DNA of 64,000 nt from Streptomyces sp. NBC_00775 (lineage in GTDB: Bacteria; Actinomycetota; Actinomycetes; Streptomycetales; Streptomycetaceae). How positions within the stretch are numbered: the first letter of the stretch is position 1; the number at the start of each line of letters is the position of its first letter. Position numbers and translations under genes: made by a program. The stretch is from positions 9,858,001-9,922,000 of the forward strand of contig NZ_CP108938.1 of the NCBI RefSeq assembly GCF_036347135.1. Reading direction: 5' to 3'. Shown piece after piece: positions 1 to 64,000 of the stretch. The notes under the pieces are model-generated. The model searched no databases and was not told where the DNA came from. It saw nothing but the letters and a program-made list of their open reading frames with translations.

Positions 1-530
1 CGCTCCCAGAAGGCCCGGCCAGCTTCGACCGCGGCTTCCGAGCGGCCGAAGAACAGGAAGAGGAAGTCCTCCAGCGTGGGGACCGGGTTCAGCGCGTAGT
101 CAGGCACCTTGGGGTCACTCGTCGGGTCCCCTCCTCGGAGGCCGGTACCGAGCAGGAGGAGCTTGCGCACCAGCTGGGGGTGGCGCAGCGTGACCTCCTG
201 AGCCTGGTAACCGCCGATCGAGAAGCCGAGCAGATCGACCTGCTCCAGCCCCAGCGCCCGGATGACTGCGGCGATGTCGTCGGCCATGTCCTCCATCCGG
301 TTACGCGGCTTGCCGGATGACGAAGCGATGCCGCGCCCGTTGAACAGGATGACCTCACGGCCTTCGGCCAGGCCGTCGGTGAGCAGCGGGTCCCAGTGGT
401 CCATCCCCCCGCGGAAATGCTGGACCAGGAAGATCGGGACGCCCGAGGGCTTGCCCCAGCGCCGGTAGGCGAACCGGTCGCCGTCGACCTCGATGTACTG
501 AGTCGGTGCGGTCACATGTGTGTCACTCAT
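1..530 (-). CDS. alpha/beta hydrolase (C-terminus outside window)
   Basis: The reading frame starts at the ATG at 530 and runs off the left edge, so 176 residues are visible. It shows an alpha/beta-hydrolase fold: a HFRGG loop near residue 38, the strand-turn FNGRG near 63, and the nucleophile elbow GFSIGG with Ser104; the acid and His lie beyond the edge. It resembles the hydrolases at 3559, 32940 and 34367 (same N-terminal VDGxxFAYR and DHWDP/DNWDP blocks), so it belongs to the locally amplified family. It is divergent from the TetR gene at 663 and shares with it a promoter region carrying two inverted repeats. Substrate unknown. Confidence 0.9.
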   Translation of the reverse strand, partial: MSDTHVTAPTQYIEVDGDRFAYRRWGKPSGVPIFLVQHFRGGMDHWDPLLTDGLAEGREVILFNGRGIASSSGKPRNRMEDMADDIAAVIRALGLEQVDLLGFSIGGYQAQEVTLRHPQLVRKLLLLGTGLRGGDPTSDPKVPDYALNPVPTLEDFLFLFFGRSEAAVEAGRAFWE

Positions 531-559
531 GGTCTGAGCCTTCCTGGAGGAGGTGAGCA

Positions 560-583
560 ATACGATGACGATCGTAATTTAAA
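560..583. promoter_or_regulatory. 24-bp operator-like inverted repeat, site 1 of 5
   Basis: Left arm ATACGATGA (560-568), 6-nt centre CGATCG, right arm TAATTTAAA (575-583). The right arm and centre match the sites at 16731, 33943, 34226 and 40481; the left arm is the least conserved. A perfect TACGAT-N4-ATCGTA repeat (561-576) overlaps it. It lies between the divergent hydrolase and TetR genes, so this TetR is the obvious candidate ligand. Binding is inference. Confidence 0.55.
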
Positions 584-597
584 AAGTCAAGCCTTTT

Positions 598-613
598 GAT
601 GTCGATCGACATC
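598..613. promoter_or_regulatory. perfect 16-bp palindrome before TetR gene
   Basis: GATGTCGATCGACATC reads the same on both strands. It lies 49 nt before the GTG start at 663 and beside the operator at 560-583, so it is a second candidate autoregulatory site in the divergent promoter. Confidence 0.55.
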
Positions 614-662
614 TATGTACGATTTGACAGTCGACCGTCAACCGAGGAAGGGGTGGCTGATC

Positions 663-1271
663 GTGCGGGTCACCAAGGCGCAGGCGGAGCGCAATCGTGC
701 CCATATCGTCGCGACAGCCGCCAGGCTGTTCCGCGAGCGCGGCTACGACGGTGTCGGTGTGGCGGAACTGATGGCAGCCGCCGGGTTCACCCATGGCGGG
801 TTCTACAAGCACTTCCGCTCCAAGGCCGACCTGATGGCCGAAGCTTCCGCAAGCGGGCTCTCGCAGACCGCGGCACGGACGGAAGGCCTGGACCCCGCCG
901 AGTTCGTCGAGCGCTACGTCTCGCGGGAGCATCGCGACGGGCGCGGTGACGGCTGCACCGTCGCGGCCCTCAGCGGCGACGCCGCCCGTCAGTCAGTGGA
1001 CATCAAAACAGAGTTCGCGGCAGGGATCGAGAACCTGCTGACGGTCCTCCAGGCCCAAAGTGATGCGCCAGGGGATGCGGACCAGGGCGCAGCCCGCGCC
1101 ATGGTGATCGACATGCTCGCCCATTCGGTCGGCGCGGTCATGTTGTCGCGGGCGTGCCCGGACGGTTCTCCGCTGGCGGACGAAATCCTCGATGTCTGCC
1201 GCAAGGGAATTCTCGCGTCACTGACGCACGGCAACAGCGACCAGTCGGAGGCGCGGGGCCCGGGAGCCTGA
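663..1271 (+). CDS. TetR family regulator (GC-motif C-terminal type)
   Basis: This 202-residue protein has an N-terminal helix-turn-helix (about residues 8-52; RGYDGVGVAELM, then FYKHFRSK) and a ligand domain with the signature EHRDGRGDGC. The same signature is found in the TetRs at 13662, 24375, 25090 and 35240. The GTG at 663 was chosen because GAGGAAGGGG precedes it at good spacing and the N-terminus then matches relatives; an ATG at 615 would add 16 unconserved residues. It probably represses the divergent hydrolase and itself through the repeats at 560-613, and perhaps the other copies of that site. Confidence 0.9.
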   Translation: MRVTKAQAERNRAHIVATAARLFRERGYDGVGVAELMAAAGFTHGGFYKHFRSKADLMAEASASGLSQTAARTEGLDPAEFVERYVSREHRDGRGDGCTVAALSGDAARQSVDIKTEFAAGIENLLTVLQAQSDAPGDADQGAARAMVIDMLAHSVGAVMLSRACPDGSPLADEILDVCRKGILASLTHGNSDQSEARGPGA

Positions 1272-1361
1272 CCGCAGCCGACCGATGCGACCCAATCACG
1301 CGATGGTCGGATAGTGACGCAAAGTGGCTGCGGTTCCGAGCCGTTGATGAGGCGGGGAGAC

Positions 1362-1417
1362 GCGGCCGTTCTTCACGCTTCGAGATGTCGAGTAACGAAG
1401 TGCGAGAGAACGGCCGC
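1362..1417. repeat. inverted repeat, possible terminator
   Basis: GCGGCCGTTCT (1362-1372) pairs perfectly with AGAACGGCCGC (1407-1417), and an inner CTTCG/CGAAG pair (1378-1382/1396-1400) extends the stem; a TTT follows. It lies about 90 nt after the TetR stop, so it could be a terminator or an end of a lost mobile element. The rest of 1272-1520 shows no gene. Confidence 0.4.
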
Positions 1418-1459
1418 TTTAGTGAGTGTCCCCGTCGAGGTGTCCAGAGGTGAGGCGTT

Positions 1460-1475
1460 GGGGTTGCTGTCCCGC
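1460..1475. repeat. 16-mer also present at 33991
   Basis: GGGGTTGCTGTCCCGC occurs here and, identical, at 33991-34006, both in non-coding DNA. Flanks differ. It may be a scrap of a common element or chance. Confidence 0.35.
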
Positions 1476-1520
1476 TTTCGGCTCGCTACGACTCCCACTA
1501 CGCCCGCGCGGGCGCGCTGG

Positions 1521-1691
1521 TCAGGGCCGGGTGGAGGTGTCGATGGCGGCCGAGCATCGGCCTGGACGCGGCGCAATGCACGCGGCCCTGGAGCAGGGCT
1601 GGATGGTCTTGCCGGGTTGCGCGGCGCGGATCGCGGCGGCGTACCCGCTGGGGCAGGCGCCGAAGGCGACGTCTTCGTCATGCGTGCTCAT
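1521..1691 (-). pseudogene. short relic resembling the N-terminus of a lipoamide-dehydrogenase-type flavoprotein
   Basis: This is a 56-codon frame with a GGGGG ribosome site 7 nt before its ATG. Residues 9-27 (VAFGACPSGYAAAIRAAQP) resemble the FAD-binding start of lipoamide dehydrogenase-like proteins (usual form GxGxGGYxAAIRAAQLG), but the glycines are degraded and the frame ends after 56 residues, where a normal protein has about 460. It lies just downstream of the TetR gene at 1742 on the same strand. It could also be a chance small ORF. Confidence 0.3.
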
Positions 1692-1741
1692 GAGGTGCCC
1701 CCTTTCCCGGGTGTTCGATGGTTGGCTCGTGGAGCGAGTGG

Positions 1742-2365
1742 TCATGCGGCGCGGTGGTGGGGCGCCAGGGTGGCGTGGATCTGGTCGCGGATGTCGGCGA
1801 TGACGGCTTCGTCGCTGCGGTGCAGGTACACGGTGGCGGTGGTGCTGAGGTGGATGATCGCGGTGATCACCCGCGCCAGCGTTGCCGCGTCGGCGGGTCC
1901 GATGTGGTCGTCCTGGGTGAGCAGGCCGGTGACGCCGTCCTCGAGGCGGCCGGCAAGGGCGAGACCCGCATTCCGGTAGGGCTCGACCGGGGTGCCGAAG
2001 ACGAGCTCGTGCAGGTATGTGCGGCCGTTCTCGATGTGCTCCCTCACGCACTCCACCACGGGACGGATGAGAGCGACGACAGGCTCCAGCGCGCCCTGTC
2101 CGGCGGCGGCGTTCGCGGCGGCGAGGCCGTCGTCGATGGCGGCGGCGAACTTCTCGTTCTGCACCATGATCAGCAACTCGGCCTTCGTGGACGCGTACAG
2201 GTAGAGCGTCCCGATCGCGACATCCGCTCGGTTGGCGATCTGCTGCGTCGTGACCCCGTCGACGCCGTGTTCGGCGAACAACTCGCGGGCTGCGGTCATG
2301 ATGCGCTCGCGCTTGGCCTGTTTGGCCAGCTCGCGGCGCCCGATCGGCATGTGACCGCTTCCCAT
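1742..2365 (-). CDS. TetR family regulator, paralogue of the one at 7643
   Basis: This 207-residue protein has an N-terminal helix-turn-helix (VDGVTTQQIANRADV, then LYLYASTK) and an alpha-helical C-terminal domain. The start at 2365 is set by GGGAGG six nt upstream; the frame is open to 2383. It is alignable over its whole length with the TetR at 7643 (RRE, TTQQIA, LFLYA/LYLYA, NGRTYL). It is divergent from the MDR-hydrolase-EthD operon that starts at 2514, which it probably controls through the twin sites at 2390-2416. Confidence 0.9.
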   Translation of the reverse strand: MGSGHMPIGRRELAKQAKRERIMTAARELFAEHGVDGVTTQQIANRADVAIGTLYLYASTKAELLIMVQNEKFAAAIDDGLAAANAAAGQGALEPVVALIRPVVECVREHIENGRTYLHELVFGTPVEPYRNAGLALAGRLEDGVTGLLTQDDHIGPADAATLARVITAIIHLSTTATVYLHRSDEAVIADIRDQIHATLAPHHRAA

Positions 2366-2389
2366 GGGGACCTCCCTTGACAAGAATTC

Positions 2390-2416
2390 TGAGTGGACTC
2401 ATAGTTGAGTGTACTC
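2390..2416. promoter_or_regulatory. tandem short inverted repeats (GAGT-N2-ACTC twice)
   Basis: TGAGT-GG-ACTCA (2390-2401) and GAGT-GT-ACTC (2407-2416) are centred 16 bp apart, in the 148-bp region between the TetR gene (start 2365) and the oxidoreductase (start 2514). Two near-identical dyads in a divergent promoter are typical of a TetR operator. Binding is inference. Confidence 0.55.
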
Positions 2417-2513
2417 GGATTGATTGAGCGGGGCGAGGCCCCGGATGTCGCGCCGGGTTGTCGGTCCAGTCTCAGGCCTGGATAAATAGGACAAATATTA
2501 GGAGTGGCGCCCC

Positions 2514-3509
2514 ATGAGAGCGTTCGTCGTCACCAAGTACAAGGAGCCGCTGCAGGAGGCGGAAGTCCCCGAGCCCACCGTGGGGGAGCACGACGTGCTG
2601 GTCCGGGTGGAGGCCGCCGGGCTGAACCCGCTGGACGAGAAGATCCGCGCCGGTGAGTTCAAGCAGGTCCTGCCCTACAAGCTGCCACTGATCCTGGGCA
2701 ACGACGTCGCGGGCACCGTCATCAGCGTCGGGACGGCGGTTCGCGGCTTCAAGCCCGGAGACGAGGTCTACGCCCGGCCCGCCCAGGACCGCATCGGCAC
2801 GTTCGCCGAGCGCATCGCCGTCGCGGAGGGCGACGTGGCGCTCAAGCCCGCCTCGATCAGCATGAATGAGGCCGGCTCGCTGCCGCTGGTGGCGCTCACG
2901 GCGTGGCAGGCGCTGGTGGAGCGCGGGAAGGTGCGGCCCGGGCAGAAGGTTCTCATCCACGCCGGCGCCGGCGGGGTCGGTTCGATCGCGATCCAGCTCG
3001 CCGCGCACCTCGGTGCGAGCGTCGCCACGACCGCCGGCGGTTCCAACGCGCACTTTGTGCGCGCGCTCGGCGCGGACACGGTGATCGATTACCGCACCCA
3101 GGACTTCGAGCAGCTCCTGACCGGCTACGACCTGGTGTTGGACGGCATTGGTGGTGAGAATCTCGAGAAGTCCCTGCGGGTGCTCAAGCCCGGCGGCAAG
3201 GCCATCGGGATCGCCGGTCCCCCGGACCCCGCGTTCGCCCGCGAGGCCGGCCTGAACCCGCTGCTGCGCCTGGCGGTCGCAGGTCTGAGCCGCAAGATCC
3301 GCAAGCAGGCGAAGAAGCTCGGCGTGACGTACGAGTTCCTGCTCATGCGCGCCAGCGGCGACCAGCTCCGCCAGATCACCACCCTCATCGACCAGGGCGT
3401 GGTGCGCCCGGTCGTGGGAAAGGTGGTCCGCTTCGACGAGACCCCGCAGGCGCTGCAGGCCCTGTCCCAGGGCGGCATCCGCGGCAAGGCCGTCATCGGC
3501 AACAGCTGA
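2514..3509 (+). CDS. NADP-dependent MDR oxidoreductase (quinone-reductase type)
   Basis: At 331 residues it is the normal length for zinc-free medium-chain reductases. The GroES-like domain covers about residues 1-120 and the Rossmann domain follows, with GAGGVG at 151-156. No zinc-binding cysteines are seen, so an enone or quinone reductase role using NADPH is likely. GGAG lies about 10 nt upstream of the ATG (gaGTGG-CGCC spacing). It is first in an apparent operon with the hydrolase (3559), the broken EthD gene (4459) and the enoyl-CoA hydratase-like gene (5401). Close relative of the protein at 11969 and source family of the fragment at 17627. Confidence 0.93.
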   Translation: MRAFVVTKYKEPLQEAEVPEPTVGEHDVLVRVEAAGLNPLDEKIRAGEFKQVLPYKLPLILGNDVAGTVISVGTAVRGFKPGDEVYARPAQDRIGTFAERIAVAEGDVALKPASISMNEAGSLPLVALTAWQALVERGKVRPGQKVLIHAGAGGVGSIAIQLAAHLGASVATTAGGSNAHFVRALGADTVIDYRTQDFEQLLTGYDLVLDGIGGENLEKSLRVLKPGGKAIGIAGPPDPAFAREAGLNPLLRLAVAGLSRKIRKQAKKLGVTYEFLLMRASGDQLRQITTLIDQGVVRPVVGKVVRFDETPQALQALSQGGIRGKAVIGNS

Positions 3510-3558
3510 CCCGCCGCAACCGCGACGGGCGACACACAGCACACGAGGAGAATCCGTC

Positions 3559-4425
3559 ATGAGCAGCACCGGCACCCCGAACGAAGCCGTCATCACCTCC
3601 TACGCGAAGGCCCCGGCCCGCACCGTCAGCGCCGGCGGCGTCACCTACGCCTACCGCGAGCTGGGACCGAAGGGCGGCATCCCCGTCGTCTTCTTCGTCC
3701 ACCTCGCCGCGACCCTGGACAACTGGGACCCCCGCATCGTCGACCCCGTCGCGAAGGGCCGTCACGTGATCGCCTTCGACAACCGCGGTGTCGGAGCGTC
3801 CACCGGCCGGGTGCCGGACAGTGTCGAGGCGATGGCCGACGACGCCTACACCTTCATCAAGGCGCTCGGGTACGACAAGATCGACGTCTTCTCCTTCTCC
3901 CTCGGCGGCATGGTCGCCCAGGCCCTGGTGGTGAAGCACCCCGAGCTCGTCCGCAAGCTCGTCCTCACCGGCACCGGGCCCAAGGGCGGCAAGGACATCG
4001 ACAAGGTCGCCGGAACCACCTACTGGGACATCCTGCGCGCCACCTTGACCCGCTCGGACCCCAAGGAGTTCCTGTTCTTCAACCGCAACGCCACCGGCAA
4101 GGCCGCCGGGCGCGCGTTCGTCGACCGGCTCAAGGAGCGCACCGTCGACCGCGACGCGGAGATCAAGGTCAAGGCGTTCCAGACACAGCTGAAGGCGATC
4201 AAGAAGTGGGGGCGCTCCGCCCCCGACAACCTGTCGTCGATCATGCAGCCCACCCTGATCGCCAACGGCGACAACGACCGTATGGTGCCGTCGGTCCTGT
4301 CGGAGGACCTGCACCGGCGCATCAAGGACAGCCAGGTGATCATCTACCCCGACTCCGGGCACGGCGGCATCTTCCAGTACCACGACGAGTTCGCCCCCGT
4401 GGCGGTCGAGTTCCTCGCCCGATGA
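3559..4425 (+). CDS. alpha/beta hydrolase
   Basis: This is a 288-residue serine hydrolase. Visible elements are the FFVHLA oxyanion loop (about 45-50), FDNRGVG (73-79), the nucleophile elbow FSFSLGG with Ser114, an acid in NGDNDRMVP, and the His in GHGGIFQYH near the C-terminus. There is no signal peptide. The start follows GAGGAG at good spacing, 49 nt after the MDR stop, so the two are probably cotranscribed. Very similar to the hydrolases at 32940 and 34367. Substrate unknown; ester or lactone hydrolysis after reduction by the MDR is inference. Confidence 0.93.
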   Translation: MSSTGTPNEAVITSYAKAPARTVSAGGVTYAYRELGPKGGIPVVFFVHLAATLDNWDPRIVDPVAKGRHVIAFDNRGVGASTGRVPDSVEAMADDAYTFIKALGYDKIDVFSFSLGGMVAQALVVKHPELVRKLVLTGTGPKGGKDIDKVAGTTYWDILRATLTRSDPKEFLFFNRNATGKAAGRAFVDRLKERTVDRDAEIKVKAFQTQLKAIKKWGRSAPDNLSSIMQPTLIANGDNDRMVPSVLSEDLHRRIKDSQVIIYPDSGHGGIFQYHDEFAPVAVEFLAR

Positions 4426-4458
4426 CAACCGCCTGACCAGGAAGAGAAGGGCAACACC

Positions 4459-5362
4459 ATGAGCACGTCACCGGCCGTCGCACCCCTGGAAGTGAAGAAG
4501 CACCTCACCTCCTCGATCCTGCTGTGGGTGCGGGCCGATCAGCCCCGCCAGACCGGCATGGACCACTGGAAGGGCCCGCACTCCGGGATCATCTCCGCCA
4601 CCCCGGGCCTGGAGGAGTACCGGAGATCCACCTCGCCGAGCACAACCCGGGCCGGTGGCCGGCCACCGACGGGGTCCAGACCGCGATCCCCGCAGACCGG
4701 AAGATCGACGGCGTCGCGGAAGTCACCTTCCAATCGGCGCTTGCACCCCTGAAAGGGCGCAAGCAGACGAAGCTGGCCTACGCCGACGAGATCAACGTGT
4801 TCCGCCGCACCCTGCTCTACGCCGGCCCGCCGAACTCATCCCGCTGGTACGACGTCGCAGGCCCCGGACAGACGGTCGGTGCCCGCACCCTCGTCTACCT
4901 GCGCCGCAGAGACGGCGTCGGCGTCGGCGCCGGCACCTTCCGGAAGTTCGTCAACGAGCAGCTCCCTCCCGCGCTCGCCGGCACCGGAGTGCTGAAGGAA
5001 CTGCGCACGCAGACGTTCCTGCCCTGGATCGAAAAGCTCTGGGACACCCCGGACGTCGCCCACGACAACCCCCACGACCAGCGCTTCCACACCTCCCTCA
5101 GCCTCGGGTTCACCGACACCGCAGCACGGGACGCCTTCTTCACCGGCCAGGTGATCCAGGACCTGTCCGACCGGCTGGCACCGCAGGTCTCCGCGATCCA
5201 CGCCTACGACGTCACCGCCGCGCTCACCTACGTCAAGAACGGCGCCATCCTCCCGCACTACGAGGAGCGAGCGGCGCGGGCGAGAAGCGGACCGCCGGAT
5301 CTGCTCAGCAATTCATCCGCCCCACGCTTCCCGGCCCTCCTCGCGCCCCCGTCGCCGTCTGA
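4459..5362 (+). pseudogene. EthD/dimeric-barrel type protein, broken by two -1 frameshifts
   Basis: The frame from the ATG at 4459 encodes an N-terminal EthD-like block (SSILLWVRADQPRQTG, then GPHSGIISATPGLEEYR). Near 4623 sense moves to the -1 frame (EIHLAEHNPGRWPATDG onward); restoring one C after CGG gives continuous YRQIHLAEH. A second -1 shift near 5265-5275 is needed to reach the natural-looking tail (GEKRTAGSAQQFIRPTLPG) and the stop at 5362, 38 nt before the next gene. A ferredoxin-like second half (FHTSLSLGFTD) follows the first. Either a true pseudogene or two assembly errors. EthD-type proteins are small dimeric barrels in catabolic operons. Confidence 0.7.
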
Positions 5363-5400
5363 CACCCATCACGCATCCGATTCCGTATCCGGAGCCAGCC

Positions 5401-6231
5401 ATGAGCGAGCACAGCACCATCCACTACGAGCGCACCTCACCGCAGATCGCGAAGATCACCTTCGCCAACCCGCCCGTCAACCTCATCGCCGGCGAGACCG
5501 TCCTGCGCCTCATCGAGATCGTCGAAGAACTGGCCACCGACCCGGCCATCCAGGTCGTGCTGTTCGACAGCGCCACCCCCGACTTCTTCTACAACCACTT
5601 CGACCTGGCCGCCGCCGCCGACTTCCCCGCCCCCGAGGACCCGGACGCGGTGCCGGCATGGACGAATCTGGTCCTGGAACTCTCCAGGGCGCCGTACATC
5701 ACCATCGCGGCCATCCGGGGACGCACCCGCGGCGGCGGGAACGAGCTCGCCCTCGCCCTCGATCTGCGCTACGCCAGTCGGGAGAAAGCGATCTTCGGAC
5801 AGCCCGAGGTCGGCAGCGGACTGCTGCCCGGCGGTGGCGGCACCGAACGCCTCCCTCGCGCCATCGGACGCGACCGCGCCCTGGAAGCCATCCTCACCAG
5901 CGACGACTACGACGCCGACACCGCCGAGCGCTGGGGCTGGGTCACCCGTGCCCTCCCCGACAGCGAACTCGACGCCTTCGTCGGCACCGTCGCCGCCCGG
6001 CTCGCCTCCTTCGACCGCACCTCACTCGCCTCGGCCAAAGCCCAGATCAACCGGGCGTCCCTGCCCCCGGACGCGGACCTGGTCGCCGCGTACGGCGAGT
6101 TCACCCACTCCCTCACCCTCCCCGGTTTCCTCACCCGGGCCGCAGGCACGCAGGCCGTCGCCGAACAGGCCGGCATCGACTTCGAATACCGTCTCGGGCA
6201 CCACATCGGCGTCGCCAACCAGCAACGCTGA
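5401..6231 (+). CDS. enoyl-CoA hydratase/isomerase family protein
   Basis: This 276-residue crotonase-fold protein has the first oxyanion segment around FDSATPDFFYNHFDL and the second at AAIRGRTRGGGNELALALD, followed by the helix KAIFGQPEVGSGLLPGGGGTERL. The usual first catalytic Glu region reads FGQPEV, as in typical hydratases, although the CoA substrate cannot be told. It is the last clear member of the operon that starts at 2514. Start ATG at 5401 follows CCGGAGCC at suitable spacing. Confidence 0.88.
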   Translation: MSEHSTIHYERTSPQIAKITFANPPVNLIAGETVLRLIEIVEELATDPAIQVVLFDSATPDFFYNHFDLAAAADFPAPEDPDAVPAWTNLVLELSRAPYITIAAIRGRTRGGGNELALALDLRYASREKAIFGQPEVGSGLLPGGGGTERLPRAIGRDRALEAILTSDDYDADTAERWGWVTRALPDSELDAFVGTVAARLASFDRTSLASAKAQINRASLPPDADLVAAYGEFTHSLTLPGFLTRAAGTQAVAEQAGIDFEYRLGHHIGVANQQR

Positions 6232-6295
6232 TACCCGGCAGGAAGCGAGCACGTACGCAGCGGATGCCGCGCGTGCCCGACGGGGGAGGGGAACA

Positions 6296-6636
6296 ATGGC
6301 GCGAAGCTCGGTCACCGCCGAGGACGACCGACGGATCTGCGCTGCTGCGGACGCGGTGCGGTGTTCGGCGTCGTCCGTACCCTGGTCGACCGGCGCCCCG
6401 GCATCGCCGGCGCATTCGAGCGCGTCGGCGCCCGCGTCGGGGCACAGGCCGACTGGCCAGGGCTCACCATCCAGTGGTGCGGCCTGTACGCCGACAGGGC
6501 TGCGGGTGGTGTCGGGGAAGTGCCCTGGCGGTCGCCGGGCGAACTGCACCGGATGATGCTCGACGAAGCGCTCGCCGGGCATGGCCTGTCCGAGTTTCAC
6601 CGACACCGACACCGAAAACGAAACCGACCGGGGTGA
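6296..6636 (+). pseudogene. unrecognised small gene with a -1 frameshift
   Basis: A strong ribosome site (GGGGGAGGGG) precedes the ATG at 6296, which opens MARSSVTAEDDRRICAAADA. Near 6355 the protein-like reading moves one frame back (VFGVVRTLVDRRPGIAGAF, then ADWPGLTIQWCGLYAD), and it ends at 6636 after a low-complexity CACCGA tract. It lies 64 nt after the enoyl-CoA hydratase gene, so it was probably the last gene of that operon. No family recognised. Confidence 0.4.
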
Positions 6637-6759
6637 ACTCGCGGCACCTGGCACCACCTGCGCCCGTGGCCCGACAGCCGCGATGCCGGCAAACCGTTCG
6701 AACCTCATGGATCACGCGGTCCCGACGTCAGGAGATCACATCGGGACCGAAGGACAAGC

Positions 6760-7473
6760 TCAGGCGTTCGTGCTGCGCAGGTCAGGGTAGAGCGCCTCGA
6801 CCGGGCCGCTCAGAGCCGCCTTGACCCCCTGGGTCAACTCGTCGGCCAGAACCTCGTACTCGCCGGCCTCGACCGCGTCGTAGACCGTCGTCACCAGCTG
6901 TGTCGGCAGCATCTTGGGTCCGTCGGCGTGCGCGGCCATCCGGGTGTCTACGTAGCCCATGTGCACACCCGTCACGTGGACGCCCATGGGTGCGAGCTCG
7001 ATACGCAGCGAGTTGGTGGCCGACCACAGTGCGGCCTTGGACGCGCTGTAGACGCCGCCGAAGGCGTACCAGCTGGCAACGGAGTGCACGTCGACGAGGA
7101 TCGACCCCTGCTTGGCGGCGAGGATCGGTGCGAAGGCGCGGGCAAGGAGGACCGGTCCGAAGAAGTTCGTCTCCATGTTCGCCCGGATGTCCGCCTCGGA
7201 GACGTCCAGCAGACTCGCGCTCGGCGGGGTGGCGCCCGCGTTGTTGACGAGCACGGTGACGTCCGCCGCGGCGGAGACGGCCCCGGCGATCGACGCGCGG
7301 TCGGTGACGTCAAGGGCCAGGGGGACGATGCGCTCGTCGTCCCAGGCGCGGGGGGAACGGGCGGTGGCGTAGACCTTGGCGGCGCCGCGAGCCAGGGCCT
7401 CGTGGACGAAGTGGGTGCCAATACCGCCATTGGCGCCGGTGACGAGGACGACTGCTTCATCGAGGGAGGGCAT
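6760..7473 (-). CDS. SDR family oxidoreductase
   Basis: This 237-residue short-chain dehydrogenase has the cofactor motif TGANGGIG near residue 12, NNAG near 89 and the catalytic pair in YSASK. The start at 7473 is chosen for GAAGGA upstream and because the Rossmann strand begins right after it. The frame stays open upstream to 7794 but without family sequence. It is divergent from the TetR gene at 7643, with a perfect palindrome between. Related to the SDR at 39759 (shared tail ...ALYPxL and ALDIT/ALDVTD block). Confidence 0.92.
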   Translation of the reverse strand: MPSLDEAVVLVTGANGGIGTHFVHEALARGAAKVYATARSPRAWDDERIVPLALDVTDRASIAGAVSAAADVTVLVNNAGATPPSASLLDVSEADIRANMETNFFGPVLLARAFAPILAAKQGSILVDVHSVASWYAFGGVYSASKAALWSATNSLRIELAPMGVHVTGVHMGYVDTRMAAHADGPKMLPTQLVTTVYDAVEAGEYEVLADELTQGVKAALSGPVEALYPDLRSTNA

Positions 7474-7603
7474 GGGTGTTCCTTCGTTCCAGGGGGATGT
7501 GAAGTGCGTGGCTCTGCACGGATGGAGCGATGACTCCTCGCCCTGCCGTGGGAGAATGAGCACAGCCATATTCGAGCCCACACGGTAGCGACTGTAATCA
7601 TAA

Positions 7604-7617
7604 CTGACTGCAGTCAG
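7604..7617. promoter_or_regulatory. perfect 14-bp palindrome, candidate TetR operator
   Basis: CTGACTGCAGTCAG lies between the SDR (start 7473) and TetR (start 7643) genes, 26 nt before the TetR start. A related half-site GACTGTAATCA precedes it at about 7590. Likely operator of this TetR; inference. Confidence 0.6.
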
Positions 7618-7642
7618 AATAGTATTCCTGGAGGACACCGCC

Positions 7643-8245
7643 ATGTCTGTCGCCCCCCGGCCGGTCGGACGGCGCGAGCGGAACAAGCAGGAGAAATTCG
7701 ACCGCATCGTCGCTGCCGCCACTGATCTGTTCGCCGAACACGGCATCGATGAGGTCACGACCCAGCAGATCGCCGACAAGGCCGACATCGGCACCGGGAC
7801 CCTGTTCCTCTATGCCAAGACCAAGGGCGAACTCCTCCTGCTCGTGCAGAACGCCAAGTACGCCGAAGCGCTCGAGGAGGGCCGGGCAGACGCCGAGACC
7901 GTCCCGGGCGTGCTGGACGCGGTGCTGGCGATCGTCCGGCCGATCGTGGAGTGCAACCGCACCCAGATCGACAACGGACGTACCTACCTGCGAGAGATGG
8001 TCTTCGGCGACCCTGAGGAGCCCCGGCACAGCGCGGCACTCGCCATCGTCGCGCAGGCCGAGGAGGCCATCGCCGCCGTGCTACGCCGAGACGAGCGGGT
8101 CACGGAAAGCGACGCCGCGACGCTGGCACACATCGTGTCCGCCGTGATGTTCCTCAGCACGGCGGCGAGCGTGAACATCGGCTTGAGCGTCGAGGAGATC
8201 GTGCAGGACATCCGGAGGCAGGTCGACGTCCTGCTGCCTCGCTGA
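7643..8245 (+). CDS. TetR family regulator, paralogue of the one at 1742
   Basis: This 200-residue protein has a helix-turn-helix around residues 18-60 (IDEVTTQQIADKADIGTG, then LFLYAKTK) and a helical effector domain. A ribosome site TGGAGGA precedes the ATG. It matches the TetR at 1742 along its length and has the same layout, divergent from an oxidoreductase gene, which suggests a duplicated regulator-reductase module. Predicted to control the SDR at 6760 and itself through the palindrome at 7604. Confidence 0.92.
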   Translation: MSVAPRPVGRRERNKQEKFDRIVAAATDLFAEHGIDEVTTQQIADKADIGTGTLFLYAKTKGELLLLVQNAKYAEALEEGRADAETVPGVLDAVLAIVRPIVECNRTQIDNGRTYLREMVFGDPEEPRHSAALAIVAQAEEAIAAVLRRDERVTESDAATLAHIVSAVMFLSTAASVNIGLSVEEIVQDIRRQVDVLLPR

Positions 8246-8382
8246 AGCGCGGCCAGCCTCAGGCTCAGGCGATCATCAGGGTGGTCTTCGGCTGCGGTAT
8301 GGCTCTGATCCCGACCGCCGCGACCGTGCGGCGGCTGTGGTTCGATCGGCGGGAGTTCACCGCACCCGAATCTCGCCGGCGT

Positions 8383-9345
8383 TCACTCCGGAAGCAGTTC
8401 GTCGGCCCGTTCGGCGACCTCTTGCCGAAGAGCGGCCCACAGGGCGCGTACGGCGGCGTGTGTCACCGCCTCGCGGCGGACGGCCAGGGTGATGGGGAGC
8501 CGGATGTCGATCTCGTCGGAGAGCAGTCGGCGCAGTCGCGTCCGCTGGGTCAGGAAGGCCGGCAGGACGCCGATGCCGGCTCCCTGACGGGTGGCTTCGA
8601 GCTGGGCGAAGACGTTCGTCGAGGAGAAGGCGGGGGTCAGGCCGGGAAGGTGGCGTTCGATGCCGAGGTCGCCGACCTGCAGCATCGACTCGATGTAGAA
8701 GATGAGCGGATGCTCGCGCAGCTCGGCCACCGTCTCGGGCCGGCCGTACTGGGCGAGGTAGTCCTCGGAGGCGTAGAGACCCAGCGTGTAGTCGGTGAGG
8801 TGCTCGGTCACCAGACGACTGCTGGAGGGAACGCCGATGACGAGAGCGAGGTCGAATCCGGACGGGTGCAGAGCGAGCTGCCGTGTCGCGGTGATGAGTT
8901 CGAGCTGGAGCCGGGGGTGTTGGCGGCGTACCCGTACGAGGGCGGGAGTGGCGAAGGCGGTGCCGAAGCCGTCGGGCGCGCTGACGCGCACCGTACCGTG
9001 CAGGGACGGCGAGTCCCGACCCGCCACGGTGTCGGCGACGCGGTCGACGGCCTCCTCGATCGCGCGGGCGTCGGCCGAGACCGCTCTCCCGATGTCCGTG
9101 AGCGTCCATCCCTCCTGGCCGCGCTCGATGAGGCGCAGGCCGATGCTCTTCTCCAGTGCGGCGATACGGCGTGACACGGTGGTGTGGTCCACGCCGAGTG
9201 CGTCGGCGGCTGTCACCAGGCGTCCGGTGCGGGACAACGCGAGCAGGTAGCGCAGATCGTCCGCGCGAACTCTGCGGGGATCGACGGGGCGACCGGAGTC
9301 GCCCGGCTGCGGGGCGGGGTTCTCGTCCGGAGAGTGGGGGTGCAC
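8383..9345 (-). CDS. LysR family regulator
   Basis: This 320-residue LysR-type activator has a winged helix at about 10-70 (TGRLVTAADALGVDHTTVSR) and a periplasmic-binding-like effector domain after it. The GTG at 9345 is chosen because the usual N-terminal DLRYLLAL block follows; the frame is open to 9444, where the extra residues look non-coding. It is divergent from the iron alcohol dehydrogenase and 3-hydroxyisobutyryl-CoA hydrolase genes, its likely targets, with two short dyads between them. Confidence 0.88.
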   Translation of the reverse strand: MHPHSPDENPAPQPGDSGRPVDPRRVRADDLRYLLALSRTGRLVTAADALGVDHTTVSRRIAALEKSIGLRLIERGQEGWTLTDIGRAVSADARAIEEAVDRVADTVAGRDSPSLHGTVRVSAPDGFGTAFATPALVRVRRQHPRLQLELITATRQLALHPSGFDLALVIGVPSSSRLVTEHLTDYTLGLYASEDYLAQYGRPETVAELREHPLIFYIESMLQVGDLGIERHLPGLTPAFSSTNVFAQLEATRQGAGIGVLPAFLTQRTRLRRLLSDEIDIRLPITLAVRREAVTHAAVRALWAALRQEVAERADELLPE

Positions 9346-9367
9346 GGCCCGACCGTATCTGCAATTG

Positions 9368-9412
9368 CGCACAGTGGGTGTGCGTGATTGGTGGTTGTCC
9401 GCACACGGTGCG
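9368..9412. promoter_or_regulatory. two dyads in LysR divergent promoter
   Basis: CGCACA-N5-TGTGCG (9368-9384) and CGCAC-N3-GTGCG (9400-9412) share the half-site CGCAC and are centred 30 bp apart, matching the recognition-plus-activation site arrangement expected for LysR regulators. Position between the start codons at 9345 and 9474 fits. Confidence 0.5.
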
Positions 9413-9473
9413 GGGTCGCACAGTCGTGGCAGTGGGCGTGACATGCCCCGCCGTACTTGCTGAAAGGGCCGCC

Positions 9474-10634
9474 ATGGTTGCCAGCCTTTCCCTCCCGCGG
9501 ATCCTGCGCGTCGGCGGCGGCGCCGTCGGCGAGCTGGGTGACGTCGTCCGGCAGTTGGGCCTGCGCAGCCCCTTGCTGGTGACGGACGCGTTCCTGGCCA
9601 GGACCGGTGTGGCGGAACGCCTGATGTCGGCGCTGAGGGACGCCGGGCTGCAACCGTGTCTGTTCGCCGGCACCGTCCCGGATCCGACGACCGACTCGCT
9701 CGAGGCGGGTCTGGCCGTGCTGCGGGAACACGGGGCGGACTCGGTGATCGGTTTCGGCGGGGGCAGCCCGATGGACACGGCCAAGGCCCTCGGCCTGCTG
9801 GGTGTCCAGGGCGGCCGGATGCGGGACTACAAGGCCCCGCACACCAGCCTCGGCCCGGCGCTTCCGTTGATCGCGGTCCCGACCACCGCGGGCAGTGGTT
9901 CGGAGGCCACCCAGTTCACCATCATCACCGACAGCGCCACGGACGAGAAGATGCTCTGCCCGGGGCCGGCCTTCCTGCCGGTCGCCGCCGTCGTCGACTT
10001 CGAACTCACCCTGTCGATGCCGGCCCGGCTGACCGCCGACACCGGTGTCGACGCGCTCACCCATGCCGTCGAGGCGTACGTGAGCCGCAGGGCCAACCCG
10101 TTCTCCGACGGCCTCGCGCTGACCGCGATCCGGACCATCGGCCACCACCTCCGCCGCGTCTACGCCGACGGGGGAGACCTCGTGGCGCGCGAGGCGATGA
10201 TGCTCGCCGCGACCCAGGCCGGCATCGCCTTCTCCAACTCCAGCGTGGCGCTCGTGCACGGCATGAGCCGCCCGGTCGGCGCTCACTTCCACGTCGCCCA
10301 CGGTCTGTCGAACGCGATGCTCTTCCCCGCGGTGACCGCGTTCTCCGTGCCCGCCGCCGAGCGCCGGTACGCCGACTGCGCCCGCGCCCTCGGAGCCGCC
10401 ACCGACGCCGACAGCGACGCCTTGGCTGCCGACAGGCTCGCGGAGGCGCTCCGAGCCCTGTGCCAGGATCTTGAGGTGCCCAGCCCGAAAGCCCACGGCA
10501 TCGACGAGGACGAGTGGTTCCGCCTGTCGCCCCTCATGGCCGAGCAGGCGCTCGCGTCCGGATCCCCCGGCAACAACCCCGTCGTACCGACCGTGGAAGA
10601 GATCCAGGATCTCTACGCACAGATCTACGCCTGA
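9474..10634 (+). CDS. iron-containing alcohol dehydrogenase
   Basis: This 386-residue protein has an N-terminal Rossmann-like half with FGGGSPMDTAKAL and PTTAGSGSEAT, and a helical half carrying metal ligands in VDALTHAVEAYVS and VHGMSRPVGAHFHVAHG, as in the group III alcohol dehydrogenase and maleylacetate-reductase family. The ATG at 9474 follows AAAGGG at 7 nt. It is followed after 66 nt by the CoA hydrolase gene, forming a probable operon under the divergent LysR. Exact alcohol or aldehyde substrate unknown. Confidence 0.9.
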   Translation: MVASLSLPRILRVGGGAVGELGDVVRQLGLRSPLLVTDAFLARTGVAERLMSALRDAGLQPCLFAGTVPDPTTDSLEAGLAVLREHGADSVIGFGGGSPMDTAKALGLLGVQGGRMRDYKAPHTSLGPALPLIAVPTTAGSGSEATQFTIITDSATDEKMLCPGPAFLPVAAVVDFELTLSMPARLTADTGVDALTHAVEAYVSRRANPFSDGLALTAIRTIGHHLRRVYADGGDLVAREAMMLAATQAGIAFSNSSVALVHGMSRPVGAHFHVAHGLSNAMLFPAVTAFSVPAAERRYADCARALGAATDADSDALAADRLAEALRALCQDLEVPSPKAHGIDEDEWFRLSPLMAEQALASGSPGNNPVVPTVEEIQDLYAQIYA

Positions 10635-10700
10635 TCCCCGGCGAGTGAGGAACGTGATGGCCACGACAGCAGGTCCGCACGGATGGCGAGGTGACGACCG

Positions 10701-11711
10701 ATGACTGACACCGCAGCGGTCGAGATTCTCGCCCACGTCCATCGGGGCGTCGGCCGAATCCTGCTGAACCGGCCCAAGGCGCTCAACGCCCTGACGGCAG
10801 ACATGGTCGCCGCCATCGACCGCGTGCTCGCCGCGTGGGAGGACACACCGCTGTCCGCTGTGCTGATCGCCAGTACCAGCACGAAGGCGTTCTGTGCCGG
10901 GGGAGACATCCGTACGATCCGCGAGTACAGCCTCGCCGGGGATGCCGAGGCCAGTGAGCGGTTCTTCGCCTCCGAGTACCGGCTCAACGCCCGGATCGCC
11001 GAGTATCCCGTGCCGGTCGTGTCGCTCATCGACGGCCTGTGCATGGGCGGCGGTCTCGGTCTGTCCGTCCACGGCAGCTTCCGCGTCGTCACCGAGCGCG
11101 CGGTGCTGGCGATGCCGGAGACCGGTATCGGGTTCTTCCCGGACGTCGGGGCCAGTTACTTCCTGCCGAGGCTGCCCGGCGCGATCGGCATGTACCTGGG
11201 ACTGACCGGGCACCGGCTCGACGCGGCCGACGCGTTGTACACGGGGCTGGCCACGCACTTCGTCCCCGCGGGCGGGCTCGGCGCGGTCGGAGAGGCCCTG
11301 GCCGACAACCCCGGCGACCCGGTGGACGTGGTCCTGAACCGCCTGGCCGGCCGTTCCCCGGTGGCGGGCAGCGGGCTGGCGGCGGCACGCGGGGACGTGG
11401 ACTGGGCGTTCGCCGCGCCGGCCCTCGGCGAGATCGAGAAACGCCTGCGCCACCTCGACACCCCCTGGGCGGCAGCCGCGTTGGCCGCCTTGGAGTCCGC
11501 TTCGCCCCAGAGCCTGGAGATCACTCACGCCCTGCTGGCCCGGGGCAAGCAGCACACGCTGCGAGAGTGCCTCGACGCCGAACTCGCCCTGACGCGCACG
11601 ACCATCCGCACGCCGGACTTCCTGGAAGGTGTCCGTGCGGCCCTGGTCGACAAGGACCGCACCCCCAACTGGCGACGTGCGTCGCTCGGCGGGCGGACGC
11701 TGCTGTCCTGA
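10701..11711 (+). CDS. 3-hydroxyisobutyryl-CoA hydrolase (crotonase family)
   Basis: This 336-residue protein has the crotonase oxyanion loops (KAFCAGGDI and DGLCMGGGLGLSVHG) and the hydrolase-type block MPETGIGFFPDVGASYFLPR, with long helices after residue 200 as in 3-hydroxyisobutyryl-CoA hydrolases of valine breakdown. A ribosome site GAGGTGA precedes the ATG. Together with the alcohol dehydrogenase upstream it could turn a hydroxyacyl-CoA into a free hydroxy acid and then oxidise it; this pairing is inference. Confidence 0.88.
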   Translation: MTDTAAVEILAHVHRGVGRILLNRPKALNALTADMVAAIDRVLAAWEDTPLSAVLIASTSTKAFCAGGDIRTIREYSLAGDAEASERFFASEYRLNARIAEYPVPVVSLIDGLCMGGGLGLSVHGSFRVVTERAVLAMPETGIGFFPDVGASYFLPRLPGAIGMYLGLTGHRLDAADALYTGLATHFVPAGGLGAVGEALADNPGDPVDVVLNRLAGRSPVAGSGLAAARGDVDWAFAAPALGEIEKRLRHLDTPWAAAALAALESASPQSLEITHALLARGKQHTLRECLDAELALTRTTIRTPDFLEGVRAALVDKDRTPNWRRASLGGRTLLS

Positions 11712-11968
11712 GCATGTCTGCCCACGCATGCGGGGCGGTCCGTCCGCCGCGATCACACTCCTGAAACGTGACGAGTGCGAGGGCCTGACCACGGCTCGGG
11801 GCGTCGTGGAGCTGTGCGGCGCGTTGTGTCGCAAGCCGTACGGCATGGGGAGGCACCGAGACGCCTACAGCGGCGGCTCTTCGTGACCGTAGCCGCCACT
11901 GGATCGCCGACGGCGCCGTCTCCCCTCCAGTGGCCGTGCCTGACGGAGGAGCTGGGACCGGACTGCTC

Positions 11969-12982
11969 TCAGTCGTTGTCGGGCGTCATCGAGACCACGA
12001 CCTTGCCGGCCTTGGTGCGGCCCTGCTCGACGTGCGCCATCGCCTCGAGCGTCTGGTCGAACGGGAAGGTGCTGTCGATGACCGGGCGGAGTTTCCCGCT
12101 GTCGTAGAGGGCGCCGAGTTTGCGGAGCTGGGAGCCGTTGGCCTGCATGAAGAAGAACTGGTAGCGCACGCCCAGCGCCTTGGCCTGCTTCCGCACCTTG
12201 CGGCTGAGCACGTTCATGACCAGGCCCATGAAGGAGGGCGCGCCGAGCTGCTTGGCGAACCCGGCGTCCGGCGGGCCGACGACACTGATGGCCAGGCCGC
12301 CGGGCTTCAGTACGGTCAGCGACTTCTCGAGGTTCGCTCCGCCCACTGAGTCCAGCACGAGGTCGTAGCCGGACAGCATCTTCGAGAAGTCTTCCTTGGT
12401 GTAGTCGACGACGATGTCGGCGCCGAGGCTGCTGACCAGCTTCTCCGTGTCGGTGTTCGTGGTCGTGGCGACCGTGGCGCCGAGGTGCTTGGCGAGCTGG
12501 ATGACCGTCGAGCCGAGGCCACCGGCACCGGCGTGGATGAGCACCTTCTGCCCCGGCTTCACGTGGGCCTTGTCGACGAGGATCTGCCAGGCGGCCAGGG
12601 CCACCAGCGGCACTGCGGCTGCCTCGTTGAGGGTGAGGGAGGCCGGCTTGGGTGCGACGTCGTCCATGTCGATCGCGATGAACTCCGCGAAGCTGCCGAT
12701 CCGCAGGTCGCGCGGACGGGCGTAGACCTCGTCGCCGACTTCGATGCCGTGTACGGCGGAGCCGACCCGAGTCACGACACCAGCCACGTCGTGGCCGAGC
12801 ACGAACGGAAGCTTGTACTTCAGGAGTTGCTTGAACTCCCCGTTGCGGACCATCTTGTCCAGCGGGTTGATACTGGCGGCGCTCACTTTGACCAGGACGT
12901 CGCGGTCCCCGACCGTGGGCTCGGGTACCTCTGCGGCGCGTGCGCCGTCCTTGCCGTACTTCTCGACGACGAAGGCCTTCAT
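11969..12982 (-). CDS. NADP-dependent MDR oxidoreductase
   Basis: This 337-residue zinc-free MDR reductase is closely similar to the protein at 2514 (VPEPTVGxxDVLV, INPLDK, GEFKQLLKYKLPFVLG). The Rossmann motif is HAGAGGLGSTVIQLAK near residue 150. It is transcribed alone on the minus strand; the intergenic stretch 11712-11968 has only a weak hairpin (GGCGGCT 11872-11878 with AGCCGCC 11891-11897). Upstream lies a decayed HxlR gene (13111-13415), possibly its former regulator. Confidence 0.93.
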   Translation of the reverse strand: MKAFVVEKYGKDGARAAEVPEPTVGDRDVLVKVSAASINPLDKMVRNGEFKQLLKYKLPFVLGHDVAGVVTRVGSAVHGIEVGDEVYARPRDLRIGSFAEFIAIDMDDVAPKPASLTLNEAAAVPLVALAAWQILVDKAHVKPGQKVLIHAGAGGLGSTVIQLAKHLGATVATTTNTDTEKLVSSLGADIVVDYTKEDFSKMLSGYDLVLDSVGGANLEKSLTVLKPGGLAISVVGPPDAGFAKQLGAPSFMGLVMNVLSRKVRKQAKALGVRYQFFFMQANGSQLRKLGALYDSGKLRPVIDSTFPFDQTLEAMAHVEQGRTKAGKVVVSMTPDND

Positions 12983-13110
12983 GCCGGCCGCCTTTCCATG
13001 TGGGTTTTCCGGTGGTCGATGTGATTCTTCGCGCAGGTCTCCTCGCGCGCCCGTTTCCCGCGTGCGGCCGGGTTGATGTGCGGGTCATGACGCTACCGGC
13101 TGGCTATGGA

Positions 13111-13415
13111 AAAGTAAACTCAGCTGAGGCTGGGTGCGCGACGTCTGGTACGGTCCGACCCGCTTCAGCGGCTTCGAACGCGTCCTCGGCTGTCCTCGCA
13201 ACCTCCTCGCGGTGCGGCTCCGGATGCTGGTGGAGGAAGGGAGGCCGCCGAGACCTGCAAAGAACCGGGCTCGCGGAGCCGGCCGAAGTACGTGATCACA
13301 CCCAAGGGCATGGATCTCGTCCCGGCGGTAATGGGGCTGCTGCAGTGGGGCGACCGTTACCGCGCCGGCACGGAAGGTCCGGCCGTACTGGGCGACGCCG
13401 CGGATGCTGCGCCCC
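13111..13415 (+). pseudogene. decayed HxlR-type regulator, copy of the gene at 36046
   Basis: The translated blocks VWYGPTRFSGFERVLGCPRN, LRMLVEEG and RPKYVITPKGMDLVPAVMG match the HxlR protein at 36046 with few changes, but about 45 N-terminal residues are gone, a shift lies near 13240, and no start remains. The promoter-proximal 12-mer AAAGTAAACTCA (13111-13122) is identical to the one before the intact gene (36015-36026), so an internal deletion joined the promoter to mid-gene. Confidence 0.8.
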
Positions 13416-13496
13416 GGCCCCGCATTTCGCATGAGGCCCGTCGACTGGGCTGGGCGCGGTTGCGCCAGGTGTTCGTAGTGGCTCAGTCCGCCGGGG

Positions 13497-13640
13497 GTGG
13501 CCGCACTGCCTGGCCTCGGGCTTGGTGGGGGGCGGACCTCGGTGCGGTCGCCGCAGCGGGACATGGAGCGCCGACGGCGGTTGCGGGCGGGGGAGCGGTC
13601 CAGGAAGCGCGGGGCGCTCGGGTCCGCTCACCCGTGCGTT
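13497..13640 (-). pseudogene. relic of a CGNR zinc-finger gene, copy of the end of 36572
   Basis: On the minus strand the blocks FLDRSPARNRR and SMSRCGDRTEV match the C-terminal zinc-ribbon of the CGNR protein at 36572. The two decayed genes lie in the same convergent order (HxlR plus, CGNR minus) as the intact pair at 36.0-37.2 kb, so the whole module was duplicated. The N-terminal domain is missing. Confidence 0.7.
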
Positions 13641-13661
13641 GGCGCAGTCGAATGGCCCGTC

Positions 13662-14240
13662 TCAGGACTCCGGTTCAATGCCCTGTGACGCAGTCAGGGC
13701 CTTGTGGGTCGATTCCAAGATCTTCTCCGACAGTTCTGTGCCCGCCGTGGCCCGGGCGAGCAGGATCGCGCCGACCAGAGTGGCCACCATGGGGAGGCCG
13801 TCGTTGGCGTCGGTGGACAGCCATGCGGCGAATGCCTGGACTCCGGTTGCGTACGTTTCGCGCACCTCCCCGGCTATGGGCTCGCGAGCCATGTCGCCTG
13901 CGAAGCCCGCGGTGGGACAACCGGTGCCGGGCTGGTCACGGTGCTCGGCCGACAGGTAGAAGTCGATGAGGGCGGCGCGCGCGGTGTCGTGATCGCCGTG
14001 GTCCGTGTCGAACCCCGCCAGGAGTACGTCCAGGTCCCCGAAACCGGCTTGAGCCGCCTCGGCCACCAGCGCCTCCTTGGACGGGAACTGCTTGTAGAAG
14101 CCGCCCGTGGTCAGCCCGATGGACTTCATCAGGTCGGCGACGCTGATGCCGTTCACGCCGCGTTCCCGGAACAGCTGGGAGGCCGCGGCGACCGCGCGCC
14201 TGCGGTTCTCGAGCGCTTGTGCCTGCGAAACCCGACTCAT
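13662..14240 (-). CDS. TetR family regulator (GC-motif C-terminal type)
   Basis: This 192-residue protein has an HTH at about 8-52 (RGVNGISVADLMKSIGLTTGGFYK) and the C-terminal signature EHRDQPGTGC shared with TetRs at 663, 24375, 25090 and 35240. The ATG at 14240 follows GGCAGGTGAG; a GTG one codon upstream is less likely. It is divergent from the SDR gene at 14510. The 270-bp region between them holds two copies of TAGAT-N10-ATCTA, the probable operators. Confidence 0.92.
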   Translation of the reverse strand: MSRVSQAQALENRRRAVAAASQLFRERGVNGISVADLMKSIGLTTGGFYKQFPSKEALVAEAAQAGFGDLDVLLAGFDTDHGDHDTARAALIDFYLSAEHRDQPGTGCPTAGFAGDMAREPIAGEVRETYATGVQAFAAWLSTDANDGLPMVATLVGAILLARATAGTELSEKILESTHKALTASQGIEPES

Positions 14241-14257
14241 CACTCACCTGCCCACGT

Positions 14258-14277
14258 TAGATAGTTACGTGCATCTA
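14258..14277. promoter_or_regulatory. operator-like repeat TAGAT-N10-ATCTA, copy 1
   Basis: TAGAT at 14258-14262 and ATCTA at 14273-14277, ten nt between. It lies 18 nt before the TetR start codon at 14240, where binding would block its own transcription. Copy 2 stands before the SDR gene. Confidence 0.6.
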
Positions 14278-14426
14278 TCGTACGCGAAGTGGCGGGCGGC
14301 AGGCCGCGACGCCCTCTTCCCGTACGGCGCTTTCTCGCACTGCTGCACGGCGGGGAGCCTGTGGATCCGCTTCGGTCTCCGGTCGCGGGCGGTAGTTGGT
14401 GGGATCGCGGGCCGTTGACCGGAGTT

Positions 14427-14452
14427 CTTTAGATAGCTATCGTAATCTAAAG
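14427..14452. promoter_or_regulatory. operator-like repeat CTTTAGAT-N10-ATCTAAAG, copy 2
   Basis: Perfect 8-bp arms (14427-14434 and 14445-14452) with a 10-nt spacer that starts AGCTATC; GATAGCTATC (14432-14441) is a nested palindrome. The TAGAT-N10-ATCTA core is the same as in copy 1 at 14258. It lies 57 nt before the SDR start. Confidence 0.65.
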
Positions 14453-14509
14453 CGGGCCGACGCTCTGGCCCCTCTACTCATCCGCCAGCCAAGAAATGAG
14501 ATCCCTCCC

Positions 14510-15301
14510 ATGACCACGCAGAACAAGACCGCTGTCGTCACCGGCGCGTCCGCCGGCCTGGGTGCCGCTTACGCGCAGCGGCTTGCCGACCGGGGTTACG
14601 ACCTGATCCTGGTGGCCCGCAACGCTGCGCGGCTGGAGACGCTGGCGTCGGACATCCGCAGCCGCACGGGCCGTGCGGTGGACGTCGTCACCGCCGACCT
14701 CACCGATGCGGCGCAGATCTCCGTGGTCGAGGAGCGTCTGCGCACCGACGAGAGCATCGAGGTACTGATCAACAACGCCGGAGGGGGGCTGTTCACGCCG
14801 CTGGCGACCTCCGACGCCGCGGCCTCCGAGGCGCTGATCAACCTCAACGTGACCTCGCTGACCAGGCTGACCACCGCGGTCCTGCCGGGTCTGACGGCCC
14901 GCGGGCACGGCACCGTGGTGAACATCTCCTCTGCGCTGGCTCTCAACATCCTGCCCGTCAGCGCCGTCTACAGCGGCACCAAGAGCTACGTGCTGACGTT
15001 CACCCAGGCCCTGCAGCAGGAGCTCGCCGAGAGCCCCGTCGTGGTGCAGGCCGTGCTGCCGGGCGCTGTCCGCACGGAGTTCTGGGACGGCTCCGGCGCC
15101 GACCTCGGGGCGTTCCCCGATGAGTGGATCATGAGCGCGGACGACGTCGTCGCCGCGGCGCTCGCCGGCCTCGACGCCGGGGAGCCCGTCACCATTCCGT
15201 CACTGCCCCAGATCAGCGACTGGGAGTCGTTCGAGAAGGCGCGTCAGACGCTCGTCCCGAACCTGTCGCTGCGGGTCCCCGCCGATCGCTACCGCGGCTG
15301 A
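14510..15301 (+). CDS. SDR family oxidoreductase
   Basis: This 263-residue classical SDR has TGASAGLG at residues 11-18, NNAG near 91, a Ser in NISSA and the pair in YSGTK. The ATG at 14510 was chosen because the cofactor strand starts ten residues later; the frame opens at 14396 upstream of the operator. It forms a divergent pair with the TetR at 13662, its likely repressor. The 290-nt stretch to the next gene (15302-15591) shows nothing recognisable. Confidence 0.93.
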   Translation: MTTQNKTAVVTGASAGLGAAYAQRLADRGYDLILVARNAARLETLASDIRSRTGRAVDVVTADLTDAAQISVVEERLRTDESIEVLINNAGGGLFTPLATSDAAASEALINLNVTSLTRLTTAVLPGLTARGHGTVVNISSALALNILPVSAVYSGTKSYVLTFTQALQQELAESPVVVQAVLPGAVRTEFWDGSGADLGAFPDEWIMSADDVVAAALAGLDAGEPVTIPSLPQISDWESFEKARQTLVPNLSLRVPADRYRG

Positions 15302-15591
15302 CCGCCGCTCCGGACTCCGGTGCAGGAGTCCCTTTTCTACGGTGCGGCTGGTGCCGCACACGACCGATGCCACCTCGGGCGTGGGTGAAGACCGCCGCAC
15401 TGGGCGTCCTCCCAACTGGCCGGACAGCCGGGGCCCAGCCCTCCAATGGCGGCGGTCATGAGCGCGGCAAGCTCCTCCGCACCGTCCACTGCCCCTCCGC
15501 GCGGTCTGCCCTTCCACGGTGGAAGGCCACCAGGCCCATCCGGCCCGCCACCCCGCAAGTCTCTCCCACTCTTTATTTTGAGGAAACATCC

Positions 15592-16656
15592 ATGTCGAAC
15601 GCCCTGTGGAACCCGATCGTCGTCGGGGAGATCCCCCTGCCGCACCGGCTGGCCATGGCACCCCTGACCCGGAACCGGTCCACCCCCGAAGGCGTACCGA
15701 CCGAGCTGAACGCCGAGTACTACGCCCAGCGCGCCTCGCACGCCCTCATCATCACCGAGGGCACCCAGCCCAACGCCGACGGACAGGGCTACCCCGTGAC
15801 CCCGGGCATCTACACCGACGAACACATCGCAGGCTGGCGCAAGGTCACCGACGCCGTGCACAAGGCCGACGGACGCATCGTCATCCAGCTCATGCACGCC
15901 GGACGCATCGCCCACCCCGACAACACCCCCCACGGGCGACAGCCTGTCGCCCCCTCCCCGGTCCAGCCGGAGGGCACCATGTTCACCGCCTCAGGGCTCC
16001 AGGAGATGCCAGTACCGCGCGAACTGTCCACCGAGGAGGTCGCCGCCACGGTCGAGGACTTCCGGCGCGCCGCCGCGGCCGCCATCGCGGCCGGCGCCGA
16101 CGGCGTCGAGATCCATGGTGCCAACGGCTACCTCCTGCACCAGTTCTTCGCCACCAACACCAACCAGCGCACCGACCGCTACGGCGGCTCCGTCGAGAAC
16201 CGCATCCGCTTCGCCGTCGAGGTGGCCACCGCCGTGGCCGACGAGATCGGCGCCGGCCGCACCGGCCTCCGGATCTCTCCCGGCAACCCGTTCAACGACA
16301 TCGCCGAGAGCGGCACCCACGAGCTGTACCCGGCACTCGTGCGCACCCTCGCCCCGCTCGACCTCGCCTACCTCCACATCGGAAACCACGGCGGCGACGA
16401 CGAACTCCTGCACACCCTCCGCAAGCTGTGGCCGACCACCCTGGTCCTCAACCGGGCCGGCACCGACATCGCCACCCGCGCGAAGGACGTCGAAGACGGC
16501 CTGGCCGACGTCGTCACCGTCGGCACCATGGCGCTCGCCAACCCCGACCTGGTCGAGCGCGTACGCGCCGGCGCGCCGCTGAACGCCCCTGACCCCGCCA
16601 CCTTCTACGGCGGCGACGAGGCCGGCTACACCGATTACCCCGCCCTCCCCGAGTGA
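15592..16656 (+). CDS. alkene reductase, Old Yellow Enzyme family
   Basis: This 354-residue FMN-dependent TIM-barrel reductase carries MAPLTRNRS near the start, ITEGTQP, the substrate-binding pair in EIHGANGYLLHQFF, and TDRYGGSVENR, followed by phosphate-binding residues near VTVGTMALANPD. Such enzymes reduce activated C=C bonds with NAD(P)H. A ribosome site GAGGAAA precedes the ATG. It stands alone between the SDR at 14510 and the SnoaL-like gene at 16842. Different subfamily from the protein at 30075. Confidence 0.94.
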   Translation: MSNALWNPIVVGEIPLPHRLAMAPLTRNRSTPEGVPTELNAEYYAQRASHALIITEGTQPNADGQGYPVTPGIYTDEHIAGWRKVTDAVHKADGRIVIQLMHAGRIAHPDNTPHGRQPVAPSPVQPEGTMFTASGLQEMPVPRELSTEEVAATVEDFRRAAAAAIAAGADGVEIHGANGYLLHQFFATNTNQRTDRYGGSVENRIRFAVEVATAVADEIGAGRTGLRISPGNPFNDIAESGTHELYPALVRTLAPLDLAYLHIGNHGGDDELLHTLRKLWPTTLVLNRAGTDIATRAKDVEDGLADVVTVGTMALANPDLVERVRAGAPLNAPDPATFYGGDEAGYTDYPALPE

Positions 16657-16730
16657 TGAACCCGGTCCGCACCGCCTGACAAACCCCGGCGCTACCGGTC
16701 CTGGCTAGCCGGTATGCACAGATGGGCCCG

Positions 16731-16754
16731 ATAACATTATGGTCATAAGTTAAT
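16731..16754. promoter_or_regulatory. 24-bp operator-like inverted repeat, site 2 of 5
   Basis: Left arm ATAACATTA (16731-16739), centre TGGTCA, right arm TAAGTTAAT (16746-16754). The inner core TTATG-N2-CATAA is a perfect dyad. It lies 88 nt before the SnoaL-like gene at 16842. Confidence 0.6.
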
Positions 16755-16841
16755 GTGGGCCATCCTCCCGTCTGTTCGATCCGATTCCACGGTCCGTCAC
16801 CGGGGCGGAGCCGCTCCGGTCCATCCATATGGGGGAAGCGC

Positions 16842-17270
16842 ATGTCTTCTTCGAACGTCAAAACCCAAACGTCCACCGCCGACTTGCACCGGCTTGCGGA
16901 TGAGTACGTCAGGCGCGTCAACCTGCGTGACCTCGACGCCCTGTTCGACCTGTACGCGCCGGACTTCCGCTCCCACGCCGCCGACGGAACCACCACCGGC
17001 GTCGAGGAGACCCGCGCGGTGCTGGCGTCGTTCCTCGACGCGGTCCCCGACTTCGCTGCCACGCCGGTCCGTGTCGTCGCCGAGGACGATTGGTTCGCGA
17101 TCAGCTTCATCCTCACCGGCACGAACACCGGGTCCTTCAACGGCACTCCCGCCACCGGCGGATCGATCAAGGTGCTGGAGCTCCGCATGTTCAAGGTAGC
17201 CGACGGGAAGCTCGCCGAGCACTGGGGCCTCATCGACCTGGCGACGCTGTTCGCCCAGTTGCAGTCCTGA
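16842..17270 (+). CDS. SnoaL-like (NTF2-fold) protein
   Basis: This 142-residue protein is typical of polyketide-cyclase-like ester cyclases. It has an N-terminal helix (LADEYVRRVNLRDLDALFDLYAP), a central FRSH, and the C-terminal KVADGKLAEHWGLIDLATL that marks the family. GGGGGAAG precedes the ATG at 16842 at 7 nt; the upstream frame to 16755 is not family sequence. The fold serves many small hydrolases, isomerases and binding proteins, so function is open. An operator copy lies upstream. Confidence 0.85.
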   Translation: MSSSNVKTQTSTADLHRLADEYVRRVNLRDLDALFDLYAPDFRSHAADGTTTGVEETRAVLASFLDAVPDFAATPVRVVAEDDWFAISFILTGTNTGSFNGTPATGGSIKVLELRMFKVADGKLAEHWGLIDLATLFAQLQS

Positions 17271-17296
17271 GAGGATTACGTGAGTTGATGTCTGTT

Positions 17297-17563
17297 TCAC
17301 CCTTTCGCAAGGGGCAGGCGGGCCGGCCGCAGCGTCGCCGGGCGGGCATGGTCGCGGCTGGGTGAAGAAGCCCTGCTCGTCTCGAGCGGGATTCCGCGCT
17401 CGGTCAGCCGCTCGAGTTCCAGGCGGGTGTTGTTGATGTCGCTGGGCGCGATCCATGTCCATCGCCTCGCACACCTACCGCGCCGCAGCGGCCGCGCGTC
17501 GGCCGCGGCGACCAGCGCCATGATCCGCTGGTAGGCCGGTTGGTCCGGCAGTTTCGGGGCCGG
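17297..17563 (-). pseudogene. degenerate relic of a winged-helix-like protein
   Basis: On the minus strand the blocks LPDQPAYQRIMALVAAAD, VCEAMDMD, SDINNTRLELERLTERGI and EQGFFTQPRP follow each other but lie in changing frames, so at least two or three indels broke one gene. The pattern looks like the C-terminal winged-helix part of a protein I associate with actinobacterial mobile elements; that association is from memory and weak. It ends near a 17-bp inverted repeat where the MDR fragment starts. Confidence 0.45.
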
Positions 17564-17589
17564 CGGCGCGAGCGGCTGCGGATCGGCAG

Positions 17590-17641
17590 CTCCACTCGCA
17601 CGAGCCCGTCGTGCTCCCGCGACTGGCTCGTGCGAGTGGAG
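17590..17641. repeat. 17-bp perfect inverted repeat at a gene-fragment junction
   Basis: CTCCACTCGCACGAGCC (17590-17606) and its exact complement GGCTCGTGCGAGTGGAG (17625-17641) flank 18 nt. The right arm codes for the LVRVEA block of the MDR fragment. It may be the scar of an inverted duplication where the minus-strand relic was joined. Confidence 0.6.
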
Positions 17642-17790
17642 GCCGCCGGGCTCAGCTCGCTGGGCGAAAAGGGCCCCGCAGGTGAGTTCCAGCAGGTCCT
17701 GCCCGACGAGTGGCCGCTGATCCTCGGCAACGACCTCGCGTGGACCGTCATCGGCGTAGGGACGGAAGCTCGCGGCTCGAGTTCGCCGCG
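17601..17790 (+). pseudogene. fragment of an MDR oxidoreductase (relative of 2514)
   Basis: The blocks LVRVEAAGLSSLGEKGPAGE, FQQVLPDEWPLILGNDLA and TVIGVGTEARG match residues about 29-78 of the 331-residue MDR at 2514 nearly residue for residue. No start, Rossmann domain or stop belongs to it. The acyl-CoA ligase gene starts 88 nt later, so it is a truncated leftover of another MDR copy. Confidence 0.8.
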
Positions 17791-17877
17791 CTGCTGGGCC
17801 GGGAAGCCGACGGCTTCGTGTCCGCCTCGGGACTTCGTCCAGACGCGACTGCCACCTCGACAACCAGGAGAACGACG

Positions 17878-19443
17878 ATGCACAGACCGACCCGCAACGT
17901 GTCACGCGTACTGACGGATTCCGCGTCTCGGTACCCGGAGCGCGCCGCAATCGTCTTCGGTGACGAACTCATCACGTACAGAGCTCTCGACGCCGCGGCC
18001 AACCGGGTCGCGAACCTGCTCGTCTCGCGCGGCATCCAGCCGGGTGACAAGGTCGCACTGTCCTGCCCCAACCTGCCCCACTTCAGCAGCGTCTACTTCG
18101 GCATCCTCAAGGCCGGGGCGGCGGTCGTGCCGCTGAACGTGCTGTTGAAGGCTCGCGAGGTCGCCTACCACCTCACCGATTCCGACGCGAAGGCGTACTT
18201 CGCGTTCGAGGGCACGACGGAGCTGCCGATCGGACAGGCGGCATGGGAGGGATTCCAGGCGGCCGAAGGCTGTGGCGAGTTCTTCCTGATCGAGGGCGGT
18301 GGCGCGCCGTGGGCCGGGGACGGGACGCCGGACTCGTACACCACGGTCGTCGCCGAGCAGCCGGTGACGTTCCAGACGGTCGAGCGCGACGAGGACGACA
18401 CGGCGGTGGTCCTCTATACCTCCGGCACGACCGGCCGGCCCAAGGGTGCCGAGCTGCGTCACCGCAACGTGTACGACAACGCGCTTGCCGGCATCGACCT
18501 GTTCGCCGCGGATCCCGAGCGCCCCGACACGTACCTGTGCGCGTTGCCGCTGTTCCATGCCTTTGGTCAGACCGTGATCCAGAACGGCGCTCTCGCCTTC
18601 GGCGGCACGATCGTGATGCAGCCGAGGTTCGAGGCGCGCTCAGCCCTGCGTCTCATGCTCGACCATGACGTGACGTTTTTCGCCGGCGTCCCGACGATGT
18701 ACTGGGGTCTTCTCGCCGCACTGGACGACACGGTCGACGTCGCCCGCCTGGCCGCGAATCTTCGCGTTGCGGCGGCCGGTGGCTCAGCGCTGCCCGGCGA
18801 GACCCATAAGCAGTTCAAGGACCGCTTCGGCGTCACGATCCTCGAGGGATACGGACTGTCCGAGACCTCTCCGATCGCCTCCTTCTCCCGCTTCGGGGAG
18901 GAGCCCCGCGTCGGCTCGATCGGCGTGCCGATCCCGGGCGTGGAGATGAAGCTCATCCGGGACGACTGGGCCGACATCGAGGACGGTACTGACGAGATCG
19001 GGGAGATCGCGATCAAGGGCCACAACGTCATGAAGGGCTACTACAAACGGCCCGAGGCGACGGCCGAGGCGATCAGGGAGGGCTGGTTCCGCTCCGGCGA
19101 CCTTGCGCACAGGGACGAGGACGGCTTCTACTACATCGTCGACCGGTCCAAAGACATGATCATCCGCGGCGGCTTCAACGTCTACCCGCGCGAGGTCGAG
19201 GAAGTGCTCATGGAGCACCCCGCCATCTCACTGGTGGCCGTCATCGGCGTACCGCACGAATCCCACGGCCAGGAGGTCAAGGCCGTCGTGGTGAAGAAGG
19301 CCGGGAGTGGCACGACCGAGGAGGAGCTCGCCGCCTGGGCGAAGGAGCGGCTCGCAGCGTACAAGTACCCGCGCGTCGTCCAATTCGTCGACGCACTGCC
19401 CTTGACATCCACCGGCAAGATCATGAAGCGGGAACTCGCCTGA
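17878..19443 (+). CDS. acyl-CoA ligase (AMP-binding)
   Basis: This 521-residue ANL-family enzyme is complete: P-loop-like YTSGTTGRPKGAE (A3 motif), GYGLSETSP (A5), SGDLAHRDEDGF (A7), DRSKDMIIRGGFNVYPREVE (A8) and the C-terminal lysine in TSTGKIMKREL (A10). It activates a carboxylic acid with ATP and loads CoA; length and motifs fit medium- or long-chain acids, but the acid is unknown. The ATG follows CAGGAG at 9 nt. No regulator is directly attached; the neighbour at 19556 is convergent. Confidence 0.94.
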   Translation: MHRPTRNVSRVLTDSASRYPERAAIVFGDELITYRALDAAANRVANLLVSRGIQPGDKVALSCPNLPHFSSVYFGILKAGAAVVPLNVLLKAREVAYHLTDSDAKAYFAFEGTTELPIGQAAWEGFQAAEGCGEFFLIEGGGAPWAGDGTPDSYTTVVAEQPVTFQTVERDEDDTAVVLYTSGTTGRPKGAELRHRNVYDNALAGIDLFAADPERPDTYLCALPLFHAFGQTVIQNGALAFGGTIVMQPRFEARSALRLMLDHDVTFFAGVPTMYWGLLAALDDTVDVARLAANLRVAAAGGSALPGETHKQFKDRFGVTILEGYGLSETSPIASFSRFGEEPRVGSIGVPIPGVEMKLIRDDWADIEDGTDEIGEIAIKGHNVMKGYYKRPEATAEAIREGWFRSGDLAHRDEDGFYYIVDRSKDMIIRGGFNVYPREVEEVLMEHPAISLVAVIGVPHESHGQEVKAVVVKKAGSGTTEEELAAWAKERLAAYKYPRVVQFVDALPLTSTGKIMKRELA

Positions 19444-19555
19444 GCAGGTCGGCCGCTGCGCGGCTGGGCGACCGAACGCTTCGGCCGCAACCCGGATCAC
19501 GTTCGGTCCTGCGCGGTCTGACCGCTGTCCGGCCCGCGACCGCGAGGTGGATGGC

Positions 19556-20023
19556 TCAGGACCGGAGGCGGGCGCCCTTCCCCAGCCGGGCGGTGACTTC
19601 ACGGGGGGTGAGGGGGGAGTGGTCCGCGGAGCATTCGACGACGACGCGGACCGGAGCGTCGCAGTCGGTGTGACGGACGTCCAGGACAGGCCCCTCCGGA
19701 CCGAGGGCGTATGCCTCGCCCCACTGGGTCAGTGCCATCAGGACGGGCCACAAGTCCCAGCCCTTGCGGGTCAGGCGGTATTCGTTGCGGGGGCGGCTGC
19801 CGGGCTCCCGGTAGGGGGCGGTCTTCAGGATGCCGGCCGAGGTCAGCTTGCGGAGGCGGTCGCTGAGCACGGCTTCCGAGAGGCCGATGTGGCGGTGGAA
19901 GTCGTCGAAGCGGCGGACGCCATTGACGGCGTCACGCAGGATCAGCAGCGTCCATTTCTCCCCGATCGCATCGAGCGTGCGCTGGACGGGGCAGTTCTCG
20001 GTGCTCGCCTCAAGCCACTCCAT
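19556..20023 (-). CDS. HxlR family regulator
   Basis: This 155-residue winged-helix protein has the family opening CPVQRTLDAIGEKWTLLILRD and the core FHRHIGLSEAVLSDRLRKL, then TRKGWDLWPVLMALTQWGE. It is divergent from the PaaI-type thioesterase gene at 20128, with AAGC-N3-GCTT (20074-20084) and the palindrome GTCAGCTGAC (20095-20104) between them. It probably controls that thioesterase. Confidence 0.9.
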   Translation of the reverse strand: MEWLEASTENCPVQRTLDAIGEKWTLLILRDAVNGVRRFDDFHRHIGLSEAVLSDRLRKLTSAGILKTAPYREPGSRPRNEYRLTRKGWDLWPVLMALTQWGEAYALGPEGPVLDVRHTDCDAPVRVVVECSADHSPLTPREVTARLGKGARLRS

Positions 20024-20094
20024 CCCGCCCTCGTAAGGGGCCTGGCTTCTCCATTGACAGTCAGGTGAAGAAAAGCCTAGCTTCGCTGGGAAAA

Positions 20095-20104
20095 GTCAGC
20101 TGAC
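20095..20104. promoter_or_regulatory. palindrome in HxlR/PaaI divergent promoter
   Basis: GTCAGCTGAC is a perfect 10-bp palindrome 23 nt before the thioesterase start. A second marker, ATTGACAGTCAGGT at 20053-20066, is nearly repeated as ATTGGTAGTCAGGT before the second PaaI gene (about 25736-25749). Confidence 0.45.
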
Positions 20105-20127
20105 ATCAGAGGGAAGGGCGCTGGACC

Positions 20128-20628
20128 GTGGGGCGAACGCGTACGTATCAATGGGACGATCCCGCGATCTCGGCGGAGGCCGCCGGGCGCATGGCCGGCA
20201 TCGACTTCCTGCGCGAGGTGCAGGCGGGTCGGCTTCCGAGGGCGCCGATCAGCAGCACCGTCGACTTCACTCTGGACGAGATGGAGCCCGGCAGGGCGGT
20301 CTTCTCGCTGACACCGGGGGAGGAGCACTGCAACCCCATCGGCAGCATGCACGGCGGCGTTTTCGCCACGCTGCTCGACTCGGCGGCGGGCTGCGCCGTC
20401 CAGTCGCTTCTCCCGCAGGGGATGGCGTACACCTCGCTCGACCTGACGGTGAAGTTCCTGCGGCGGGTCACCGTGGACACCGGCCCGGTGCGCGCCATCG
20501 GAACGGTCGTCAACAAGGGCCGCCAAACCGCCCTCGCGCAGGCCCAGTTGGTCGACGCGAAGGACCGTCTCCTCGCCCACGCCACCAGCAGCTGCATGCT
20601 CTTCCCGGTACCCGCCCCTCGGGTGTGA
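20128..20628 (+). CDS. PaaI-type hotdog thioesterase
   Basis: This 166-residue protein has the hotdog signature NPIGSMHGGVFATLLDSAAG and the catalytic-loop region TSLDLTVKFLRRVTVDTG. It would hydrolyse acyl-CoA thioesters. The GTG start is supported by the paralogue at 25796, which begins with the same VGRTRTYxWxDPAI block and a GTG. It is divergent from the HxlR gene and is the intact copy of the pair. Confidence 0.92.
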   Translation: MGRTRTYQWDDPAISAEAAGRMAGIDFLREVQAGRLPRAPISSTVDFTLDEMEPGRAVFSLTPGEEHCNPIGSMHGGVFATLLDSAAGCAVQSLLPQGMAYTSLDLTVKFLRRVTVDTGPVRAIGTVVNKGRQTALAQAQLVDAKDRLLAHATSSCMLFPVPAPRV

Positions 20629-20742
20629 CCCTGCAGGCAGGCCCCTCGATCCGCTCGGCGGCGGCCCGCTGTCCTGTTCTGGATGTGCAGGGCGGAGGGG
20701 GGCTGCATTCCTCTTACGCCGCGCGTGGTGCTGAAGCAGGGT

Positions 20743-20932
20743 TCACCTGGTGGCGCACGTTGACGGTGCGCTTTCCTCGGCCGAGAGCCCGGCCTCCAGC
20801 AGCTTGCGGATCTGAGTGACCGTCGCCACCGACTCTTCCCCGTAGTCCCGGTATCCGTTGGCAGCTCGTGCCGGAGCCAACAGCCCTTGGGCTTCGTAGT
20901 AGCGCAATTGATGCACCGTCACTGACCTTCAT
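20743..20932 (-). pseudogene. decayed MerR family regulator
   Basis: From the GTG at 20922 the minus strand reads VTVHQLRYYEAQGLLAPARA, then NGYRDYGEESVATVTQIRKL, the DNA-binding half of a MerR protein, and stops at 20743. A stop codon cuts the frame right upstream, and ATG AAG GTC at 20932 remains as the old start, so roughly 25 nt of the first helix were lost. The coiled-coil and effector parts are missing too. It is divergent from the reductase at 20960; ACCTTCA/TGAGGGT and CAACGTTG between them look like its operator. Confidence 0.75.
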
Positions 20933-20959
20933 GCCGGAGTCAACGTTGAGGGTATCGGC

Positions 20960-21863
20960 ATGACCAGTCCAGAACACGATCACGCAGGATCCGACCAGGC
21001 TGGATCGGTGACCCTCCTCGGTCTGGGGCTGATGGGGGTACGCCCTGGCCGACACGCTCCTGGCTGCGGGGCACCCGACGACGGTGTGGAACCGCTCCAC
21101 TGGCAAGGGCGCCGACCTGATCGGCCGCGGTGCACGCCGGGCAGCCTCGGCAGGCGAAGCGATTGCAGCCAGCTCCCTCGTCATCGTCTGCATCACCGAC
21201 AACAACGCCGTCCGTGAGCTTGTTCAACCACTCGCCGCCGAGCTACGGGGCCGCACGCTCATCAACCTGACATCCGGGTCCTCCAGCGAGGCCGGCGACA
21301 TCTCCGGGTGGGCTGCCCAGCATGAGATCGCCTATGTCCACGGGGCCGTCTTGGCTGCTCCCGGCGGCATCGGCACCGACGAGGCCGCCATCCTCTACTC
21401 CGGCGACAGGGATGCCTTCGACAAACACAACTCCGTGCTGCGAAAGCTGGGCGCCCCGACGTTCCTCGGCAATGATCCAGGTCTCGCCGCGCCCCACGAC
21501 GTTGCCGTGCTGGGCATGATGTGGACCATCCTGAACGCCTTCCTCCATGCCGCCGCACTCCTCCAGTCGGCTGGTGTCTCCGCGACCGCACTCGCTCCCG
21601 TCCTGGAAGGCGGCATCGCCACCACCACCGGATGGCTCGCCGGCTACGCCGAGCAGATCGACGCGGGAGCCTTCCCGGGAGACGACGCCACGATTGCCAC
21701 CCACCTGGCCGCCATGACTCAACTCGTCGACGAGAACAGCGCCCGGGGAGTCGGCACCGATCTGCCACGTCAGATCAAGGCGGTCGCCGACCGTGCTGTC
21801 GCCGAAGGGCTCGGCCGGTCGAGCTATGCCGCGATGATCAGCCAGTTCCGGAGCCCGGAATGA
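20960..21863 (+). pseudogene. NAD(P)-binding 6PGDH-type reductase (imine-reductase-like) with +1 frameshift
   Basis: The ATG at 20960, after GAGGG, opens a frame with the Rossmann start VTLLGLGLMG. In the G-run near 21033-21038 sense moves by +1 (YALADTLLAAGHPTTVWNRS onward); removing one G restores one protein of about 300 residues, ending at 21863. Helical C-terminal blocks (VLGMMWTILNAFLHAAALL, VGTDLP) resemble 3-hydroxyisobutyrate-dehydrogenase or imine-reductase folds. Its MerR partner is decayed too, which favours a real pseudogene over an assembly error. Confidence 0.75.
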
Positions 21864-22060
21864 GCCAGGACCGCGATCTTCGGGAGCTTCTGGCTGCCGG
21901 CTCGCTCGGCGTACTCGCCACACCGTCGAAGGCGTCGTCACGCTGGACGGACCCGGCGCCGCGCCTGACGATCCACGATTACAGCCAGGTGATGATCGCC
22001 GACCGGCCAGTTCTCGTCGAGCTCCATGTCAGCCAGATCTACGGCGACAAGATCGCATGA
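21860..22060 (+). CDS. small protein, unrecognised (possible truncated flavin-binding N-terminus)
   Basis: Its ATG overlaps the stop of the reductase gene by four nt (ATGA), which suggests translational coupling. The 66 residues open with RDLRELLAAGSLGVLAT, a pattern seen at the start of PNPOx-like flavin proteins, but nothing further matches and the protein is too short for that family. Probably a truncated partner or a small unknown protein. Confidence 0.4.
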   Translation: MSQDRDLRELLAAGSLGVLATPSKASSRWTDPAPRLTIHDYSQVMIADRPVLVELHVSQIYGDKIA

Positions 22061-22173
22061 ACCCTGGCGTGAGCAGGTAACCCTGTCCGTCGGCGCTGGG
22101 CGTACTGGCGAACCGAACCCCACATTTCCCGGACCCTTTCCGGATCAACGGGCGTGACCACTTGCCATTGGCT

Positions 22174-22194
22174 TACGACCGACATATGGTCGTA
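22174..22194. promoter_or_regulatory. inverted repeat TACGACC-N7-GGTCGTA before SDR gene
   Basis: Perfect 7-bp arms (22174-22180, 22188-22194), followed by several CGTA-rich half-sites up to about 22233. It lies 62 nt before the SDR at 22256. The half-site TTACGACC also occurs inside the operator at 33943, so a related regulator is possible. Confidence 0.5.
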
Positions 22195-22255
22195 CGAACG
22201 TAAGGCAAACGGCCGTAAGGTATACGGGCGTACGCCAATATCAAGGGAGCTCGTG

Positions 22256-23071
22256 ATGGCGACAAATCGACCGGTGGTGCTCGTGACAGGTGCCTCATCG
22301 GGGGTCGGCAAGGAGACGGCCCGCGCCTTCGCCGCGGCGGGCTTCGAGGTGATCGGAACCGCTCGCAACACCGCGCGGGTCACCGCCCCCGCCGGGGTGA
22401 CCTACCTCGACCTCGACGTGACCAGCGACGAATCGGTCGCTTCGGTGGTCAAGAAGGTGATCGACCGGTTCGGGCGTATCGACGTCCTGGTCAACAATGC
22501 CGGCGTCGGCGCCAACGGCGCCGCCGAGGAGTTCTCCGTCGCCCGGACGCAGGAGGTCTTCGACGTCAACGTCTACGGCATCATGCGGATGACCAAGGCG
22601 GTTCTGCCGCACATGCGCGCGCAACGGCGCGGACGCGTCATCAACGTCTCCTCCCTCAGTGGGTTCGTCCCCAGCCCGTTCATGGCCATCTACACCTCCA
22701 CCAAGCACGCGGTCGAGGGCTACTCCGGGTCGCTGGACCACGAGGTCCGCGAGCACGGCGTCCGGGTCCTGCTCGTCGAGCCCGGCCCGATCAACACCCC
22801 GTTCGGGGACCATAGCGTGCAGGGCGACACCCCCTTGCCGCTCTATGCGGCGGGGCGGCGCACCTTCGACGAGGTGCTGGCGAAGAACACCAGCGGCGGC
22901 GACGATCCCGCCACCGTGGCCAAGGTGATCGTCGCGGCGGCCACCGACAAGAGCCCGAAACTGCGGCGCACCGCCGGCTCGACGGCCGCGGGCATCAGCG
23001 TGTTCCACCGCGTCCTTCCGGCCCGGATCTTTGACCGCATCGTCCGCCGGTTCAACCGGATGCCGAACTGA
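22256..23071 (+). CDS. SDR family oxidoreductase
   Basis: This 271-residue classical SDR has TGASSGVG (11-18), NNAG near 82, Ser in NVSSL, and YTSTK as the catalytic pair; the C-terminal part with PLYAAGRRTFDE is typical of SDRs acting on larger hydrophobic substrates. The start follows AAGGGAG at 9 nt. An operator-like repeat is upstream, but no regulator gene is next to it. Confidence 0.93.
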   Translation: MATNRPVVLVTGASSGVGKETARAFAAAGFEVIGTARNTARVTAPAGVTYLDLDVTSDESVASVVKKVIDRFGRIDVLVNNAGVGANGAAEEFSVARTQEVFDVNVYGIMRMTKAVLPHMRAQRRGRVINVSSLSGFVPSPFMAIYTSTKHAVEGYSGSLDHEVREHGVRVLLVEPGPINTPFGDHSVQGDTPLPLYAAGRRTFDEVLAKNTSGGDDPATVAKVIVAAATDKSPKLRRTAGSTAAGISVFHRVLPARIFDRIVRRFNRMPN

Positions 23072-23238
23072 CACCCACCTGTCGCGTGCCCGACCCGCCC
23101 GAAAACGACGGCGCGTCTTCGACGAGGTGGCAGCGGATGCGGTGGTCGAACAGGGTCGCCACCGCCCGACCTCCCCGATGTACCCAGCGTGTCGCGAAGT
23201 CCATTGATCGGCCACTTGTCGATTTGCCCAGGAGAGTC

Positions 23239-24321
23239 ATGCAGCAGCAACACCAGCACACCGCCCGGCGCAGCGCATCGAGCGCACAGCGTTTCCTGAA
23301 GAAGAAGGTCGGCATAGCGCTGGCGGTCACCGCCGCGGCGGCCGTCCTGGCCTCGGCGCCGTCCGCGTCCGCTTGGACGGGAGGCTCGTACGGCGGGTCC
23401 GTGGTCACCGACGTACGGACGGCGGCGACGTTCGACTTCGCGGCCGGCGGGATCCCCGAGAACATCACCGTCAACCCCGACGGCTCGGTGACTCTGTCGA
23501 TGCTCGGCAGCTGCGCGGTGTGCCAGCGCACCCACGGTCCGGAGCTGATGCGTATCTCCGCCTCCGGAGAGCGCACGGTGCTGGTCACCGGGCAGGTGGG
23601 TGAGGCGATCAGCGGCAACGCCCGTGGCAGCGACGGCACCGTCTACTACGCGTTGTGGGCCCCGGGCAACGCGGACCGCAACGGCGTCTACAAGCTGCTT
23701 GCGGACGGTAGCCCGCAGCGCGTCGCCGCTCTGCCCGCCGACTCGGGCCCCAACGGGCTGGCCGTTGACCCGGCCACAGGCACCCTCTACATCGCGGACA
23801 GCCTCAAGGGCGTCATCTGGTCCGTTCCGGTGTCCGGCGGATCGGCGACGCCGTGGCTGACCGACACCGCTCTCGCCGCCGTGCCCACCGAAGCCCTGCC
23901 GATCGGCGCCAACGGCCTCAGGTTCCACAACGGCGCCCTGTGGATCAGCAACTTCAACAAGGGAACGCTGCTGCGCGTACCGATCACCCCCGCCGGCGCT
24001 CCCGGCCCCATCCGCCAGGTCGCGGGCGGCCTGCCCAACATCGACGACCTCAGCTTCCTGACCCCCTGGTCCGATGTGGTGTTCGCCGCGCAGAACGGCT
24101 CGTCCTCGAACAACGGCCCGGACAGGGTCGTGGTGATCTACCCCAACGGCACCTACAAGCCCGTCCTGACCAGCGCGGACGGCCTCGCCTCACCCTCAGC
24201 GACCGCGGTTCGCGGAGATCGCCTGTACGTCACCGACGGCGGGGTCCCCGAGCCCCACGACCCGAAGCTGCAGACCGCCAGGATCAACTTCCCCGCGCTC
24301 CTTGCAGGCGCGGCCCACTGA
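23239..24321 (+). CDS. secreted SMP-30/gluconolactonase-like beta-propeller protein
   Basis: A 360-residue protein begins with a signal peptide: basic FLKKK at 19-23, hydrophobic ALAVTAAAAVLASA, and a likely cut after SASA45. The rest shows repeated propeller blades with NGLAVDPATGTLYIADS, NGLRFHNGALWISN and ATAVRGDRLYVTDG, as in SMP-30 and strictosidine-synthase-like lactonases. It is probably exported. It follows the SDR at 22256 after 167 nt and is followed by a strong hairpin and a TetR gene. Catalytic role unproven. Confidence 0.85.
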   Translation: MQQQHQHTARRSASSAQRFLKKKVGIALAVTAAAAVLASAPSASAWTGGSYGGSVVTDVRTAATFDFAAGGIPENITVNPDGSVTLSMLGSCAVCQRTHGPELMRISASGERTVLVTGQVGEAISGNARGSDGTVYYALWAPGNADRNGVYKLLADGSPQRVAALPADSGPNGLAVDPATGTLYIADSLKGVIWSVPVSGGSATPWLTDTALAAVPTEALPIGANGLRFHNGALWISNFNKGTLLRVPITPAGAPGPIRQVAGGLPNIDDLSFLTPWSDVVFAAQNGSSSNNGPDRVVVIYPNGTYKPVLTSADGLASPSATAVRGDRLYVTDGGVPEPHDPKLQTARINFPALLAGAAH

Positions 24322-24334
24322 CCCGACCAGGACG

Positions 24335-24360
24335 GCAGCCGGGGCACACGCCCCGGCTGC
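24335..24360. terminator. perfect 11-bp hairpin after the SMP-30 gene
   Basis: GCAGCCGGGGC (24335-24345), loop ACAC, GCCCCGGCTGC (24350-24360). No T-run follows, as is common for actinomycete terminators. It ends 14 nt before the TetR start at 24375 and could also act as an attenuator for it. Confidence 0.7.
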
Positions 24361-24374
24361 GACGGAGGAACAGA

Positions 24375-24950
24375 GTGCGGTACCCGAAAGAACACAAACA
24401 CCAGACACGGCAGCGGATCGTCACGACGGCCGGCCGCCGGCTCAAGCGCAACGGCATCGACGGCTCGGGAGTCGCGACCCTCATGAAGGACGCGGGCCTG
24501 ACGGGCGGCACCTTCTACGCCTACTTCACTTCCAAGGACGACCTCGTCGCCACCGCCGTCGCCGACCAGATGCGCGCACAGCACGAGAACATCGTCGCGC
24601 AGGCGGCACCCGGTCGCGCCGGACTCGAGCAGATGATCCGCTGGTACTTCTCCACCGAGCAGCGCGACAGCATCGAGGACGGCTGCCCCAACGCCGCCCT
24701 CCTCGACGAGATCGCACGCTCCACGGACGCAACCCGGCAGGCCTACACCGACGGCGCGCTGACCCTCATCGACGGCTTCGCCGCCCGCCTGGCACCCCAC
24801 GACCCGCCCTTGGCACGCCTGAAGTCACTCAGCCTCCTCGGCATGATGGCAGGCACCCTGCAACTCTCCCGCGCCCTGACCGACCGGCAACTCGCCGACC
24901 AACTCCTCGAACAGGGCATCCGCAACGCCCTCGCACTGATAGACGCCTGA
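24375..24950 (+). CDS. TetR family regulator, tandem paralogue of 25090
   Basis: This 191-residue protein has an HTH with GIDGSGVATLMKDAGLTGGTF and YAYFTSKDDL, and the effector signature EQRDSIEDGCPNAALLDEI. It starts at GTG after GGAGGAACAGA. Its neighbour at 25090 is alignable along the whole length, so the two arose by tandem duplication. The hairpin at 24335 separates it from the SMP-30 gene. Confidence 0.92.
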   Translation: MRYPKEHKHQTRQRIVTTAGRRLKRNGIDGSGVATLMKDAGLTGGTFYAYFTSKDDLVATAVADQMRAQHENIVAQAAPGRAGLEQMIRWYFSTEQRDSIEDGCPNAALLDEIARSTDATRQAYTDGALTLIDGFAARLAPHDPPLARLKSLSLLGMMAGTLQLSRALTDRQLADQLLEQGIRNALALIDA

Positions 24951-25025
24951 CAGCGCAACCACTGAAGAAGCCCACACGCTCGCTCGCCCGTCGCCTCTGC
25001 CGACTCTTTGGATTACGTTTGCAAT

Positions 25026-25038
25026 ACCATAGAATGGT
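25026..25038. promoter_or_regulatory. dyad ACCAT-N3-ATGGT before TetR gene
   Basis: A short inverted repeat in an AT-rich patch, 52 nt before the TetR start at 25090; candidate operator or promoter-overlapping site. Confidence 0.4.
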
Positions 25039-25089
25039 TGAGTCGGTGAAGGGCAACCGGTCCTTCCGGCCGGCGAAGGAGCGTGTGGC

Positions 25090-25680
25090 GTGGTGCGGTA
25101 CGGAAAAGAGCACAAGTCGGAGACCAGGCGGCGGATCATCGAGACAGCGGGCCGCCGGTTCAAGCAAGACGGTATCGACGGCTCCGGGGTCTCGACGCTC
25201 ATGAAGGACGCGGGGCTGACCAATGGGGCCTTCTATGCTCACTTCGCATCCAAGGATGATCTCGTCACCACGGCCATCGCCGACCAGTTGAAAGTGCAGG
25301 CCGAGAGCGTCGTCGCGCTGGCCGAGCCCGGCCGTGCCGGACTCGAGCAGATAGTGCGGGGGTACCTTTCCCCCCAGCACCGCGAGAGGCTCGGCGACGG
25401 CTGCCCCAACGCCGCTCTGCTCGACGAGATCGGGCGCTGCACCGAGACGACCAGGCAGGCGTACACCGACGGTGTGCTGATCCTTGTCGAGGGCATTGCC
25501 GCCCGCATGGCGCCCGAGGCCCCGTCCTCCGCACGCGTGAAGGCGCTCAGTCTCCTCGGCATGATGGCCGGGACATTGCAGCTGTCCCGCGCCTTGACCG
25601 ACAGTCGACTCGCCGACGAGCTCCTCGATCAGGGGGTGGACAACGCCCTCACCGTACTGGACGCCTGGCAGCGTGTCTGA
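25090..25680 (+). CDS. TetR family regulator, tandem paralogue of 24375
   Basis: This 196-residue protein shares VRYxKEHKxxTR, GIDGSG, TLMKDAGLT, SKDDL and GDGCPNAALLDEI with the TetR at 24375, and much of this with the one at 35240. AAGGAG lies 8 nt before GTG 25090; the next codon, GTG 25093, may be the true start judging from the paralogue. The frameshifted PaaI gene follows after 115 nt in the same direction, perhaps its old target. Confidence 0.92.
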   Translation: MVRYGKEHKSETRRRIIETAGRRFKQDGIDGSGVSTLMKDAGLTNGAFYAHFASKDDLVTTAIADQLKVQAESVVALAEPGRAGLEQIVRGYLSPQHRERLGDGCPNAALLDEIGRCTETTRQAYTDGVLILVEGIAARMAPEAPSSARVKALSLLGMMAGTLQLSRALTDSRLADELLDQGVDNALTVLDAWQRV

Positions 25681-25795
25681 CGCACTTCCGCGCGCGGACC
25701 GGCAGTGCCGCCCGGGGCAGAGCTCTGACTTCAGCATTGGTAGTCAGGTATGCCATGGCTAGGTTCATTTCTCGAACCCAGGTGGGGGGCGGGGC

Positions 25796-26289
25796 GTGGG
25801 ACGGACGCGTACGTATGAGTGGCAGGATCCCGCGATTGTGGGAGCAATCGCAGGACGCGTCTCGGGCGTGGAGGTGCTGCGCGACCTGCTGGAGGGGCAC
25901 CTGCCCCACCGCCTCTCATAGCCGCTCTGGACTTCGCCCTCGAGGAGGTGGAGGAGGGCCGTGTGGTCTTCTCGCTGATGCCGGGCGAGGAGCACTACAA
26001 CTCCCTCGGCAGTGTGCACGGAGGGATGTACGCCCCCCTGCTCGACTCGGCGGCAGGCGGGGCGGTCCAGTCGACCCTCCCGCAGGGCACGGGATACACC
26101 TCGCTTGATCTGACCGTGAAGTTCCTCCGGCGGATCACCGTGGACACCGGCAAGGTCCGGGCCATCGGTACGGTCGTCGACGGAGGGCGCCAAACCGCTC
26201 TCGCCCAGGCCTATTTGGTCGACGAGGCGGATCGCCTGCTGGCCCACGCCACCAGCAGCTGCATGCTCTTTCCACTCCCCGCGCCCTGA
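25796..26289 (+). pseudogene. PaaI-type thioesterase with -1 frameshift, copy of 20128
   Basis: The GTG at 25796 opens VGRTRTYEWQDPAIVG, matching the start of the protein at 20128. In the run CCCC near 25903-25906 one C appears lost: the frame hits TAG at 25919, while the family sequence continues one frame back (PPLIAALDFALEEVEEG, NSLGSVHGGMYAPLLDSAAG) to the stop at 26289. Everything else is intact, so this is a recent pseudogene or an assembly error. Confidence 0.8.
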
Positions 26290-26312
26290 TCCGCTACGGG
26301 CGAGGTCCCGGT

Positions 26313-26326
26313 CGGGAGCGCTCCCG
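26313..26326. repeat. 14-bp perfect palindrome
   Basis: CGGGAGCGCTCCCG lies 24 nt after the stop of the PaaI copy. It could help end transcription or bind a dimeric protein; nothing else was seen in 26290-26416. Confidence 0.35.
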
Positions 26327-26416
26327 GTGGAACCGACGCGTGCAGGACTACCAGCAGGCGACGTTGCGCGACGGAAATGGGTTGCAGCTGAAGATCGTGA
26401 CGCGAATGCTTCCCCC

Positions 26417-27313
26417 ATGAAGATGCACGCCAATCAGCTGACCGTGTCACCTGAGACCGTGCGCATGTTGGTGGAGCAGCAGTTTCCTGAGTGGCGGAGC
26501 CTGCCGGTCAGGAGCATCGCGGCGCAGGGCACGGTCAACGCCGTCTTCCGCATTGGCGACCGGTTGGCAGCCCGATTCCCTCTTGAGTCCGCAGACGTCG
26601 AGTCGACGCGGCGCTGGCTGGAGTCCGAAGCGGAAGCGGCTCGGGAGCTGGCAGGTCGCACGCGTTTCCCGACACCTGAGCCGGTGGCACTCGGTGAACC
26701 CGGGGCGGGTTATCCGCTTCCGTGGTCGGTGCAGACGTGGCTGTCCGGCGTCGTGGCCGCCGACGAGGACCCTGGCGGATCGGCTGCGTTTGCCCGTGAC
26801 TTGGCCGATCTCATCGGCGAACTGCGCGCGATCGACACGCGTGGCCGCACGTTCGCCGGCACGGGCCGAGGAGGTGACCTGCGGTCGCACGACGCGTGGA
26901 TGGAGACCTGTTTCCGACATAGTGAGCACCTCCTGGATGTCCCTCGGCTGCGCCGTAGCTGGGCGACTTTGCGTGAGCTGCCGCGAGGTGCAGCTGGGGA
27001 CGCCATGGCCCATTGCGATCTGATTCCTGGCAACGTGCTCGTGTCCGCCGGCCGGCTTGCGGGGATTCTCGACGTCGGCGGCTTCGGGCCGGCTGACCCT
27101 TCCCTGGATCTTGTGAGTGCGTGGCACCTGCTCGAGGCCGGGCCGCGCCAGGAGCTCCGTGAGCACCTGGGGAGCGACCACCTCGAATGGGAGCGAGGCA
27201 AGGCGTGGGCTTTCGTCCAAGCGATGGGGTTGGTCTGGTACTACGTCAAAAGCAACACAGCCATGAGCCGGACGGGTCAACGATCGTTGGAACGCATCCT
27301 GGCGGACAAGTGA
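26417..27313 (+). CDS. aminoglycoside phosphotransferase family kinase
   Basis: This 298-residue protein has the kinase-like fold: N-lobe with GTVNAVFRIGDRLAARF, catalytic loop AHCDLIPGN with Asp201, and the metal-binding Asp in ILDVGGFGPADPSLDL. The usual HGD reads HCD (Cys200). Such proteins phosphorylate aminoglycosides or, more often in actinomycetes, other small hydroxyl compounds. The ATG at 26417 matches the normal MKMH start of relatives; the frame is open to 26327. No operon partner. Confidence 0.88.
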   Translation: MKMHANQLTVSPETVRMLVEQQFPEWRSLPVRSIAAQGTVNAVFRIGDRLAARFPLESADVESTRRWLESEAEAARELAGRTRFPTPEPVALGEPGAGYPLPWSVQTWLSGVVAADEDPGGSAAFARDLADLIGELRAIDTRGRTFAGTGRGGDLRSHDAWMETCFRHSEHLLDVPRLRRSWATLRELPRGAAGDAMAHCDLIPGNVLVSAGRLAGILDVGGFGPADPSLDLVSAWHLLEAGPRQELREHLGSDHLEWERGKAWAFVQAMGLVWYYVKSNTAMSRTGQRSLERILADK

Positions 27314-27359
27314 TAGGCCTCATCGCTGCGTTGGCGGAGCGGGAGCTGCGTGGTGGTGC

Positions 27360-28319
27360 TCAGTGCGCGGGGGACAGGGTGCCGCGGAAGGTGCGCCGGT
27401 AGGCGAGCGGTGAGATGCCGATGGCGGCATGCAGGTGTTCTCGCAGTGATGTGCCGCCGGCGAAGCCGACTTGGCCGGCGATCTCGTCCACCGGCTGATC
27501 GGTGGTCTCCAGGAGGTGCCGTGCCCGGTCGACGCGCTGCTGGATCAGCCAGCGTCCCGGGCTCATGCCCACCTCTTCGGTGAAGCGGCGGGCGAAGGTG
27601 CGCAGGCTCATGTGGGAGTGCTCGGCGAGATCCGTCAGCGTCATGGGCTCGCGGAGGTTCTCCAGCGCCCACTGGCGGGCCGTGGCCGTTCCGCTGCCCG
27701 TGGCGTCGGGCACCGGGTGCTGGATGTACTGCGCCTGTCCTCCGTCCCGCCACGGAGGGACGACGCACATGCGGGCCACCTGGTTGGCGACTTCACTGCC
27801 GTGGTCCTTGCGGATGATGTGCAGGCAGACGTCCAGCCCGGAAGCCGCACCGGCCGAGGTCAGCACGTCTCCGTCGTCGATGAACAGGACGTCCGGATCG
27901 AGGGCGACCTGTGGGAAGCATGCGCGGAAGAGGTCGGCGACCATCCAGTGCGTGGTGGCCGGACGACCGTCGAGGAGACCGGCCGCGGCGAGAACGGAGG
28001 CGCCGGTGCAGATGGACACGAGGCGCGTGCCGGCGGTGACGGAGCCGAGCGCCTCCACCACGGCTTGCGGTACTTCCGTCGTGACGGCGGTGGGGGTGAA
28101 GGGCGGGATGACGACGGTGTCGGCGGTGCGCAGGGCCTCCGGGCCGTGCTCGACGGTGATCGAGAAGTCGGAGTTGGTGCGGACGGGACGGCCGTCGACG
28201 CTGCAGGTGAGGACCTCGTAACGACCGTCCGCCGCCTCGAAGACCCGGCTGGGAATGCCCAGTTCGAAGGGGTAAACGCCGTCCACGGTCAGCACGACGA
28301 CTCGATGAGGGGAGGCCAT
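27360..28319 (-). CDS. GlxA-type AraC regulator (DJ-1/PfpI plus HTH)
   Basis: This 319-residue protein joins an N-terminal DJ-1/PfpI domain (VVLTVDGVYPFELGIPSRVFE; SICTGASVLAAAGLLDGRPATTHW) to a C-terminal AraC DNA-binding domain (LTDLAEHSHMSLRTFARRF; IAGQVGFAGGTSLREHL). These regulators sense small reactive or nitrogen compounds. It is divergent from the MDR gene at 28389, with a GGCAT-N2-ATGCC dyad in the 69-bp gap, so it probably controls that gene. Confidence 0.93.
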   Translation of the reverse strand: MASPHRVVVLTVDGVYPFELGIPSRVFEAADGRYEVLTCSVDGRPVRTNSDFSITVEHGPEALRTADTVVIPPFTPTAVTTEVPQAVVEALGSVTAGTRLVSICTGASVLAAAGLLDGRPATTHWMVADLFRACFPQVALDPDVLFIDDGDVLTSAGAASGLDVCLHIIRKDHGSEVANQVARMCVVPPWRDGGQAQYIQHPVPDATGSGTATARQWALENLREPMTLTDLAEHSHMSLRTFARRFTEEVGMSPGRWLIQQRVDRARHLLETTDQPVDEIAGQVGFAGGTSLREHLHAAIGISPLAYRRTFRGTLSPAH

Positions 28320-28340
28320 GGCGTGATCCCGTTGAAAGTC

Positions 28341-28352
28341 GGCATTCATGCC
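28341..28352. promoter_or_regulatory. dyad GGCAT-N2-ATGCC between GlxA-type regulator and MDR
   Basis: Perfect 5-bp arms in the short divergent gap 28320-28388; candidate operator or promoter element. Confidence 0.45.
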
Positions 28353-28388
28353 ATGGTGCCTCGGGTGGCAGGCCGCGACGCTGGACGC

Positions 28389-29360
28389 ATGACGAACTCC
28401 GATACCGCCACCATGCGCGCCATCCGCCAGGACACCCACGGTTCCCCGGAGGTACTCAAGGAAGTCGAAGTGCCCCGGCCTGAACCGGGATTGAGTGAGA
28501 TCCTGATCGCCGTCCGCGCGGCCGGCGTCAACCCGACCGACTGGTGGAACCGTGCCCAGCCCATGACCGCCAGCGTGCTGCCCCTCGTCCTGGGCTGGGA
28601 CGTCTCCGGCGTCGTCGAGGCCGTCGGCACCGGCGTCACCCTGTTCAAGCCGGGCGACGAGGTCTTCGGCATGCTGCCCTACCCCCACGGTGTCGGCTCC
28701 CACGCCGAGTACGTGACCGGCCCCGCCCGCGCCTTCGCCCACAAGCCCGCCGGCATCGACCACGTCCAGGCCGGCGCTCTGCCGCTCGCCGCCCTGACCG
28801 CCTACCAGGCCCTCGTCGACACCGCCGACATCCAGCCCGGGCAGCGCGTCCTCATCCACGCGGCAGCCGGCGGCGTCGGCCATCTCGCCGTCCAGATCGC
28901 CAAGTCCCGCGGCGCCTACGTCATCGGCACCGCCAGCGCCGCCAAGCACGACTTTCTGCGGTCCCTGGGAGTGGACGAGGCCATTGACTACCACGCGGTC
29001 GACTTCACCGAGGCCCTCAAGGACATCGACGTGGTCCTCGACTCGGTCTCGCTCGACACCGCCGCCCGCGCCCGCTCCCTCACCGTACTGCGCCCGGGCG
29101 GCACCCTCGTCTCGATCCTTCCGGTCCCCATCGACCCCGATGAGCTGGCCGGCATCGCCGAACGGGGCATCCGCTACGAGGCCCTCCTCGTCGAGGCCGA
29201 CCGCGCCGGCATGCAAGCCATCGCCGACCTCGTCGAAACCGGCGCCCTGCGCGCCCACATCGAGGCCACCTTCCCGCTCGCCGAGGCGGCCAAGGCCCAC
29301 GCCCTCGGCGAGACCGGCCGCACCACCGGCAAGATCGTGCTGACCGTGGAAGGGAGGTGA
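28389..29360 (+). CDS. NADP-dependent MDR oxidoreductase
   Basis: This 323-residue zinc-free MDR enzyme has a GroES-like domain (AGVNPTDWWNR, GWDVSGVVEAVG, FKPGDEVFGM) and the Rossmann motif HAAAGGVGHLAVQIAK. It is more distant from the MDRs at 2514 and 11969 than they are from each other. It ends GGGAGGTGA, with its stop overlapping the GTG of the SnoaL copy by four nt, so the two were translationally coupled. Controlled probably by the divergent GlxA-type regulator. Confidence 0.93.
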   Translation: MTNSDTATMRAIRQDTHGSPEVLKEVEVPRPEPGLSEILIAVRAAGVNPTDWWNRAQPMTASVLPLVLGWDVSGVVEAVGTGVTLFKPGDEVFGMLPYPHGVGSHAEYVTGPARAFAHKPAGIDHVQAGALPLAALTAYQALVDTADIQPGQRVLIHAAAGGVGHLAVQIAKSRGAYVIGTASAAKHDFLRSLGVDEAIDYHAVDFTEALKDIDVVLDSVSLDTAARARSLTVLRPGGTLVSILPVPIDPDELAGIAERGIRYEALLVEADRAGMQAIADLVETGALRAHIEATFPLAEAAKAHALGETGRTTGKIVLTVEGR

Positions 29361-30080
29361 AGACGCAGATCACCCCTCGCCCCCGACGGACCCGAGGCCC
29401 TCAAGGCGTTCGGTGTCGCCTGGTGCCAGCAGTACCCGGACACCGAGTACGACATCAAGCGGGTCATCTCCGAGGGCGACCTGGTGCTCCTGCACTCCAA
29501 CGTCGTCACGGCTCCTGGTGCCTGCGGGATCGCCGCCTTCGACATCTTCCGCTTCCAGGACGGGAAGATCGCCGAGCACTGGGACATCTTTCAGGAGGTG
29601 CCGGCGACCACGGCCAACGGCAACGACATGTTCTCCACCCTCAGCCGGCCGCAGACCGAGGCGCCGGAGCAGCGGTGGTTCAGCGCCTACAACAAGAAGC
29701 TCGTCACCGCCTTCGTCGACCAGCTCATGGTCCGCAAGGACCTGGCCGCCTTCGACACCTACGTGGCCCCCGAGTATCACCAGCACAACCCGAACATTCC
29801 TGACGGCGTGGCAGGCGCGAAGGCCGCACTGGGCGCGTACTTGGAGCAGTTCCCGCAGCTGAGCGTGGAGCCGAAGCGGGCCATCGCCGAGGGCGATCTG
29901 CTGGCAGTCCACAGCCACCACGTCTACACACCGGGCGAGCGGGGCCGGGCGGTCCTCGACCTCTTCCGGGTCAGGGGCCGTAGCGGTCGCGTTACGACCC
30001 TTGGGACGCGCGCGTGGGTTCATGTCCCGCACGGCCACGGTGATCACTGGTCGGGCCCGGCGGCCTGGTTGCGCTCATGA
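29357..30080 (+). pseudogene. two-domain SnoaL-like protein, N-terminus deleted
   Basis: A GTG at 29357 overlaps the MDR stop and follows GGGAGG, but only about five codons (VKTQI) follow in that frame. The family sequence resumes in the next frame: APDGPEALKAFGVAWCQQYP, IAAFDIFRFQDGKIAEHWD, then a second NTF2-like half with YHQHNPNIPDGVAGAKAALG. About 35-40 residues of the first half are missing and the tail after LDLFRVRG is also unlike the family. An internal deletion probably killed it. Confidence 0.7.
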
Positions 30081-31322
30081 CCCGCCTCGCTTGGCGCGGA
30101 ACGAGGTGCGCCCGTTGCGCCGCACCATGGCGATGGTGGCGGCAAGACTGCCGCGATCCGGGTCGGGGAGCAGGCCGTTCCCGAGGCGATGTATCTGGTC
30201 GGTGTGCCAGCTGATGTCCAGTACCCCGTCCAGGACCTTGAGGTCGGCGATTCTGCCCAGCAGGGCTCTCATGCCGTAGCGCACCTGATGTGCCGTGAGT
30301 GTCTCGGCCCGCCCTTCCAGGACGAGCCGGGCCGCGTCCGGCGTGGTGATTGTCGGCCGGCCGATGCCGACCACGTCGCATTCGCCGGCCTGTACGGCTC
30401 GCTGCATGGCATCGCCGGTGCGGAATCCGCCGGTGACGGCGAGGGGGATGTCGCCCACGAGTCGGCGAACCGTGCGGGCGTATTCGAGGAAGTACGCCTC
30501 GCGTGCCCTGGTGCTGGGGGCCGCCGAGCCGCTCATTGCCATGGACTCGTAACTACCGCCGCTGACCTCGATGAGGTCGACGCCTTCGTGGGCGAGCGCG
30601 GCCAGCACGGCCTGGGACTCGTCCTCGGTGAATCCGCCCCGCTGGAAGTCCGCCGAGTTGAGTTTGATGCCCACGGCGAAGCCTGGCCTGACGCGGCCGC
30701 GGATGCGGCGGACGACCTCGAGGCCGAAACGCATCCGTCCCTCGAGATCGCCGCCCCAGCCGTCCTCGCGCCGGTTCGACAGCGGGGACAGGAACTGCGA
30801 GATGAGATATCCGTGGGCCCCTTGCACCTGTACGCCGTTGAAGCCGGCTGTCTCGCACACGGCCGCGGCCGTGGCGAAGCGCTCGATGATCTCCTCGATC
30901 TCCGCCGGTCGCAGTTCGCGCGGTGTCCTGGCTCCGGGCAGTTTCGTCGGGATCGGGCTGGGGGCCACCGGCGTGTGTCCGAGTGCCAAGGGATTGGCCT
31001 GGCGCCCGGGGTGGTTGAGCTGTGCCCAGATCGCACCGCCCGAGTCCTGGGCCGACTTGGCCCAGCGCGAGAGCGCGTCGAGATCACGTTCGTCCTCGAT
31101 GACGATGTTGCCCGGTTCACCGAGCTGTGCGCGATCGACCATGACGTTGCCGGTGATCATCAGGCCGTAGCCGCCTCGGCTCCATGTGGAGTACAGACGG
31201 ACGAGGCGCTCGTCGGGTGCGTTGTTCTTGTCCCCGAGCGCCTCGCTGAGTGCCGACTTCATCAGGCGGTTGGCCAGTATCCGGCCGTTCGGGAGGGTGA
31301 GGGGGGTGTCCAGCGTATTCAT
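30075..31322 (-). CDS. NADH:flavin oxidoreductase, Old Yellow Enzyme family
   Basis: This 415-residue FMN TIM-barrel protein has NRLMKSALSE at the start, GNVMVD, WAQLNHPGRQ, VQGAHGYLISQFLSPLSNRR with the substrate-binding His, and IGRPTITTPD near the phosphate site. It is longer than the enzyme at 15592 and of another subfamily (2-enoate or cyclohexenone reductase-like). It is the last gene of a minus-strand operon (hydrolase 33809, amidase 32872, this gene), 80 nt after the amidase. Confidence 0.93.
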   Translation of the reverse strand: MNTLDTPLTLPNGRILANRLMKSALSEALGDKNNAPDERLVRLYSTWSRGGYGLMITGNVMVDRAQLGEPGNIVIEDERDLDALSRWAKSAQDSGGAIWAQLNHPGRQANPLALGHTPVAPSPIPTKLPGARTPRELRPAEIEEIIERFATAAAVCETAGFNGVQVQGAHGYLISQFLSPLSNRREDGWGGDLEGRMRFGLEVVRRIRGRVRPGFAVGIKLNSADFQRGGFTEDESQAVLAALAHEGVDLIEVSGGSYESMAMSGSAAPSTRAREAYFLEYARTVRRLVGDIPLAVTGGFRTGDAMQRAVQAGECDVVGIGRPTITTPDAARLVLEGRAETLTAHQVRYGMRALLGRIADLKVLDGVLDISWHTDQIHRLGNGLLPDPDRGSLAATIAMVRRNGRTSFRAKRGGS

Positions 31323-31402
31323 CCGGGCTCTTCTTCTGTGTGGTCGGCGCCGGCCGGGTTTGCCTGCGGGCCGGGGTCAGGGGAGTGGGGGTCGGCGGAC
31401 CG

Positions 31403-32872
31403 TCAGATGAAGGCCGGAGGGGGCTGGTAGCCCTCGAGTTCTCGGCCGAGGAGCTCGGCGAACTTGATGGTGGTGAGGTCGCCTCCGCTCGGGCCCATCA
31501 CCTGGAGCCCGACAGGCAGACCGTCGCGGCTCGTTCGCACCGGGACGGTCGTCGCCGGAGAGCCGGCCACGTTGGCGATGGCGCTCCACTTGACCTGGTC
31601 CCAGTAGGGGCGAGACCGGTCGTCGACCTGGATCCGGCGTCCGAATCTGTCGATCGGTTTGTTGTGATGAGGCGGTGCCGCGGTCGGTGTGACCGGCATG
31701 AGGAGGACGTCGAAGTCCCGGAAGAACTCGGTCCAGCGCTGCCGTAGCTCATGGCGTGCGACGTCCGCCTGGAGCCAGCTGTAGTGGGTCTGGAAGGTTC
31801 CTCGCAAGGCGTACAAAGCCTCCCCCCGAGGATGCTGGGCGAGACGCGCGAGGAGGGCGGTGTTGGAGGCCGCTGTCAGTCCGGACCGGTCATAGGTGAA
31901 CGCGCCGAAGAGCAGGCGCAGGAAGATGTCATGACTGGTCGCCATGTCACCGGGGAGCGCGGAGGGCCGCGACTCGACCTTCGCGCCGGCCAACTTGAGG
32001 GCGCTCAGAGCGTCGTCCATCGCTGCGGCGACGTCGTGGTCGACAGGGCACGACGCGTCCTCGGGCCACACCGCGACCCGGAAGCCGCTCAGCTCGCTCG
32101 CCCTGGGTGGTGCGAGGGTGTAGCTGAAACCGCCGTCGCGCTCGGGCGGTCCCACCGTCGCGTGGAGGACAGGGACCAGGTCGCGCGCCTCGCGCACCTG
32201 GGCGCCCGCACAGGCGAGGTCGATCTCCCCCCACCGTCCGACACCCGGTCCGCCCGGCACATGCCCGATGAGAGGGATGGACCGCCAGGTGGCCTTGTGC
32301 CCGTAGAGGCCGTTGAAGTGTGCCGGGATCCGGGTGGAGCCGCCGATTTCGGAGCCGAAGTCGAGAGCCGTCAGCCCTGCGGCCGTGGCCACGGCGCCAC
32401 CGCCTGCGGAGCCTCCGGACGTGCGGGCGGTGTTCCATGGGTTCAGCGTCGGTCCGAACACCGGGTTGTCCGCCTGGACGTCCTGGTTCCCCGCGGGCAT
32501 GTTGGTCTTGCCGATGATCACCGCACCTGCGGAACGCAGCCGTCGTACCGCCTCGGCGTCCTGGTTGGGCACGTAGTCCTTGAGATCGGTCCGACCACAG
32601 ACGGTCCGCAGTCCCGCGGTCTCGTAGCTGTCCTTCAGCGTGATCGGCAGACCGTGCAGCGGGCCGAGTTTCGCCCCGCTCGTGCGTTTCGCGTCGGCAT
32701 CCCTGGCCGCGCTCCGAGCCCGTTCGACGTCGAGGGTGACGATCGCGTTGAGCGTCTCGTTGTGGGCGTCGATGCGGCTCAGGTAGGCGTCGAACAGTTC
32801 CTCACTTGACACCTTCCCCGAGGCCAGTGCGCCCAACTGGTCCGCGGCTGACTGGAACGGGAGGTCACGCAC
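31403..32872 (-). CDS. amidase signature family enzyme
   Basis: This 489-residue amidase has an intact Ser-cisSer-Lys triad by position: Lys80 in ITLKDS, cis-Ser155 in SGGSAGG, and nucleophile Ser179 in EIGGSTRIPA, exactly 24 residues after Ser155 as the family requires. The usual GGSSGG reads GGSAGG, which leaves the catalytic serine in place. The GTG at 32872 is chosen because the family start follows it. It is the middle gene of the hydrolase-amidase-OYE operon, 67 nt after the hydrolase stop. Substrate unknown. Confidence 0.93.
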   Translation of the reverse strand: MRDLPFQSAADQLGALASGKVSSEELFDAYLSRIDAHNETLNAIVTLDVERARSAARDADAKRTSGAKLGPLHGLPITLKDSYETAGLRTVCGRTDLKDYVPNQDAEAVRRLRSAGAVIIGKTNMPAGNQDVQADNPVFGPTLNPWNTARTSGGSAGGGAVATAAGLTALDFGSEIGGSTRIPAHFNGLYGHKATWRSIPLIGHVPGGPGVGRWGEIDLACAGAQVREARDLVPVLHATVGPPERDGGFSYTLAPPRASELSGFRVAVWPEDASCPVDHDVAAAMDDALSALKLAGAKVESRPSALPGDMATSHDIFLRLLFGAFTYDRSGLTAASNTALLARLAQHPRGEALYALRGTFQTHYSWLQADVARHELRQRWTEFFRDFDVLLMPVTPTAAPPHHNKPIDRFGRRIQVDDRSRPYWDQVKWSAIANVAGSPATTVPVRTSRDGLPVGLQVMGPSGGDLTTIKFAELLGRELEGYQPPPAFI

Positions 32873-32939
32873 GGAGAGCCTCGTTTCTGTATGCGCTGAT
32901 TCGGCGGGCTTGTAGGCGAGTGAGAGGGCGGCATCAAGC

Positions 32940-33809
32940 TCAGGACTCGAGGAACCCGAGCGCCCTGGCGACGAAGTCCTCGTGGTTCTGGAAGATCCCC
33001 CCATGGCCGGAATCGGGGTAGAGGGGGACAAGCTCGCTCTTGGGCAGGCGAGCGGCCAGGTCGATGGTGTTCCGGCTGGGCACCATCCGGTCGTTCTCGC
33101 CGTTGGCCACGAGGACCGGTTGGCGCACTGCCGACAGGTCTGACGGTGCCTGGCGGCCCCATCGTCTGATGGCCTTCATCTGGGCGCGGACCGACGTCAG
33201 CGAGATGTCCTGGTCGCGGTCGTCCGTACGCTCCTCCAGCCGCCGCAGGAAGGCGCGTCCTGCTCTTTGGCCGCTTGCGGTGGCGGTGAAGAAGAGAGAG
33301 AGCTTCGGATCCTGGCGGGTCAGGGCGCCCTTGATCGTGGCCTGAACGGCCAGGGCCGGGACCTTGTCGATGCCGGGGCCGCCGGCGGGGCCGGTGCCCG
33401 CGAGGATGACCTTGCGGACGAGGTGCGGTTCTTCCGCCGCGATGACCTGGGCGACGAAGCCGCCCATCGACAGACCGAACAGATCGACCTGGTCGAAGCC
33501 GAGGGCGCGGATGAACCGCACCGCGTCGTGGGCCATCCCTTCGATCGTGTCCGGCGTGGAGCCGCCCGACCCGCCCACCCCGCGGTTCCCGAAGGTGATC
33601 ACCCGACGCCGTGCGGCGAGTCCGTCGACGATGCTCGGGTCCCAGTTGTCCAGGTTTCCGGCCAGGTGGATCAGGAGAACCAGCGGCACGCCGTCCTCGG
33701 GGCCGAGTTCGCGGTAGGCAAAGGTCACCCCGTCGACGGACACGGAGCGGGTCGGCGCGTTCTTGTACGACGATCGTGAGGGGGACGGAGAATTGCGCGG
33801 TGCGCTCAT
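32940..33809 (-). CDS. alpha/beta hydrolase
   Basis: This 289-residue serine hydrolase matches those at 3559 and 34367 (SYKNAPTRSVSVDGVTFAYR, NWDPSIVD, LFGLSMGGFVAQ with the nucleophile Ser, NGENDRMVPS, YPDSGHGGIFQ). The ATG at 33809 is the only start close to the family N-terminus. It is the first gene of the operon with the amidase and the OYE. An operator copy (33943-33966) lies 134 nt upstream. Confidence 0.93.
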   Translation of the reverse strand: MSAPRNSPSPSRSSYKNAPTRSVSVDGVTFAYRELGPEDGVPLVLLIHLAGNLDNWDPSIVDGLAARRRVITFGNRGVGGSGGSTPDTIEGMAHDAVRFIRALGFDQVDLFGLSMGGFVAQVIAAEEPHLVRKVILAGTGPAGGPGIDKVPALAVQATIKGALTRQDPKLSLFFTATASGQRAGRAFLRRLEERTDDRDQDISLTSVRAQMKAIRRWGRQAPSDLSAVRQPVLVANGENDRMVPSRNTIDLAARLPKSELVPLYPDSGHGGIFQNHEDFVARALGFLES

Positions 33810-33942
33810 GGCCAGGTCTTTCAAGTAGGTGGAGCGAGTCGACGAGTGTGCTGTTCGTCCCGGGCTTCCCCCGCGGCGGAAAGTGCGGGCGGCCTTACCT
33901 CGCGTCGTGGATGCCCGTGTGATCGACACCAGGCTTCCGCAA

Positions 33943-33966
33943 ATTGAATTACGACCATCATTCTAT
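33943..33966. promoter_or_regulatory. 24-bp operator-like inverted repeat, site 3 of 5
   Basis: Left arm ATTGAATTA (33943-33951), centre CGACCA, right arm TCATTCTAT (33958-33966). The left arm is identical to site 5 at 40481. It stands upstream of the hydrolase-amidase-OYE operon. The rest of the 557-nt gap 33810-34366 holds site 4 and the 16-mer repeat, and no gene. Confidence 0.6.
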
Positions 33967-33990
33967 GTGGCTGGCCGACGGGCCGCAAGC

Positions 33991-34006
33991 GGGGTTGCTG
34001 TCCCGC
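33991..34006. repeat. 16-mer also present at 1460
   Basis: GGGGTTGCTGTCCCGC is identical to 1460-1475. Both copies lie in gene-free DNA within a few hundred nt of one of the 24-bp operator or hydrolase genes. Confidence 0.35.
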
Positions 34007-34225
34007 ACGCGCCATGCCCCACGGTCGGCGGCCCTCATGGCGTGATGCCCTCGTCGCTCCAGGGTCTCGCCGGTGTCACCCCCTGCGCTCCGTGCCGGCG
34101 TCGGTCGCGCCGGTTGTGCTGGAGGCGGGACATGGTCATGGCGCAAGGTCGGGTCGGCGGTGGATGTATCCCGGCGGCGTGACCTCATGTGCGACGTGAT
34201 GTGCGGCGTACCTCTCGTGAGGCCC

Positions 34226-34249
34226 ATTAAAGTATGGGCATAATTCAAT
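34226..34249. promoter_or_regulatory. 24-bp operator-like inverted repeat, site 4 of 5
   Basis: Left arm ATTAAAGTA (34226-34234), centre TGGGCA, right arm TAATTCAAT (34241-34249). The right arm is the exact complement of the left arm of sites 3 and 5. It is 118 nt before the hydrolase at 34367. Confidence 0.6.
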
Positions 34250-34366
34250 GGTCGGTGTGATGCTGAAGGGCTCAACCGGACAGGGTTCCGACCCTGCGGG
34301 CCTTCTGTCGTCGTCCGAGTCCGGATCGCAGTCGCGGTCCGGAACCCCACGCAGAAGGGCACGGCC

Positions 34367-35233
34367 GTGAGCGACGCACAGGGAGTACGAGGCGACGTGG
34401 TGACGTCGTACCGGAAGGCGCCCACCCGCACCCTCACCGCCGGGGGAGTGACCTTCGCCTACCGCGACCTCGGCCCGAGGACCGGCGTCCCGGTGGTCTT
34501 CATCACCCACCTCTCCGCCGTCCTGGACAACTGGGACCCCCGAGTCGTCGACGGCATCGCCGCCAGGCATCGCGTCATCACCTTCGACAACAGGGGCGTC
34601 GGCGCATCCAGCGGCTCGACACCGAAGGCCATCGAAGAGATGGCGAAGGACGCCGTCACCTTCATCCGGGGACTCGGGCTCGACCATGTCGACATTCACG
34701 GCTTCTCGATGGGCGGCATGATCGCCCAGGTGATCGCGCAGAACGAACCGCAGCTCGTCCGCAGGCTGATCCTCACGGGCACCGGCCCCGCGGGCGGTGA
34801 GGGCATCAAGAAGGTGACCCGACTGTCCCATCTCGACACCGTCCGGGCCCTGCTCACCCTCCAGGACCCGAAGCAGTTCCTCTTCTTCACCCGCACCGCG
34901 GGCGGGCGGCGAGCCGGAAAGCAGTTCCTGGCCCGGCTCAAGGAGCGCACTCACGACCGCGACAAGGCGATCTCCCTCACGTCGTACTTCGCCCAGCTCA
35001 AGGCCATCCACCGCTGGGGGCTCGCGCAGCCCCAGGACCTCTCCGTCATCCATCAGCCCGTGTTCGTCGCCAACGGTGACAACGACAGGATGGTGCCGAC
35101 GAAGAACTCGTTCGAACTGGCCAGGCGACTGCCGAACGCCGACCTGGTCGTCTACCCCGACGCAGGCCACGGAGGCATCTTCCAGTTCCACGAGCAGTTC
35201 GTGGCGGAAGTCCTCGACTTCCTTGAGCGGTAG
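34367..35233 (+). CDS. alpha/beta hydrolase
   Basis: This 288-residue protein aligns end to end with the hydrolase at 3559: same SYRKAPTRTLTAGGVTFAYR opening, HGFSMGG elbow with Ser114 at the same position, NGDNDRMVP acid and GHGGIFQFH histidine. The GTG start follows AAGGGC at 9 nt. It is divergent from the 33809 operon with two operator copies in between, and convergent with the TetR at 35240 (6 nt gap). Confidence 0.93.
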   Translation: MSDAQGVRGDVVTSYRKAPTRTLTAGGVTFAYRDLGPRTGVPVVFITHLSAVLDNWDPRVVDGIAARHRVITFDNRGVGASSGSTPKAIEEMAKDAVTFIRGLGLDHVDIHGFSMGGMIAQVIAQNEPQLVRRLILTGTGPAGGEGIKKVTRLSHLDTVRALLTLQDPKQFLFFTRTAGGRRAGKQFLARLKERTHDRDKAISLTSYFAQLKAIHRWGLAQPQDLSVIHQPVFVANGDNDRMVPTKNSFELARRLPNADLVVYPDAGHGGIFQFHEQFVAEVLDFLER

Positions 35234-35239
35234 TGGGTG

Positions 35240-35986
35240 TCAGGTGCGGGCGGGCGGCGCATTTGGCCGGGAGTGCTCATAGGCGGACACCCGGAAGCGT
35301 CCTCGCATCCGGGCTCGAGTCGATGCCTTCGCGCACCGCTCGCCGGAAGCCGTCCTCGGACCGCGGCCCTCGTTGCGGCGCGGTAGTGCGTCTCGGTCGA
35401 TGAACGTGCGAGCGTTCTCGACTCCCCGCTCGAGGACCTCGTCGGCGAACGCGCGGTCGGCTAGGGCGCGGGACGGCTGCAGCGTCCCCACCATCATAGT
35501 GAAGAGCCCGATGGCTCTGCCGCGAGCGGCCTGTGGATCCGGGGGCGCCAGGCGGGCGGCGATCTCTTCCATGATGGCCGTCGCGCCCTCGGTGTACGCC
35601 TGCTTGGTGCCGTCCGTGCTTCGGCCGATCTCGTCGAGCAGTGCGGCGGAGGGGCATCCGGTGCCGGGCCGGTCACGGTGCTCGGGTGACAGATAGCCGC
35701 GAACGAAGTCCTCGAGTCCCTCTTGGCCGGGCCTCAGCGTGTCGCACCGATCCGCCAGTGTGCGCAGTTCATGGGCGACGACGTGGGCGACGAGGTCGTC
35801 CTTGGAGGCGAAGTGGGCGTAGAACGCTCCATTGGTGAGCCCGGCGTCCGCCATCAGCGTGGAGATGCCCGAGCCGTCGATGCCGTCCTGCTTGAATCGG
35901 TGGCCGGCCCTCTCGATGATCCGTTGCCATACAGGCCGAGCCCCAGTCGATGGTCTGACGTCCGTAATATCACGCCCGTGAGGCAA
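35240..35986 (-). CDS. TetR family regulator with atypical ends
   Basis: The core (HRFKQDGIDGSGISTLMADA, FYAHFASKDDL, EHRDRPGTGCPSAALLDEI) closely matches the TetR at 25090. Both ends differ: the normal VRYxKEHKxxTR start is absent, the only in-frame start is a TTG at 35986, and about 45 low-complexity residues follow the usual C-terminus. The gene may be damaged at one or both ends, but its HTH is whole. Its stop is 6 nt from that of the hydrolase at 34367. Confidence 0.75.
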   Translation of the reverse strand: MPHGRDITDVRPSTGARPVWQRIIERAGHRFKQDGIDGSGISTLMADAGLTNGAFYAHFASKDDLVAHVVAHELRTLADRCDTLRPGQEGLEDFVRGYLSPEHRDRPGTGCPSAALLDEIGRSTDGTKQAYTEGATAIMEEIAARLAPPDPQAARGRAIGLFTMMVGTLQPSRALADRAFADEVLERGVENARTFIDRDALPRRNEGRGPRTASGERCAKASTRARMRGRFRVSAYEHSRPNAPPART

Positions 35987-36014
35987 TGATTTGTTGTCGG
36001 TCGCTGAGTCTCTG

Positions 36015-36026
36015 AAAGTAAACTCA
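36015..36026. promoter_or_regulatory. conserved 12-mer before HxlR gene
   Basis: AAAGTAAACTCA lies 20 nt before the ATG at 36046 and is identical at 13111-13122 before the decayed copy. Its survival next to a degraded gene supports common origin; it may include the promoter or the HxlR binding site. Confidence 0.45.
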
Positions 36027-36045
36027 AGCGGCTAGAATCGTTCTC

Positions 36046-36555
36046 ATGGATGCGTGGACCGAAGTTCTCCAAGACACCGGCATGGACCCCCGGCTCGACC
36101 GGGACACGTCGAACTGCTCGATCGCGCGGACCCTTGAGGTCGTCGGGGAGAAGTGGACGATCCTGATCTTGCGTGAGGTCTGGTACGGCTCGTCCCGCTT
36201 CAGTGAGTTCGAACGGGTCCTCGGCTGTCCTCGCAACCTGCTCGCGGCACGGCTTCGGATGCTGGTGGAGGAAGGGATCCTGGCCACCGAGACCTACAAG
36301 GAGCCGGGCTCGCGGAGTCGGCCGAAGTACGTGATCACGTCCAAGGGTTTGGATCTGGTACCGGCCGTGATGGGGCTGCTGCAGTGGGGTGACCGCTACC
36401 GTGCCGACCCGGAGGGGCCGGCGGTCCTGGCGCGGCATCGCGAGTGCGGTGCCCACGTCGACGTCCAGATCCGCTGCGAACAGGGCCATCCGGTGCAGGC
36501 GAAGGACATCGAGAGCGTCCCCGGCCCGGCTTTTCGGTTGAGGTCGCCCGAGTGA
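36046..36555 (+). CDS. HxlR family regulator
   Basis: This 169-residue winged-helix protein has CSIARTLEVVGEKWTILILRE, RFSEFERVLGCPRNLLAARL, TSKGLDLVPAVMGLLQWGDR and a C-terminal Cys/His pair (HRECG, CEQGH) that could hold a metal or sense thiol stress. An internal ATG at 36082 is an alternative start. It is convergent with the CGNR gene (16 nt gap). A decayed copy of this pair is at 13.1-13.6 kb. Confidence 0.92.
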   Translation: MDAWTEVLQDTGMDPRLDRDTSNCSIARTLEVVGEKWTILILREVWYGSSRFSEFERVLGCPRNLLAARLRMLVEEGILATETYKEPGSRSRPKYVITSKGLDLVPAVMGLLQWGDRYRADPEGPAVLARHRECGAHVDVQIRCEQGHPVQAKDIESVPGPAFRLRSPE

Positions 36556-36577
36556 ACTGAGGGCACTTCGGTCAGTT
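36555..36577. terminator. short hairpin between convergent genes
   Basis: AACTGA (36555-36560) pairs with TCAGTT (36572-36577) and is followed by TTCC. It spans both stop regions of the HxlR and CGNR genes; a weak two-way terminator. Confidence 0.35.
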
Positions 36578-37192
36578 TTCCGTCGCCGGGCCGCTCTGTC
36601 GTGAGCGCGCTTGATGGAGGCGGACCTTGGTGCGGTTTCCGCAGCGGGACATGGAACACCATCGGCGGTTGCGAGCTGGGGAGCGGTCCAGGAAACGCAG
36701 AGCGCACCGGTCGGCTCCACAGACGCGCACGCGCTGGATCTCGGCGGACAGAAGCAGGTCGACGGCGTCCTGGGCGATGAGTGCCAGGGCGAGTGCGGGG
36801 TCGGCGGCGAGGGTCGTGGGGCCGGCGGGCTCCAGGCGGTCGTCGGTGATGACGAGTTGCAGTGCGGGTCTGGGGGCCGCCGCTGCCGACCGGTTGAGCA
36901 GCGTCACGTCGCCGGACATGGGCAGTCGGCCGTCGGCGACCGCCAGTACGGCCCGGTCGACGCTCTCGCGCAGCCGCCGGGCGGACATAAGAACGGCCGC
37001 CGGGGCGGGCTCGGTGGTCCCCGGGGCGAGCAGAAGGGCCTCCCGGAGCCAGCCCGTCAGGTCGTCCGGTTCCCGGAGGGTCTCCACCGGAGTGGCTCTC
37101 CACCGGCTTCGGAGGGTGTTGGCGAAGTCCAGGCAGAGCCGTCCGCCGTCCCAGATCCACATGTCGTCCGTTGCCACGTCTTCATTCTGCAC
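36572..37192 (-). CDS. CGNR zinc-finger protein (ABATE domain)
   Basis: This 206-residue protein has the N-terminal DGGRLCLDFANTL block of ABATE domains and a C-terminal treble-clef with VCGADRCALRFLDRSPARNRR and CSMSRCGNRTKV, the CGNR signature. Members are thought to be transcription regulators of stress genes. It is divergent from the hydrolase at 37260, with a near-perfect 21-bp palindrome in the 67-bp gap, so it may regulate it. Confidence 0.9.
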   Translation of the reverse strand: MQNEDVATDDMWIWDGGRLCLDFANTLRSRWRATPVETLREPDDLTGWLREALLLAPGTTEPAPAAVLMSARRLRESVDRAVLAVADGRLPMSGDVTLLNRSAAAAPRPALQLVITDDRLEPAGPTTLAADPALALALIAQDAVDLLLSAEIQRVRVCGADRCALRFLDRSPARNRRWCSMSRCGNRTKVRLHQARSRQSGPATEN

Positions 37193-37198
37193 GCTAGC

Positions 37199-37219
37199 CT
37201 AACTGTCTAAGACGGTTAG
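37199..37219. promoter_or_regulatory. 21-bp nested palindrome between CGNR and hydrolase genes
   Basis: CTAAC (37199-37203) pairs with GTTAG (37215-37219), and GTCT-A-AGAC (37205-37213) is nested at the same centre, so only one pair of the 21 bp is mismatched. It lies in the divergent promoter between the starts at 37192 and 37260. Confidence 0.6.
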
Positions 37220-37259
37220 CTCGTGTTGGCTCGTAGCTCACGTCAGGAAGGCGCACCTC

Positions 37260-38132
37260 ATGGGACAGCCGACAGTCACGACCGGAGTGGCGCAGGTGGA
37301 CGGGGTCCGTTTGCACTACGCCCGAGCCGGGGCAGGCCCGCTGCTCGTCCTGCTCCACGGCTGGCCGCAGACCTCTGACTGCTGGCGGCCGGTACTGGCG
37401 GATCTCGCCGCCGACCACACCGTCGTCGCGCCGGATCTGCGGGGATACGGCCTGAGTGACAAGCCCACCGCGGGATACGACAAGCGGCGGATGGCAGCCG
37501 ACATGGCAGGCCTCGTCGAGGCGCTCGGCTTCGAGCGCGCCATGGTCGCGGGCCACGACCGCGGCGCCCGCGTGGGGCACCGCTGGGCGCTGGACCGCCC
37601 GGACCAGGTGGAGCGGCTGGCCGTGCTCGACATCGTCCCCACCCGGGAGATGTTCCGCCGCCTGGACTCCTCACTCGCCTCCGGGTACTGGCACTGGCTG
37701 TTCCACATGCAGCCCGATCTGCCCGAGCGCCTCGTGGGACGCGACATCCGGGGGTACCTCGAGTACTTCTTCGAGCGGTGGACCTACAACCGTCACGGAC
37801 TAACGTCGGACGCGGTCGACGGCTACGTCCGTGCGTTCTCCCGTCCGGGCGCCCTGCGTGCGAGCCTCGACGACTACCGCGCCATGGAGGAGGACATCGC
37901 GGTCGACGACATCGACGTCGCCGAAGGCCGCCGCCTCACCATGCCGGTGCTGGCGCTGTGGGGTTCCACGGGGCTGCCTGCCCGCCTGCCGACACTGGAG
38001 ATCTGGCGTGACTACGCGGACGACGTCACCGGTGCCGAGATCCCGGAGTGCGGCCACTTCATCCCGGAGGAGCAGCCGGAGGCCCTGTTGGCGCATCTGC
38101 GGCCCTTCCTGGCCGGTGAGAGAAGGGGCTGA
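37260..38132 (+). CDS. alpha/beta hydrolase, haloacetate-dehalogenase/epoxide-hydrolase type
   Basis: This 290-residue protein has HGWPQT as oxyanion loop, DLRGYGLSDKP, and the nucleophile elbow GHDRGARVGHRWA, where the nucleophile is Asp rather than Ser. This, with the cap-domain RDIRGYLEYFFERW and the GHFIPEEQPE histidine, is the pattern of fluoroacetate dehalogenases and epoxide hydrolases. It is therefore a different class from the four Ser hydrolases nearby. The ATG follows AGGAAGG at 9 nt. Confidence 0.92.
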   Translation: MGQPTVTTGVAQVDGVRLHYARAGAGPLLVLLHGWPQTSDCWRPVLADLAADHTVVAPDLRGYGLSDKPTAGYDKRRMAADMAGLVEALGFERAMVAGHDRGARVGHRWALDRPDQVERLAVLDIVPTREMFRRLDSSLASGYWHWLFHMQPDLPERLVGRDIRGYLEYFFERWTYNRHGLTSDAVDGYVRAFSRPGALRASLDDYRAMEEDIAVDDIDVAEGRRLTMPVLALWGSTGLPARLPTLEIWRDYADDVTGAEIPECGHFIPEEQPEALLAHLRPFLAGERRG

Positions 38133-38168
38133 GGGGCGGCCCCGCAGTAACCGGCTGAGCCGCCCCTC
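38131..38168. terminator. 10-bp hairpin between convergent hydrolase and MFS genes
   Basis: GAGGGGCGGC (38131-38140) pairs with GCCGCCCCTC (38159-38168). It overlaps the hydrolase stop and lies just before the MFS stop at 38179, so it can end transcription from both sides. Confidence 0.7.
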
Positions 38169-38178
38169 GGTCCTGGGC

Positions 38179-39630
38179 TCAGGTCACGACCGTGACACCA
38201 GGCGGAGTATCTCCCACTGCAAAGCCGGCGGCAGGGCCGTCGGCCTTGCGCTGCCGGGGCATCAGCAACGCCACAGCCGCCGCCAGGGCGACCGCACCGG
38301 CCCCGACCCAGAGCGCCGGGATCAACCCGTCCACGAACAGTGAGGCGGATCCGTAGCCACCCTGGGCGGAGAAGACCGCGGCCAGTGAGGCGACGCCGAT
38401 GGCGCCGCCGACTTCGCGGATCGCGTTGTTGGCGCCGGAGGCGATGCCCTGCTCCTCCGGGCGGACCGTGCTCAGGACGAGGTTGGCGCTGGGGGCGAAG
38501 AACATGCCGAGGCCGATGCCGGAGACGATCAGTGCGGGCAGCATGTGGGTGTAGGCCTCGTGCGGCTCGACGGTGAGTGCCCAGAGCCCGAGGCCGACGG
38601 CGTTCAGGGCCATGCCCGCCGTGACGACGGGTGCCCCCCCGATGCGGTCGGACAGTGCCCCGGCCAGCGGTCCGGCGATCATGGGCATGGCGGTCCAGGG
38701 CAGCATCCGTATGCCGGCCTGCATGGGTGAGTAGCCGCCGACGGTCTGCAGGTACTGGCTGAGCAGGAAGATCGACCCGAACATGCCCAGCAACATCAGC
38801 AGGCTGGCGGCGTTGATGGCGCTGAAGGAGCGGTGTCGGAAGAGGCGCATCGGCAGCATCGGGTGCTTGGCGCGCAGTTCGTAGAGGACGAACCCGACGA
38901 GCAGGGCGGCACCGGCGAAGAAGCCGCCCAGCACCGGGGTGCTGCTCCAGCCGTCGGCGTTGCCGCGCACCAGGGCGTAGACGATGCCGAACAGACCGCC
39001 GCTGGCCAGAACGGTGCCGACGAGGTCGAGGGTCGGGTTCGGGCCGCGGCTCTCCTTCAGCCGCAGCAGGGCGAAGGGGATCAGCGCCAGGCCGAGGGGC
39101 ACGTTCACCCAGAAGATCCACTGCCAGGAGAGGTTTTCGGTGAGTGCGCCGCCGATGAGCGGTCCGGTGGCGACGGCAATGCCACTGGCCGCGCCCCAGA
39201 CACCCAGGGCCGCGCCGCGTCGTGCGGCGGGGACGGCGGCCGACAGCAGGGTGAGCGTCAGCGGCGTCACGATCGCGGACCCGACGCCCTGCGCCGCCCG
39301 CGCGGCGATCAGCTCACCCATCCCCGGTGCGAGTGCGGCCGCGGCCGAGGCCGTGGTGAAGATCCCGAGCCCGATGGCGAACAGTCTCCGGCGGCCGAAG
39401 CGGTCACCGAGGGAAGCGCCGAACATGAGCAGGACGGCGAAGGTGAGGGTGTAGGCGCTGACCGTCCATTCGAGGTCCTCCAGACCGCCGCCGAGGTCCT
39501 CGCGGATGGAGGGCAGGGCGGTGGTGACGATCAGGTTGTCCAGCGCGGTGATGAATCCGGCCGCGCTGGTGATGACCACGGCCCAGACGGCGGAGCCGCC
39601 TCGAACCGGTTGCTTACTGTGCTGTTTCAT
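38179..39630 (-). CDS. MFS multidrug transporter, 14-helix DHA2 type
   Basis: This 483-residue membrane protein looks like EmrB/QacA antiporters: motif D1 region LDNLIVTTALPSI in helix 1, motif A GASLGDRFGRRRLF, motif C GIAVATGPLIGGAL. About 14 hydrophobic segments can be counted. It probably exports a toxic compound by proton antiport. It follows the SDR at 39759 after 128 nt in the same direction, so both may answer to operator site 5. Confidence 0.93.
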   Translation of the reverse strand: MKQHSKQPVRGGSAVWAVVITSAAGFITALDNLIVTTALPSIREDLGGGLEDLEWTVSAYTLTFAVLLMFGASLGDRFGRRRLFAIGLGIFTTASAAAALAPGMGELIAARAAQGVGSAIVTPLTLTLLSAAVPAARRGAALGVWGAASGIAVATGPLIGGALTENLSWQWIFWVNVPLGLALIPFALLRLKESRGPNPTLDLVGTVLASGGLFGIVYALVRGNADGWSSTPVLGGFFAGAALLVGFVLYELRAKHPMLPMRLFRHRSFSAINAASLLMLLGMFGSIFLLSQYLQTVGGYSPMQAGIRMLPWTAMPMIAGPLAGALSDRIGGAPVVTAGMALNAVGLGLWALTVEPHEAYTHMLPALIVSGIGLGMFFAPSANLVLSTVRPEEQGIASGANNAIREVGGAIGVASLAAVFSAQGGYGSASLFVDGLIPALWVGAGAVALAAAVALLMPRQRKADGPAAGFAVGDTPPGVTVVT

Positions 39631-39758
39631 GGCGTTCCCTGGGCAGACGTACTGGGCGATGGATCAATGACGTGAAGGCCGGCGGGCGACGGCACGGGGG
39701 AAGCGACAGCGAGCACCGGCATCCGCCGCATTGGGGGCGGATCGCTGGGCGGCTGCTC

Positions 39759-40457
39759 TCAGGGGAGCTGCGGGTAGAGCGCGGAGACGCCTCCGGCCAG
39801 TGCGGCCTGCGCTTGGCGTGAGGCGTCGTCCGCGACGATCTCGTAGGCGCCGTTGGCGATGCCGTCGACGGCGATCCGGGCGATGTCGGTGGGGTCGGAC
39901 TTGGGCGCGTCGACGGCTCGGACCATGTCGGTGTCCATGTAGCCGACGTGCAGGCCGGCCACGCGGATGCCCTGGTCGGCGAGCTGCAGGCGCAGGGCGT
40001 TGGTGAGCGACCACTCGGCGGACTTGGCGGCACAGTAGGCGCCGAAGTCCGGGAAGCTGACCCAGGACAGGCCGGACAGGACGTTCAGGATCGCCCCGCC
40101 GCCGTTGGCTGCGATCTGGGGTGCGAAGGCGCGGGTCACCGAGAGGGTGCCGAAGTAGTGGGTGTCCATCTCCAGGCGGACGGCGTCCAGGTCGGCGGTC
40201 AGCAGGTCGGCGCCGGTGGACGACCCCGCGTTGTTGACCAGGACCGTGACATTGCCGGTGGCCTCGGCGGCGGCCGCGACGGAGGCGGGGTCGGTGATGT
40301 CGAGCGCGATCGGCTTGGCGCCGGGCAGGTCGACCTGGTCGGGGTTGCGGGCGCCGGCGTAGACGGTGGCGCCGCGGCTGAGCAGTTCGGCGGCGAGGGC
40401 CCGGCCGAATCCCCGGTTGGCTCCGGTGACAAGGACGGTGCTGGTGGAGAGGTCCAT
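39759..40457 (-). CDS. SDR family oxidoreductase
   Basis: This 232-residue short SDR has TGANRGFG near residue 11, NNAG near 76, and the catalytic pair in YCAAK. Lacking the longer C-terminal loop, it resembles the SDR at 6760 (shared ALDIT/ALDVT, ...GYxDTxM and a common ALYPQL-like end). GGAACCTCC precedes the ATG (ribosome site AGGAACC). Operator site 5 lies 24 nt upstream. First gene of a probable SDR-MFS operon. Confidence 0.92.
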   Translation of the reverse strand: MDLSTSTVLVTGANRGFGRALAAELLSRGATVYAGARNPDQVDLPGAKPIALDITDPASVAAAAEATGNVTVLVNNAGSSTGADLLTADLDAVRLEMDTHYFGTLSVTRAFAPQIAANGGGAILNVLSGLSWVSFPDFGAYCAAKSAEWSLTNALRLQLADQGIRVAGLHVGYMDTDMVRAVDAPKSDPTDIARIAVDGIANGAYEIVADDASRQAQAALAGGVSALYPQLP

Positions 40458-40480
40458 GGAGGTTCCTGGTGAAGTGGATT

Positions 40481-40504
40481 ATTGAATTACGATCATAATT
40501 TAAA
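40481..40504. promoter_or_regulatory. 24-bp operator-like inverted repeat, site 5 of 5
   Basis: Left arm ATTGAATTA (40481-40489), centre CGATCA, right arm TAATTTAAA (40496-40504). The left arm equals that of site 3 and the right arm equals that of site 1. It is 24 nt before the SDR start, where a bound repressor would cover the promoter. Confidence 0.65.
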
Positions 40505-40587
40505 TGGAGAGGAGTGGTGATCGCAAGCGCTCTGCGCGGAGAGGGTGCGCCTCGCCCCTGGCGCGCGACCGGCCCGCACTAGACGCG

Positions 40588-40640
40588 AAAGGGGCCCGCC
40601 CTATGCAGGCCGGCCCCTTTGCGGTCCGCCAAAGGCGGAC
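40588..40640. terminator. two adjacent hairpins
   Basis: AAAGGGGCC (40588-40596) pairs with GGCCCCTTT (40612-40620); then GTCCGCC (40624-40630) pairs with GGCGGAC (40634-40640) around AAA. They stand after the minus-strand remnant and ligase operon, and the first stem has A and T ends, so it can work as a terminator for the leftward operon. Confidence 0.65.
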
Positions 40641-40830
40641 TCAGAGCTTGACGATCATGTTTCCGACGTTCTCGATCCCTGGAGCTTGCGCTCGGCGCGC
40701 CGGCCGCCGACCTCGCGGACGAAGGCCGGCTGGAGGTCCAGCTCTTCGCTGGCCGTGAAGGCCAGGATGTCCGAACGTGTGACGGACAGGTTCCACAGGG
40801 TCTTCGACGAGAGCGGCAGCGGTCTACTCG
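40639..40830 (-). pseudogene. unrecognised coding remnant with frameshift
   Basis: On the minus strand the frame reads SSKTLWNLSVTRSDILAFTA, then LDLQPAFVREVGGRRAER and KLQG; near 40675 it shifts to IENVGNMIVKL and a stop at 40639-40641. The composition and tail look like the C-terminal part of a real protein of about 65 residues visible, with no start. It lies downstream of the ligase on the same strand. Family not recognised. Confidence 0.35.
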
Positions 40831-40882
40831 CTCCTGACCGGTGAAGTTCGGGACGCTGTGGGCCGCTCTGGAACCACGTTGA

Positions 40883-42355
40883 TCAGGACCGGGCAGAGAG
40901 GGCTGCGTGGCCGGCACGCAACGAGGTCTTGTCGATCTTACCGACCGCGTTCCTCGCGATGGCTTCCACCACGAAGAACGCGGTCGGGCGCTTGTAGCCG
41001 GTGAGGCTGCGCGCACAGAGGGCTTTCAGGGCCGACGGATCGACGGTCGCCCCCGGTCGCGGCTGGACGTAGGCGACGACCACCTCTCCCCACTTCTCGT
41101 CGGGTACGCCGATCACGGCGGCCTCGAGCACCGATGGGTCGCCCGCCAGCATGTCCTCGATCTCCTTGGGGTAGATGTTCTCCCCGCCCCGGATGATCAT
41201 GTCTTTCGAGCGCCCGACCAGAGTCAGATAGCCCTCGGAGTCGAGGTGGCCCACATCGCCCGTGTGCAACCAGCCGTCGACGATGACGCGGGCCGTTTCG
41301 TCCGGACGGCCGAGATACCCACGCATCACGTTGGGGCCCCTGACGACGACTTCACCGTCCATGCCCGGCGCCCTTTCGGTGCCGTCGGTGTCGAGGATCC
41401 GGATCTCCTGTCCGGGGAACGGGAGCCCCACGGTTCCGGCGCGTCGGGGGCCGGCGACGGGGTTGATGGTGGAACCGCAGGTCCCTTCGGACAGGCCGTA
41501 TCCCTCGACGAGCGGGAACCCGTACCGGGCCTCGAACCGGGTCAGCAGTTCGGCGGAGGCGGGTGCGGCGCCACAGACTCCGAACCGCAGCGACGAGGTG
41601 TCGGGCCGGACGTCGTCCGGGAGCGCCGCGAGCATGCTGTAGATCGTCGGCACCGCGCTGAAGAAGGTGGGCCGCTCCTGCTCGACGAGGTCGAAGAAGG
41701 TGCGGGGGTCGAACCGGCCCGCGATGACGACGCTCGCGCCCACGAGCAGCGGCAGAAGGACGCTGACCACGATGCCGTTGACGTGGAAGAGCGGCAGGAT
41801 CAGCAGGCACCGGTCGGCCGGCCCGACCTCCAACGCCTGGCGCCCCATCTCCACCATGGCGTCGATGTTGGCGTGGTCGAGCATCACGCCCTTGGGCACC
41901 CCGGTCGTACCGCTGGTGTAGATGAGCAGGGCCAGCGTGGCCGGGTTCAGAAGCGGTGCCTGATCCGGCTCTACCGTTCCTTCGTACAGTTCGCCGACGG
42001 CGAGTACGGCGATACCGTGCGCCACTACCGCCCCGTCGTCCTCGACCACCAGCAGGCGCGCACTGGAGTCCTTGAGCTGTCGGACCACTTCGACGTCGGT
42101 CATGCTCGGGTTGACCGGTGTGATGGTGGCGCCGAGCCGCCAGGCGGCGAAGAGCAGGACGACGAACTCGACGCGGTTCGTCAGCTTGAGGGCGACGACG
42201 TCATCGGGACCGATTCCGAGGTCCTGGAGCTGACGCGCTGCCATGCGGACCCGGCTCAGCAGCTGCGTGTTGGTGAGGGACTGGTGCCCGTCGGAGACCG
42301 CGGCCCCGTGGGGGTCGAGCTCGGCGCGGCGGTCGGGCAGAGAAGCGAAGTTCAT
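40883..42355 (-). CDS. acyl-CoA ligase (AMP-binding)
   Basis: This 490-residue ANL enzyme is complete: YTSGTTGVPKGVM (A3), GYGLSEGTC (A5), GWLHTGDVGHLDSEGYLTLVG (A7), RSKDMIIRGGENIYPKEIE (A8) and the C-terminal lysine in NAVGKIDKTSL (A10). It is of the shorter, malonyl/fatty-acyl ligase-like class and differs from the ligase at 17878. It is third in the operon with the crotonase-fold gene (43323) and hydrolase (42392), 36 nt after the latter. Confidence 0.94.
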   Translation of the reverse strand: MNFASLPDRRAELDPHGAAVSDGHQSLTNTQLLSRVRMAARQLQDLGIGPDDVVALKLTNRVEFVVLLFAAWRLGATITPVNPSMTDVEVVRQLKDSSARLLVVEDDGAVVAHGIAVLAVGELYEGTVEPDQAPLLNPATLALLIYTSGTTGVPKGVMLDHANIDAMVEMGRQALEVGPADRCLLILPLFHVNGIVVSVLLPLLVGASVVIAGRFDPRTFFDLVEQERPTFFSAVPTIYSMLAALPDDVRPDTSSLRFGVCGAAPASAELLTRFEARYGFPLVEGYGLSEGTCGSTINPVAGPRRAGTVGLPFPGQEIRILDTDGTERAPGMDGEVVVRGPNVMRGYLGRPDETARVIVDGWLHTGDVGHLDSEGYLTLVGRSKDMIIRGGENIYPKEIEDMLAGDPSVLEAAVIGVPDEKWGEVVVAYVQPRPGATVDPSALKALCARSLTGYKRPTAFFVVEAIARNAVGKIDKTSLRAGHAALSARS

Positions 42356-42391
42356 GGCGAGGTGTACCTGTCTCGGTGTGATGCGATCCGG

Positions 42392-43315
42392 TCAGGGAGT
42401 CGATGCGGCTGGTGCCGGGTGCAGCTGGCGGGTGAGGAACTCGATCTGGTCGCGCACCAGTTGCTCGAAGGTCTCGCCGGTGTAGAAGTCGAAGTGGCCG
42501 GCGTCGTACCTCTTGATCTCTCCCCGGGGTGCGGTGGCCGTGTACCGGAGGGTCTGGGCGGGGGGTGTGACCGAGTCGGTGTTGCTGACGCAGAAGAGGA
42601 TCGGCATGGTGACCTTCTTCGCCGCACGCCCGGGCCGGTATGCGGCGATGGTCGGAATTACCCGTGCCGCCACCTCGTTGCGGAACGTTGTCCCGGGCGG
42701 CTGCAGCGCCTGGTATCCGGGCAGTGCGTCCGGGGCGTTCATGAGCGCCGGTGAACCGGGGGCGGCGGCGATGGGAACCATCGCGGGCGCCCTGCCTCGG
42801 ACCTTCGCCGCCAGATCCCGGGCGAGAACGGGGGTCATCCTGAGTGAGGCGAGCGGGCCCAGTGCGAGCGCGGAGGCGAGGCCGTCGGTGAACGGGCACT
42901 GGGCCACGGCCGCGCGCAGTTCGGGATGGCGTGAGGCGACGGTGATGGCGTGGCCGCCGCCGAAGGAGCTGCCCCAGACCGCGACACGGGAGCGGTCGAC
43001 GTCATGGCGGGCCTGGACGTAGGCGAGGGCGGCATCCCAGTCGACGAGCTGACGCTTGATCGACAGAAGCTGGCGCGGGTGGCCGCCGCTGTCGCCGAAG
43101 TGCCGGTAGGTGAAGGCCACGGCGGCGATGCCGGCCTGCGTGAAACGCTCGGCGAAGGCGTCCAGGCGCATTTCACGGGTGGCGCCCAGGCCGTGCCCGA
43201 GGACGACGACGGGCGGGGAGGTGACGCCCGTGGGGAGGTAGAACCACCCGGCACAGGTGCTGTCGCCGGCGGGGAACGTGATGTCGTGACGGGTGAAGGA
43301 GTGCGCGGTGGTCAT
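42392..43315 (-). CDS. alpha/beta hydrolase (dienelactone-hydrolase-like)
   Basis: This 307-residue protein has VVVLGHGLGA as oxyanion loop, the nucleophile elbow WGSSFGGGHAITVA, an acid in CVSNTDSVTPP and the His in YDAGHFDFYTGE. The pattern fits the X-Pro/dienelactone-like or YqiA-type acyl hydrolases; it is unrelated to the four local paralogues. Its ATG at 43315 lies 7 nt past the upstream stop, so it is coupled to the crotonase gene. Middle gene of a CoA-acid operon. Confidence 0.9.
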   Translation of the reverse strand: MTTAHSFTRHDITFPAGDSTCAGWFYLPTGVTSPPVVVLGHGLGATREMRLDAFAERFTQAGIAAVAFTYRHFGDSGGHPRQLLSIKRQLVDWDAALAYVQARHDVDRSRVAVWGSSFGGGHAITVASRHPELRAAVAQCPFTDGLASALALGPLASLRMTPVLARDLAAKVRGRAPAMVPIAAAPGSPALMNAPDALPGYQALQPPGTTFRNEVAARVIPTIAAYRPGRAAKKVTMPILFCVSNTDSVTPPAQTLRYTATAPRGEIKRYDAGHFDFYTGETFEQLVRDQIEFLTRQLHPAPAASTP

Positions 43316-43322
43316 CGCCGGC

Positions 43323-44297
43323 TCACCGCCGCTTCGTCTTGGTCGAGCGGCGCCCGGGCACACTGCCCGAGGCGAGCGCCTGCGCGTAGGTGTCCGGCCG
43401 GTAGAGGGGGAGCTCACCGGTGGCGTCCGTCGTCTCCATGTAGTCGAGCATCAGTTCCTGCCCCTCCTTCGACATGACTCTGGTGAAGAACTCGGCGCGT
43501 TCGACGTGCAGGCCGTCCTCCAGCGGCATCGAGCCGCCGAAGTACACCGACCTCTTGGCAGCCGCCACCGAACCCTTCGGCCGCTTGCCGAAGCGTTCCG
43601 CGAGTTCGACCGCCTGCGCGAGCACCTTGTGCTGCGGGACGACCTGGTCGACCGCCCCGTTGGCGAGAGCCTCCGCGGGTGTGAACGGCTTGCCTTCGAG
43701 GATCGCGGCCAGGGACCGGTGGGTGCCGATCAGGCGGGTCAGCCGCTGGGTGCCGCCTCCGCCCGGGATGATGCCGAGGAGGATTTCCGGCTGGCCGATG
43801 AAGTAGTCCCCGTCGGCCATGACGCGCAGATCGCACGCCCAGGCGAACTCGGCGCCGAGGCCGAGAGCCGAACCGTTGAGGGCGGCGACGAAGAGGACAC
43901 CGCTGGCGTTCATCCGGAGGAAGGTCGTGTGCAGACGCTCCAGTTGGAGGGCCCCGCGCATCGGGGTCCTGCGCATCACGGGCCCGAGGAGACGGGACCG
44001 GTCCACGTGCTTCGCCGCGCGTACGACGGCGGCGGCACCGCGTCGGCCGACCGTAGGGCTCGCGGCGCCCTCTTCCTGCAGCCACCGCACCGCGGCATGG
44101 CTGACGAACCGCTCGGGGTGCGCCCCGGTGAAGACGACCGCACGGATGCCCGGATCGCGGTCGGCACGGGCTACCAGCTTGTCCAGCTGACGGGCGACAT
44201 CGAGGCCGAACTCCTGATGCCGGCCGCCGTCGACCCGGACGATCAGGACGGCCCCGCGATCTTCGATCTCCAGACGGCCCTTGTCTTTGTACGGCAT
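43323..44297 (-). CDS. enoyl-CoA hydratase/isomerase family protein
   Basis: This 324-residue crotonase-fold protein has oxyanion loops at VVFTGAHPERFVSHAAV and AALNGSALGLGAEFAWACDL, then FIGQPEILLGIIPGGGGTQRL with the Glu of true hydratases. An insert near residues 70-115 and a long C-terminus make it larger than usual. It is the first gene of the operon with the hydrolase and ligase. The 250-nt gap to the TetR at 44558 carries the TetR site at 44512. Confidence 0.9.
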   Translation of the reverse strand: MPYKDKGRLEIEDRGAVLIVRVDGGRHQEFGLDVARQLDKLVARADRDPGIRAVVFTGAHPERFVSHAAVRWLQEEGAASPTVGRRGAAAVVRAAKHVDRSRLLGPVMRRTPMRGALQLERLHTTFLRMNASGVLFVAALNGSALGLGAEFAWACDLRVMADGDYFIGQPEILLGIIPGGGGTQRLTRLIGTHRSLAAILEGKPFTPAEALANGAVDQVVPQHKVLAQAVELAERFGKRPKGSVAAAKRSVYFGGSMPLEDGLHVERAEFFTRVMSKEGQELMLDYMETTDATGELPLYRPDTYAQALASGSVPGRRSTKTKRR

Positions 44298-44511
44298 GAA
44301 TCTGCTCCCGTGCTGAGTTCATGGGGGTGGGAAGTGCGTGGGACAGCCGCGGATGCGTCTCGCGGCGATGGGGTCGGTTTTCGCCCCAACGGGCTGTGTC
44401 CGCACAGGCGGCACGAGACTGGAACAGCGCGTGATGACGCGTCCAAGGACGGACGCGCGTATCCGGGACGGCACGTCACGTGCGATGTGTACTATTGCCG
44501 TGAAGAATTAC

Positions 44512-44524
44512 ATAACCAAGTTAT
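44512..44524. promoter_or_regulatory. operator-like repeat ATAAC-N3-GTTAT, copy 1
   Basis: Perfect 5-bp arms (44512-44516, 44520-44524) in an AT-rich patch between the crotonase-fold operon (start 44297) and the TetR gene (start 44558). Its twin is before the SDR at 46172. Confidence 0.6.
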
Positions 44525-44557
44525 TTTGAGCGTGTCAATGCTGGAGGCGTGCGAGAC

Positions 44558-45241
44558 ATGGCAGGGCGGGCGAGGCTTGACGATGCACCGGAACGGCTTG
44601 TGCGGGCGGCCATCGGTCTGCTGGCCGAGCAGGGGCCATCGGCTGTGAAGGCGCGCACGGTGGCTTCCGCGAGCGGACTGTCGACCATGGTGGTCTACAG
44701 CCACTTCGGCGGGATCCCCGAGCTGATGAGCGCTGTTGCCGACCACGGGTTCAAGGAACTCGGCAGGGCGTTCGCCCAGGTACCGGTGACGGAGGACCCG
44801 ATCGCGGATCTCTTCGCCATGGCCTTGACCTGTCGTCGGCTGGCCCACGAGAACCCTCACCTCTACGACCTGATGTTCGGGCTGTCCACTCGGGCGACTT
44901 ACCGGCCTCTGTCGGATGCGGACCTTCGCCTGAGCGGGCATTCCCCGGCCTTTCGCGAAGCCCACGCTCATGTCACTGCGGCCTGCGAACGGCTCGTGCA
45001 CTCAGGCAGGGTCGAGCGGCAGGAACCCGAGGTCATGGCGGCCCAGTTGTGGAGTTTCGTGCACGGTTACATCACCCTTGAACTGGCCGAGCATTTCGTC
45101 GAGTTCGATGACGCCGTGATGCAGGTGCTCCTGCCGATGGGCGTTAACTTCTCTGTCGGGTTGGGTGACAAGCGAGAACGTGCCGAGGCCTCGCACGAGG
45201 CCGGCGCGCGCCTGTACGACTCCATCCTCCAAGGCGAGTGA
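44558..45241 (+). CDS. TetR family regulator
   Basis: This 227-residue protein has an N-terminal HTH (PERLVRAAIGLLAEQG, TVASASGLSTMVVYSHFGG) and a helical domain with AHENPHLYDLMFGL, a pattern common in mycobacterial-type TetRs. GGAGG lies 10 nt before the ATG at 44558; a GTG at 44549 is too close to it. The identical repeats at 44512 and 46182 make this the likely repressor of itself, the divergent CoA operon and the SDR at 45276. Confidence 0.9.
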   Translation: MAGRARLDDAPERLVRAAIGLLAEQGPSAVKARTVASASGLSTMVVYSHFGGIPELMSAVADHGFKELGRAFAQVPVTEDPIADLFAMALTCRRLAHENPHLYDLMFGLSTRATYRPLSDADLRLSGHSPAFREAHAHVTAACERLVHSGRVERQEPEVMAAQLWSFVHGYITLELAEHFVEFDDAVMQVLLPMGVNFSVGLGDKRERAEASHEAGARLYDSILQGE

Positions 45242-45275
45242 GAAGCCGGGCGGTTGGGTGCAGTCCCGCGGGCGG

Positions 45276-46172
45276 CTAGGGCGACCTGGTCCCCGCACCA
45301 CGGGCATGGGTACCCGGCGTGAGCTGGTTATGCCTTCCCAGCGCCGCGACCTCCCGTTCCAGGGACGGAACCGCCCGGGCCGCGAAGCGTCGCGCCCAGG
45401 GCCAGGCCAGCGGCGAGTTCAGTGCTCCCTTCGCCCAGTTGGCCACGGCAACCGCGCGCGGGACGTACACGCGGCTGCGGCGGCGCACGAGCCCGTCGAC
45501 GATCGCGGCGGCAGCCCGGTCGGCGCTCGTGGTGACGTTGCCCGGATAGGGCAGCCGGTTGCGCAGCGACTGGAACGAGGGGAGGTCCGTTTCGGCGCCC
45601 CGGACGAGGTCCGTGTCGATCCAGGAGGGGTGCACCAGACCGACCGTGACCCCGAGATGTGCCACCTCCTGGCGATAGGTCAGGGCGAGCAGTTCGGCCG
45701 CCGCCTTGCTCGCGCCGTACGAGGCCATCGCGGCCAGCGGCATGAACGACAGCGCGGACGCCACGACCAGCACGTGACCCCGGCTGCGCTCCAGATGGGG
45801 CGTCGCGTACTTGAGGGTGCGGAAGACGCCGTTCAGGTTGATGTCCATGACCCGTTCGAACGACGCCTCGTCCGTCTGGCGCACCGTCCCGTACGCCACG
45901 ACCCCGGCGTTGGCGACGACGAGGTCGATGCCGCCCATGATCTCCGCGGCTTCATCGATCGCCGACCGTAGAGCCGCGCCATCACGCACGTCGGCCTCGC
46001 GCCAGGCGGCGGCGGGGCCCAGGTCGGCGGCGAGGTCGCGCAACCGATCGGGTTCCAGTCCGATCACGGTCACACGAGCTCCTCGGGCGGCGGCCAGGCG
46101 GGCCACCTTCTCCCCGATGCCGCGTGCCCCTCCGGTGACAACCAGCTTTCTGCCCTGCAAGTCACGTTTCAT
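45276..46172 (-). CDS. SDR family oxidoreductase
   Basis: This 298-residue SDR has TGGARGIG (14-21), VANAG near 87 in place of NNAG, Ser in ASALS, and the pair in YGASK; a basic C-terminal stretch with LAWPWARRF looks membrane-linked, as in SDRs of lipid metabolism. It is convergent with the TetR at 44558 (35 nt gap). The operator twin lies 10 nt before its start. Confidence 0.92.
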   Translation of the reverse strand: MKRDLQGRKLVVTGGARGIGEKVARLAAARGARVTVIGLEPDRLRDLAADLGPAAAWREADVRDGAALRSAIDEAAEIMGGIDLVVANAGVVAYGTVRQTDEASFERVMDINLNGVFRTLKYATPHLERSRGHVLVVASALSFMPLAAMASYGASKAAAELLALTYRQEVAHLGVTVGLVHPSWIDTDLVRGAETDLPSFQSLRNRLPYPGNVTTSADRAAAAIVDGLVRRRSRVYVPRAVAVANWAKGALNSPLAWPWARRFAARAVPSLEREVAALGRHNQLTPGTHARGAGTRSP

Positions 46173-46181
46173 GGCGGCAAC

Positions 46182-46194
46182 ATAACTTCGTTAT
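46182..46194. promoter_or_regulatory. operator-like repeat ATAAC-N3-GTTAT, copy 2
   Basis: Arms at 46182-46186 and 46190-46194; the flanking ACATAAC also matches copy 1. It lies 10 nt before the SDR start at 46172, between it and the HxlR gene at 46279. Confidence 0.65.
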
Positions 46195-46278
46195 TGATGG
46201 AACACAAGAGACCGGGCACCGGCCGCTGCTCGAGTTACCTGCTGGGTCTCATGACTGGACGAACCTATGCTGGCAGTC

Positions 46279-46776
46279 ATGAGGCGGACATCCTTTGCTC
46301 AGTGGCCCTGCTCGATCGCGCGGACCATGGACCTGCTCGGGGACTGGTGGACGCCGTTGGTACTGCGTGAGGCGTTCTACGGGATCCGGCGGTTCGACGC
46401 GTTCCAGGAGTCGCTCGGCATCGCCCGCAACACGCTGGCGGACCGGCTGCGCCGGTTGGTGGAGGAAGGACTGCTGGAGAAGCGGCCGTACCAGACGGAG
46501 CCGGTCCGGTACGACTACGTGCTCACCGAGAAGGGGCGCGACTTCTTTGGCGTGCTGCTGGTGATGAACCGGTGGGGAGACCGCTGGCTGGCCGGTGAGG
46601 CGGGCCCGCCGGTGGCGATGCGGCACGAGGTGTGCGGGCAGGAGACCCATGCCGAGGTGGTGTGCGCCGCCTGCGGCGAGCCCATGACCGCGGACAACAC
46701 CCGCCCCCGGATGGGCCCCGGCTATCCGTCGCATCTGGCCGAGCGACCGGATGTGCGGGAGCGGTTCGCGGGCTGA
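46279..46776 (+). CDS. HxlR family regulator
   Basis: This 165-residue protein has the strong family opening CSIARTMDLLGDWWTPLVLRE, the helix FQESLGIARNTLADRLRRL, and a C-terminal zinc-like pattern HEVCG...VVCAACGEP. The ATG at 46279 begins the typical MRRTSFAQWPCS; one at 46267 is in frame. No clear ribosome site is seen. It is followed by the broken SRPBCC gene (46887), a usual partner. Confidence 0.9.
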   Translation: MRRTSFAQWPCSIARTMDLLGDWWTPLVLREAFYGIRRFDAFQESLGIARNTLADRLRRLVEEGLLEKRPYQTEPVRYDYVLTEKGRDFFGVLLVMNRWGDRWLAGEAGPPVAMRHEVCGQETHAEVVCAACGEPMTADNTRPRMGPGYPSHLAERPDVRERFAG

Positions 46777-46886
46777 ATCGGCAGTCCTGGGGTAGCCATG
46801 GCAGCCTTGACAACTAAGTCTATCTACGCAACTTTACTGGTCAGGTTCTCACGTGAGTGTTCTTGGCGGGCAGGAGGCTCGGGATC

Positions 46887-47415
46887 ATGGAGTGGACGGG
46901 CGCACGCTATGCGGACAAGCCGACGGCTGAGGTCCACACCTGGATCGCCGCCGCGCCGGCACACGTGTGGGCGCTGGTGTCCGACATCGAGCTGATGCCG
47001 CGCATGAGCCCCGAGCTGCGGTCGGTGCAATGGCTGGACGGCAGGAGCGGCCCCGCGCTCGGCGCCCGGTTCGTCGGCCGGAGCAAGCATGAAGCACTGG
47101 GGGAGTGGACCACCACGGTCCCACATCGTCGAGTACGAGCCGCCGAGGAGGTTCGCCTGGGCGGTCGAGAATCCGCAGCACCCGACGGCCATCTGGCGGT
47201 TCACATTGGAGCCGCAGGACGGTGGCACTCTGGTGCGAGAATGGATGCAGATGGGCCCGGCCCGCTCGGGCCTCTCCTTCGCAATCGACCGCATGCCGGA
47301 GAAGGAACAGAAGATCCCGCGGCCCGAGGGGTGCGGGAGCGCGCGCGGTCATGACGTCCGCGGTGAAGTCGCCCTGGCCCTGCGTGACAGGGCTGAGCGG
47401 GGCGCCGCGCCCTAG
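46887..47415 (+). pseudogene. SRPBCC (START-like) family protein with +1 frameshift
   Basis: The ATG at 46887 opens AEVHTWIAAAPAHVWALVSD and ELRSVQWLDGRSGPALGARF, the beginning of a polyketide-cyclase/START fold. Near 47105-47115 sense moves +1 (SHIVEYEPPRRFAWAVENP, MQMGPARSGLSFAIDRMPEK). Removing one G after ACCACCACG restores a continuous protein; the tail past EKEQKI also looks damaged. The second likely frameshift of a small ligand-binding protein in this half of the window. Confidence 0.7.
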
Positions 47416-47594
47416 CTGACGTGAGCGAGTGGGCCGCTGGGTTCGCCGCACCGTGCGTACCCCCGACGATCCACAGGGACTGAGACCGGCGCGGTGCGCT
47501 GGTCGCCGTCGATGCAGCAGCCTTGTCACCGGGCCTTTCGTCCTGTTGGCTTGCGGCGGAGTTTCGAGTGGCAGCTCAAAGGCGAGGCGTACGA

Positions 47595-48635
47595 GTGACA
47601 GTTCGGGGCAGCGCGCGCGGGGATGCGCAGTACGGTTTGCTGACGAGCATCGCCGGCGAGGCGGGAGTGTCGCTCAGCACCGTGTCGAAGGTCGTGCACC
47701 GGCGTGCCGACGTCGGAGCGGCGACGCGAGCCCGGGTCGAGGACCTGTTGGTCCGCCACGGGTACGTTCGCCCGGGAGAGCCTGATCCAGCGGCGCCGCG
47801 TCAGATCATCGCGGTGTTCCGTGACCTGTCGGGGCCGTACACCTTGGAAGTCGTCCGTGGGATCGTGGACGCGGCGGACGAACTGGGCCTGGATGTGGTG
47901 ACCGGGACGACGGGTCACCGTTCGATCTCCCAGTGGCTTGAGGAGTGCGTGGCACTCGACGCGGCGGGCCTGATCATCGTGATCTCCATGCTGGCCGAGG
48001 AAGACCAGCGCCGGATCGTCGAGCGACGGCTTCCCGTAGTGCTGATCGACCCGCTGAGCGCACCGACCCACGACATTCCGAGCATCGGGGTGACGAACTG
48101 GAGCGGGGCCAGGGAAGCGGTGCAACACCTGCTGGGCCTCGGGCACACCCGGATCGGCATGGTCGCTGGCCGTTCGCACTCGCTGGCCGGGGCCGCGCGG
48201 CTGCATGGCTACCGGGCCGCTCTGGAGGAGGCGGGGATCGCGTACGACCCGGCGATCGTGCGCTCGACCGACTTCGACTTCGAAGAAGGGCTGCTCGCCA
48301 GCCTGCAGATCCTGCGCTCCGCAAATCCACCCACCGCCGTCTTCGCGGCAAGTGACGCGCAGGCGCTCGGCGTCCTGGAAGCGGCCCGTCAGCATGGGTT
48401 CAGCGTTCCCGAGGACCTGGCGGTCATGTCCTTCGACGATACCCTCGTGGCGGCCATGGCCTGTCCGCCGCTGAGCGCGGTGCGCCAGCCGTTCGAGGAG
48501 CTGGGGGCCGAGGCCACCAGGGTGCTCGTGCAACTCGCGGAGGGTCGACCTCCCGCGTCGTCCCGGATCGAGTTGGCGACGGAGCTCGTTCTGCGCACCT
48601 CGACGTCGGTGCGCAGTCGAGTCGACACACAGTGA
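47595..48635 (+). CDS. LacI family regulator, paralogue of 51218
   Basis: This 346-residue protein has the HTH at about 20-45 (LTSIAGEAGVSLSTVSKVVH) and a periplasmic-binding-like ligand domain (RSANPPTAVFAASDAQALG; MSFDDTLVAAMACPPLSAVRQP). The GTG at 47595 lines up residue for residue with the start of the regulator at 51218. It is separated from the GH95 gene by a convergent terminator hairpin. Probably senses a sugar of the GH95 pathway. Its own promoter lacks the CGAAAG palindrome. Confidence 0.92.
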   Translation: MTVRGSARGDAQYGLLTSIAGEAGVSLSTVSKVVHRRADVGAATRARVEDLLVRHGYVRPGEPDPAAPRQIIAVFRDLSGPYTLEVVRGIVDAADELGLDVVTGTTGHRSISQWLEECVALDAAGLIIVISMLAEEDQRRIVERRLPVVLIDPLSAPTHDIPSIGVTNWSGAREAVQHLLGLGHTRIGMVAGRSHSLAGAARLHGYRAALEEAGIAYDPAIVRSTDFDFEEGLLASLQILRSANPPTAVFAASDAQALGVLEAARQHGFSVPEDLAVMSFDDTLVAAMACPPLSAVRQPFEELGAEATRVLVQLAEGRPPASSRIELATELVLRTSTSVRSRVDTQ

Positions 48636-48678
48636 GTGATCGCCGGGTGCACACCACACACCGTTGCGGTAGCCCCGA

Positions 48679-48705
48679 GGGCGGGCGTCCCGCGTCTGCC
48701 CGCCC
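48679..48705. terminator. 8-bp hairpin between convergent LacI and GH95 genes
   Basis: GGGCGGGC (48679-48686) pairs with GCCCGCCC (48698-48705). It lies between the stops at 48635 and 48714. Confidence 0.6.
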
Positions 48706-48713
48706 CTGAGGCC

Positions 48714-50981
48714 TCAGGCGAGTGGGACGGTCACCGTGGTGGGGACGTTCGGCAGCAGGTGTACGGTCTGCCGCTGGTCCGAGCCGTCACGGCACACGAG
48801 GACGATGTCCCGCTCCAGTGGCGAGGTGAGAACCGCCTTCGCGAGGCCCTCGGACACATCCCACGTCAGTTCGTCGACGGCGACCCCGGCACGCGTGGCG
48901 AGGCCGCGCAGGCTGCCGGACCGCCACTCCGGGGGCCGGGCCGGCAGGAGCTCCACGATCCCGGGCCGGGAGTCGAGCAGCATCTCCACGACCACGGCCG
49001 GCAGACAGTGGGCGGCGTCCGCGTTGTAGATCTCCAGATCGGGGTTGTGCGAGGTCATGAGCGACCGGAAGACCATGTTGTGGCCCACGATCTTGAGGAC
49101 GTTCTCCTTCGCTGTCCCGCTGTCCTTCAGGCGTGCGGCGACCAGGGCGCGGTGCAGGCTGCCGTGCGCGGAGAGGTTCTCGTCACCCCGTCGCAGCAGG
49201 GCTTCGCGGGCGGCGGCGGCCAGGTCGGGGGTGTCGTCCGGGGTGATGTCGTGCAGCGGCCACACCGGGTAGAGGTGGCTGATGTGCCGGTGGTCGTCGG
49301 CGGTCTCCAGTCCCGGCCACGCCCACTCGGCGAGCGCCCCCTGACTGTCGACGCGGTAGGGCGGCAGCCGCTCCGCCAGCGCGCGCCAGCGGCCGACCGC
49401 GGGCTGCTCGATGCCGAGGCGGGTGCAGACGTCGGCGGCGGTGGTGAGGGCGTGCCGGGCCGCGGCCAGGTCCATGGTGGCGTTCACCCCGGACATGCCC
49501 CGCCCGTCGCGAGGGCCGACCTCGGGGGAGTAGGAGGGGACCAGGACGACGTGTCCGTCTTCATCCTCGCGGGTGAGGAAGTCCTCGAAGAAGACGGCGG
49601 CCTCGACGAGCCAGGGGACGAGGGTGCGGACGAGAAAGTCGTCGTCGCCGGTCGCCTGCCAGTACTCGTACAGCGGGAACAGTAGCCAGTCCGCGCCCGC
49701 CAGCCACATGGTCCAGGGCCAGTCGTCGTTCAGGTGGAAGAGCAGCCCGTGTTCGCCGTCCGTCCGGCTGGGGGCCAGGATCCCGCGGGTGCCGTAGATC
49801 GTGCGGGCGTTGGTGCGCCAGTCGTCGATCTGACCGTCAATCAAGGCGGCGTACGGCGCGATGAGTTCGGGCATGCCGGTGAGGACCGCCCCGGCCATCT
49901 GGAGGTTGATGTTGGCGTCGGTGGTGTAGTCGCCGGACCAGGCGGCGCCCCATTCGCCGAGCCACAGGCCGGTCAGCCGGGGTGGCAGTACCCCGCTGGA
50001 GCTGAGCAGCAGGTAGCGGCCGGAGTGGAACAGCGCCTCGATCAGCGCGCCGTCCAGCGTCTTGGTGTCGGCACGGGCGATCAGCTTGCCCACGGGGAGG
50101 CCGCGGTCGCTGTCGGGCACACCCAGGTCGAGTTCGGCGCGGCCGTAGAGTTCGCCGTGGACGGGTGCATGCCGGGAGAGCAACTCGTCGTATTCGGCGG
50201 GCAGTTCGGCGAGGTCCGCGCGGAGCGCGTCGATGCGGGGGAGAGGCGCCGACCGGTCCATCCGGGTCAGCAGAACGACGCGCGTCGCTCCTTCGACATG
50301 GACCGTGTCCCCTTCCGCTGCGACCCGGCCGCCCGTGACGGCGGCCCGGGTCACGCCGGTGAATCCCGCCGCGCCGGGACCGGGCGGATACTCGCCCACG
50401 ACGGCAAGTGACGCCTCGCCGTCCCCGGTGGCCTCGGCGGACGTCGTGAAAGTGACCTCGGCGGGGCGGCCCGACAGCTCTCCGGACAGTCGTAGGGCCA
50501 GGTCGAGCCGCGGACCTGTGATCTCGACGACCGCGACGGCGTCGGTGCGCGACACGAACGCACGCCGTACCCACTCCCGTTCCCCGTCGGACCAGGTGAC
50601 CCTCACCTCGCCCGTGGCGAAGTCGGTGACGCGGCGGTAGTGCTCGACAGGGCCGTCCCCGGCCGTCGTGTCCACATGAAGCATGTGCCCCGGGTGGAAA
50701 GCCTGTGTCCAGGCCATCCCCCTGCCGTCGGAGAACTCGCGCTGTGCCTGCTCCCGTTCCCCGGCGAGGGCCAGGTCGCGAACCTGTTCAAGACGGTCGG
50801 CGACGGCCGGCGGCCGCATCCCGAGGGACTCGTTGGGCAGCACGTAACGGTGGTGGTTGTGAACGATCCGCTCCCGGTGGGGATGCCCTAACACCATGAT
50901 TCCGTACTCGCCGTTGCCGGAGAGGAAAGCGTCCTCCCAGCGGTCGGCGGGTTGTGTGTCGTGGATGCTGTGCACCGGCAT
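48714..50981 (-). CDS. GH95 family glycosidase (alpha-L-fucosidase type)
   Basis: This 755-residue protein shows an N-terminal beta domain (RWEDAFLSGNGEYGIMVLGHP; EREWVRRAFVSRTDAVAVVEI) and an (alpha/alpha)6 domain with TTDANINLQMAGAVLTGMPE, VPSYSPEVG and DDHRHISHLYPVWPLHDITP, the pattern of GH95. Its GGGAGG ribosome site decides the start at 50981; the frame is open to 51164. No signal peptide, so it acts in the cytoplasm on imported fucosylated (or galactosylated) oligosaccharides. It is divergent from the LacI at 51218. Confidence 0.9.
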   Translation of the reverse strand: MPVHSIHDTQPADRWEDAFLSGNGEYGIMVLGHPHRERIVHNHHRYVLPNESLGMRPPAVADRLEQVRDLALAGEREQAQREFSDGRGMAWTQAFHPGHMLHVDTTAGDGPVEHYRRVTDFATGEVRVTWSDGEREWVRRAFVSRTDAVAVVEITGPRLDLALRLSGELSGRPAEVTFTTSAEATGDGEASLAVVGEYPPGPGAAGFTGVTRAAVTGGRVAAEGDTVHVEGATRVVLLTRMDRSAPLPRIDALRADLAELPAEYDELLSRHAPVHGELYGRAELDLGVPDSDRGLPVGKLIARADTKTLDGALIEALFHSGRYLLLSSSGVLPPRLTGLWLGEWGAAWSGDYTTDANINLQMAGAVLTGMPELIAPYAALIDGQIDDWRTNARTIYGTRGILAPSRTDGEHGLLFHLNDDWPWTMWLAGADWLLFPLYEYWQATGDDDFLVRTLVPWLVEAAVFFEDFLTREDEDGHVVLVPSYSPEVGPRDGRGMSGVNATMDLAAARHALTTAADVCTRLGIEQPAVGRWRALAERLPPYRVDSQGALAEWAWPGLETADDHRHISHLYPVWPLHDITPDDTPDLAAAAREALLRRGDENLSAHGSLHRALVAARLKDSGTAKENVLKIVGHNMVFRSLMTSHNPDLEIYNADAAHCLPAVVVEMLLDSRPGIVELLPARPPEWRSGSLRGLATRAGVAVDELTWDVSEGLAKAVLTSPLERDIVLVCRDGSDQRQTVHLLPNVPTTVTVPLA

Positions 50982-51060
50982 TCCCGGCCTCCCGGACGTA
51001 ACGTGCCTGAGCGGCTCGAACAGGCTGCGGGGGAGCCTACAAGAGGCGGCCGATCGGGTC

Positions 51061-51075
51061 GCGAAAGACTTTCGC
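51061..51075. promoter_or_regulatory. LacI-type operator, copy 1
   Basis: GCGAAAG-A-CTTTCGC is a perfect 15-bp palindrome, 80 nt before the GH95 start and 143 nt before the LacI start at 51218. Its twin is at 52290-52302; lone TTTCGC half-sites lie at 51094 and 52270. Confidence 0.65.
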
Positions 51076-51217
51076 AGCCCTTGAGTACTCGCGTTTTCGC
51101 AGGTGTACGGGGCTTTGGGCGCTCCGGCCCGGCCTGCCGTGATCGAGCCGGCGTGTACGTTCACTCAGCACGCGCTCAGAACAGGCCAACGGACGCGCAG
51201 GGGAGGTCCACACCGCA

Positions 51218-52252
51218 GTGACGGGCCCAACCAGTTCGCGCCGGAACACCCAGTACGGGCTTCTCGCCTCGATAGCCGACGAGGTCGGCGTCTCGCCGGC
51301 GACCGTGTCCAAGGTCGTCCACAGGCGGCGTGACGTGTCCGAGGCGACACGCGCCCGCATCGAGGCGCTGCTGGCCGAACGCGGGTTTGTCCGTACGTGG
51401 GAGGCCGAAGCTCGTCGGCGACGGCAGATCCTTGCGGTGTTCCGGGATCTGGCGGGACCGTACACCCTGGAAGTGGTCCGCGGCATCGTGGAGTCGGCGG
51501 CCGAAATCGGTGTCCACACGACTGTCGGCACGACGACTCGGCGCTCGATCGCACAGTGGTTGGATGAGTGCCAGAAGCTGGACACGCTTGGGGTCGTCAT
51601 CGTCATCTCCACTCTTGTCGAGCGGGACGAGCGCCGGATCCTGGAGCAGCGGATTCCGGTGGTGCTCGTCGATCCCCTGAACGCGCCGTCCGCGGACATC
51701 CCGAGTGTCGGGGTGGCGAACTGGCACGGCGCGACGACCGCTGTCCAGCACCTGATCGACCTCGGGCACCGTCGCATCGGCATGCTGGCGGGCCGGTCGC
51801 ACTCCCTGGCCGGGTCCGCGCGCCTGCACGGCTACCGGGCCGCCCTGACGGAGGCCGGGATCCCTTACGACGCCGCGCTCGTGCGCTCGACGGACTTCGA
51901 CTACGGCGAGGCACTGCGCGCCGCCCGCAGTGTGCTGGAGCGGGACGAGAGACCGACCGCTCTCTTCGCCGCCAGTGACGTCCAGGCGCTCGGCGCAATG
52001 GAGGCCGCCCGGCAACTGGGCATCGCCGTACCGCGTCAGCTGTCGGTGATGTCGTTCGACGACACCCTCGTGGCCGCCATGGCCTCGCCGCCGCTGAGTG
52101 CGGTGAGGCAGCCGTTCAGGGAACTGGGCCAGGAGGCCACGCGTGTCCTGCTGAACCTCGCCGAGGGCCGGCCTCCCGCGACGACGCGCAGGGAGCTCGC
52201 GACGGAACTGGTCGAGCGCATGTCCACGGCGCCGCCCGAAACCGGGAAATAG
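51218..52252 (+). CDS. LacI family regulator, paralogue of 47595
   Basis: This 344-residue protein has LLASIADEVGVSPATVSKVVH as DNA-binding helices and a ligand-binding body alignable with the other LacI from end to end (PYTLEVVRGIV; VLVDPLNAPSADIPS; GRSHSLAGSARLHGYRAAL). Start: GTG 51218, TGAC start context and GGGGAGG about 13 nt upstream. It lies between GH95 and the ABC operon with a palindrome on either side, so it probably represses both. Confidence 0.92.
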   Translation: MTGPTSSRRNTQYGLLASIADEVGVSPATVSKVVHRRRDVSEATRARIEALLAERGFVRTWEAEARRRRQILAVFRDLAGPYTLEVVRGIVESAAEIGVHTTVGTTTRRSIAQWLDECQKLDTLGVVIVISTLVERDERRILEQRIPVVLVDPLNAPSADIPSVGVANWHGATTAVQHLIDLGHRRIGMLAGRSHSLAGSARLHGYRAALTEAGIPYDAALVRSTDFDYGEALRAARSVLERDERPTALFAASDVQALGAMEAARQLGIAVPRQLSVMSFDDTLVAAMASPPLSAVRQPFRELGQEATRVLLNLAEGRPPATTRRELATELVERMSTAPPETGK

Positions 52253-52289
52253 GGACGAACCTGAGCCGGTTTCGCAAGCCCTCGGACTA

Positions 52290-52302
52290 CGAAAGTCTTT
52301 CG
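52290..52302. promoter_or_regulatory. LacI-type operator, copy 2
   Basis: CGAAAG-T-CTTTCG is a perfect 13-bp palindrome, the same element as 51062-51074 apart from its middle base. It lies 220 nt before the sugar-binding protein gene, after the LacI stop at 52252. Confidence 0.65.
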
Positions 52303-52521
52303 GAAGTGATTTCGCTCCGATATTGCCGCGGCCGAATTGCGCCGCTTAACGTGACCGACGCCAGCTCAACCGCAGGAGCAACGGAACCGCAACACTTGCG
52401 CAACAGCGCCTGACGGTCATGGCCATCGACCCAGATCCCTCAGTGCGGGCAGGCCCGGGACGGCCTGCCGGGTGCAGTGCACCCGCGAAGGGGATCCTGC
52501 CGACTCGAAAGGTGTTCAACG

Positions 52522-53805
52522 ATGAACAGTGTGTCACGGAGATGGTTCCTCACCGCTACGGCGGCGACCACGCTGAGCGTCACCGTGGCCGGCTGTGGTT
52601 CGTCCGGCAGCTCCACGTCCTCGCCCACGGGCAACGTCGACTTCTGGACGCTGCAGGACCCGACCAACTCGGTCCAGAAGGCGGCGGTGGGCACCTTCAA
52701 CTCCGCCGGCAAGGGCAAGGTCAGCATGACCGTGATCGCCACGGACGGGTACAAGGACAAGCTGCGGACCGCGATGGGCTCGGCGAAGATGCCCGGGGTG
52801 TTCTTCAGCTGGGGCGGCGGCAGCCTGAACGACTACGTCACGGCCGGGAAGCTGGTCACGCTGGACACGGCCCTGGAGTCGCACTTCCTGCCGTCCGCGC
52901 TGGCCGCGGGCAAGGTCGGCGGCAAGCTGGTCGGCATACCCTGCCGAGGCACCCAGCCGGTGTTCCTCTTCTACAACAAGAAGCTCTTCGCCGACGCCGG
53001 CGTCGAGCCGCCGACGACCTACGCCGAGCTGCAGAACCTGGTCAAGGTCTTCAAGGGCAAGGGGGTCACGCCCTTCGCGCTCGCAGGCAACGCCAGCTCC
53101 TCGTGGACCGAGTTGATGTGGGTCGAGTACCTCGTCGACCGCCTCGCGGGGCCGGAGCTGTTCGACAAGATCCAGGGCGGCGACTGGTCGCAGTGGAAGG
53201 ACCCCGCCATCCTCAAGACCGCGCAGATGATCAAGGAGCTGGTGGACAGCGGCGCGTTCGGCAAGAAGTTCGGATCGGTCAACTACGGCGCCGGAGGCAC
53301 CTCCACGCTGCTCAACAAGGGCAAGGCGGCGATGGTGCTGATGGGCTCGTGGGAGTACGCGACCCAGCTGGCCGAGGCCCCCGACTTCGCGAAGAACGGC
53401 CTGGGATACGTGGCCTTCCCCTCTGTGGAGGGGGGCAAGGGCGATGCCGCCAACGTGGTCGGCAACCCCACGAACTACCTTTCGGTGACCACTTCCGCCG
53501 CCAAGCAGACCGCGACGGACTTCCTGAAGACCACCTACAGCGACAGCTACGTGCAGGGACTGGTCGAGAAGGGAGAGGTGCCGGTCACCTCCAACGCCGC
53601 GCAGTACCTCACCAAGGCGGCCGACCCGGCGTACGCCCAGTTCCAGTACGACCTGGTGCAGAAGGCCCCTTCCTTCACCCAGTCATGGGACCAGGCGCTC
53701 GGCCTCACCCTCGGCACGCCGCTGCTGACCGAGATCCAGAAGCTGTTCAACGGGCAGAGCTCGCCGGAGCAGTTCGTCAGCGCGGTTCTGGCGATCAAGA
53801 AGTAG
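52522..53805 (+). CDS. ABC sugar-binding lipoprotein
   Basis: This 427-residue extracytoplasmic solute receptor opens with a twin-arginine signal (SRRWFLT) and a lipobox ending at Cys25 (TVAGC), so it should be exported folded and lipid-anchored. The rest is a family-1 sugar-binding fold (NVDFWTLQDPTNSVQKA; GIPCRGTQPVFLFYNKKLF; NPTNYLSVTTSA). The ATG at 52522 follows AAAGGTG. It delivers oligosaccharides to the two permeases that follow; the ATPase is probably a shared one encoded elsewhere, as is usual in streptomycetes. Confidence 0.93.
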   Translation: MNSVSRRWFLTATAATTLSVTVAGCGSSGSSTSSPTGNVDFWTLQDPTNSVQKAAVGTFNSAGKGKVSMTVIATDGYKDKLRTAMGSAKMPGVFFSWGGGSLNDYVTAGKLVTLDTALESHFLPSALAAGKVGGKLVGIPCRGTQPVFLFYNKKLFADAGVEPPTTYAELQNLVKVFKGKGVTPFALAGNASSSWTELMWVEYLVDRLAGPELFDKIQGGDWSQWKDPAILKTAQMIKELVDSGAFGKKFGSVNYGAGGTSTLLNKGKAAMVLMGSWEYATQLAEAPDFAKNGLGYVAFPSVEGGKGDAANVVGNPTNYLSVTTSAAKQTATDFLKTTYSDSYVQGLVEKGEVPVTSNAAQYLTKAADPAYAQFQYDLVQKAPSFTQSWDQALGLTLGTPLLTEIQKLFNGQSSPEQFVSAVLAIKK

Positions 53806-53819
53806 GAAGGCGCGTCCAC

Positions 53820-54752
53820 GTGGTCTCCGCAACGACTTCACGGCCCATGCGCAAGCAGCGGGTGCGTGACCGGGCCGCTCCGCCCACCCTGGAGCGGCCC
53901 GGCGTGGCCTGGGCGGTTCCCGGGCTGCTGTTCTTCCTCGTCTTCGCCGTCGCGCCGATGGTGGGCGTGCTCTACCTCTCCTTCACGCACTGGGACGGCC
54001 TGAGCACACCGCAGTTCACCGGCACGGAGAACTGGTCGCGGTTCTTCGGCGACAGTCAGGTCCGGCAGTCCACCCTGGTCACAGGGGCCCTGCTGATCGG
54101 GAACATCGTGGTACAGGCGCCGGTCAGCATCCTGCTGGGCGTCTGGGCGGCCGGTCCCCAGCGCAACCGGGCGGTCCTGTCGGCGCTGTTCTTCCTGCCG
54201 CTGCTGCTGTCCACAGCGGCAACGGCCGTCATGTGGCGCCAGCTGCTGGACCCGAACTTCGGTCTGCCGTCCAAGTTCGAATGGCTCTTCGGCGCCAATC
54301 CGATGGGCACCCAGCAGGGCGCGATCGCCTGCCTGGTCCTCGTGACCACCTGGCAGTTCGTCCCCTTCCACAGCCTGCTTTACCAGGGCGCCGCCCGAGC
54401 CATCCCGCACACGCTCTACCAGGCGGCGGCGATCGACGGCGCGGGGCGGGTCCGGCAGTTCGTCCACATCACTCTGCCGCAGCTGCGCAACACGATGATC
54501 ACTTCGACCATCTTCATGGTCGTCGGCGGTCTCACGGCCTTCGACATCGTCCTGCTGCTGACCAACGGCGGTCCCGGCACCGACACGGCGATCCTGCCGT
54601 TCTCCATGTACCAGACGGCCTTCCGGACATACGACTACGGCTACGCGAGCGCGATCGCCAGCTTCCTGCTGCTGCTCGCCACCGCCGCCTCCGTCCTCCT
54701 CACGAAGCTCAGCGGGTACGACAAGATGACGAGCACGATGGAGGGGCTGTGA
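53820..54752 (+). CDS. ABC sugar permease, subunit 1
   Basis: This 310-residue permease has six membrane helices (from PGVAWAVPGLLFFLVFAVAP) and the ATPase-coupling EAA-like loop YQAAAIDGAGRVRQFVHITLPQL. A GTG at 53820 lies 10 nt after AGGAAGG; an ATG at 53847 is a second option. It follows the binding-protein gene after 14 nt and overlaps the next gene by four nt (GTGA), so the operon is tight. Confidence 0.93.
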   Translation: MVSATTSRPMRKQRVRDRAAPPTLERPGVAWAVPGLLFFLVFAVAPMVGVLYLSFTHWDGLSTPQFTGTENWSRFFGDSQVRQSTLVTGALLIGNIVVQAPVSILLGVWAAGPQRNRAVLSALFFLPLLLSTAATAVMWRQLLDPNFGLPSKFEWLFGANPMGTQQGAIACLVLVTTWQFVPFHSLLYQGAARAIPHTLYQAAAIDGAGRVRQFVHITLPQLRNTMITSTIFMVVGGLTAFDIVLLLTNGGPGTDTAILPFSMYQTAFRTYDYGYASAIASFLLLLATAASVLLTKLSGYDKMTSTMEGL

Positions 54753-55567
54753 GGACGCGCCCGAACTACCTCGCCGGCGCCGCCGCCCTCGTCTGGCTGC
54801 TGATCATCGGCGTTCCGCTGTACGCGCTGGTGAACACGGCGGTACAGCCGCAGACGACGTACACCGACAAGGGTCCCGTCTCGATCCCCGACACCGTGAC
54901 CCTGGACAACTTCCGCACGGTTCTGGACAGCGGCTTCCTGCAGTACATCTGGAACACCGTCGTCGTCGCGGTGGCCACGGTCGCCATCGTGCTGGCGCTC
55001 GCGATCCCGATCAGCTACGCCGTGGTGCGCGGGCGGGGCTGGATGACCAAGGGCGTGTTCCGCCTGTTCCTGCTAGGCCTGGCGATCCCCTCGCAGGCGG
55101 TGATCATCCCGCTCTTCCTGATCATCAACGATCTCGGCTTCTACGACACCCTGTGGGGCATCATCCTGCCCACCGCCGCGTTCGCGCTGCCGGTGAGCGT
55201 GCTGGTCCTCAGCGGTGGGATGCGGGACATCTCCAACGAGCTGTACGAGGCCATGGCACTGGACGGCGCGAGCCCGGCACGGACCCTGCTGACGCTGGTC
55301 GTCCCGATGTCGAAGTCGGCCATCGCGACCACGTGCGTCTTCACGGCCCTGCAGGCGTGGAACGGCTTCCTGTTCCCGCTGATCATGACCCAGTCGAACG
55401 ACAACAAGGTGGTGACGCTGGGCCTGTACAACTTCGTCTCCGAGTACGGGTCGAACGTGCCGGCCCTGCTGGCCGCGGTGCTGATGTCCGCGGTCCCCAT
55501 CCTCGTCGTCTACCTCTTCGCCCGCCGCGCCCTCGTCGCGGGTCTGATGGGAGCCGGCGGCAAGTAA
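54749..55567 (+). CDS. ABC sugar permease, subunit 2
   Basis: This 272-residue inner membrane protein has six helices (LAGAAALVWLLIIGVPLYAL first) and the EAA loop YEAMALDGASPARTLLTLVVPM. It starts at the GTG that overlaps the stop of subunit 1, a usual sign of translational coupling. With subunit 1 it forms the channel for the sugar delivered by the lipoprotein at 52522. Confidence 0.93.
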   Translation: MRTRPNYLAGAAALVWLLIIGVPLYALVNTAVQPQTTYTDKGPVSIPDTVTLDNFRTVLDSGFLQYIWNTVVVAVATVAIVLALAIPISYAVVRGRGWMTKGVFRLFLLGLAIPSQAVIIPLFLIINDLGFYDTLWGIILPTAAFALPVSVLVLSGGMRDISNELYEAMALDGASPARTLLTLVVPMSKSAIATTCVFTALQAWNGFLFPLIMTQSNDNKVVTLGLYNFVSEYGSNVPALLAAVLMSAVPILVVYLFARRALVAGLMGAGGK

Positions 55568-55793
55568 CGGTGCCGCGTCCCGCCGGGTTCGCCGAACCGG
55601 GACGCCACCCCGTTCGGGGCCCGGACGCCGAAAGGCGCCGACTCCTCCGTGCGACGCAGTCCGGCGTGTCTGCCTCCCCATGACCGCCGGACCGGCGTCC
55701 GGGCCCCCTCCCTTCCCGGTCGGCGGTGCCTCCTCGACCTCTTGGACCACTCGCGCGCTCTCGCGCACCCCCCGCAACAGAACGGATGAGACC

Positions 55794-58109
55794 TTGACGA
55801 TCAGCGACGAGCGCCCGACGACCGGGCTGTGGAACGATCCCGCCCTGCCGGCGTCCGTTCGCGCGCGGGCCCTCCTCGACACCATGACCAGGGCCGAGAA
55901 GGTCGCACAGCTCGGCAGCACCTGGCCCGGCCACGACGAGTCCGGCGATGTGGCCCCGATGCAGGACACCTTCCGCGGCGCCGAGAGCTTCGAAGAAGCG
56001 ATCGTCGACGGCCTCGGGCATCTGACCCGGGTGTTCGGTACGGCGCCGGTCGACCCGGAGGCGGGCCGCAAGCGCCTCGCGGAGTTCCAGGAGCGGGTGA
56101 CGGCGGCGAACCGCTTCGGTATCCCGGCCATCGCGCACGAGGAGTGCCTCACCGGTTTCACCGCCTGGCAGGCCACGGTCTATCCCACACCGCTCGCCTG
56201 GGCGGCCACCTTCAACCCCGCCCTCGTCCACCGTATGGCCGCGGCCATCGGCTCGGACATGGCTGCCGTCGGCATCCACCAGGGACTGTCACCCGTCGTG
56301 GACGTCGTACGCGACTACCGCTGGGGCCGGGTGGAGGAGACCCTCGGCGAGGACCCCTACCTCGTTTCGGAACTCGGCCTGTCCTACGTGCAGGGGCTGC
56401 AGTCGGCCGGCGTCGTCGCCACGCTGAAGCACTTCGCCGGCTACTCCGCCTCCAGGGCCGCCCGCAACCACGCCCCCGCCGCCGTCGGTCCCCGTGAACT
56501 CGCCGACCTGATCCTCGTGCCGTTCGAGAAGGCCGTGGTGAAGGGCCGGGTCGGCTCGGTCATGAACGCCTACAACGACATAGACGGCGTGCCCTGCGGC
56601 GCCAGCGAGGAACTCCTGACCCGGCTGCTGCGCGAGAGCTGGGGATTCGAGGGCACGGTGGTGTCCGACTACTGGGCGATCGCGTTCCTCGCCTCCCTGC
56701 ACCACGTGGCGGCCGACATCCCTGGCGCGGCACATGCCGCGCTCCGGGCCGGAATCGACGTCGAACTGCCCCACACCACCGCATACGGGCAGCCGCTCCT
56801 GGACGACGGCATATCGGCGGATTTCATCGACCGCGCCGTACTGCGGGTCCTGACCCAGAAGGCCGAACTCGGCCTGCTCGATCCCGACTGGAAGCCCGGG
56901 CAGTACACCGCTCCCGCGGACTTCGACTCGGCCCGAAACCGCTCCGTCGCCCGCGAGTTGGCGGAGGAGTCCGTCGTCCTGCTCGACAACTCCTCGGACC
57001 TGCTGCCGCTCGCCGGAGCACGCTCCGTCGCCGTCATCGGTCCCGCGGCCGACGACGTCCGGTGCCTGTTCGGCTGCTACTCGTTCCCCAACCACGTACT
57101 GCCCCACCACCCCGACACCCCCCTGGGCGTCGAGGCGCCCACGGTGCTCGACGCCTTCCGGCGCGAGTTCCCCGACGCCGAGGTCCGCCACGAGACCGGT
57201 TGCCAGGTCATTGGGGACGACCGCAGTGGCATCGCCGCCGCGGTGGCTGCGGCCGCCGCGGCCGACGTGACGGTCCTCGTCGTCGGTGACCGCTCCGGGA
57301 TGTTCGGACACGGTTCCTCCGGCGAGGGCTGCGACGTCAGTGTGCTGACACTCCCGGGAGTCCAGGACGAACTGGTGGAGGCCGTCCTCGACGCGGCGAA
57401 CCAAGCCGTCCTCGTCGTCCTCTCGGGCCGTCCGTACGCCATCGGTCGGCACGCCCGGCGGGCGGGCGCCACTGTCCAGGCATTCTTCCCCGGCGAGGAA
57501 GGGGCGGCGGCGATCGCCGGTGTCCTCTCGGGCCGGATCAACCCCTCCGGGCGCCTTCCGGTCCAGATCCCGGGCGACGAGGCGGGCCAGCCGGGCACCT
57601 ACCTGGCGCCTCCGCTCGCCCTCAAGAGCGATGGTGTGAGCAACATCGACCCCACACCCGCGTTCCCGTTCGGGCACGGTCTGTCGTACACGGCCTTCGA
57701 GATCGAGAGCGCGTCCGTCGACGAAGCCGTAGTGTCCGTCGACGCGACGATCACGTTGCGGGCCAGGGTCTCCAACACCGGTGAGCGCGCGGGCACTTTC
57801 GTCCCCCAGCTCTACCTCACCGACCCGGTCGCCTCGGTCACCCGCCCGGTCCGCCAACTCATCGCGTTCACCCGCGTCGACCTCGCCGCCGGTGAGACCC
57901 GTGTCGTCGAGTTCGAGGTCCACACGGACATGGCCGGCTTCACCGGGAGAGACCTTCGCCGACGCGTCGAACCCGGTGACCTCACGCTCACCGTCGCCCG
58001 GTCGGCGGGCGACCGCGGCATTCCCGTCCAGGTGACTCTGCAGGGAGACGAGCGCATCGTCGACCGCACCCGCACCATGACCACGCCCGTCAGGGTGCTC
58101 CCGGGCTGA
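55794..58109 (+). CDS. GH3 family beta-glycosidase
   Basis: This 771-residue protein has a GH3 TIM-barrel (AEKVAQLGSTWPGHDESGD; KHFAGYSASRAARNHA), the nucleophile Asp292 in GTVVSDYWAI, the alpha/beta sandwich (ESVVLLDNSSDLLPLAG; SGEGCDVSVLTLPGVQ) and a C-terminal fibronectin-like domain (GERAGTFVPQLYLTDP). No signal peptide, so it works in the cytoplasm, most likely as a beta-glucosidase or beta-xylosidase. The TTG at 55794 is favoured by family length; an ATG at 55680 is possible. It lies 226 nt after the permease. Confidence 0.92.
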   Translation: MTISDERPTTGLWNDPALPASVRARALLDTMTRAEKVAQLGSTWPGHDESGDVAPMQDTFRGAESFEEAIVDGLGHLTRVFGTAPVDPEAGRKRLAEFQERVTAANRFGIPAIAHEECLTGFTAWQATVYPTPLAWAATFNPALVHRMAAAIGSDMAAVGIHQGLSPVVDVVRDYRWGRVEETLGEDPYLVSELGLSYVQGLQSAGVVATLKHFAGYSASRAARNHAPAAVGPRELADLILVPFEKAVVKGRVGSVMNAYNDIDGVPCGASEELLTRLLRESWGFEGTVVSDYWAIAFLASLHHVAADIPGAAHAALRAGIDVELPHTTAYGQPLLDDGISADFIDRAVLRVLTQKAELGLLDPDWKPGQYTAPADFDSARNRSVARELAEESVVLLDNSSDLLPLAGARSVAVIGPAADDVRCLFGCYSFPNHVLPHHPDTPLGVEAPTVLDAFRREFPDAEVRHETGCQVIGDDRSGIAAAVAAAAAADVTVLVVGDRSGMFGHGSSGEGCDVSVLTLPGVQDELVEAVLDAANQAVLVVLSGRPYAIGRHARRAGATVQAFFPGEEGAAAIAGVLSGRINPSGRLPVQIPGDEAGQPGTYLAPPLALKSDGVSNIDPTPAFPFGHGLSYTAFEIESASVDEAVVSVDATITLRARVSNTGERAGTFVPQLYLTDPVASVTRPVRQLIAFTRVDLAAGETRVVEFEVHTDMAGFTGRDLRRRVEPGDLTLTVARSAGDRGIPVQVTLQGDERIVDRTRTMTTPVRVLPG

Positions 58110-58129
58110 CCTTGGGTACTCCGCCGGCC

Positions 58130-58164
58130 AGGAGGCTCCCCGTGTCAGGTGCGGGGAGCCTCCT
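58130..58164. terminator. 12-bp terminator hairpin of the sugar locus
   Basis: AGGAGGCTCCCC (58130-58141) pairs perfectly with GGGGAGCCTCCT (58153-58164) and TTTG follows. Twenty nt after the GH3 stop, it ends the sugar operon. Confidence 0.85.
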
Positions 58165-58249
58165 TTGCATGCCATCTTCAGCGGCTCACAACGGGCTGCG
58201 GGAATGCACGTGAGCCGATCTGGCGAGAGCCGCCAAGGGGCGCGTCATT

Positions 58250-58390
58250 GGTATTGCGGCTGACCGCACACTGGCGTCTGGCGCGGGACTACGAGACCAG
58301 CCCCGCTCACTCGGAGACCATGATCCGCTGGGTGATGATCGGCATCATGCTTGGGCGACTCACTCGCAATGGACCAGCTGTCCGCCCAGG
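58250..58390 (+). pseudogene. IS5-type transposase, C-terminal remnant
   Basis: The blocks LTAHWRLARDYETSPAHSE and TMIRWVMIGIMLGRLTR are the well-known C-terminus of IS5-family (DDE) transposases, starting at about 58255. No catalytic DDE part and no end repeats remain. The following 245 nt (58391-58634) show no gene. It marks the border between the sugar locus and the next region. Confidence 0.75.
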
Positions 58391-58634
58391 CCCCCGACCT
58401 CTCACGCAGGTTCTGCTGGATGACCGGACTGTCCGCTGCCGGTGCATCCCTCATTCCTCCTCATCACCAAGGAGCGTGGTCTGCGGCGCGAGCAGGTCCG
58501 CCCGACATAGCCAGTTGGCGAACCGGGATCGAGCAGGGACTGGTCTGGACGGTTCCCATGGCCAACCGGGACTGCACCGACCCCTGTCAGCGAGTGCCCG
58601 GCCGCCAGGGAGGCCCGGTCGATCCATGCCGACG

Positions 58635-59140
58635 TCAAAGGCCCTTCAGGACACGATCAAGTGCGGACCGGCCTACGGGCCCCAGTTCGGCTTCCCGCCG
58701 GCCAGGCCATGGTCCCCGTTCTGGCCCATCAACATCAGGAACAGGCTCTTCATCGCGGCCAGTCCGCGCGCCCGTCGCACCGCTGCCTCGTCCGCCTGCG
58801 CGTAGCTGTCGAAAAACCGTGAGGCGCCACCCGCAGGGAGCAGCAGCCAGGCGGCCGCGAGATTCCACGCCGGGTCGCCGGCGAAGAGTGCGCCGAAGCC
58901 GACGACACCTGCCAATGTTCCGTCCGCGACGACGACGTTCGCGGGATGCAGGTCGCCGTGCACCCACACCGGTGGGCCCTCCCACCCTGGGGCCACCACC
59001 GCTTCTCCCCAGACTTCACGGATCTCGGCGGCGAGGTCGGTAGGGGCGGCCTGGAAGAAGTGCTCGAAGCCGTCCGTGCAGTGCTTGGGGTGAGCGCCGA
59101 AGTCCGAAGAGGTCGGTGCGTCGGCAGGCGCCTCCACGTG
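58635..59140 (-). pseudogene. decayed aminoglycoside phosphotransferase-like kinase
   Basis: The C-terminal half is readable: EGPPVWVHGDLHPANVVVAD as catalytic loop, LFAGDPAWNLAAAWLLLPAG and AMKSLFLMLMGQNGDHG. The metal-binding motif reads GVVGFGALF where DFG is expected (Asp to Gly). The last block (GPVGRSALDRVLKGL, stop at 58635) is in another frame, and the N-lobe is missing. It differs from the intact kinase at 26417. Confidence 0.75.
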
Positions 59141-59290
59141 CAGCGGGGAACGGCATCCGATCGAACAGCGCTATTGCGGCATCGGTCGAACCGTAAGGGA
59201 CGACGAAGAACTCGACTCCTTCAGGCTTTCCGGACTCGGAGGACCACCACCAGAGACCATGCGAAGAAGCCTGGGTAAGAGAGGCGCCCA
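59141..59290 (-). pseudogene. unrecognised remnant joined to the kinase relic
   Basis: Minus-strand reading gives SSHGLWWWSSESGKPEGVEF and FVVPYGSTDAAIALFDRMP, natural-looking protein sequence that stops near 59143 without a family I recognise and without a start. It probably belonged to another gene and was fused to the kinase relic by a deletion. Confidence 0.3.
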
Positions 59291-59416
59291 CGCGCGCTCG
59301 CCCGCCGCTGCAGGCCGGCGACTTCGTGATGTCGGCGGCCCCTCCATGGCCGTCCAGATAGCCGTCCAGCACATTTGGGCCACCAATAATTGCAGTCCTC
59401 CGTGATACTGCATCTG

Positions 59417-59860
59417 ATGGACGCCATGGAGCAATATGCCTCGCCGCCAGACGACACGGTGCCGCCGATGGAGCGTTCACATTGGGTGGCGTTCGCCGGA
59501 ATCCTGCTGTTGGTCAGTGCTCTGTTCAACCTCCTCAATGGGTTCGTGGCGATCTTCAATCATGGGTACTACTCGACCGTCTATTCCCAGGGCGACCGGC
59601 TGCTCATCCTCAACTACACGGCTTGGGGCTGGATCTGGGTGGTCATCGGCATCGTGATGGCGCTGGCCGCCCTCGGAGTGCTGGTGGGCTCCAGAGGCGC
59701 GCGTCGGACGGGTATCTGTCTGGCGGCGCTGTGTCTGGTCGGCCAGATGATCTTCCTGCCGGTCTACCCCTTCTGGTCCGTGATCGTGATGCTCCTGTCG
59801 GTGCTGGTCATCTATGGCCTGCTTGCCGAGCCACGCCACGTACACGGAGCACGCGTGTGA
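59417..59860 (+). CDS. small membrane protein, four helices
   Basis: This 147-residue protein starts with a short polar N-terminus (ATG at 59417 or 59426) and has four hydrophobic segments: AFAGILLLVSALFNLLNGFVAIF, WIWVVIGIVMALAALGVLVG, ICLAALCLVGQMIFLPVY and SVIVMLLSVLVIYGLLA. The pattern matches a widespread actinomycete membrane family of unknown function (DUF7144-like, from memory). No partner gene is close; the 693-nt stretch after it (59861-60553) shows no gene, promoter pair or RNA. Confidence 0.8.
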   Translation: MDAMEQYASPPDDTVPPMERSHWVAFAGILLLVSALFNLLNGFVAIFNHGYYSTVYSQGDRLLILNYTAWGWIWVVIGIVMALAALGVLVGSRGARRTGICLAALCLVGQMIFLPVYPFWSVIVMLLSVLVIYGLLAEPRHVHGARV

Positions 59861-60553
59861 CGATCGCTCGGTGGGCGTGGGTCGTCTGCCGATTCGAAGC
59901 CGTCTCGTCCGCGGTTCGAGTCCGGGGTGTGTTCGCGAGCAGCCACTGCCACGCCGGGACCAACCGGACTCGACCGAGACGCTGTACGGTCGTCCACTCA
60001 CCGAGGACTTCGCCTTGCACTGCGCGCACCTTCACTTCGCCCGACCCTGCCGACAGGCGAGCCTCGGCACGGACATGCCGTGATGCCGAATCAGGCGCCG
60101 GCCACCATGATCGGTCTTGAGGGTGCGCGCGTGGGCTGGAACCGACTCTGCGCTGTGTGTGCCCCGGTCGTCCCTGTAGCAGGCACCACCCCGGGGCGGA
60201 CCACGTATCAGTGTTACGGCCGGGAGGCGAGCGATGCGGCAGGAGATAGCCACTGCTCCGAACCCGGCAGCGCGCGCCGCTCCCGAAGGGCGAGCGGCCC
60301 GGTGGCAGGAGTGCTCGTCGATGCCCTTCTCGGCCCTGCCAAGCAGAGTACGCACCCGAGGAGGATTGACCCGGCCTCATGCGGATTTCGGCGGACCGGC
60401 CCGCCCACCGGATTCTGGAACTCGCGGAGATCCCTCTCGGCGCCGTAAATCCTCATCGCTGTTCCGAGGCGTCACGGTGATCGCGGCCGGCTGCCCCAGC
60501 TCCGGAACCACAGCTCAATCCCGCTGTGTCACGCGCATGTCGGAGGTCTCGGC
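59861..60553. other. gene-free stretch
   Basis: No reading frame here has a ribosome site, family motif or good codon pattern on either strand. A T-loop-like GGTTCGAGTCC at about 59907 was checked and does not fold into a tRNA. Only the ribosome site of the CLC gene (GGAGG at 60542) could be assigned. Confidence 0.5.
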
Positions 60554-61927
60554 GTGACCTCTCCAAGCCATCCGGTCGAGCCTGACGGAAAGCCACCGGC
60601 AGCTGCCACGGACCCGCTCTCACTCGTCCGTAGCCGCGGCTACGTGGTTCTCCTCCTGACCGCGGCGGTTCTCGGCGTCCCGATCTCGGCGGCGGCTTTC
60701 GGCTTTCTCGCACTCGTCAACAAGCTTCAGTCGCTCACCTACACGGACTTGCCCAAGGCCCTGGGCTTCCATGGCACGCCCGATTGGTGGCCGGTGCCGC
60801 TGCTGGTCGTGGCGGGGCTCCTCGTGGGTCCGATGGTCCGATATCTGCCTGGCAACGGTGGACATGAGCCGGCCCACGGGTTCGTGGCCTCGGGCCCGAC
60901 CCCGACAGCCAATCTGCCCGGCGTGGCGCTCGCCGCGCTGGCCTCACTGGGCCTCGGCGCTGTCATCGGGCCGGAGGCCCCACTCATCGCCCTGGGCAGC
61001 GGCCTCGCCGTGGCCGCGCTGCGACTGACGCGGAAGTCGTTTCCGAAGCAGGCGACCGGCGTCGTGGGGGCCTCGGGGAGCTTCGCCGCGATCAGCACCC
61101 TGCTCGGCTCACCGCTGCTCGGAGCGTTCCTGCTCATGGAGATGTCCGGCTTGGGGGGACCGATGCTGGGTGTCGTCCTGGTTCCGGGATTGCTCGCCTC
61201 CGGCATTGGTGCGCTCATCTTCACAGGCCTGGGGTCGTGGACCGGCCTGGGCACCTACTCGCTGGCCCTGCCGAATGTTCCTCATGCGGCCACGCCGGAC
61301 GCCGCTGGGTTCGGCTGGGCCCTCCTGATCGCGGTAGCGGCGGCCCTGTTCGGCGTCGGGATTCGGTGGCTCGCCCTCTGCTTGCTGAAACTGGTCGAAC
61401 CGCGACGGCTGAAGGCCACAGTGTTCGCAGGCGCCGTCGTCGGTGTGATCGCCCTGCTCTACGCGGAGTGGACCGGCCACGCGGCATCGGAAGTCCTGTA
61501 CTCGGGACAGAGCGGCCTCGGTCCTCTTGTCTCTGCGAACGCGCAGTATTCGGCAGGGGCCCTTGTGGTGCTCGTCGCCTGCAAGGGACTGGCGTACTGC
61601 GTGTCCATGGCAGCTTTCCGTGGTGGTCCGGTGTTCCCCGCCATGTTCTTGGGCGCAGCCGGCGGCATCGCCTTTTCCCATCTGCCCGGGCTCGGCGTGA
61701 CCGCTGGGCTCGCGATGGGCGTGGGTGCGATGTCGGCAGCGATGCTCAAGTTGCCCATGACCTCCTTGTTGCTGGCCACCCTGCTTCTGGGCTCGGAGGG
61801 GCTTACCGTCATGCCTCTGGTGATCGTGGCGGTCGTGGGCTCTTACGTCCTCACACTCAGGTTGACCCGGCCGCCGGCCGCCGCAGCCGCCACCGGGCAC
61901 GACACCGCCGGGTCGCCGAGCGGCTGA
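60554..61927 (+). CDS. CLC-type chloride channel/antiporter
   Basis: This 457-residue membrane protein has the CLC layout: about ten long helices, the block GGHEP at 102-106 in place of the usual GSGIP, GPEAP at 139-143 with the gating Glu, and GGPVFPAMFLGA near 357-368 as GxFxP. So the serine that usually helps bind chloride is replaced, while the glutamate is kept. Starts at GTG after GGAGG at 7 nt. It may carry another anion or be a less coupled transporter. No regulator nearby. Confidence 0.88.
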   Translation: MTSPSHPVEPDGKPPAAATDPLSLVRSRGYVVLLLTAAVLGVPISAAAFGFLALVNKLQSLTYTDLPKALGFHGTPDWWPVPLLVVAGLLVGPMVRYLPGNGGHEPAHGFVASGPTPTANLPGVALAALASLGLGAVIGPEAPLIALGSGLAVAALRLTRKSFPKQATGVVGASGSFAAISTLLGSPLLGAFLLMEMSGLGGPMLGVVLVPGLLASGIGALIFTGLGSWTGLGTYSLALPNVPHAATPDAAGFGWALLIAVAAALFGVGIRWLALCLLKLVEPRRLKATVFAGAVVGVIALLYAEWTGHAASEVLYSGQSGLGPLVSANAQYSAGALVVLVACKGLAYCVSMAAFRGGPVFPAMFLGAAGGIAFSHLPGLGVTAGLAMGVGAMSAAMLKLPMTSLLLATLLLGSEGLTVMPLVIVAVVGSYVLTLRLTRPPAAAAATGHDTAGSPSG

Positions 61928-62203
61928 GCTGCCGGGAGTGCCGGTCCGCAGCTCGCAACCTTCCGTCGGAGGCCAACTCCCGCCGTCCCACGATCGGAGC
62001 GGCGGTCCGCGGACCGCCCACCAGGCCGCGGCTCGCGTCCATCAGCCGGCGGATGCGCCCCGGGCGGGTGCGACCTCTGCCTTGTACCGAAGTGCCGGGC
62101 GAAGCTCGTGATCATGGTGGGCAACTTGGCGAGTCATTTGGCATCACCGCAGGTCAGGGATGCCCGCGTGTGCCAGCTATGGATCCTGGGCACACCTGCT
62201 GGC

Positions 62204-63061
62204 ATGGAGGCCTTTCAGGCGGGCGACCCGGGACTCTTCGGTCCGGAGTCGGTGACCTGGCAGATGCACGGCGACCCCATGATGTGGGTCGCCGGGATCC
62301 GCGCGCTCTACCTCCAGGCCCTGCACCCGCGCACGGTGCGCGGAGTCATGCAGAACTCCGACTTCCGGCGCGACGCCTGGGGCCGGCTGATGCGCACCGC
62401 GAACTTCGTGGGGACGGCGACGTACGGCACCAGTGAGGCCGCGGAGAAGGCAGGGACACGCATACGAAAGATTCACCGCATGCTCACGGCGACCGACCCG
62501 GACACGGGGGAGCGGTACGGCGTCGACGAGCCCGGGCTGCTGCTGTGGGTGCACTGCGCCGAGATCGACTCCTATCTGCACGTCCTGCGGCGCTCGGGGT
62601 TCCCCCTCACGGACGCGCAGGCCGACCGCTACATCGGTGAACACCTGGTCAGCGCACGGCTGGTGGGGCTCGACCCCGCCGACGTACCGGAGAACCAGGC
62701 GGAGTTGGCCGCCTACTTCGAGAAGATGCTGCCGGAGCTGTCGGCGGGGCCCGAGGCGTGGGACGTGGACGACTTCCTGGTGCGCCCGCCGGTCCACCCC
62801 TTGCTCGTACCGGCGCGCGCCCTGCTGTGGCGGCGTGTGGCGCATCTCGCGTACGCCGCTCTGCCGCCGTACGCCCACGAGTTGTACGGCAGGGCCGCCC
62901 CGCCGCCCGCCACGGTGACCCGGCGCCTGCGTTTCACGGGCACCTTGCTGCGCTGTGTTCCCGCACGTCTGCGCTGGCAACTCCCGCCCAAACACATTCT
63001 GCGCGCCATGTCTCGGCTGGGCCCCGGCTCCCGCCCCGCGCCCTGCAAAGTCGGCAGATAA
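62204..63061 (+). CDS. oxygenase MpaB family/DUF2236 protein
   Basis: This 285-residue protein has the family signature FGPESVTWQMHGDPMMWVAG, then LHPRTVRGVMQNSDF, WVHCAEIDSYLHVLRR and VRPPVHPLLVPARALLWRR. The conserved His and Asp residues could hold a metal or haem-like cofactor as in latex-clearing or MpaB-type proteins. The ATG at 62204 fits the usual N-terminus; the frame is open to 62108. A non-coding 276-nt stretch precedes it. It is followed after 62 nt by the kinase gene. Confidence 0.85.
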   Translation: MEAFQAGDPGLFGPESVTWQMHGDPMMWVAGIRALYLQALHPRTVRGVMQNSDFRRDAWGRLMRTANFVGTATYGTSEAAEKAGTRIRKIHRMLTATDPDTGERYGVDEPGLLLWVHCAEIDSYLHVLRRSGFPLTDAQADRYIGEHLVSARLVGLDPADVPENQAELAAYFEKMLPELSAGPEAWDVDDFLVRPPVHPLLVPARALLWRRVAHLAYAALPPYAHELYGRAAPPPATVTRRLRFTGTLLRCVPARLRWQLPPKHILRAMSRLGPGSRPAPCKVGR

Positions 63062-63123
63062 CTCGCCATACTGGACGGGCCAGGGGAGGGCGCGGCGAGC
63101 AGCGACGGGGGCGATCGCACGAG

Positions 63124-64000
63124 ATGGCGGAGACCAGGCTGATCCAGAGCCGGTACCGGCTGCTCGATCTGATCGGGCGGGGCGGTATGGGCGAGGTGTG
63201 GCGGGCGCGGGACGAGTCGCTGGGCCGGCACGTCGCCGTCAAGTGCCTCAAGCCGCTCGGCCCGCACCACGATCAGTCCTTCACGCGCGTCCTGCGGGAG
63301 CGGTTTCGGCGCGAGGCCCGGGTGGCCGCCGCCCTGCAGCATCGCGGAGTGACCGTCGTCCATGACTTCGGGGAGTCCGACGGTGTGCTCTATCTGGTGA
63401 TGGAGCTGCTGGAGGGGCGCAACCTCAGCCAGCTCCTGGAGGACAACAAACACCATCCGCTGGCGGTCTCCGAAGTCGTCGACATCGCCGACCAGGTGGC
63501 CTCCGCGCTCGCCTACACCCATCAGCAGGGCATCGTGCACCGGGACTTGAAGCCCGCGAACATCATGCGGCTGGCCGACGGCACGGTGAAGATCTGCGAC
63601 TTCGGGATTGCCCGGCTCGGCCACGACATCGGCTTCACCTCACGGCTGACCGGCACCGGTATCGCGATGGGCACTCCGCACTACATGTCGCCGGAGCAGA
63701 TCAGCGGAGCCCACGTCGACCAGCGCAGCGATCTGTACTCCTTCGGATGTGTGCTCTATGAAATCGCCACCGGGGCACCGCCGTTCGACCTCGACGACGC
63801 CTGGGCGATTCTCGTCGGCCACCGTGACACGCCTCCCGAGCCGCCGCGCAACCACCGGGCCGAACTCCCCGAGTACGTCGAGAGGATCATCCTCGACCTG
63901 CTCGCCAAACAGCCCGAACAGCGCCCGCAGGACGCCCGCGAGCTCGGCCGCCGCATCAGCGCGGGCCGCACGACCCCGGTGTACGTGCCGACCGTGGTGA
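63124..64000 (+). CDS. Ser/Thr protein kinase (PknB-type), cut by window end
   Basis: The frame starts at ATG 63124, after CACGAG, and runs off the right edge after 292 codons. All kinase elements are present: glycine loop GRGGMGEV (18-25), Lys40 in AVK, catalytic HRDLKPAN (139-146), DFG (159-161) and the activation-loop SPEQ. It is therefore an active Hanks-type kinase domain; extracellular PASTA or other sensor domains, if any, lie outside. No partner phosphatase is seen. The neighbour DUF2236 gene may be cotranscribed. Confidence 0.93.
   Translation, partial: MAETRLIQSRYRLLDLIGRGGMGEVWRARDESLGRHVAVKCLKPLGPHHDQSFTRVLRERFRREARVAAALQHRGVTVVHDFGESDGVLYLVMELLEGRNLSQLLEDNKHHPLAVSEVVDIADQVASALAYTHQQGIVHRDLKPANIMRLADGTVKICDFGIARLGHDIGFTSRLTGTGIAMGTPHYMSPEQISGAHVDQRSDLYSFGCVLYEIATGAPPFDLDDAWAILVGHRDTPPEPPRNHRAELPEYVERIILDLLAKQPEQRPQDARELGRRISAGRTTPVYVPTVV

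Follow-up and report, generated by a model that had tools for sequence, protein, structure and literature searches.

Predicted operators of one 24-bp family shared by dispersed enzyme units and paralogous TetR genes in Streptomyces sp. NBC_00775

TetR-family regulators commonly follow a simple rule, with the operator located by the regulator's own gene and a divergent neighbour within ~200 bp, which PMC3511530 presents as frequent and not obligatory. More elaborate arrangements are found in the gamma-butyrolactone networks (SfbR/SfbR2, ScbR/ScbR2, AvaR1-3), for which PMC7480387 describes more than one TetR paralog per gene cluster and an AT-rich dyad operator (ARE) in several promoters, including the regulators' own, with sites shared. 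Both features recur in the 64,000-nt stretch of Streptomyces sp. NBC_00775 analyzed here (NZ_CP108938.1, positions 9,858,001–9,922,000, forward strand; hereafter the window), where sites of one 24-bp build accompany five members of a single TetR group, namely A (663), D (13662), B3 (24375), B2 (25093) and C (35240). However, gamma-butyrolactone networks control signal and antibiotic synthesis, whereas the predicted targets here are hydrolases, dehydrogenases, flavin reductases and efflux. Against the ScbR family model (NF041196; cut-off 150), A, B2, C and D reach only 34.7–55.9 bits, over the N-terminal part. We also rejected an identity of the sites with the ARE consensus (AAACVGNNBVNNCSGTTT), which mismatches the five sites discussed below at 6–7 of 14 informative columns, random 36-mers of the window having a mean of 5.6.

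A second point of comparison is the TetR repressor NemR of Escherichia coli (nemR-nemA-gloA), whose target NemA is an old yellow enzyme; the cluster studied here holds two OYE genes of Pfam PF00724. Identity to NemR is 23–27% over 119–130 aa for A, B and C, and D gives only a 48-aa match. NemR Cys106 aligns with a cysteine that is invariant in ten group members of one alignment, and a GC pair occupies the aligned stretch in 75 of 77 TetR rows (excluding the duplicate L092 and hits <170 bits such as L090 and L091). In contrast, Lys175, the partner of Cys106 in the NemR thiol switch, is Arg in six aligned group members, as judged by eye. The best solved-structure match was PDB 2fd5, which we take to be PA3133 of Pseudomonas aeruginosa and whose entry is named only "transcriptional regulator"; it aligns over nearly the full length with A (E 1.5e-13) and B2 (E 1.9e-18). 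The NCBIfam CurR model gave weak, long matches to A and B2, and the SACE_7040 model to B2, at 32–40 bits versus cut-offs of 250–300; SACE_7040 is a morphogenesis regulator according to PMC3825060. Among the matches listed in a search of open-licence full texts, there was no paper on the operator or on this TetR group.

The five 24-mers described in a first-pass annotation of the window, at 560–583, 16731–16754, 33943–33966, 34226–34249 and 40481–40504, were confirmed in their coordinates and in their centres (CGATCG, TGGTCA, CGACCA, TGGGCA and CGATCA, respectively). The arm consensus proposed for them, ATTRAATTA/TAATTYAAT, fits only loosely, with 0–4 deviating positions per site by eye, most of them at 560. 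Dyad symmetry amounts to 7, 8, 8, 9 and 9 of 12 base pairs, and the sites do form AT-rich islands, with a GC content of 17–29% versus 64–70% in the flanks. A matrix built from all five scores them at 34.7–46.2, the 560 site being the weakest match, compared to a maximum of 6.2 in ten Markov-shuffled windows, while leave-one-out matrices from four sites placed the fifth at ranks 5, 5, 4, 5 and 1 in the whole window. Searching with the consensus at up to three mismatches found four of the five (560 was missed), with no hit in 100 shuffles. The five sites are real and far above chance.

Scans of the whole genome used degenerate patterns, each with a reversed control. At up to three mismatches, nine places were found in 11.1 Mb (control 0), comprising six in the window (the five sites and 14428–14451), two at 10.886–10.889 Mb and one inside open frames (3,692,281). 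A second pattern, at up to two mismatches, yielded 11 places (control 0), consisting of the five window sites, two at 10.89 Mb and four of another look. The sites are nearly confined to the window's part of the chromosome and one spot 1 Mb away. In fetched congener sequence, 78 of 87 sites of ≥24 bits lay outside coding bodies, though such bodies, with the initial 120 bp of every predicted gene disregarded, make up 70% of it.

The predicted operator at 560–583 (ATACGATGACGATCGTAATTTAAA) lies between TetR A and the alpha/beta hydrolase gene ABH-e (1–530, minus strand; Pfam Abhydrolase_1; likely start ATG 530), which extends beyond the window edge. That at 16731–16754 stands upstream of SnoaL-a, whose likely start, by eye, is ATG 16842 rather than GTG 16755, and is kept at the ortholog in genome G228. 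Downstream of the predicted operator at 33943–33966 are the ABH-b, amidase and OYE-b genes (30075–33929, minus strand), and upstream sites are present at ABH-b orthologs in G140 and G228 and at OYE-a orthologs in G014, G040, G104, G189 and G236. The predicted operator at 40481–40504 is placed 24 bp before the SDR-d and MFS genes (38179–40457, minus strand), with SDR-d orthologs in G013, G014, G177 and G236 also carrying a site. The sixth, variant site at 14428–14451 (TTTAGATAGCTATCGTAATCTAAA) adjoins TetR D and SDR-b (14396–15301, plus strand; true start probably further downstream), and similar sites accompany SDR-b orthologs in G097, G140, G141, G228 and G239.

The predicted operator at 34226–34249 covers the spacer and the -10-like CATAAT of the promoter of ABH-c (34367–35233, plus strand), a PcaD-like alpha/beta hydrolase with a match below cut-off. 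We examined the best 80 of 133 ABH-c loci, counting as a match any score of ≥22 bits with the five-site matrix within -450 to +30. An upstream match was present at 47/80 loci overall and at 45 of the 60 that remained after 20 loci from betaproteobacteria and the like (2/20 with a match) had been set aside, compared to 0/80 in coding sequence, 1/80 downstream and 0/80 in reversed upstream sequence. Across eight aligned ABH-c promoters, the operator was 82% identical to the window versus 70% for the rest, the best-kept stretch being the start codon region (96%). Conservation at orthologous promoters thus strongly supports the earlier proposal of a putative operator common to dispersed enzyme units. 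No Rfam family attained its gathering score anywhere in the window, and at that threshold the conserved ABH-c leader therefore has no Rfam match; a plasmid search (near mode) with 33800–36100 returned no match.

Several sites overlap -10-like hexamers, at ABH-c promoters (hexamers in the eight-promoter alignment were identified by eye) and in locus L143. TTGAC occurred ≤16 bp from the site edge in 23/207 cases versus 2/207 further out, with sites near contig ends and repeated contexts left out, and at 560 the TTGAC of a possible minus-strand promoter abuts the site (offset -7). The -10 overlaps would suit a reading in which the sites are only AT-rich promoter elements, but we consider this scarcely credible, given the 24-bp dyad symmetry with a GC-containing core, the few genome places against none in the reversed control, and the adjoining TetR genes. 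It is also very unlikely that another regulator reads the sites, for example one of the HxlR proteins encoded at 19556, 36046 and 46267; HxlR genes recur in some clusters and the one at 36046 lies ~1.8 kb from 34226, but in L141, L142 and L143 a B-type TetR gene is divergent to ABH-c with the operator in between, and no HxlR gene was recognised there by eye. A unit made up of a B-type TetR gene, one operator region and the hydrolase gene is found in Solirubrobacter and in two Chloroflexi bins.

The statement that only one site stands beside a regulator gene proved wrong, and further variant sites are present at 14428, 22167–22239, 25007 and 35950. Four of the five TetR genes have a predicted operator of this build next to or within them, and the remaining one has it at the head of its operon. 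TetR_N scores are 33–55.8 bits (curated cut-off 24) for the genes at 663, 13662, 25090 and 35240, and B3 is 69% identical to B2. B2 (25093–25680, plus strand; TetR_N E 3.3e-9) has a predicted variant operator, TTTGGATTACGTTTGCAATACCAT, at 25007–25030, and an operator of this type was found at 12/12 B2 genes, the window's included, 82–84 bp before the start used. We regard B2 as a leading candidate for the enzyme sites, though its own operator scores 18.8 bits with the five-site matrix and so belongs to the more divergent ones, which may mean a narrower specificity. TetR D (13662–14243, minus strand; TetR_N) falls in a clade of seven rows in a tree of 74 rows, from which those <170 aa and L089_C were left out.

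For B3 (24375–24950, plus strand), we rejected disruption by an in-frame TGA, as translation shows this stop to be the normal end of an intact 191-aa protein. A degenerate operator-core array at 22167–22239, partly in 15-bp steps, precedes the genes for SDR-c, an NHL-repeat protein and B3. At least one core of ≥11 bits (a threshold without control) occurred within 4.5 kb upstream of B3 at 13/13 loci, and at 10/13 the listed core hits included some 15 bp apart. TetR C (35240–35986, minus strand) is probably inactive in the window, judging from the loss of its 5' end relative to relatives and from the position of the C-type operator (35950–35973; minus strand GTGATATTACGGACGTCAGACCAT) inside the open frame. 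At 17 other C genes, the best-scoring place lies 66–92 bp upstream, with 9.9–23.4 bits. Across 74 TetR rows (three fragmentary ones left out), a site directly upstream was counted, at a threshold of 12 bits, for 11/11 A, 12/12 B2, 13/13 other B, 16/18 C, 4/7 D and 0/13 B3 genes, compared to 53/1000 randomly drawn 460-bp segments from these loci, in which real sites were retained. Operator variants and TetR subtypes are paired.

The first-pass annotation had singled out TetR A (663–1271, plus strand; TetR_N E 3.8e-15 for the frame 615–1271; likely start GTG 663 from the ribosome site and orthologs) as candidate master regulator of all five sites. TetR A fits the divergent-neighbour rule, with 132 bp between the ABH-e and TetR A starts (530 and 663), whereas B3 has no directly adjacent site. 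A may bind at 560; the site there precedes the TetR A start by 103 bp and has counterparts at -100 to -119 in 11/11 A-type genes, the window's included. All 11 ABH-e-annotated sites also adjoin TetR A. Half of the 560 site (TTTAAATTA) further matches half of the 40481 site, and all 11 sampled genomes with A contain the motif, although one of the hits can be the site beside A. We nevertheless find mastery by A unsupported and consider it improbable. A perfect 16-bp palindrome at 598–613 (GATGTCGATCGACATC) is the probable private operator of A; it recurs at 11/11 A-type loci, the window's included (9 exact, 2 with one change), and copies also lie by the A genes of L120 (exact) and L147 (one change), again at a 38-bp step from the 24-bp site. 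In the genome it occurs once exactly and once with one mismatch. The 560 site is the weakest match of the five. The four further group TetRs with same-build operators also speak against a single master.

Distribution argues in the same direction. Within the flanks fetched for ABH-c loci (at most 6 kb), an ortholog of A was absent from 43 of 45 site-bearing loci, being present at 2/45 compared to 0/15 siteless ones (Fisher p 1.0); with only two loci carrying A, the case against it rests on absence rather than anticorrelation. B/C-type TetRs (≥140 bits), on the other hand, were found at 41/45 site-bearing versus 9/15 siteless loci (Fisher p 0.011), leaving four site-bearing loci without one in the fetched flanks (L095, L103, L113, L136) and nine loci with one and no upstream site. 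In a sample of 246 genomes, where protein searches scored 12–13 candidates per genome and can miss distant members, the motif was present in 44, a B/C TetR in 33 and both in 27. At least two strong sites occurred in 19 genomes, of which 17 had B/C TetRs, and only 10 of those 17 had an ortholog of A (7/17 without). Six genomes had B/C without a strong site, 17 a strong site without B/C, and no single B or C subtype was present in every genome with an ABH-c site. The genome and locus sets overlap, L096 being identical to G239 and L126 to G033, and the 11 genomes with an A ortholog do not distinguish A from B/C, because B/C-type TetRs are also present there.

Together, these data favor, with a probability of about 0.68, a reading in which the sites are operators of a paralogous TetR repressor network and the B/C branch is the most likely reader of the enzyme sites at 16731, 33943, 34226 and 40481. 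Repressors encoded at scattered positions in the same 64 kb would occupy a 24-bp pseudo-palindrome (core TKAYG-NN-CRTMA, AT-rich arms) that covers or abuts the core promoter, and bound repressor would block RNA polymerase at hydrolase, dehydrogenase, flavin-reductase and efflux promoters until released by a ligand or thiol modification. From the sequence comparisons, we infer repression, cross-binding, the assignment of proteins to sites and the nature of the signal, which may be electrophilic or quinone-like compounds. With C lacking its 5' end, the candidate readers in NBC_00775 are B2, B3 or the B copy at 10.889 Mb, whereas A and D would be local regulators with their own operator variants, A also with its private palindrome.

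A redundant, masterless network, in which every intact group member, including A and D, binds and competes for a common core, is possible but rather doubtful. It overlaps the paralogous-repressor reading and differs in that A and D would also act at the enzyme sites. Variants of one operator do occur beside genes of the A, B, C and D types, and gamma-butyrolactone receptors and pseudo-receptors offer a published precedent for different TetRs acting on the same sites (PMC7480387). However, the conserved, subtype-specific variants suggest partly separate specificities, and the recognition stretch GLTNGAFYAHF, common to the printed B2 and C rows, differs in A and D; B1 and most B3 rows are one or two residues off.

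More tentatively, and at slightly less than even odds, the window may represent a patchily distributed island for detoxification or catabolism that arose by multiplication of one ancestral TetR-operator-hydrolase unit and whose promoters are jointly gated by at least four paralogs. Each paralog in such an island would have a separate operator variant (24-bp sites, 15-bp-step arrays, pairs 61–63 bp apart), and, if the island reading is true, different chemicals can open different promoter subsets. For the paralogous-repressor network, the analysis joins enzyme genes of unknown role, present across actinobacteria and in two Chloroflexi bins, in a single predicted regulon with an operator and candidate repressors. 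Variants of operator and TetR move together through many genomes, which also makes them a natural data set on the divergence of paralogous repressors and operators within one cluster.

The first-pass annotation had described five 24-bp inverted repeats across the window, at 560, 16731, 33943, 34226 and 40481, and their positions and centres are exact in the sequence, with imperfect dyad symmetry (7-9 of 12 pairs). A matrix built from the five scored them at 34.7-46.2, against a maximum of 6.2 over ten Markov shuffles, and leave-one-out matrices of four sites each ranked the omitted site 5, 5, 4, 5 and 1 within the window. In the 11.1-Mb genome, a degenerate pattern (up to three mismatches) occurred at nine places and its reversed control at none. 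Apart from the five, the nine include a sixth site at 14428, a pair at 10.886-10.889 Mb, which adjoins another short-chain dehydrogenase (SDR) and a TetR of the window's TetR group, and one place within open frames. A second pattern with up to two mismatches gave 11 places, four of them of different look, and none in its control.

We gauged functionality through conservation at orthologous promoters, using a matrix derived solely from the five window sites and calling a match at 22 bits or more between -450 and +30 of the gene. For the alpha/beta hydrolase gene ABH-c (34367-35233, + strand), the best 80 of 133 loci from named genomes were analyzed. An operator match was present upstream in 47/80, and in 45/60 after removal of 20 betaproteobacterial and similar loci, while controls yielded 0/80 in coding sequence, 1/80 downstream and 0/80 in the reversed upstream region. 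Matches extended beyond Streptomyces to Actinoallomurus, Streptacidiphilus, Saccharothrix, Actinoplanes, Nonomuraea, Amycolatopsis, Kutzneria, Lentzea, Kribbella, Solirubrobacter and two Chloroflexi bins. The operator was likewise kept at the SDR-d promoter in four congeners, at that of the flavin reductase OYE-a in five and at SnoaL-a in one, and 78 of 87 sites of at least 24 bits in fetched congener stretches fell outside coding bodies, whose share of the sequence is 70%.

Across an alignment of eight ABH-c promoters, the operator's right half forms the hexamer CATAAT or CATACT. A TTG-type -35 element precedes it by about 17-18 bp in seven of them, and the window's own copy has TCGTGA there (hexamers assigned by eye). 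Identity to the window was 82% over the operator and 70% over the remaining region, although the best-conserved stretch was located at the start codon. Locus L143, from Chloroflexi, has by eye TTGACT-17-TATTAT on one strand and TTGACC-18-TATAAT on the other, both overlapping the operator. More generally, TTGAC fell within 16 bp of the site edge in 23 of 207 distinct contexts, compared with 2 in a distance control. A repressor bound at such an operator would block RNA polymerase. Downstream of the operator, the ABH-c leader (34258-34330) is itself conserved in the eight loci (GTGATGCTGAAGG...CTCAACC...); it matched no Rfam family at gathering score.

The first-pass annotation had proposed a single candidate master regulator, the TetR at 663 (A), but the window holds five TetRs of one group: A, D (13662), B3 (24375), B2 (25093) and C (35240). 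Three HxlR-type regulators (19556, 36046 and 46267) share clusters with these TetRs in the window. The distribution of the TetRs speaks against A as master and favors the joint B/C branch. Within 6 kb of ABH-c in the named genomes, A occurred in 2/45 loci with a site, as opposed to 41/45 for B/C, which was found in 9/15 loci without one (Fisher p 0.011). In the two Chloroflexi bins and Solirubrobacter, a B-type TetR is divergent to ABH-c with the operator in between. Among 246 genomes, our own included (B/C called at E ≤1e-35, A at ≥75% identity), 44 had a strong motif, 33 had B/C TetRs and 27 had both. Two or more sites were present in 19, of which 17 carried B/C (counting G234, one of whose two places appears unrelated) and only 10 of those 17 carried A; the two lacking B/C were G116, with a 45% TetR nearby, and G191, where an AT-rich contig also matches the control. 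All 11 genomes with A also carry the motif and B/C, so A is inseparable from B/C there. Besides the 24-bp site, A loci contain a palindrome, GATGTCGATCGACATC (exact in 9/11, one change in 2/11); with the same 38-bp step from the 24-bp site, it is also present in S. canus (exact) and Kribbella (one change). Our genome has a single exact copy, plus one with a mismatch, the mark of a local autoregulator, as A would then be.

The TetR genes themselves bear operator variants upstream across congeners: A 11/11, B2 12/12, other B 13/13, C 16/18 and D 4/7 (five-site matrix, 12 bits; 53 of 1000 random segments of TetR loci match, real sites included). A, B2 and C genes keep the operator at a nearly constant distance (-100 to -119 for A, -82 to -84 for B2, and -66 to -92 for C except the window's broken copy), and its position is looser for other B. 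Directly upstream of B3 there was none (0/13), and at least one core lay within 4.5 kb upstream in 13/13, mostly before SDR-c, a count made without a control. Ahead of the SDR-c operon carrying B3, the window (22167-22239) and L052, L060, L063, L066 and L074 contain two or three cores at 15-bp steps, with a unit like TAAGGCATACGAACG. The window's C gene (35240-35986) lacks the ribosome site, start and first codons of two relatives, and its operator falls inside the remaining frame, so that this C is probably inactive. Its C-terminal tail is also unlike that of relatives. Of 39 distinct pairs of neighboring operators separated by up to 350 bp, some of which are homologous, 10 have a spacing of 61-63 bp (L051 2082, L061 9829, L086 8810, L120 11581, L127 4621, L128 2895, L129 4534, L130 3915, L131 4345 and L136 5908); this spacing, about six helical turns, hints at cooperative or looped binding.

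In Betaproteobacteria and Lysobacter, ABH-c relatives (L153, L159, L166 and L171) have a 34-38% TetR at a distance of roughly 1.9-2.4 kb. A core like ATATGACGATCATCATA is found near this TetR, and the arrangement may be a remote version of the TetR-operator pairing described above. Sites like TTTTAATGATGATCGACATTAAAA make up another related set, in L090 and L091 (G116 and G132, near 40-45% TetRs) and in G027.

The 24-bp operator had no description in open-licence full texts, among the matches listed. The nearest published kind is the gamma-butyrolactone receptor and pseudo-receptor network, in which two TetRs act on common operators (PMC7480387); we rejected receptor identity, as neither operator sequence nor TetR family score fits. 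In the window, the products of genes with or downstream of sites are alpha/beta hydrolases, short-chain dehydrogenases, OYE flavin reductases, an amidase, an MFS transporter and a SnoaL-like protein, joined in some congeners by zinc-type dehydrogenase relatives. Judged by these products, the putative regulon would be a catabolic or detoxifying set. In comparison with NemR, whose chemistry involves Cys106 and Lys175 (PMC7464077), Cys106 aligns with a cysteine invariant in the aligned TetR members, but Lys175 is replaced by Arg, so that an electrophile or quinone as the signal would be a guess.
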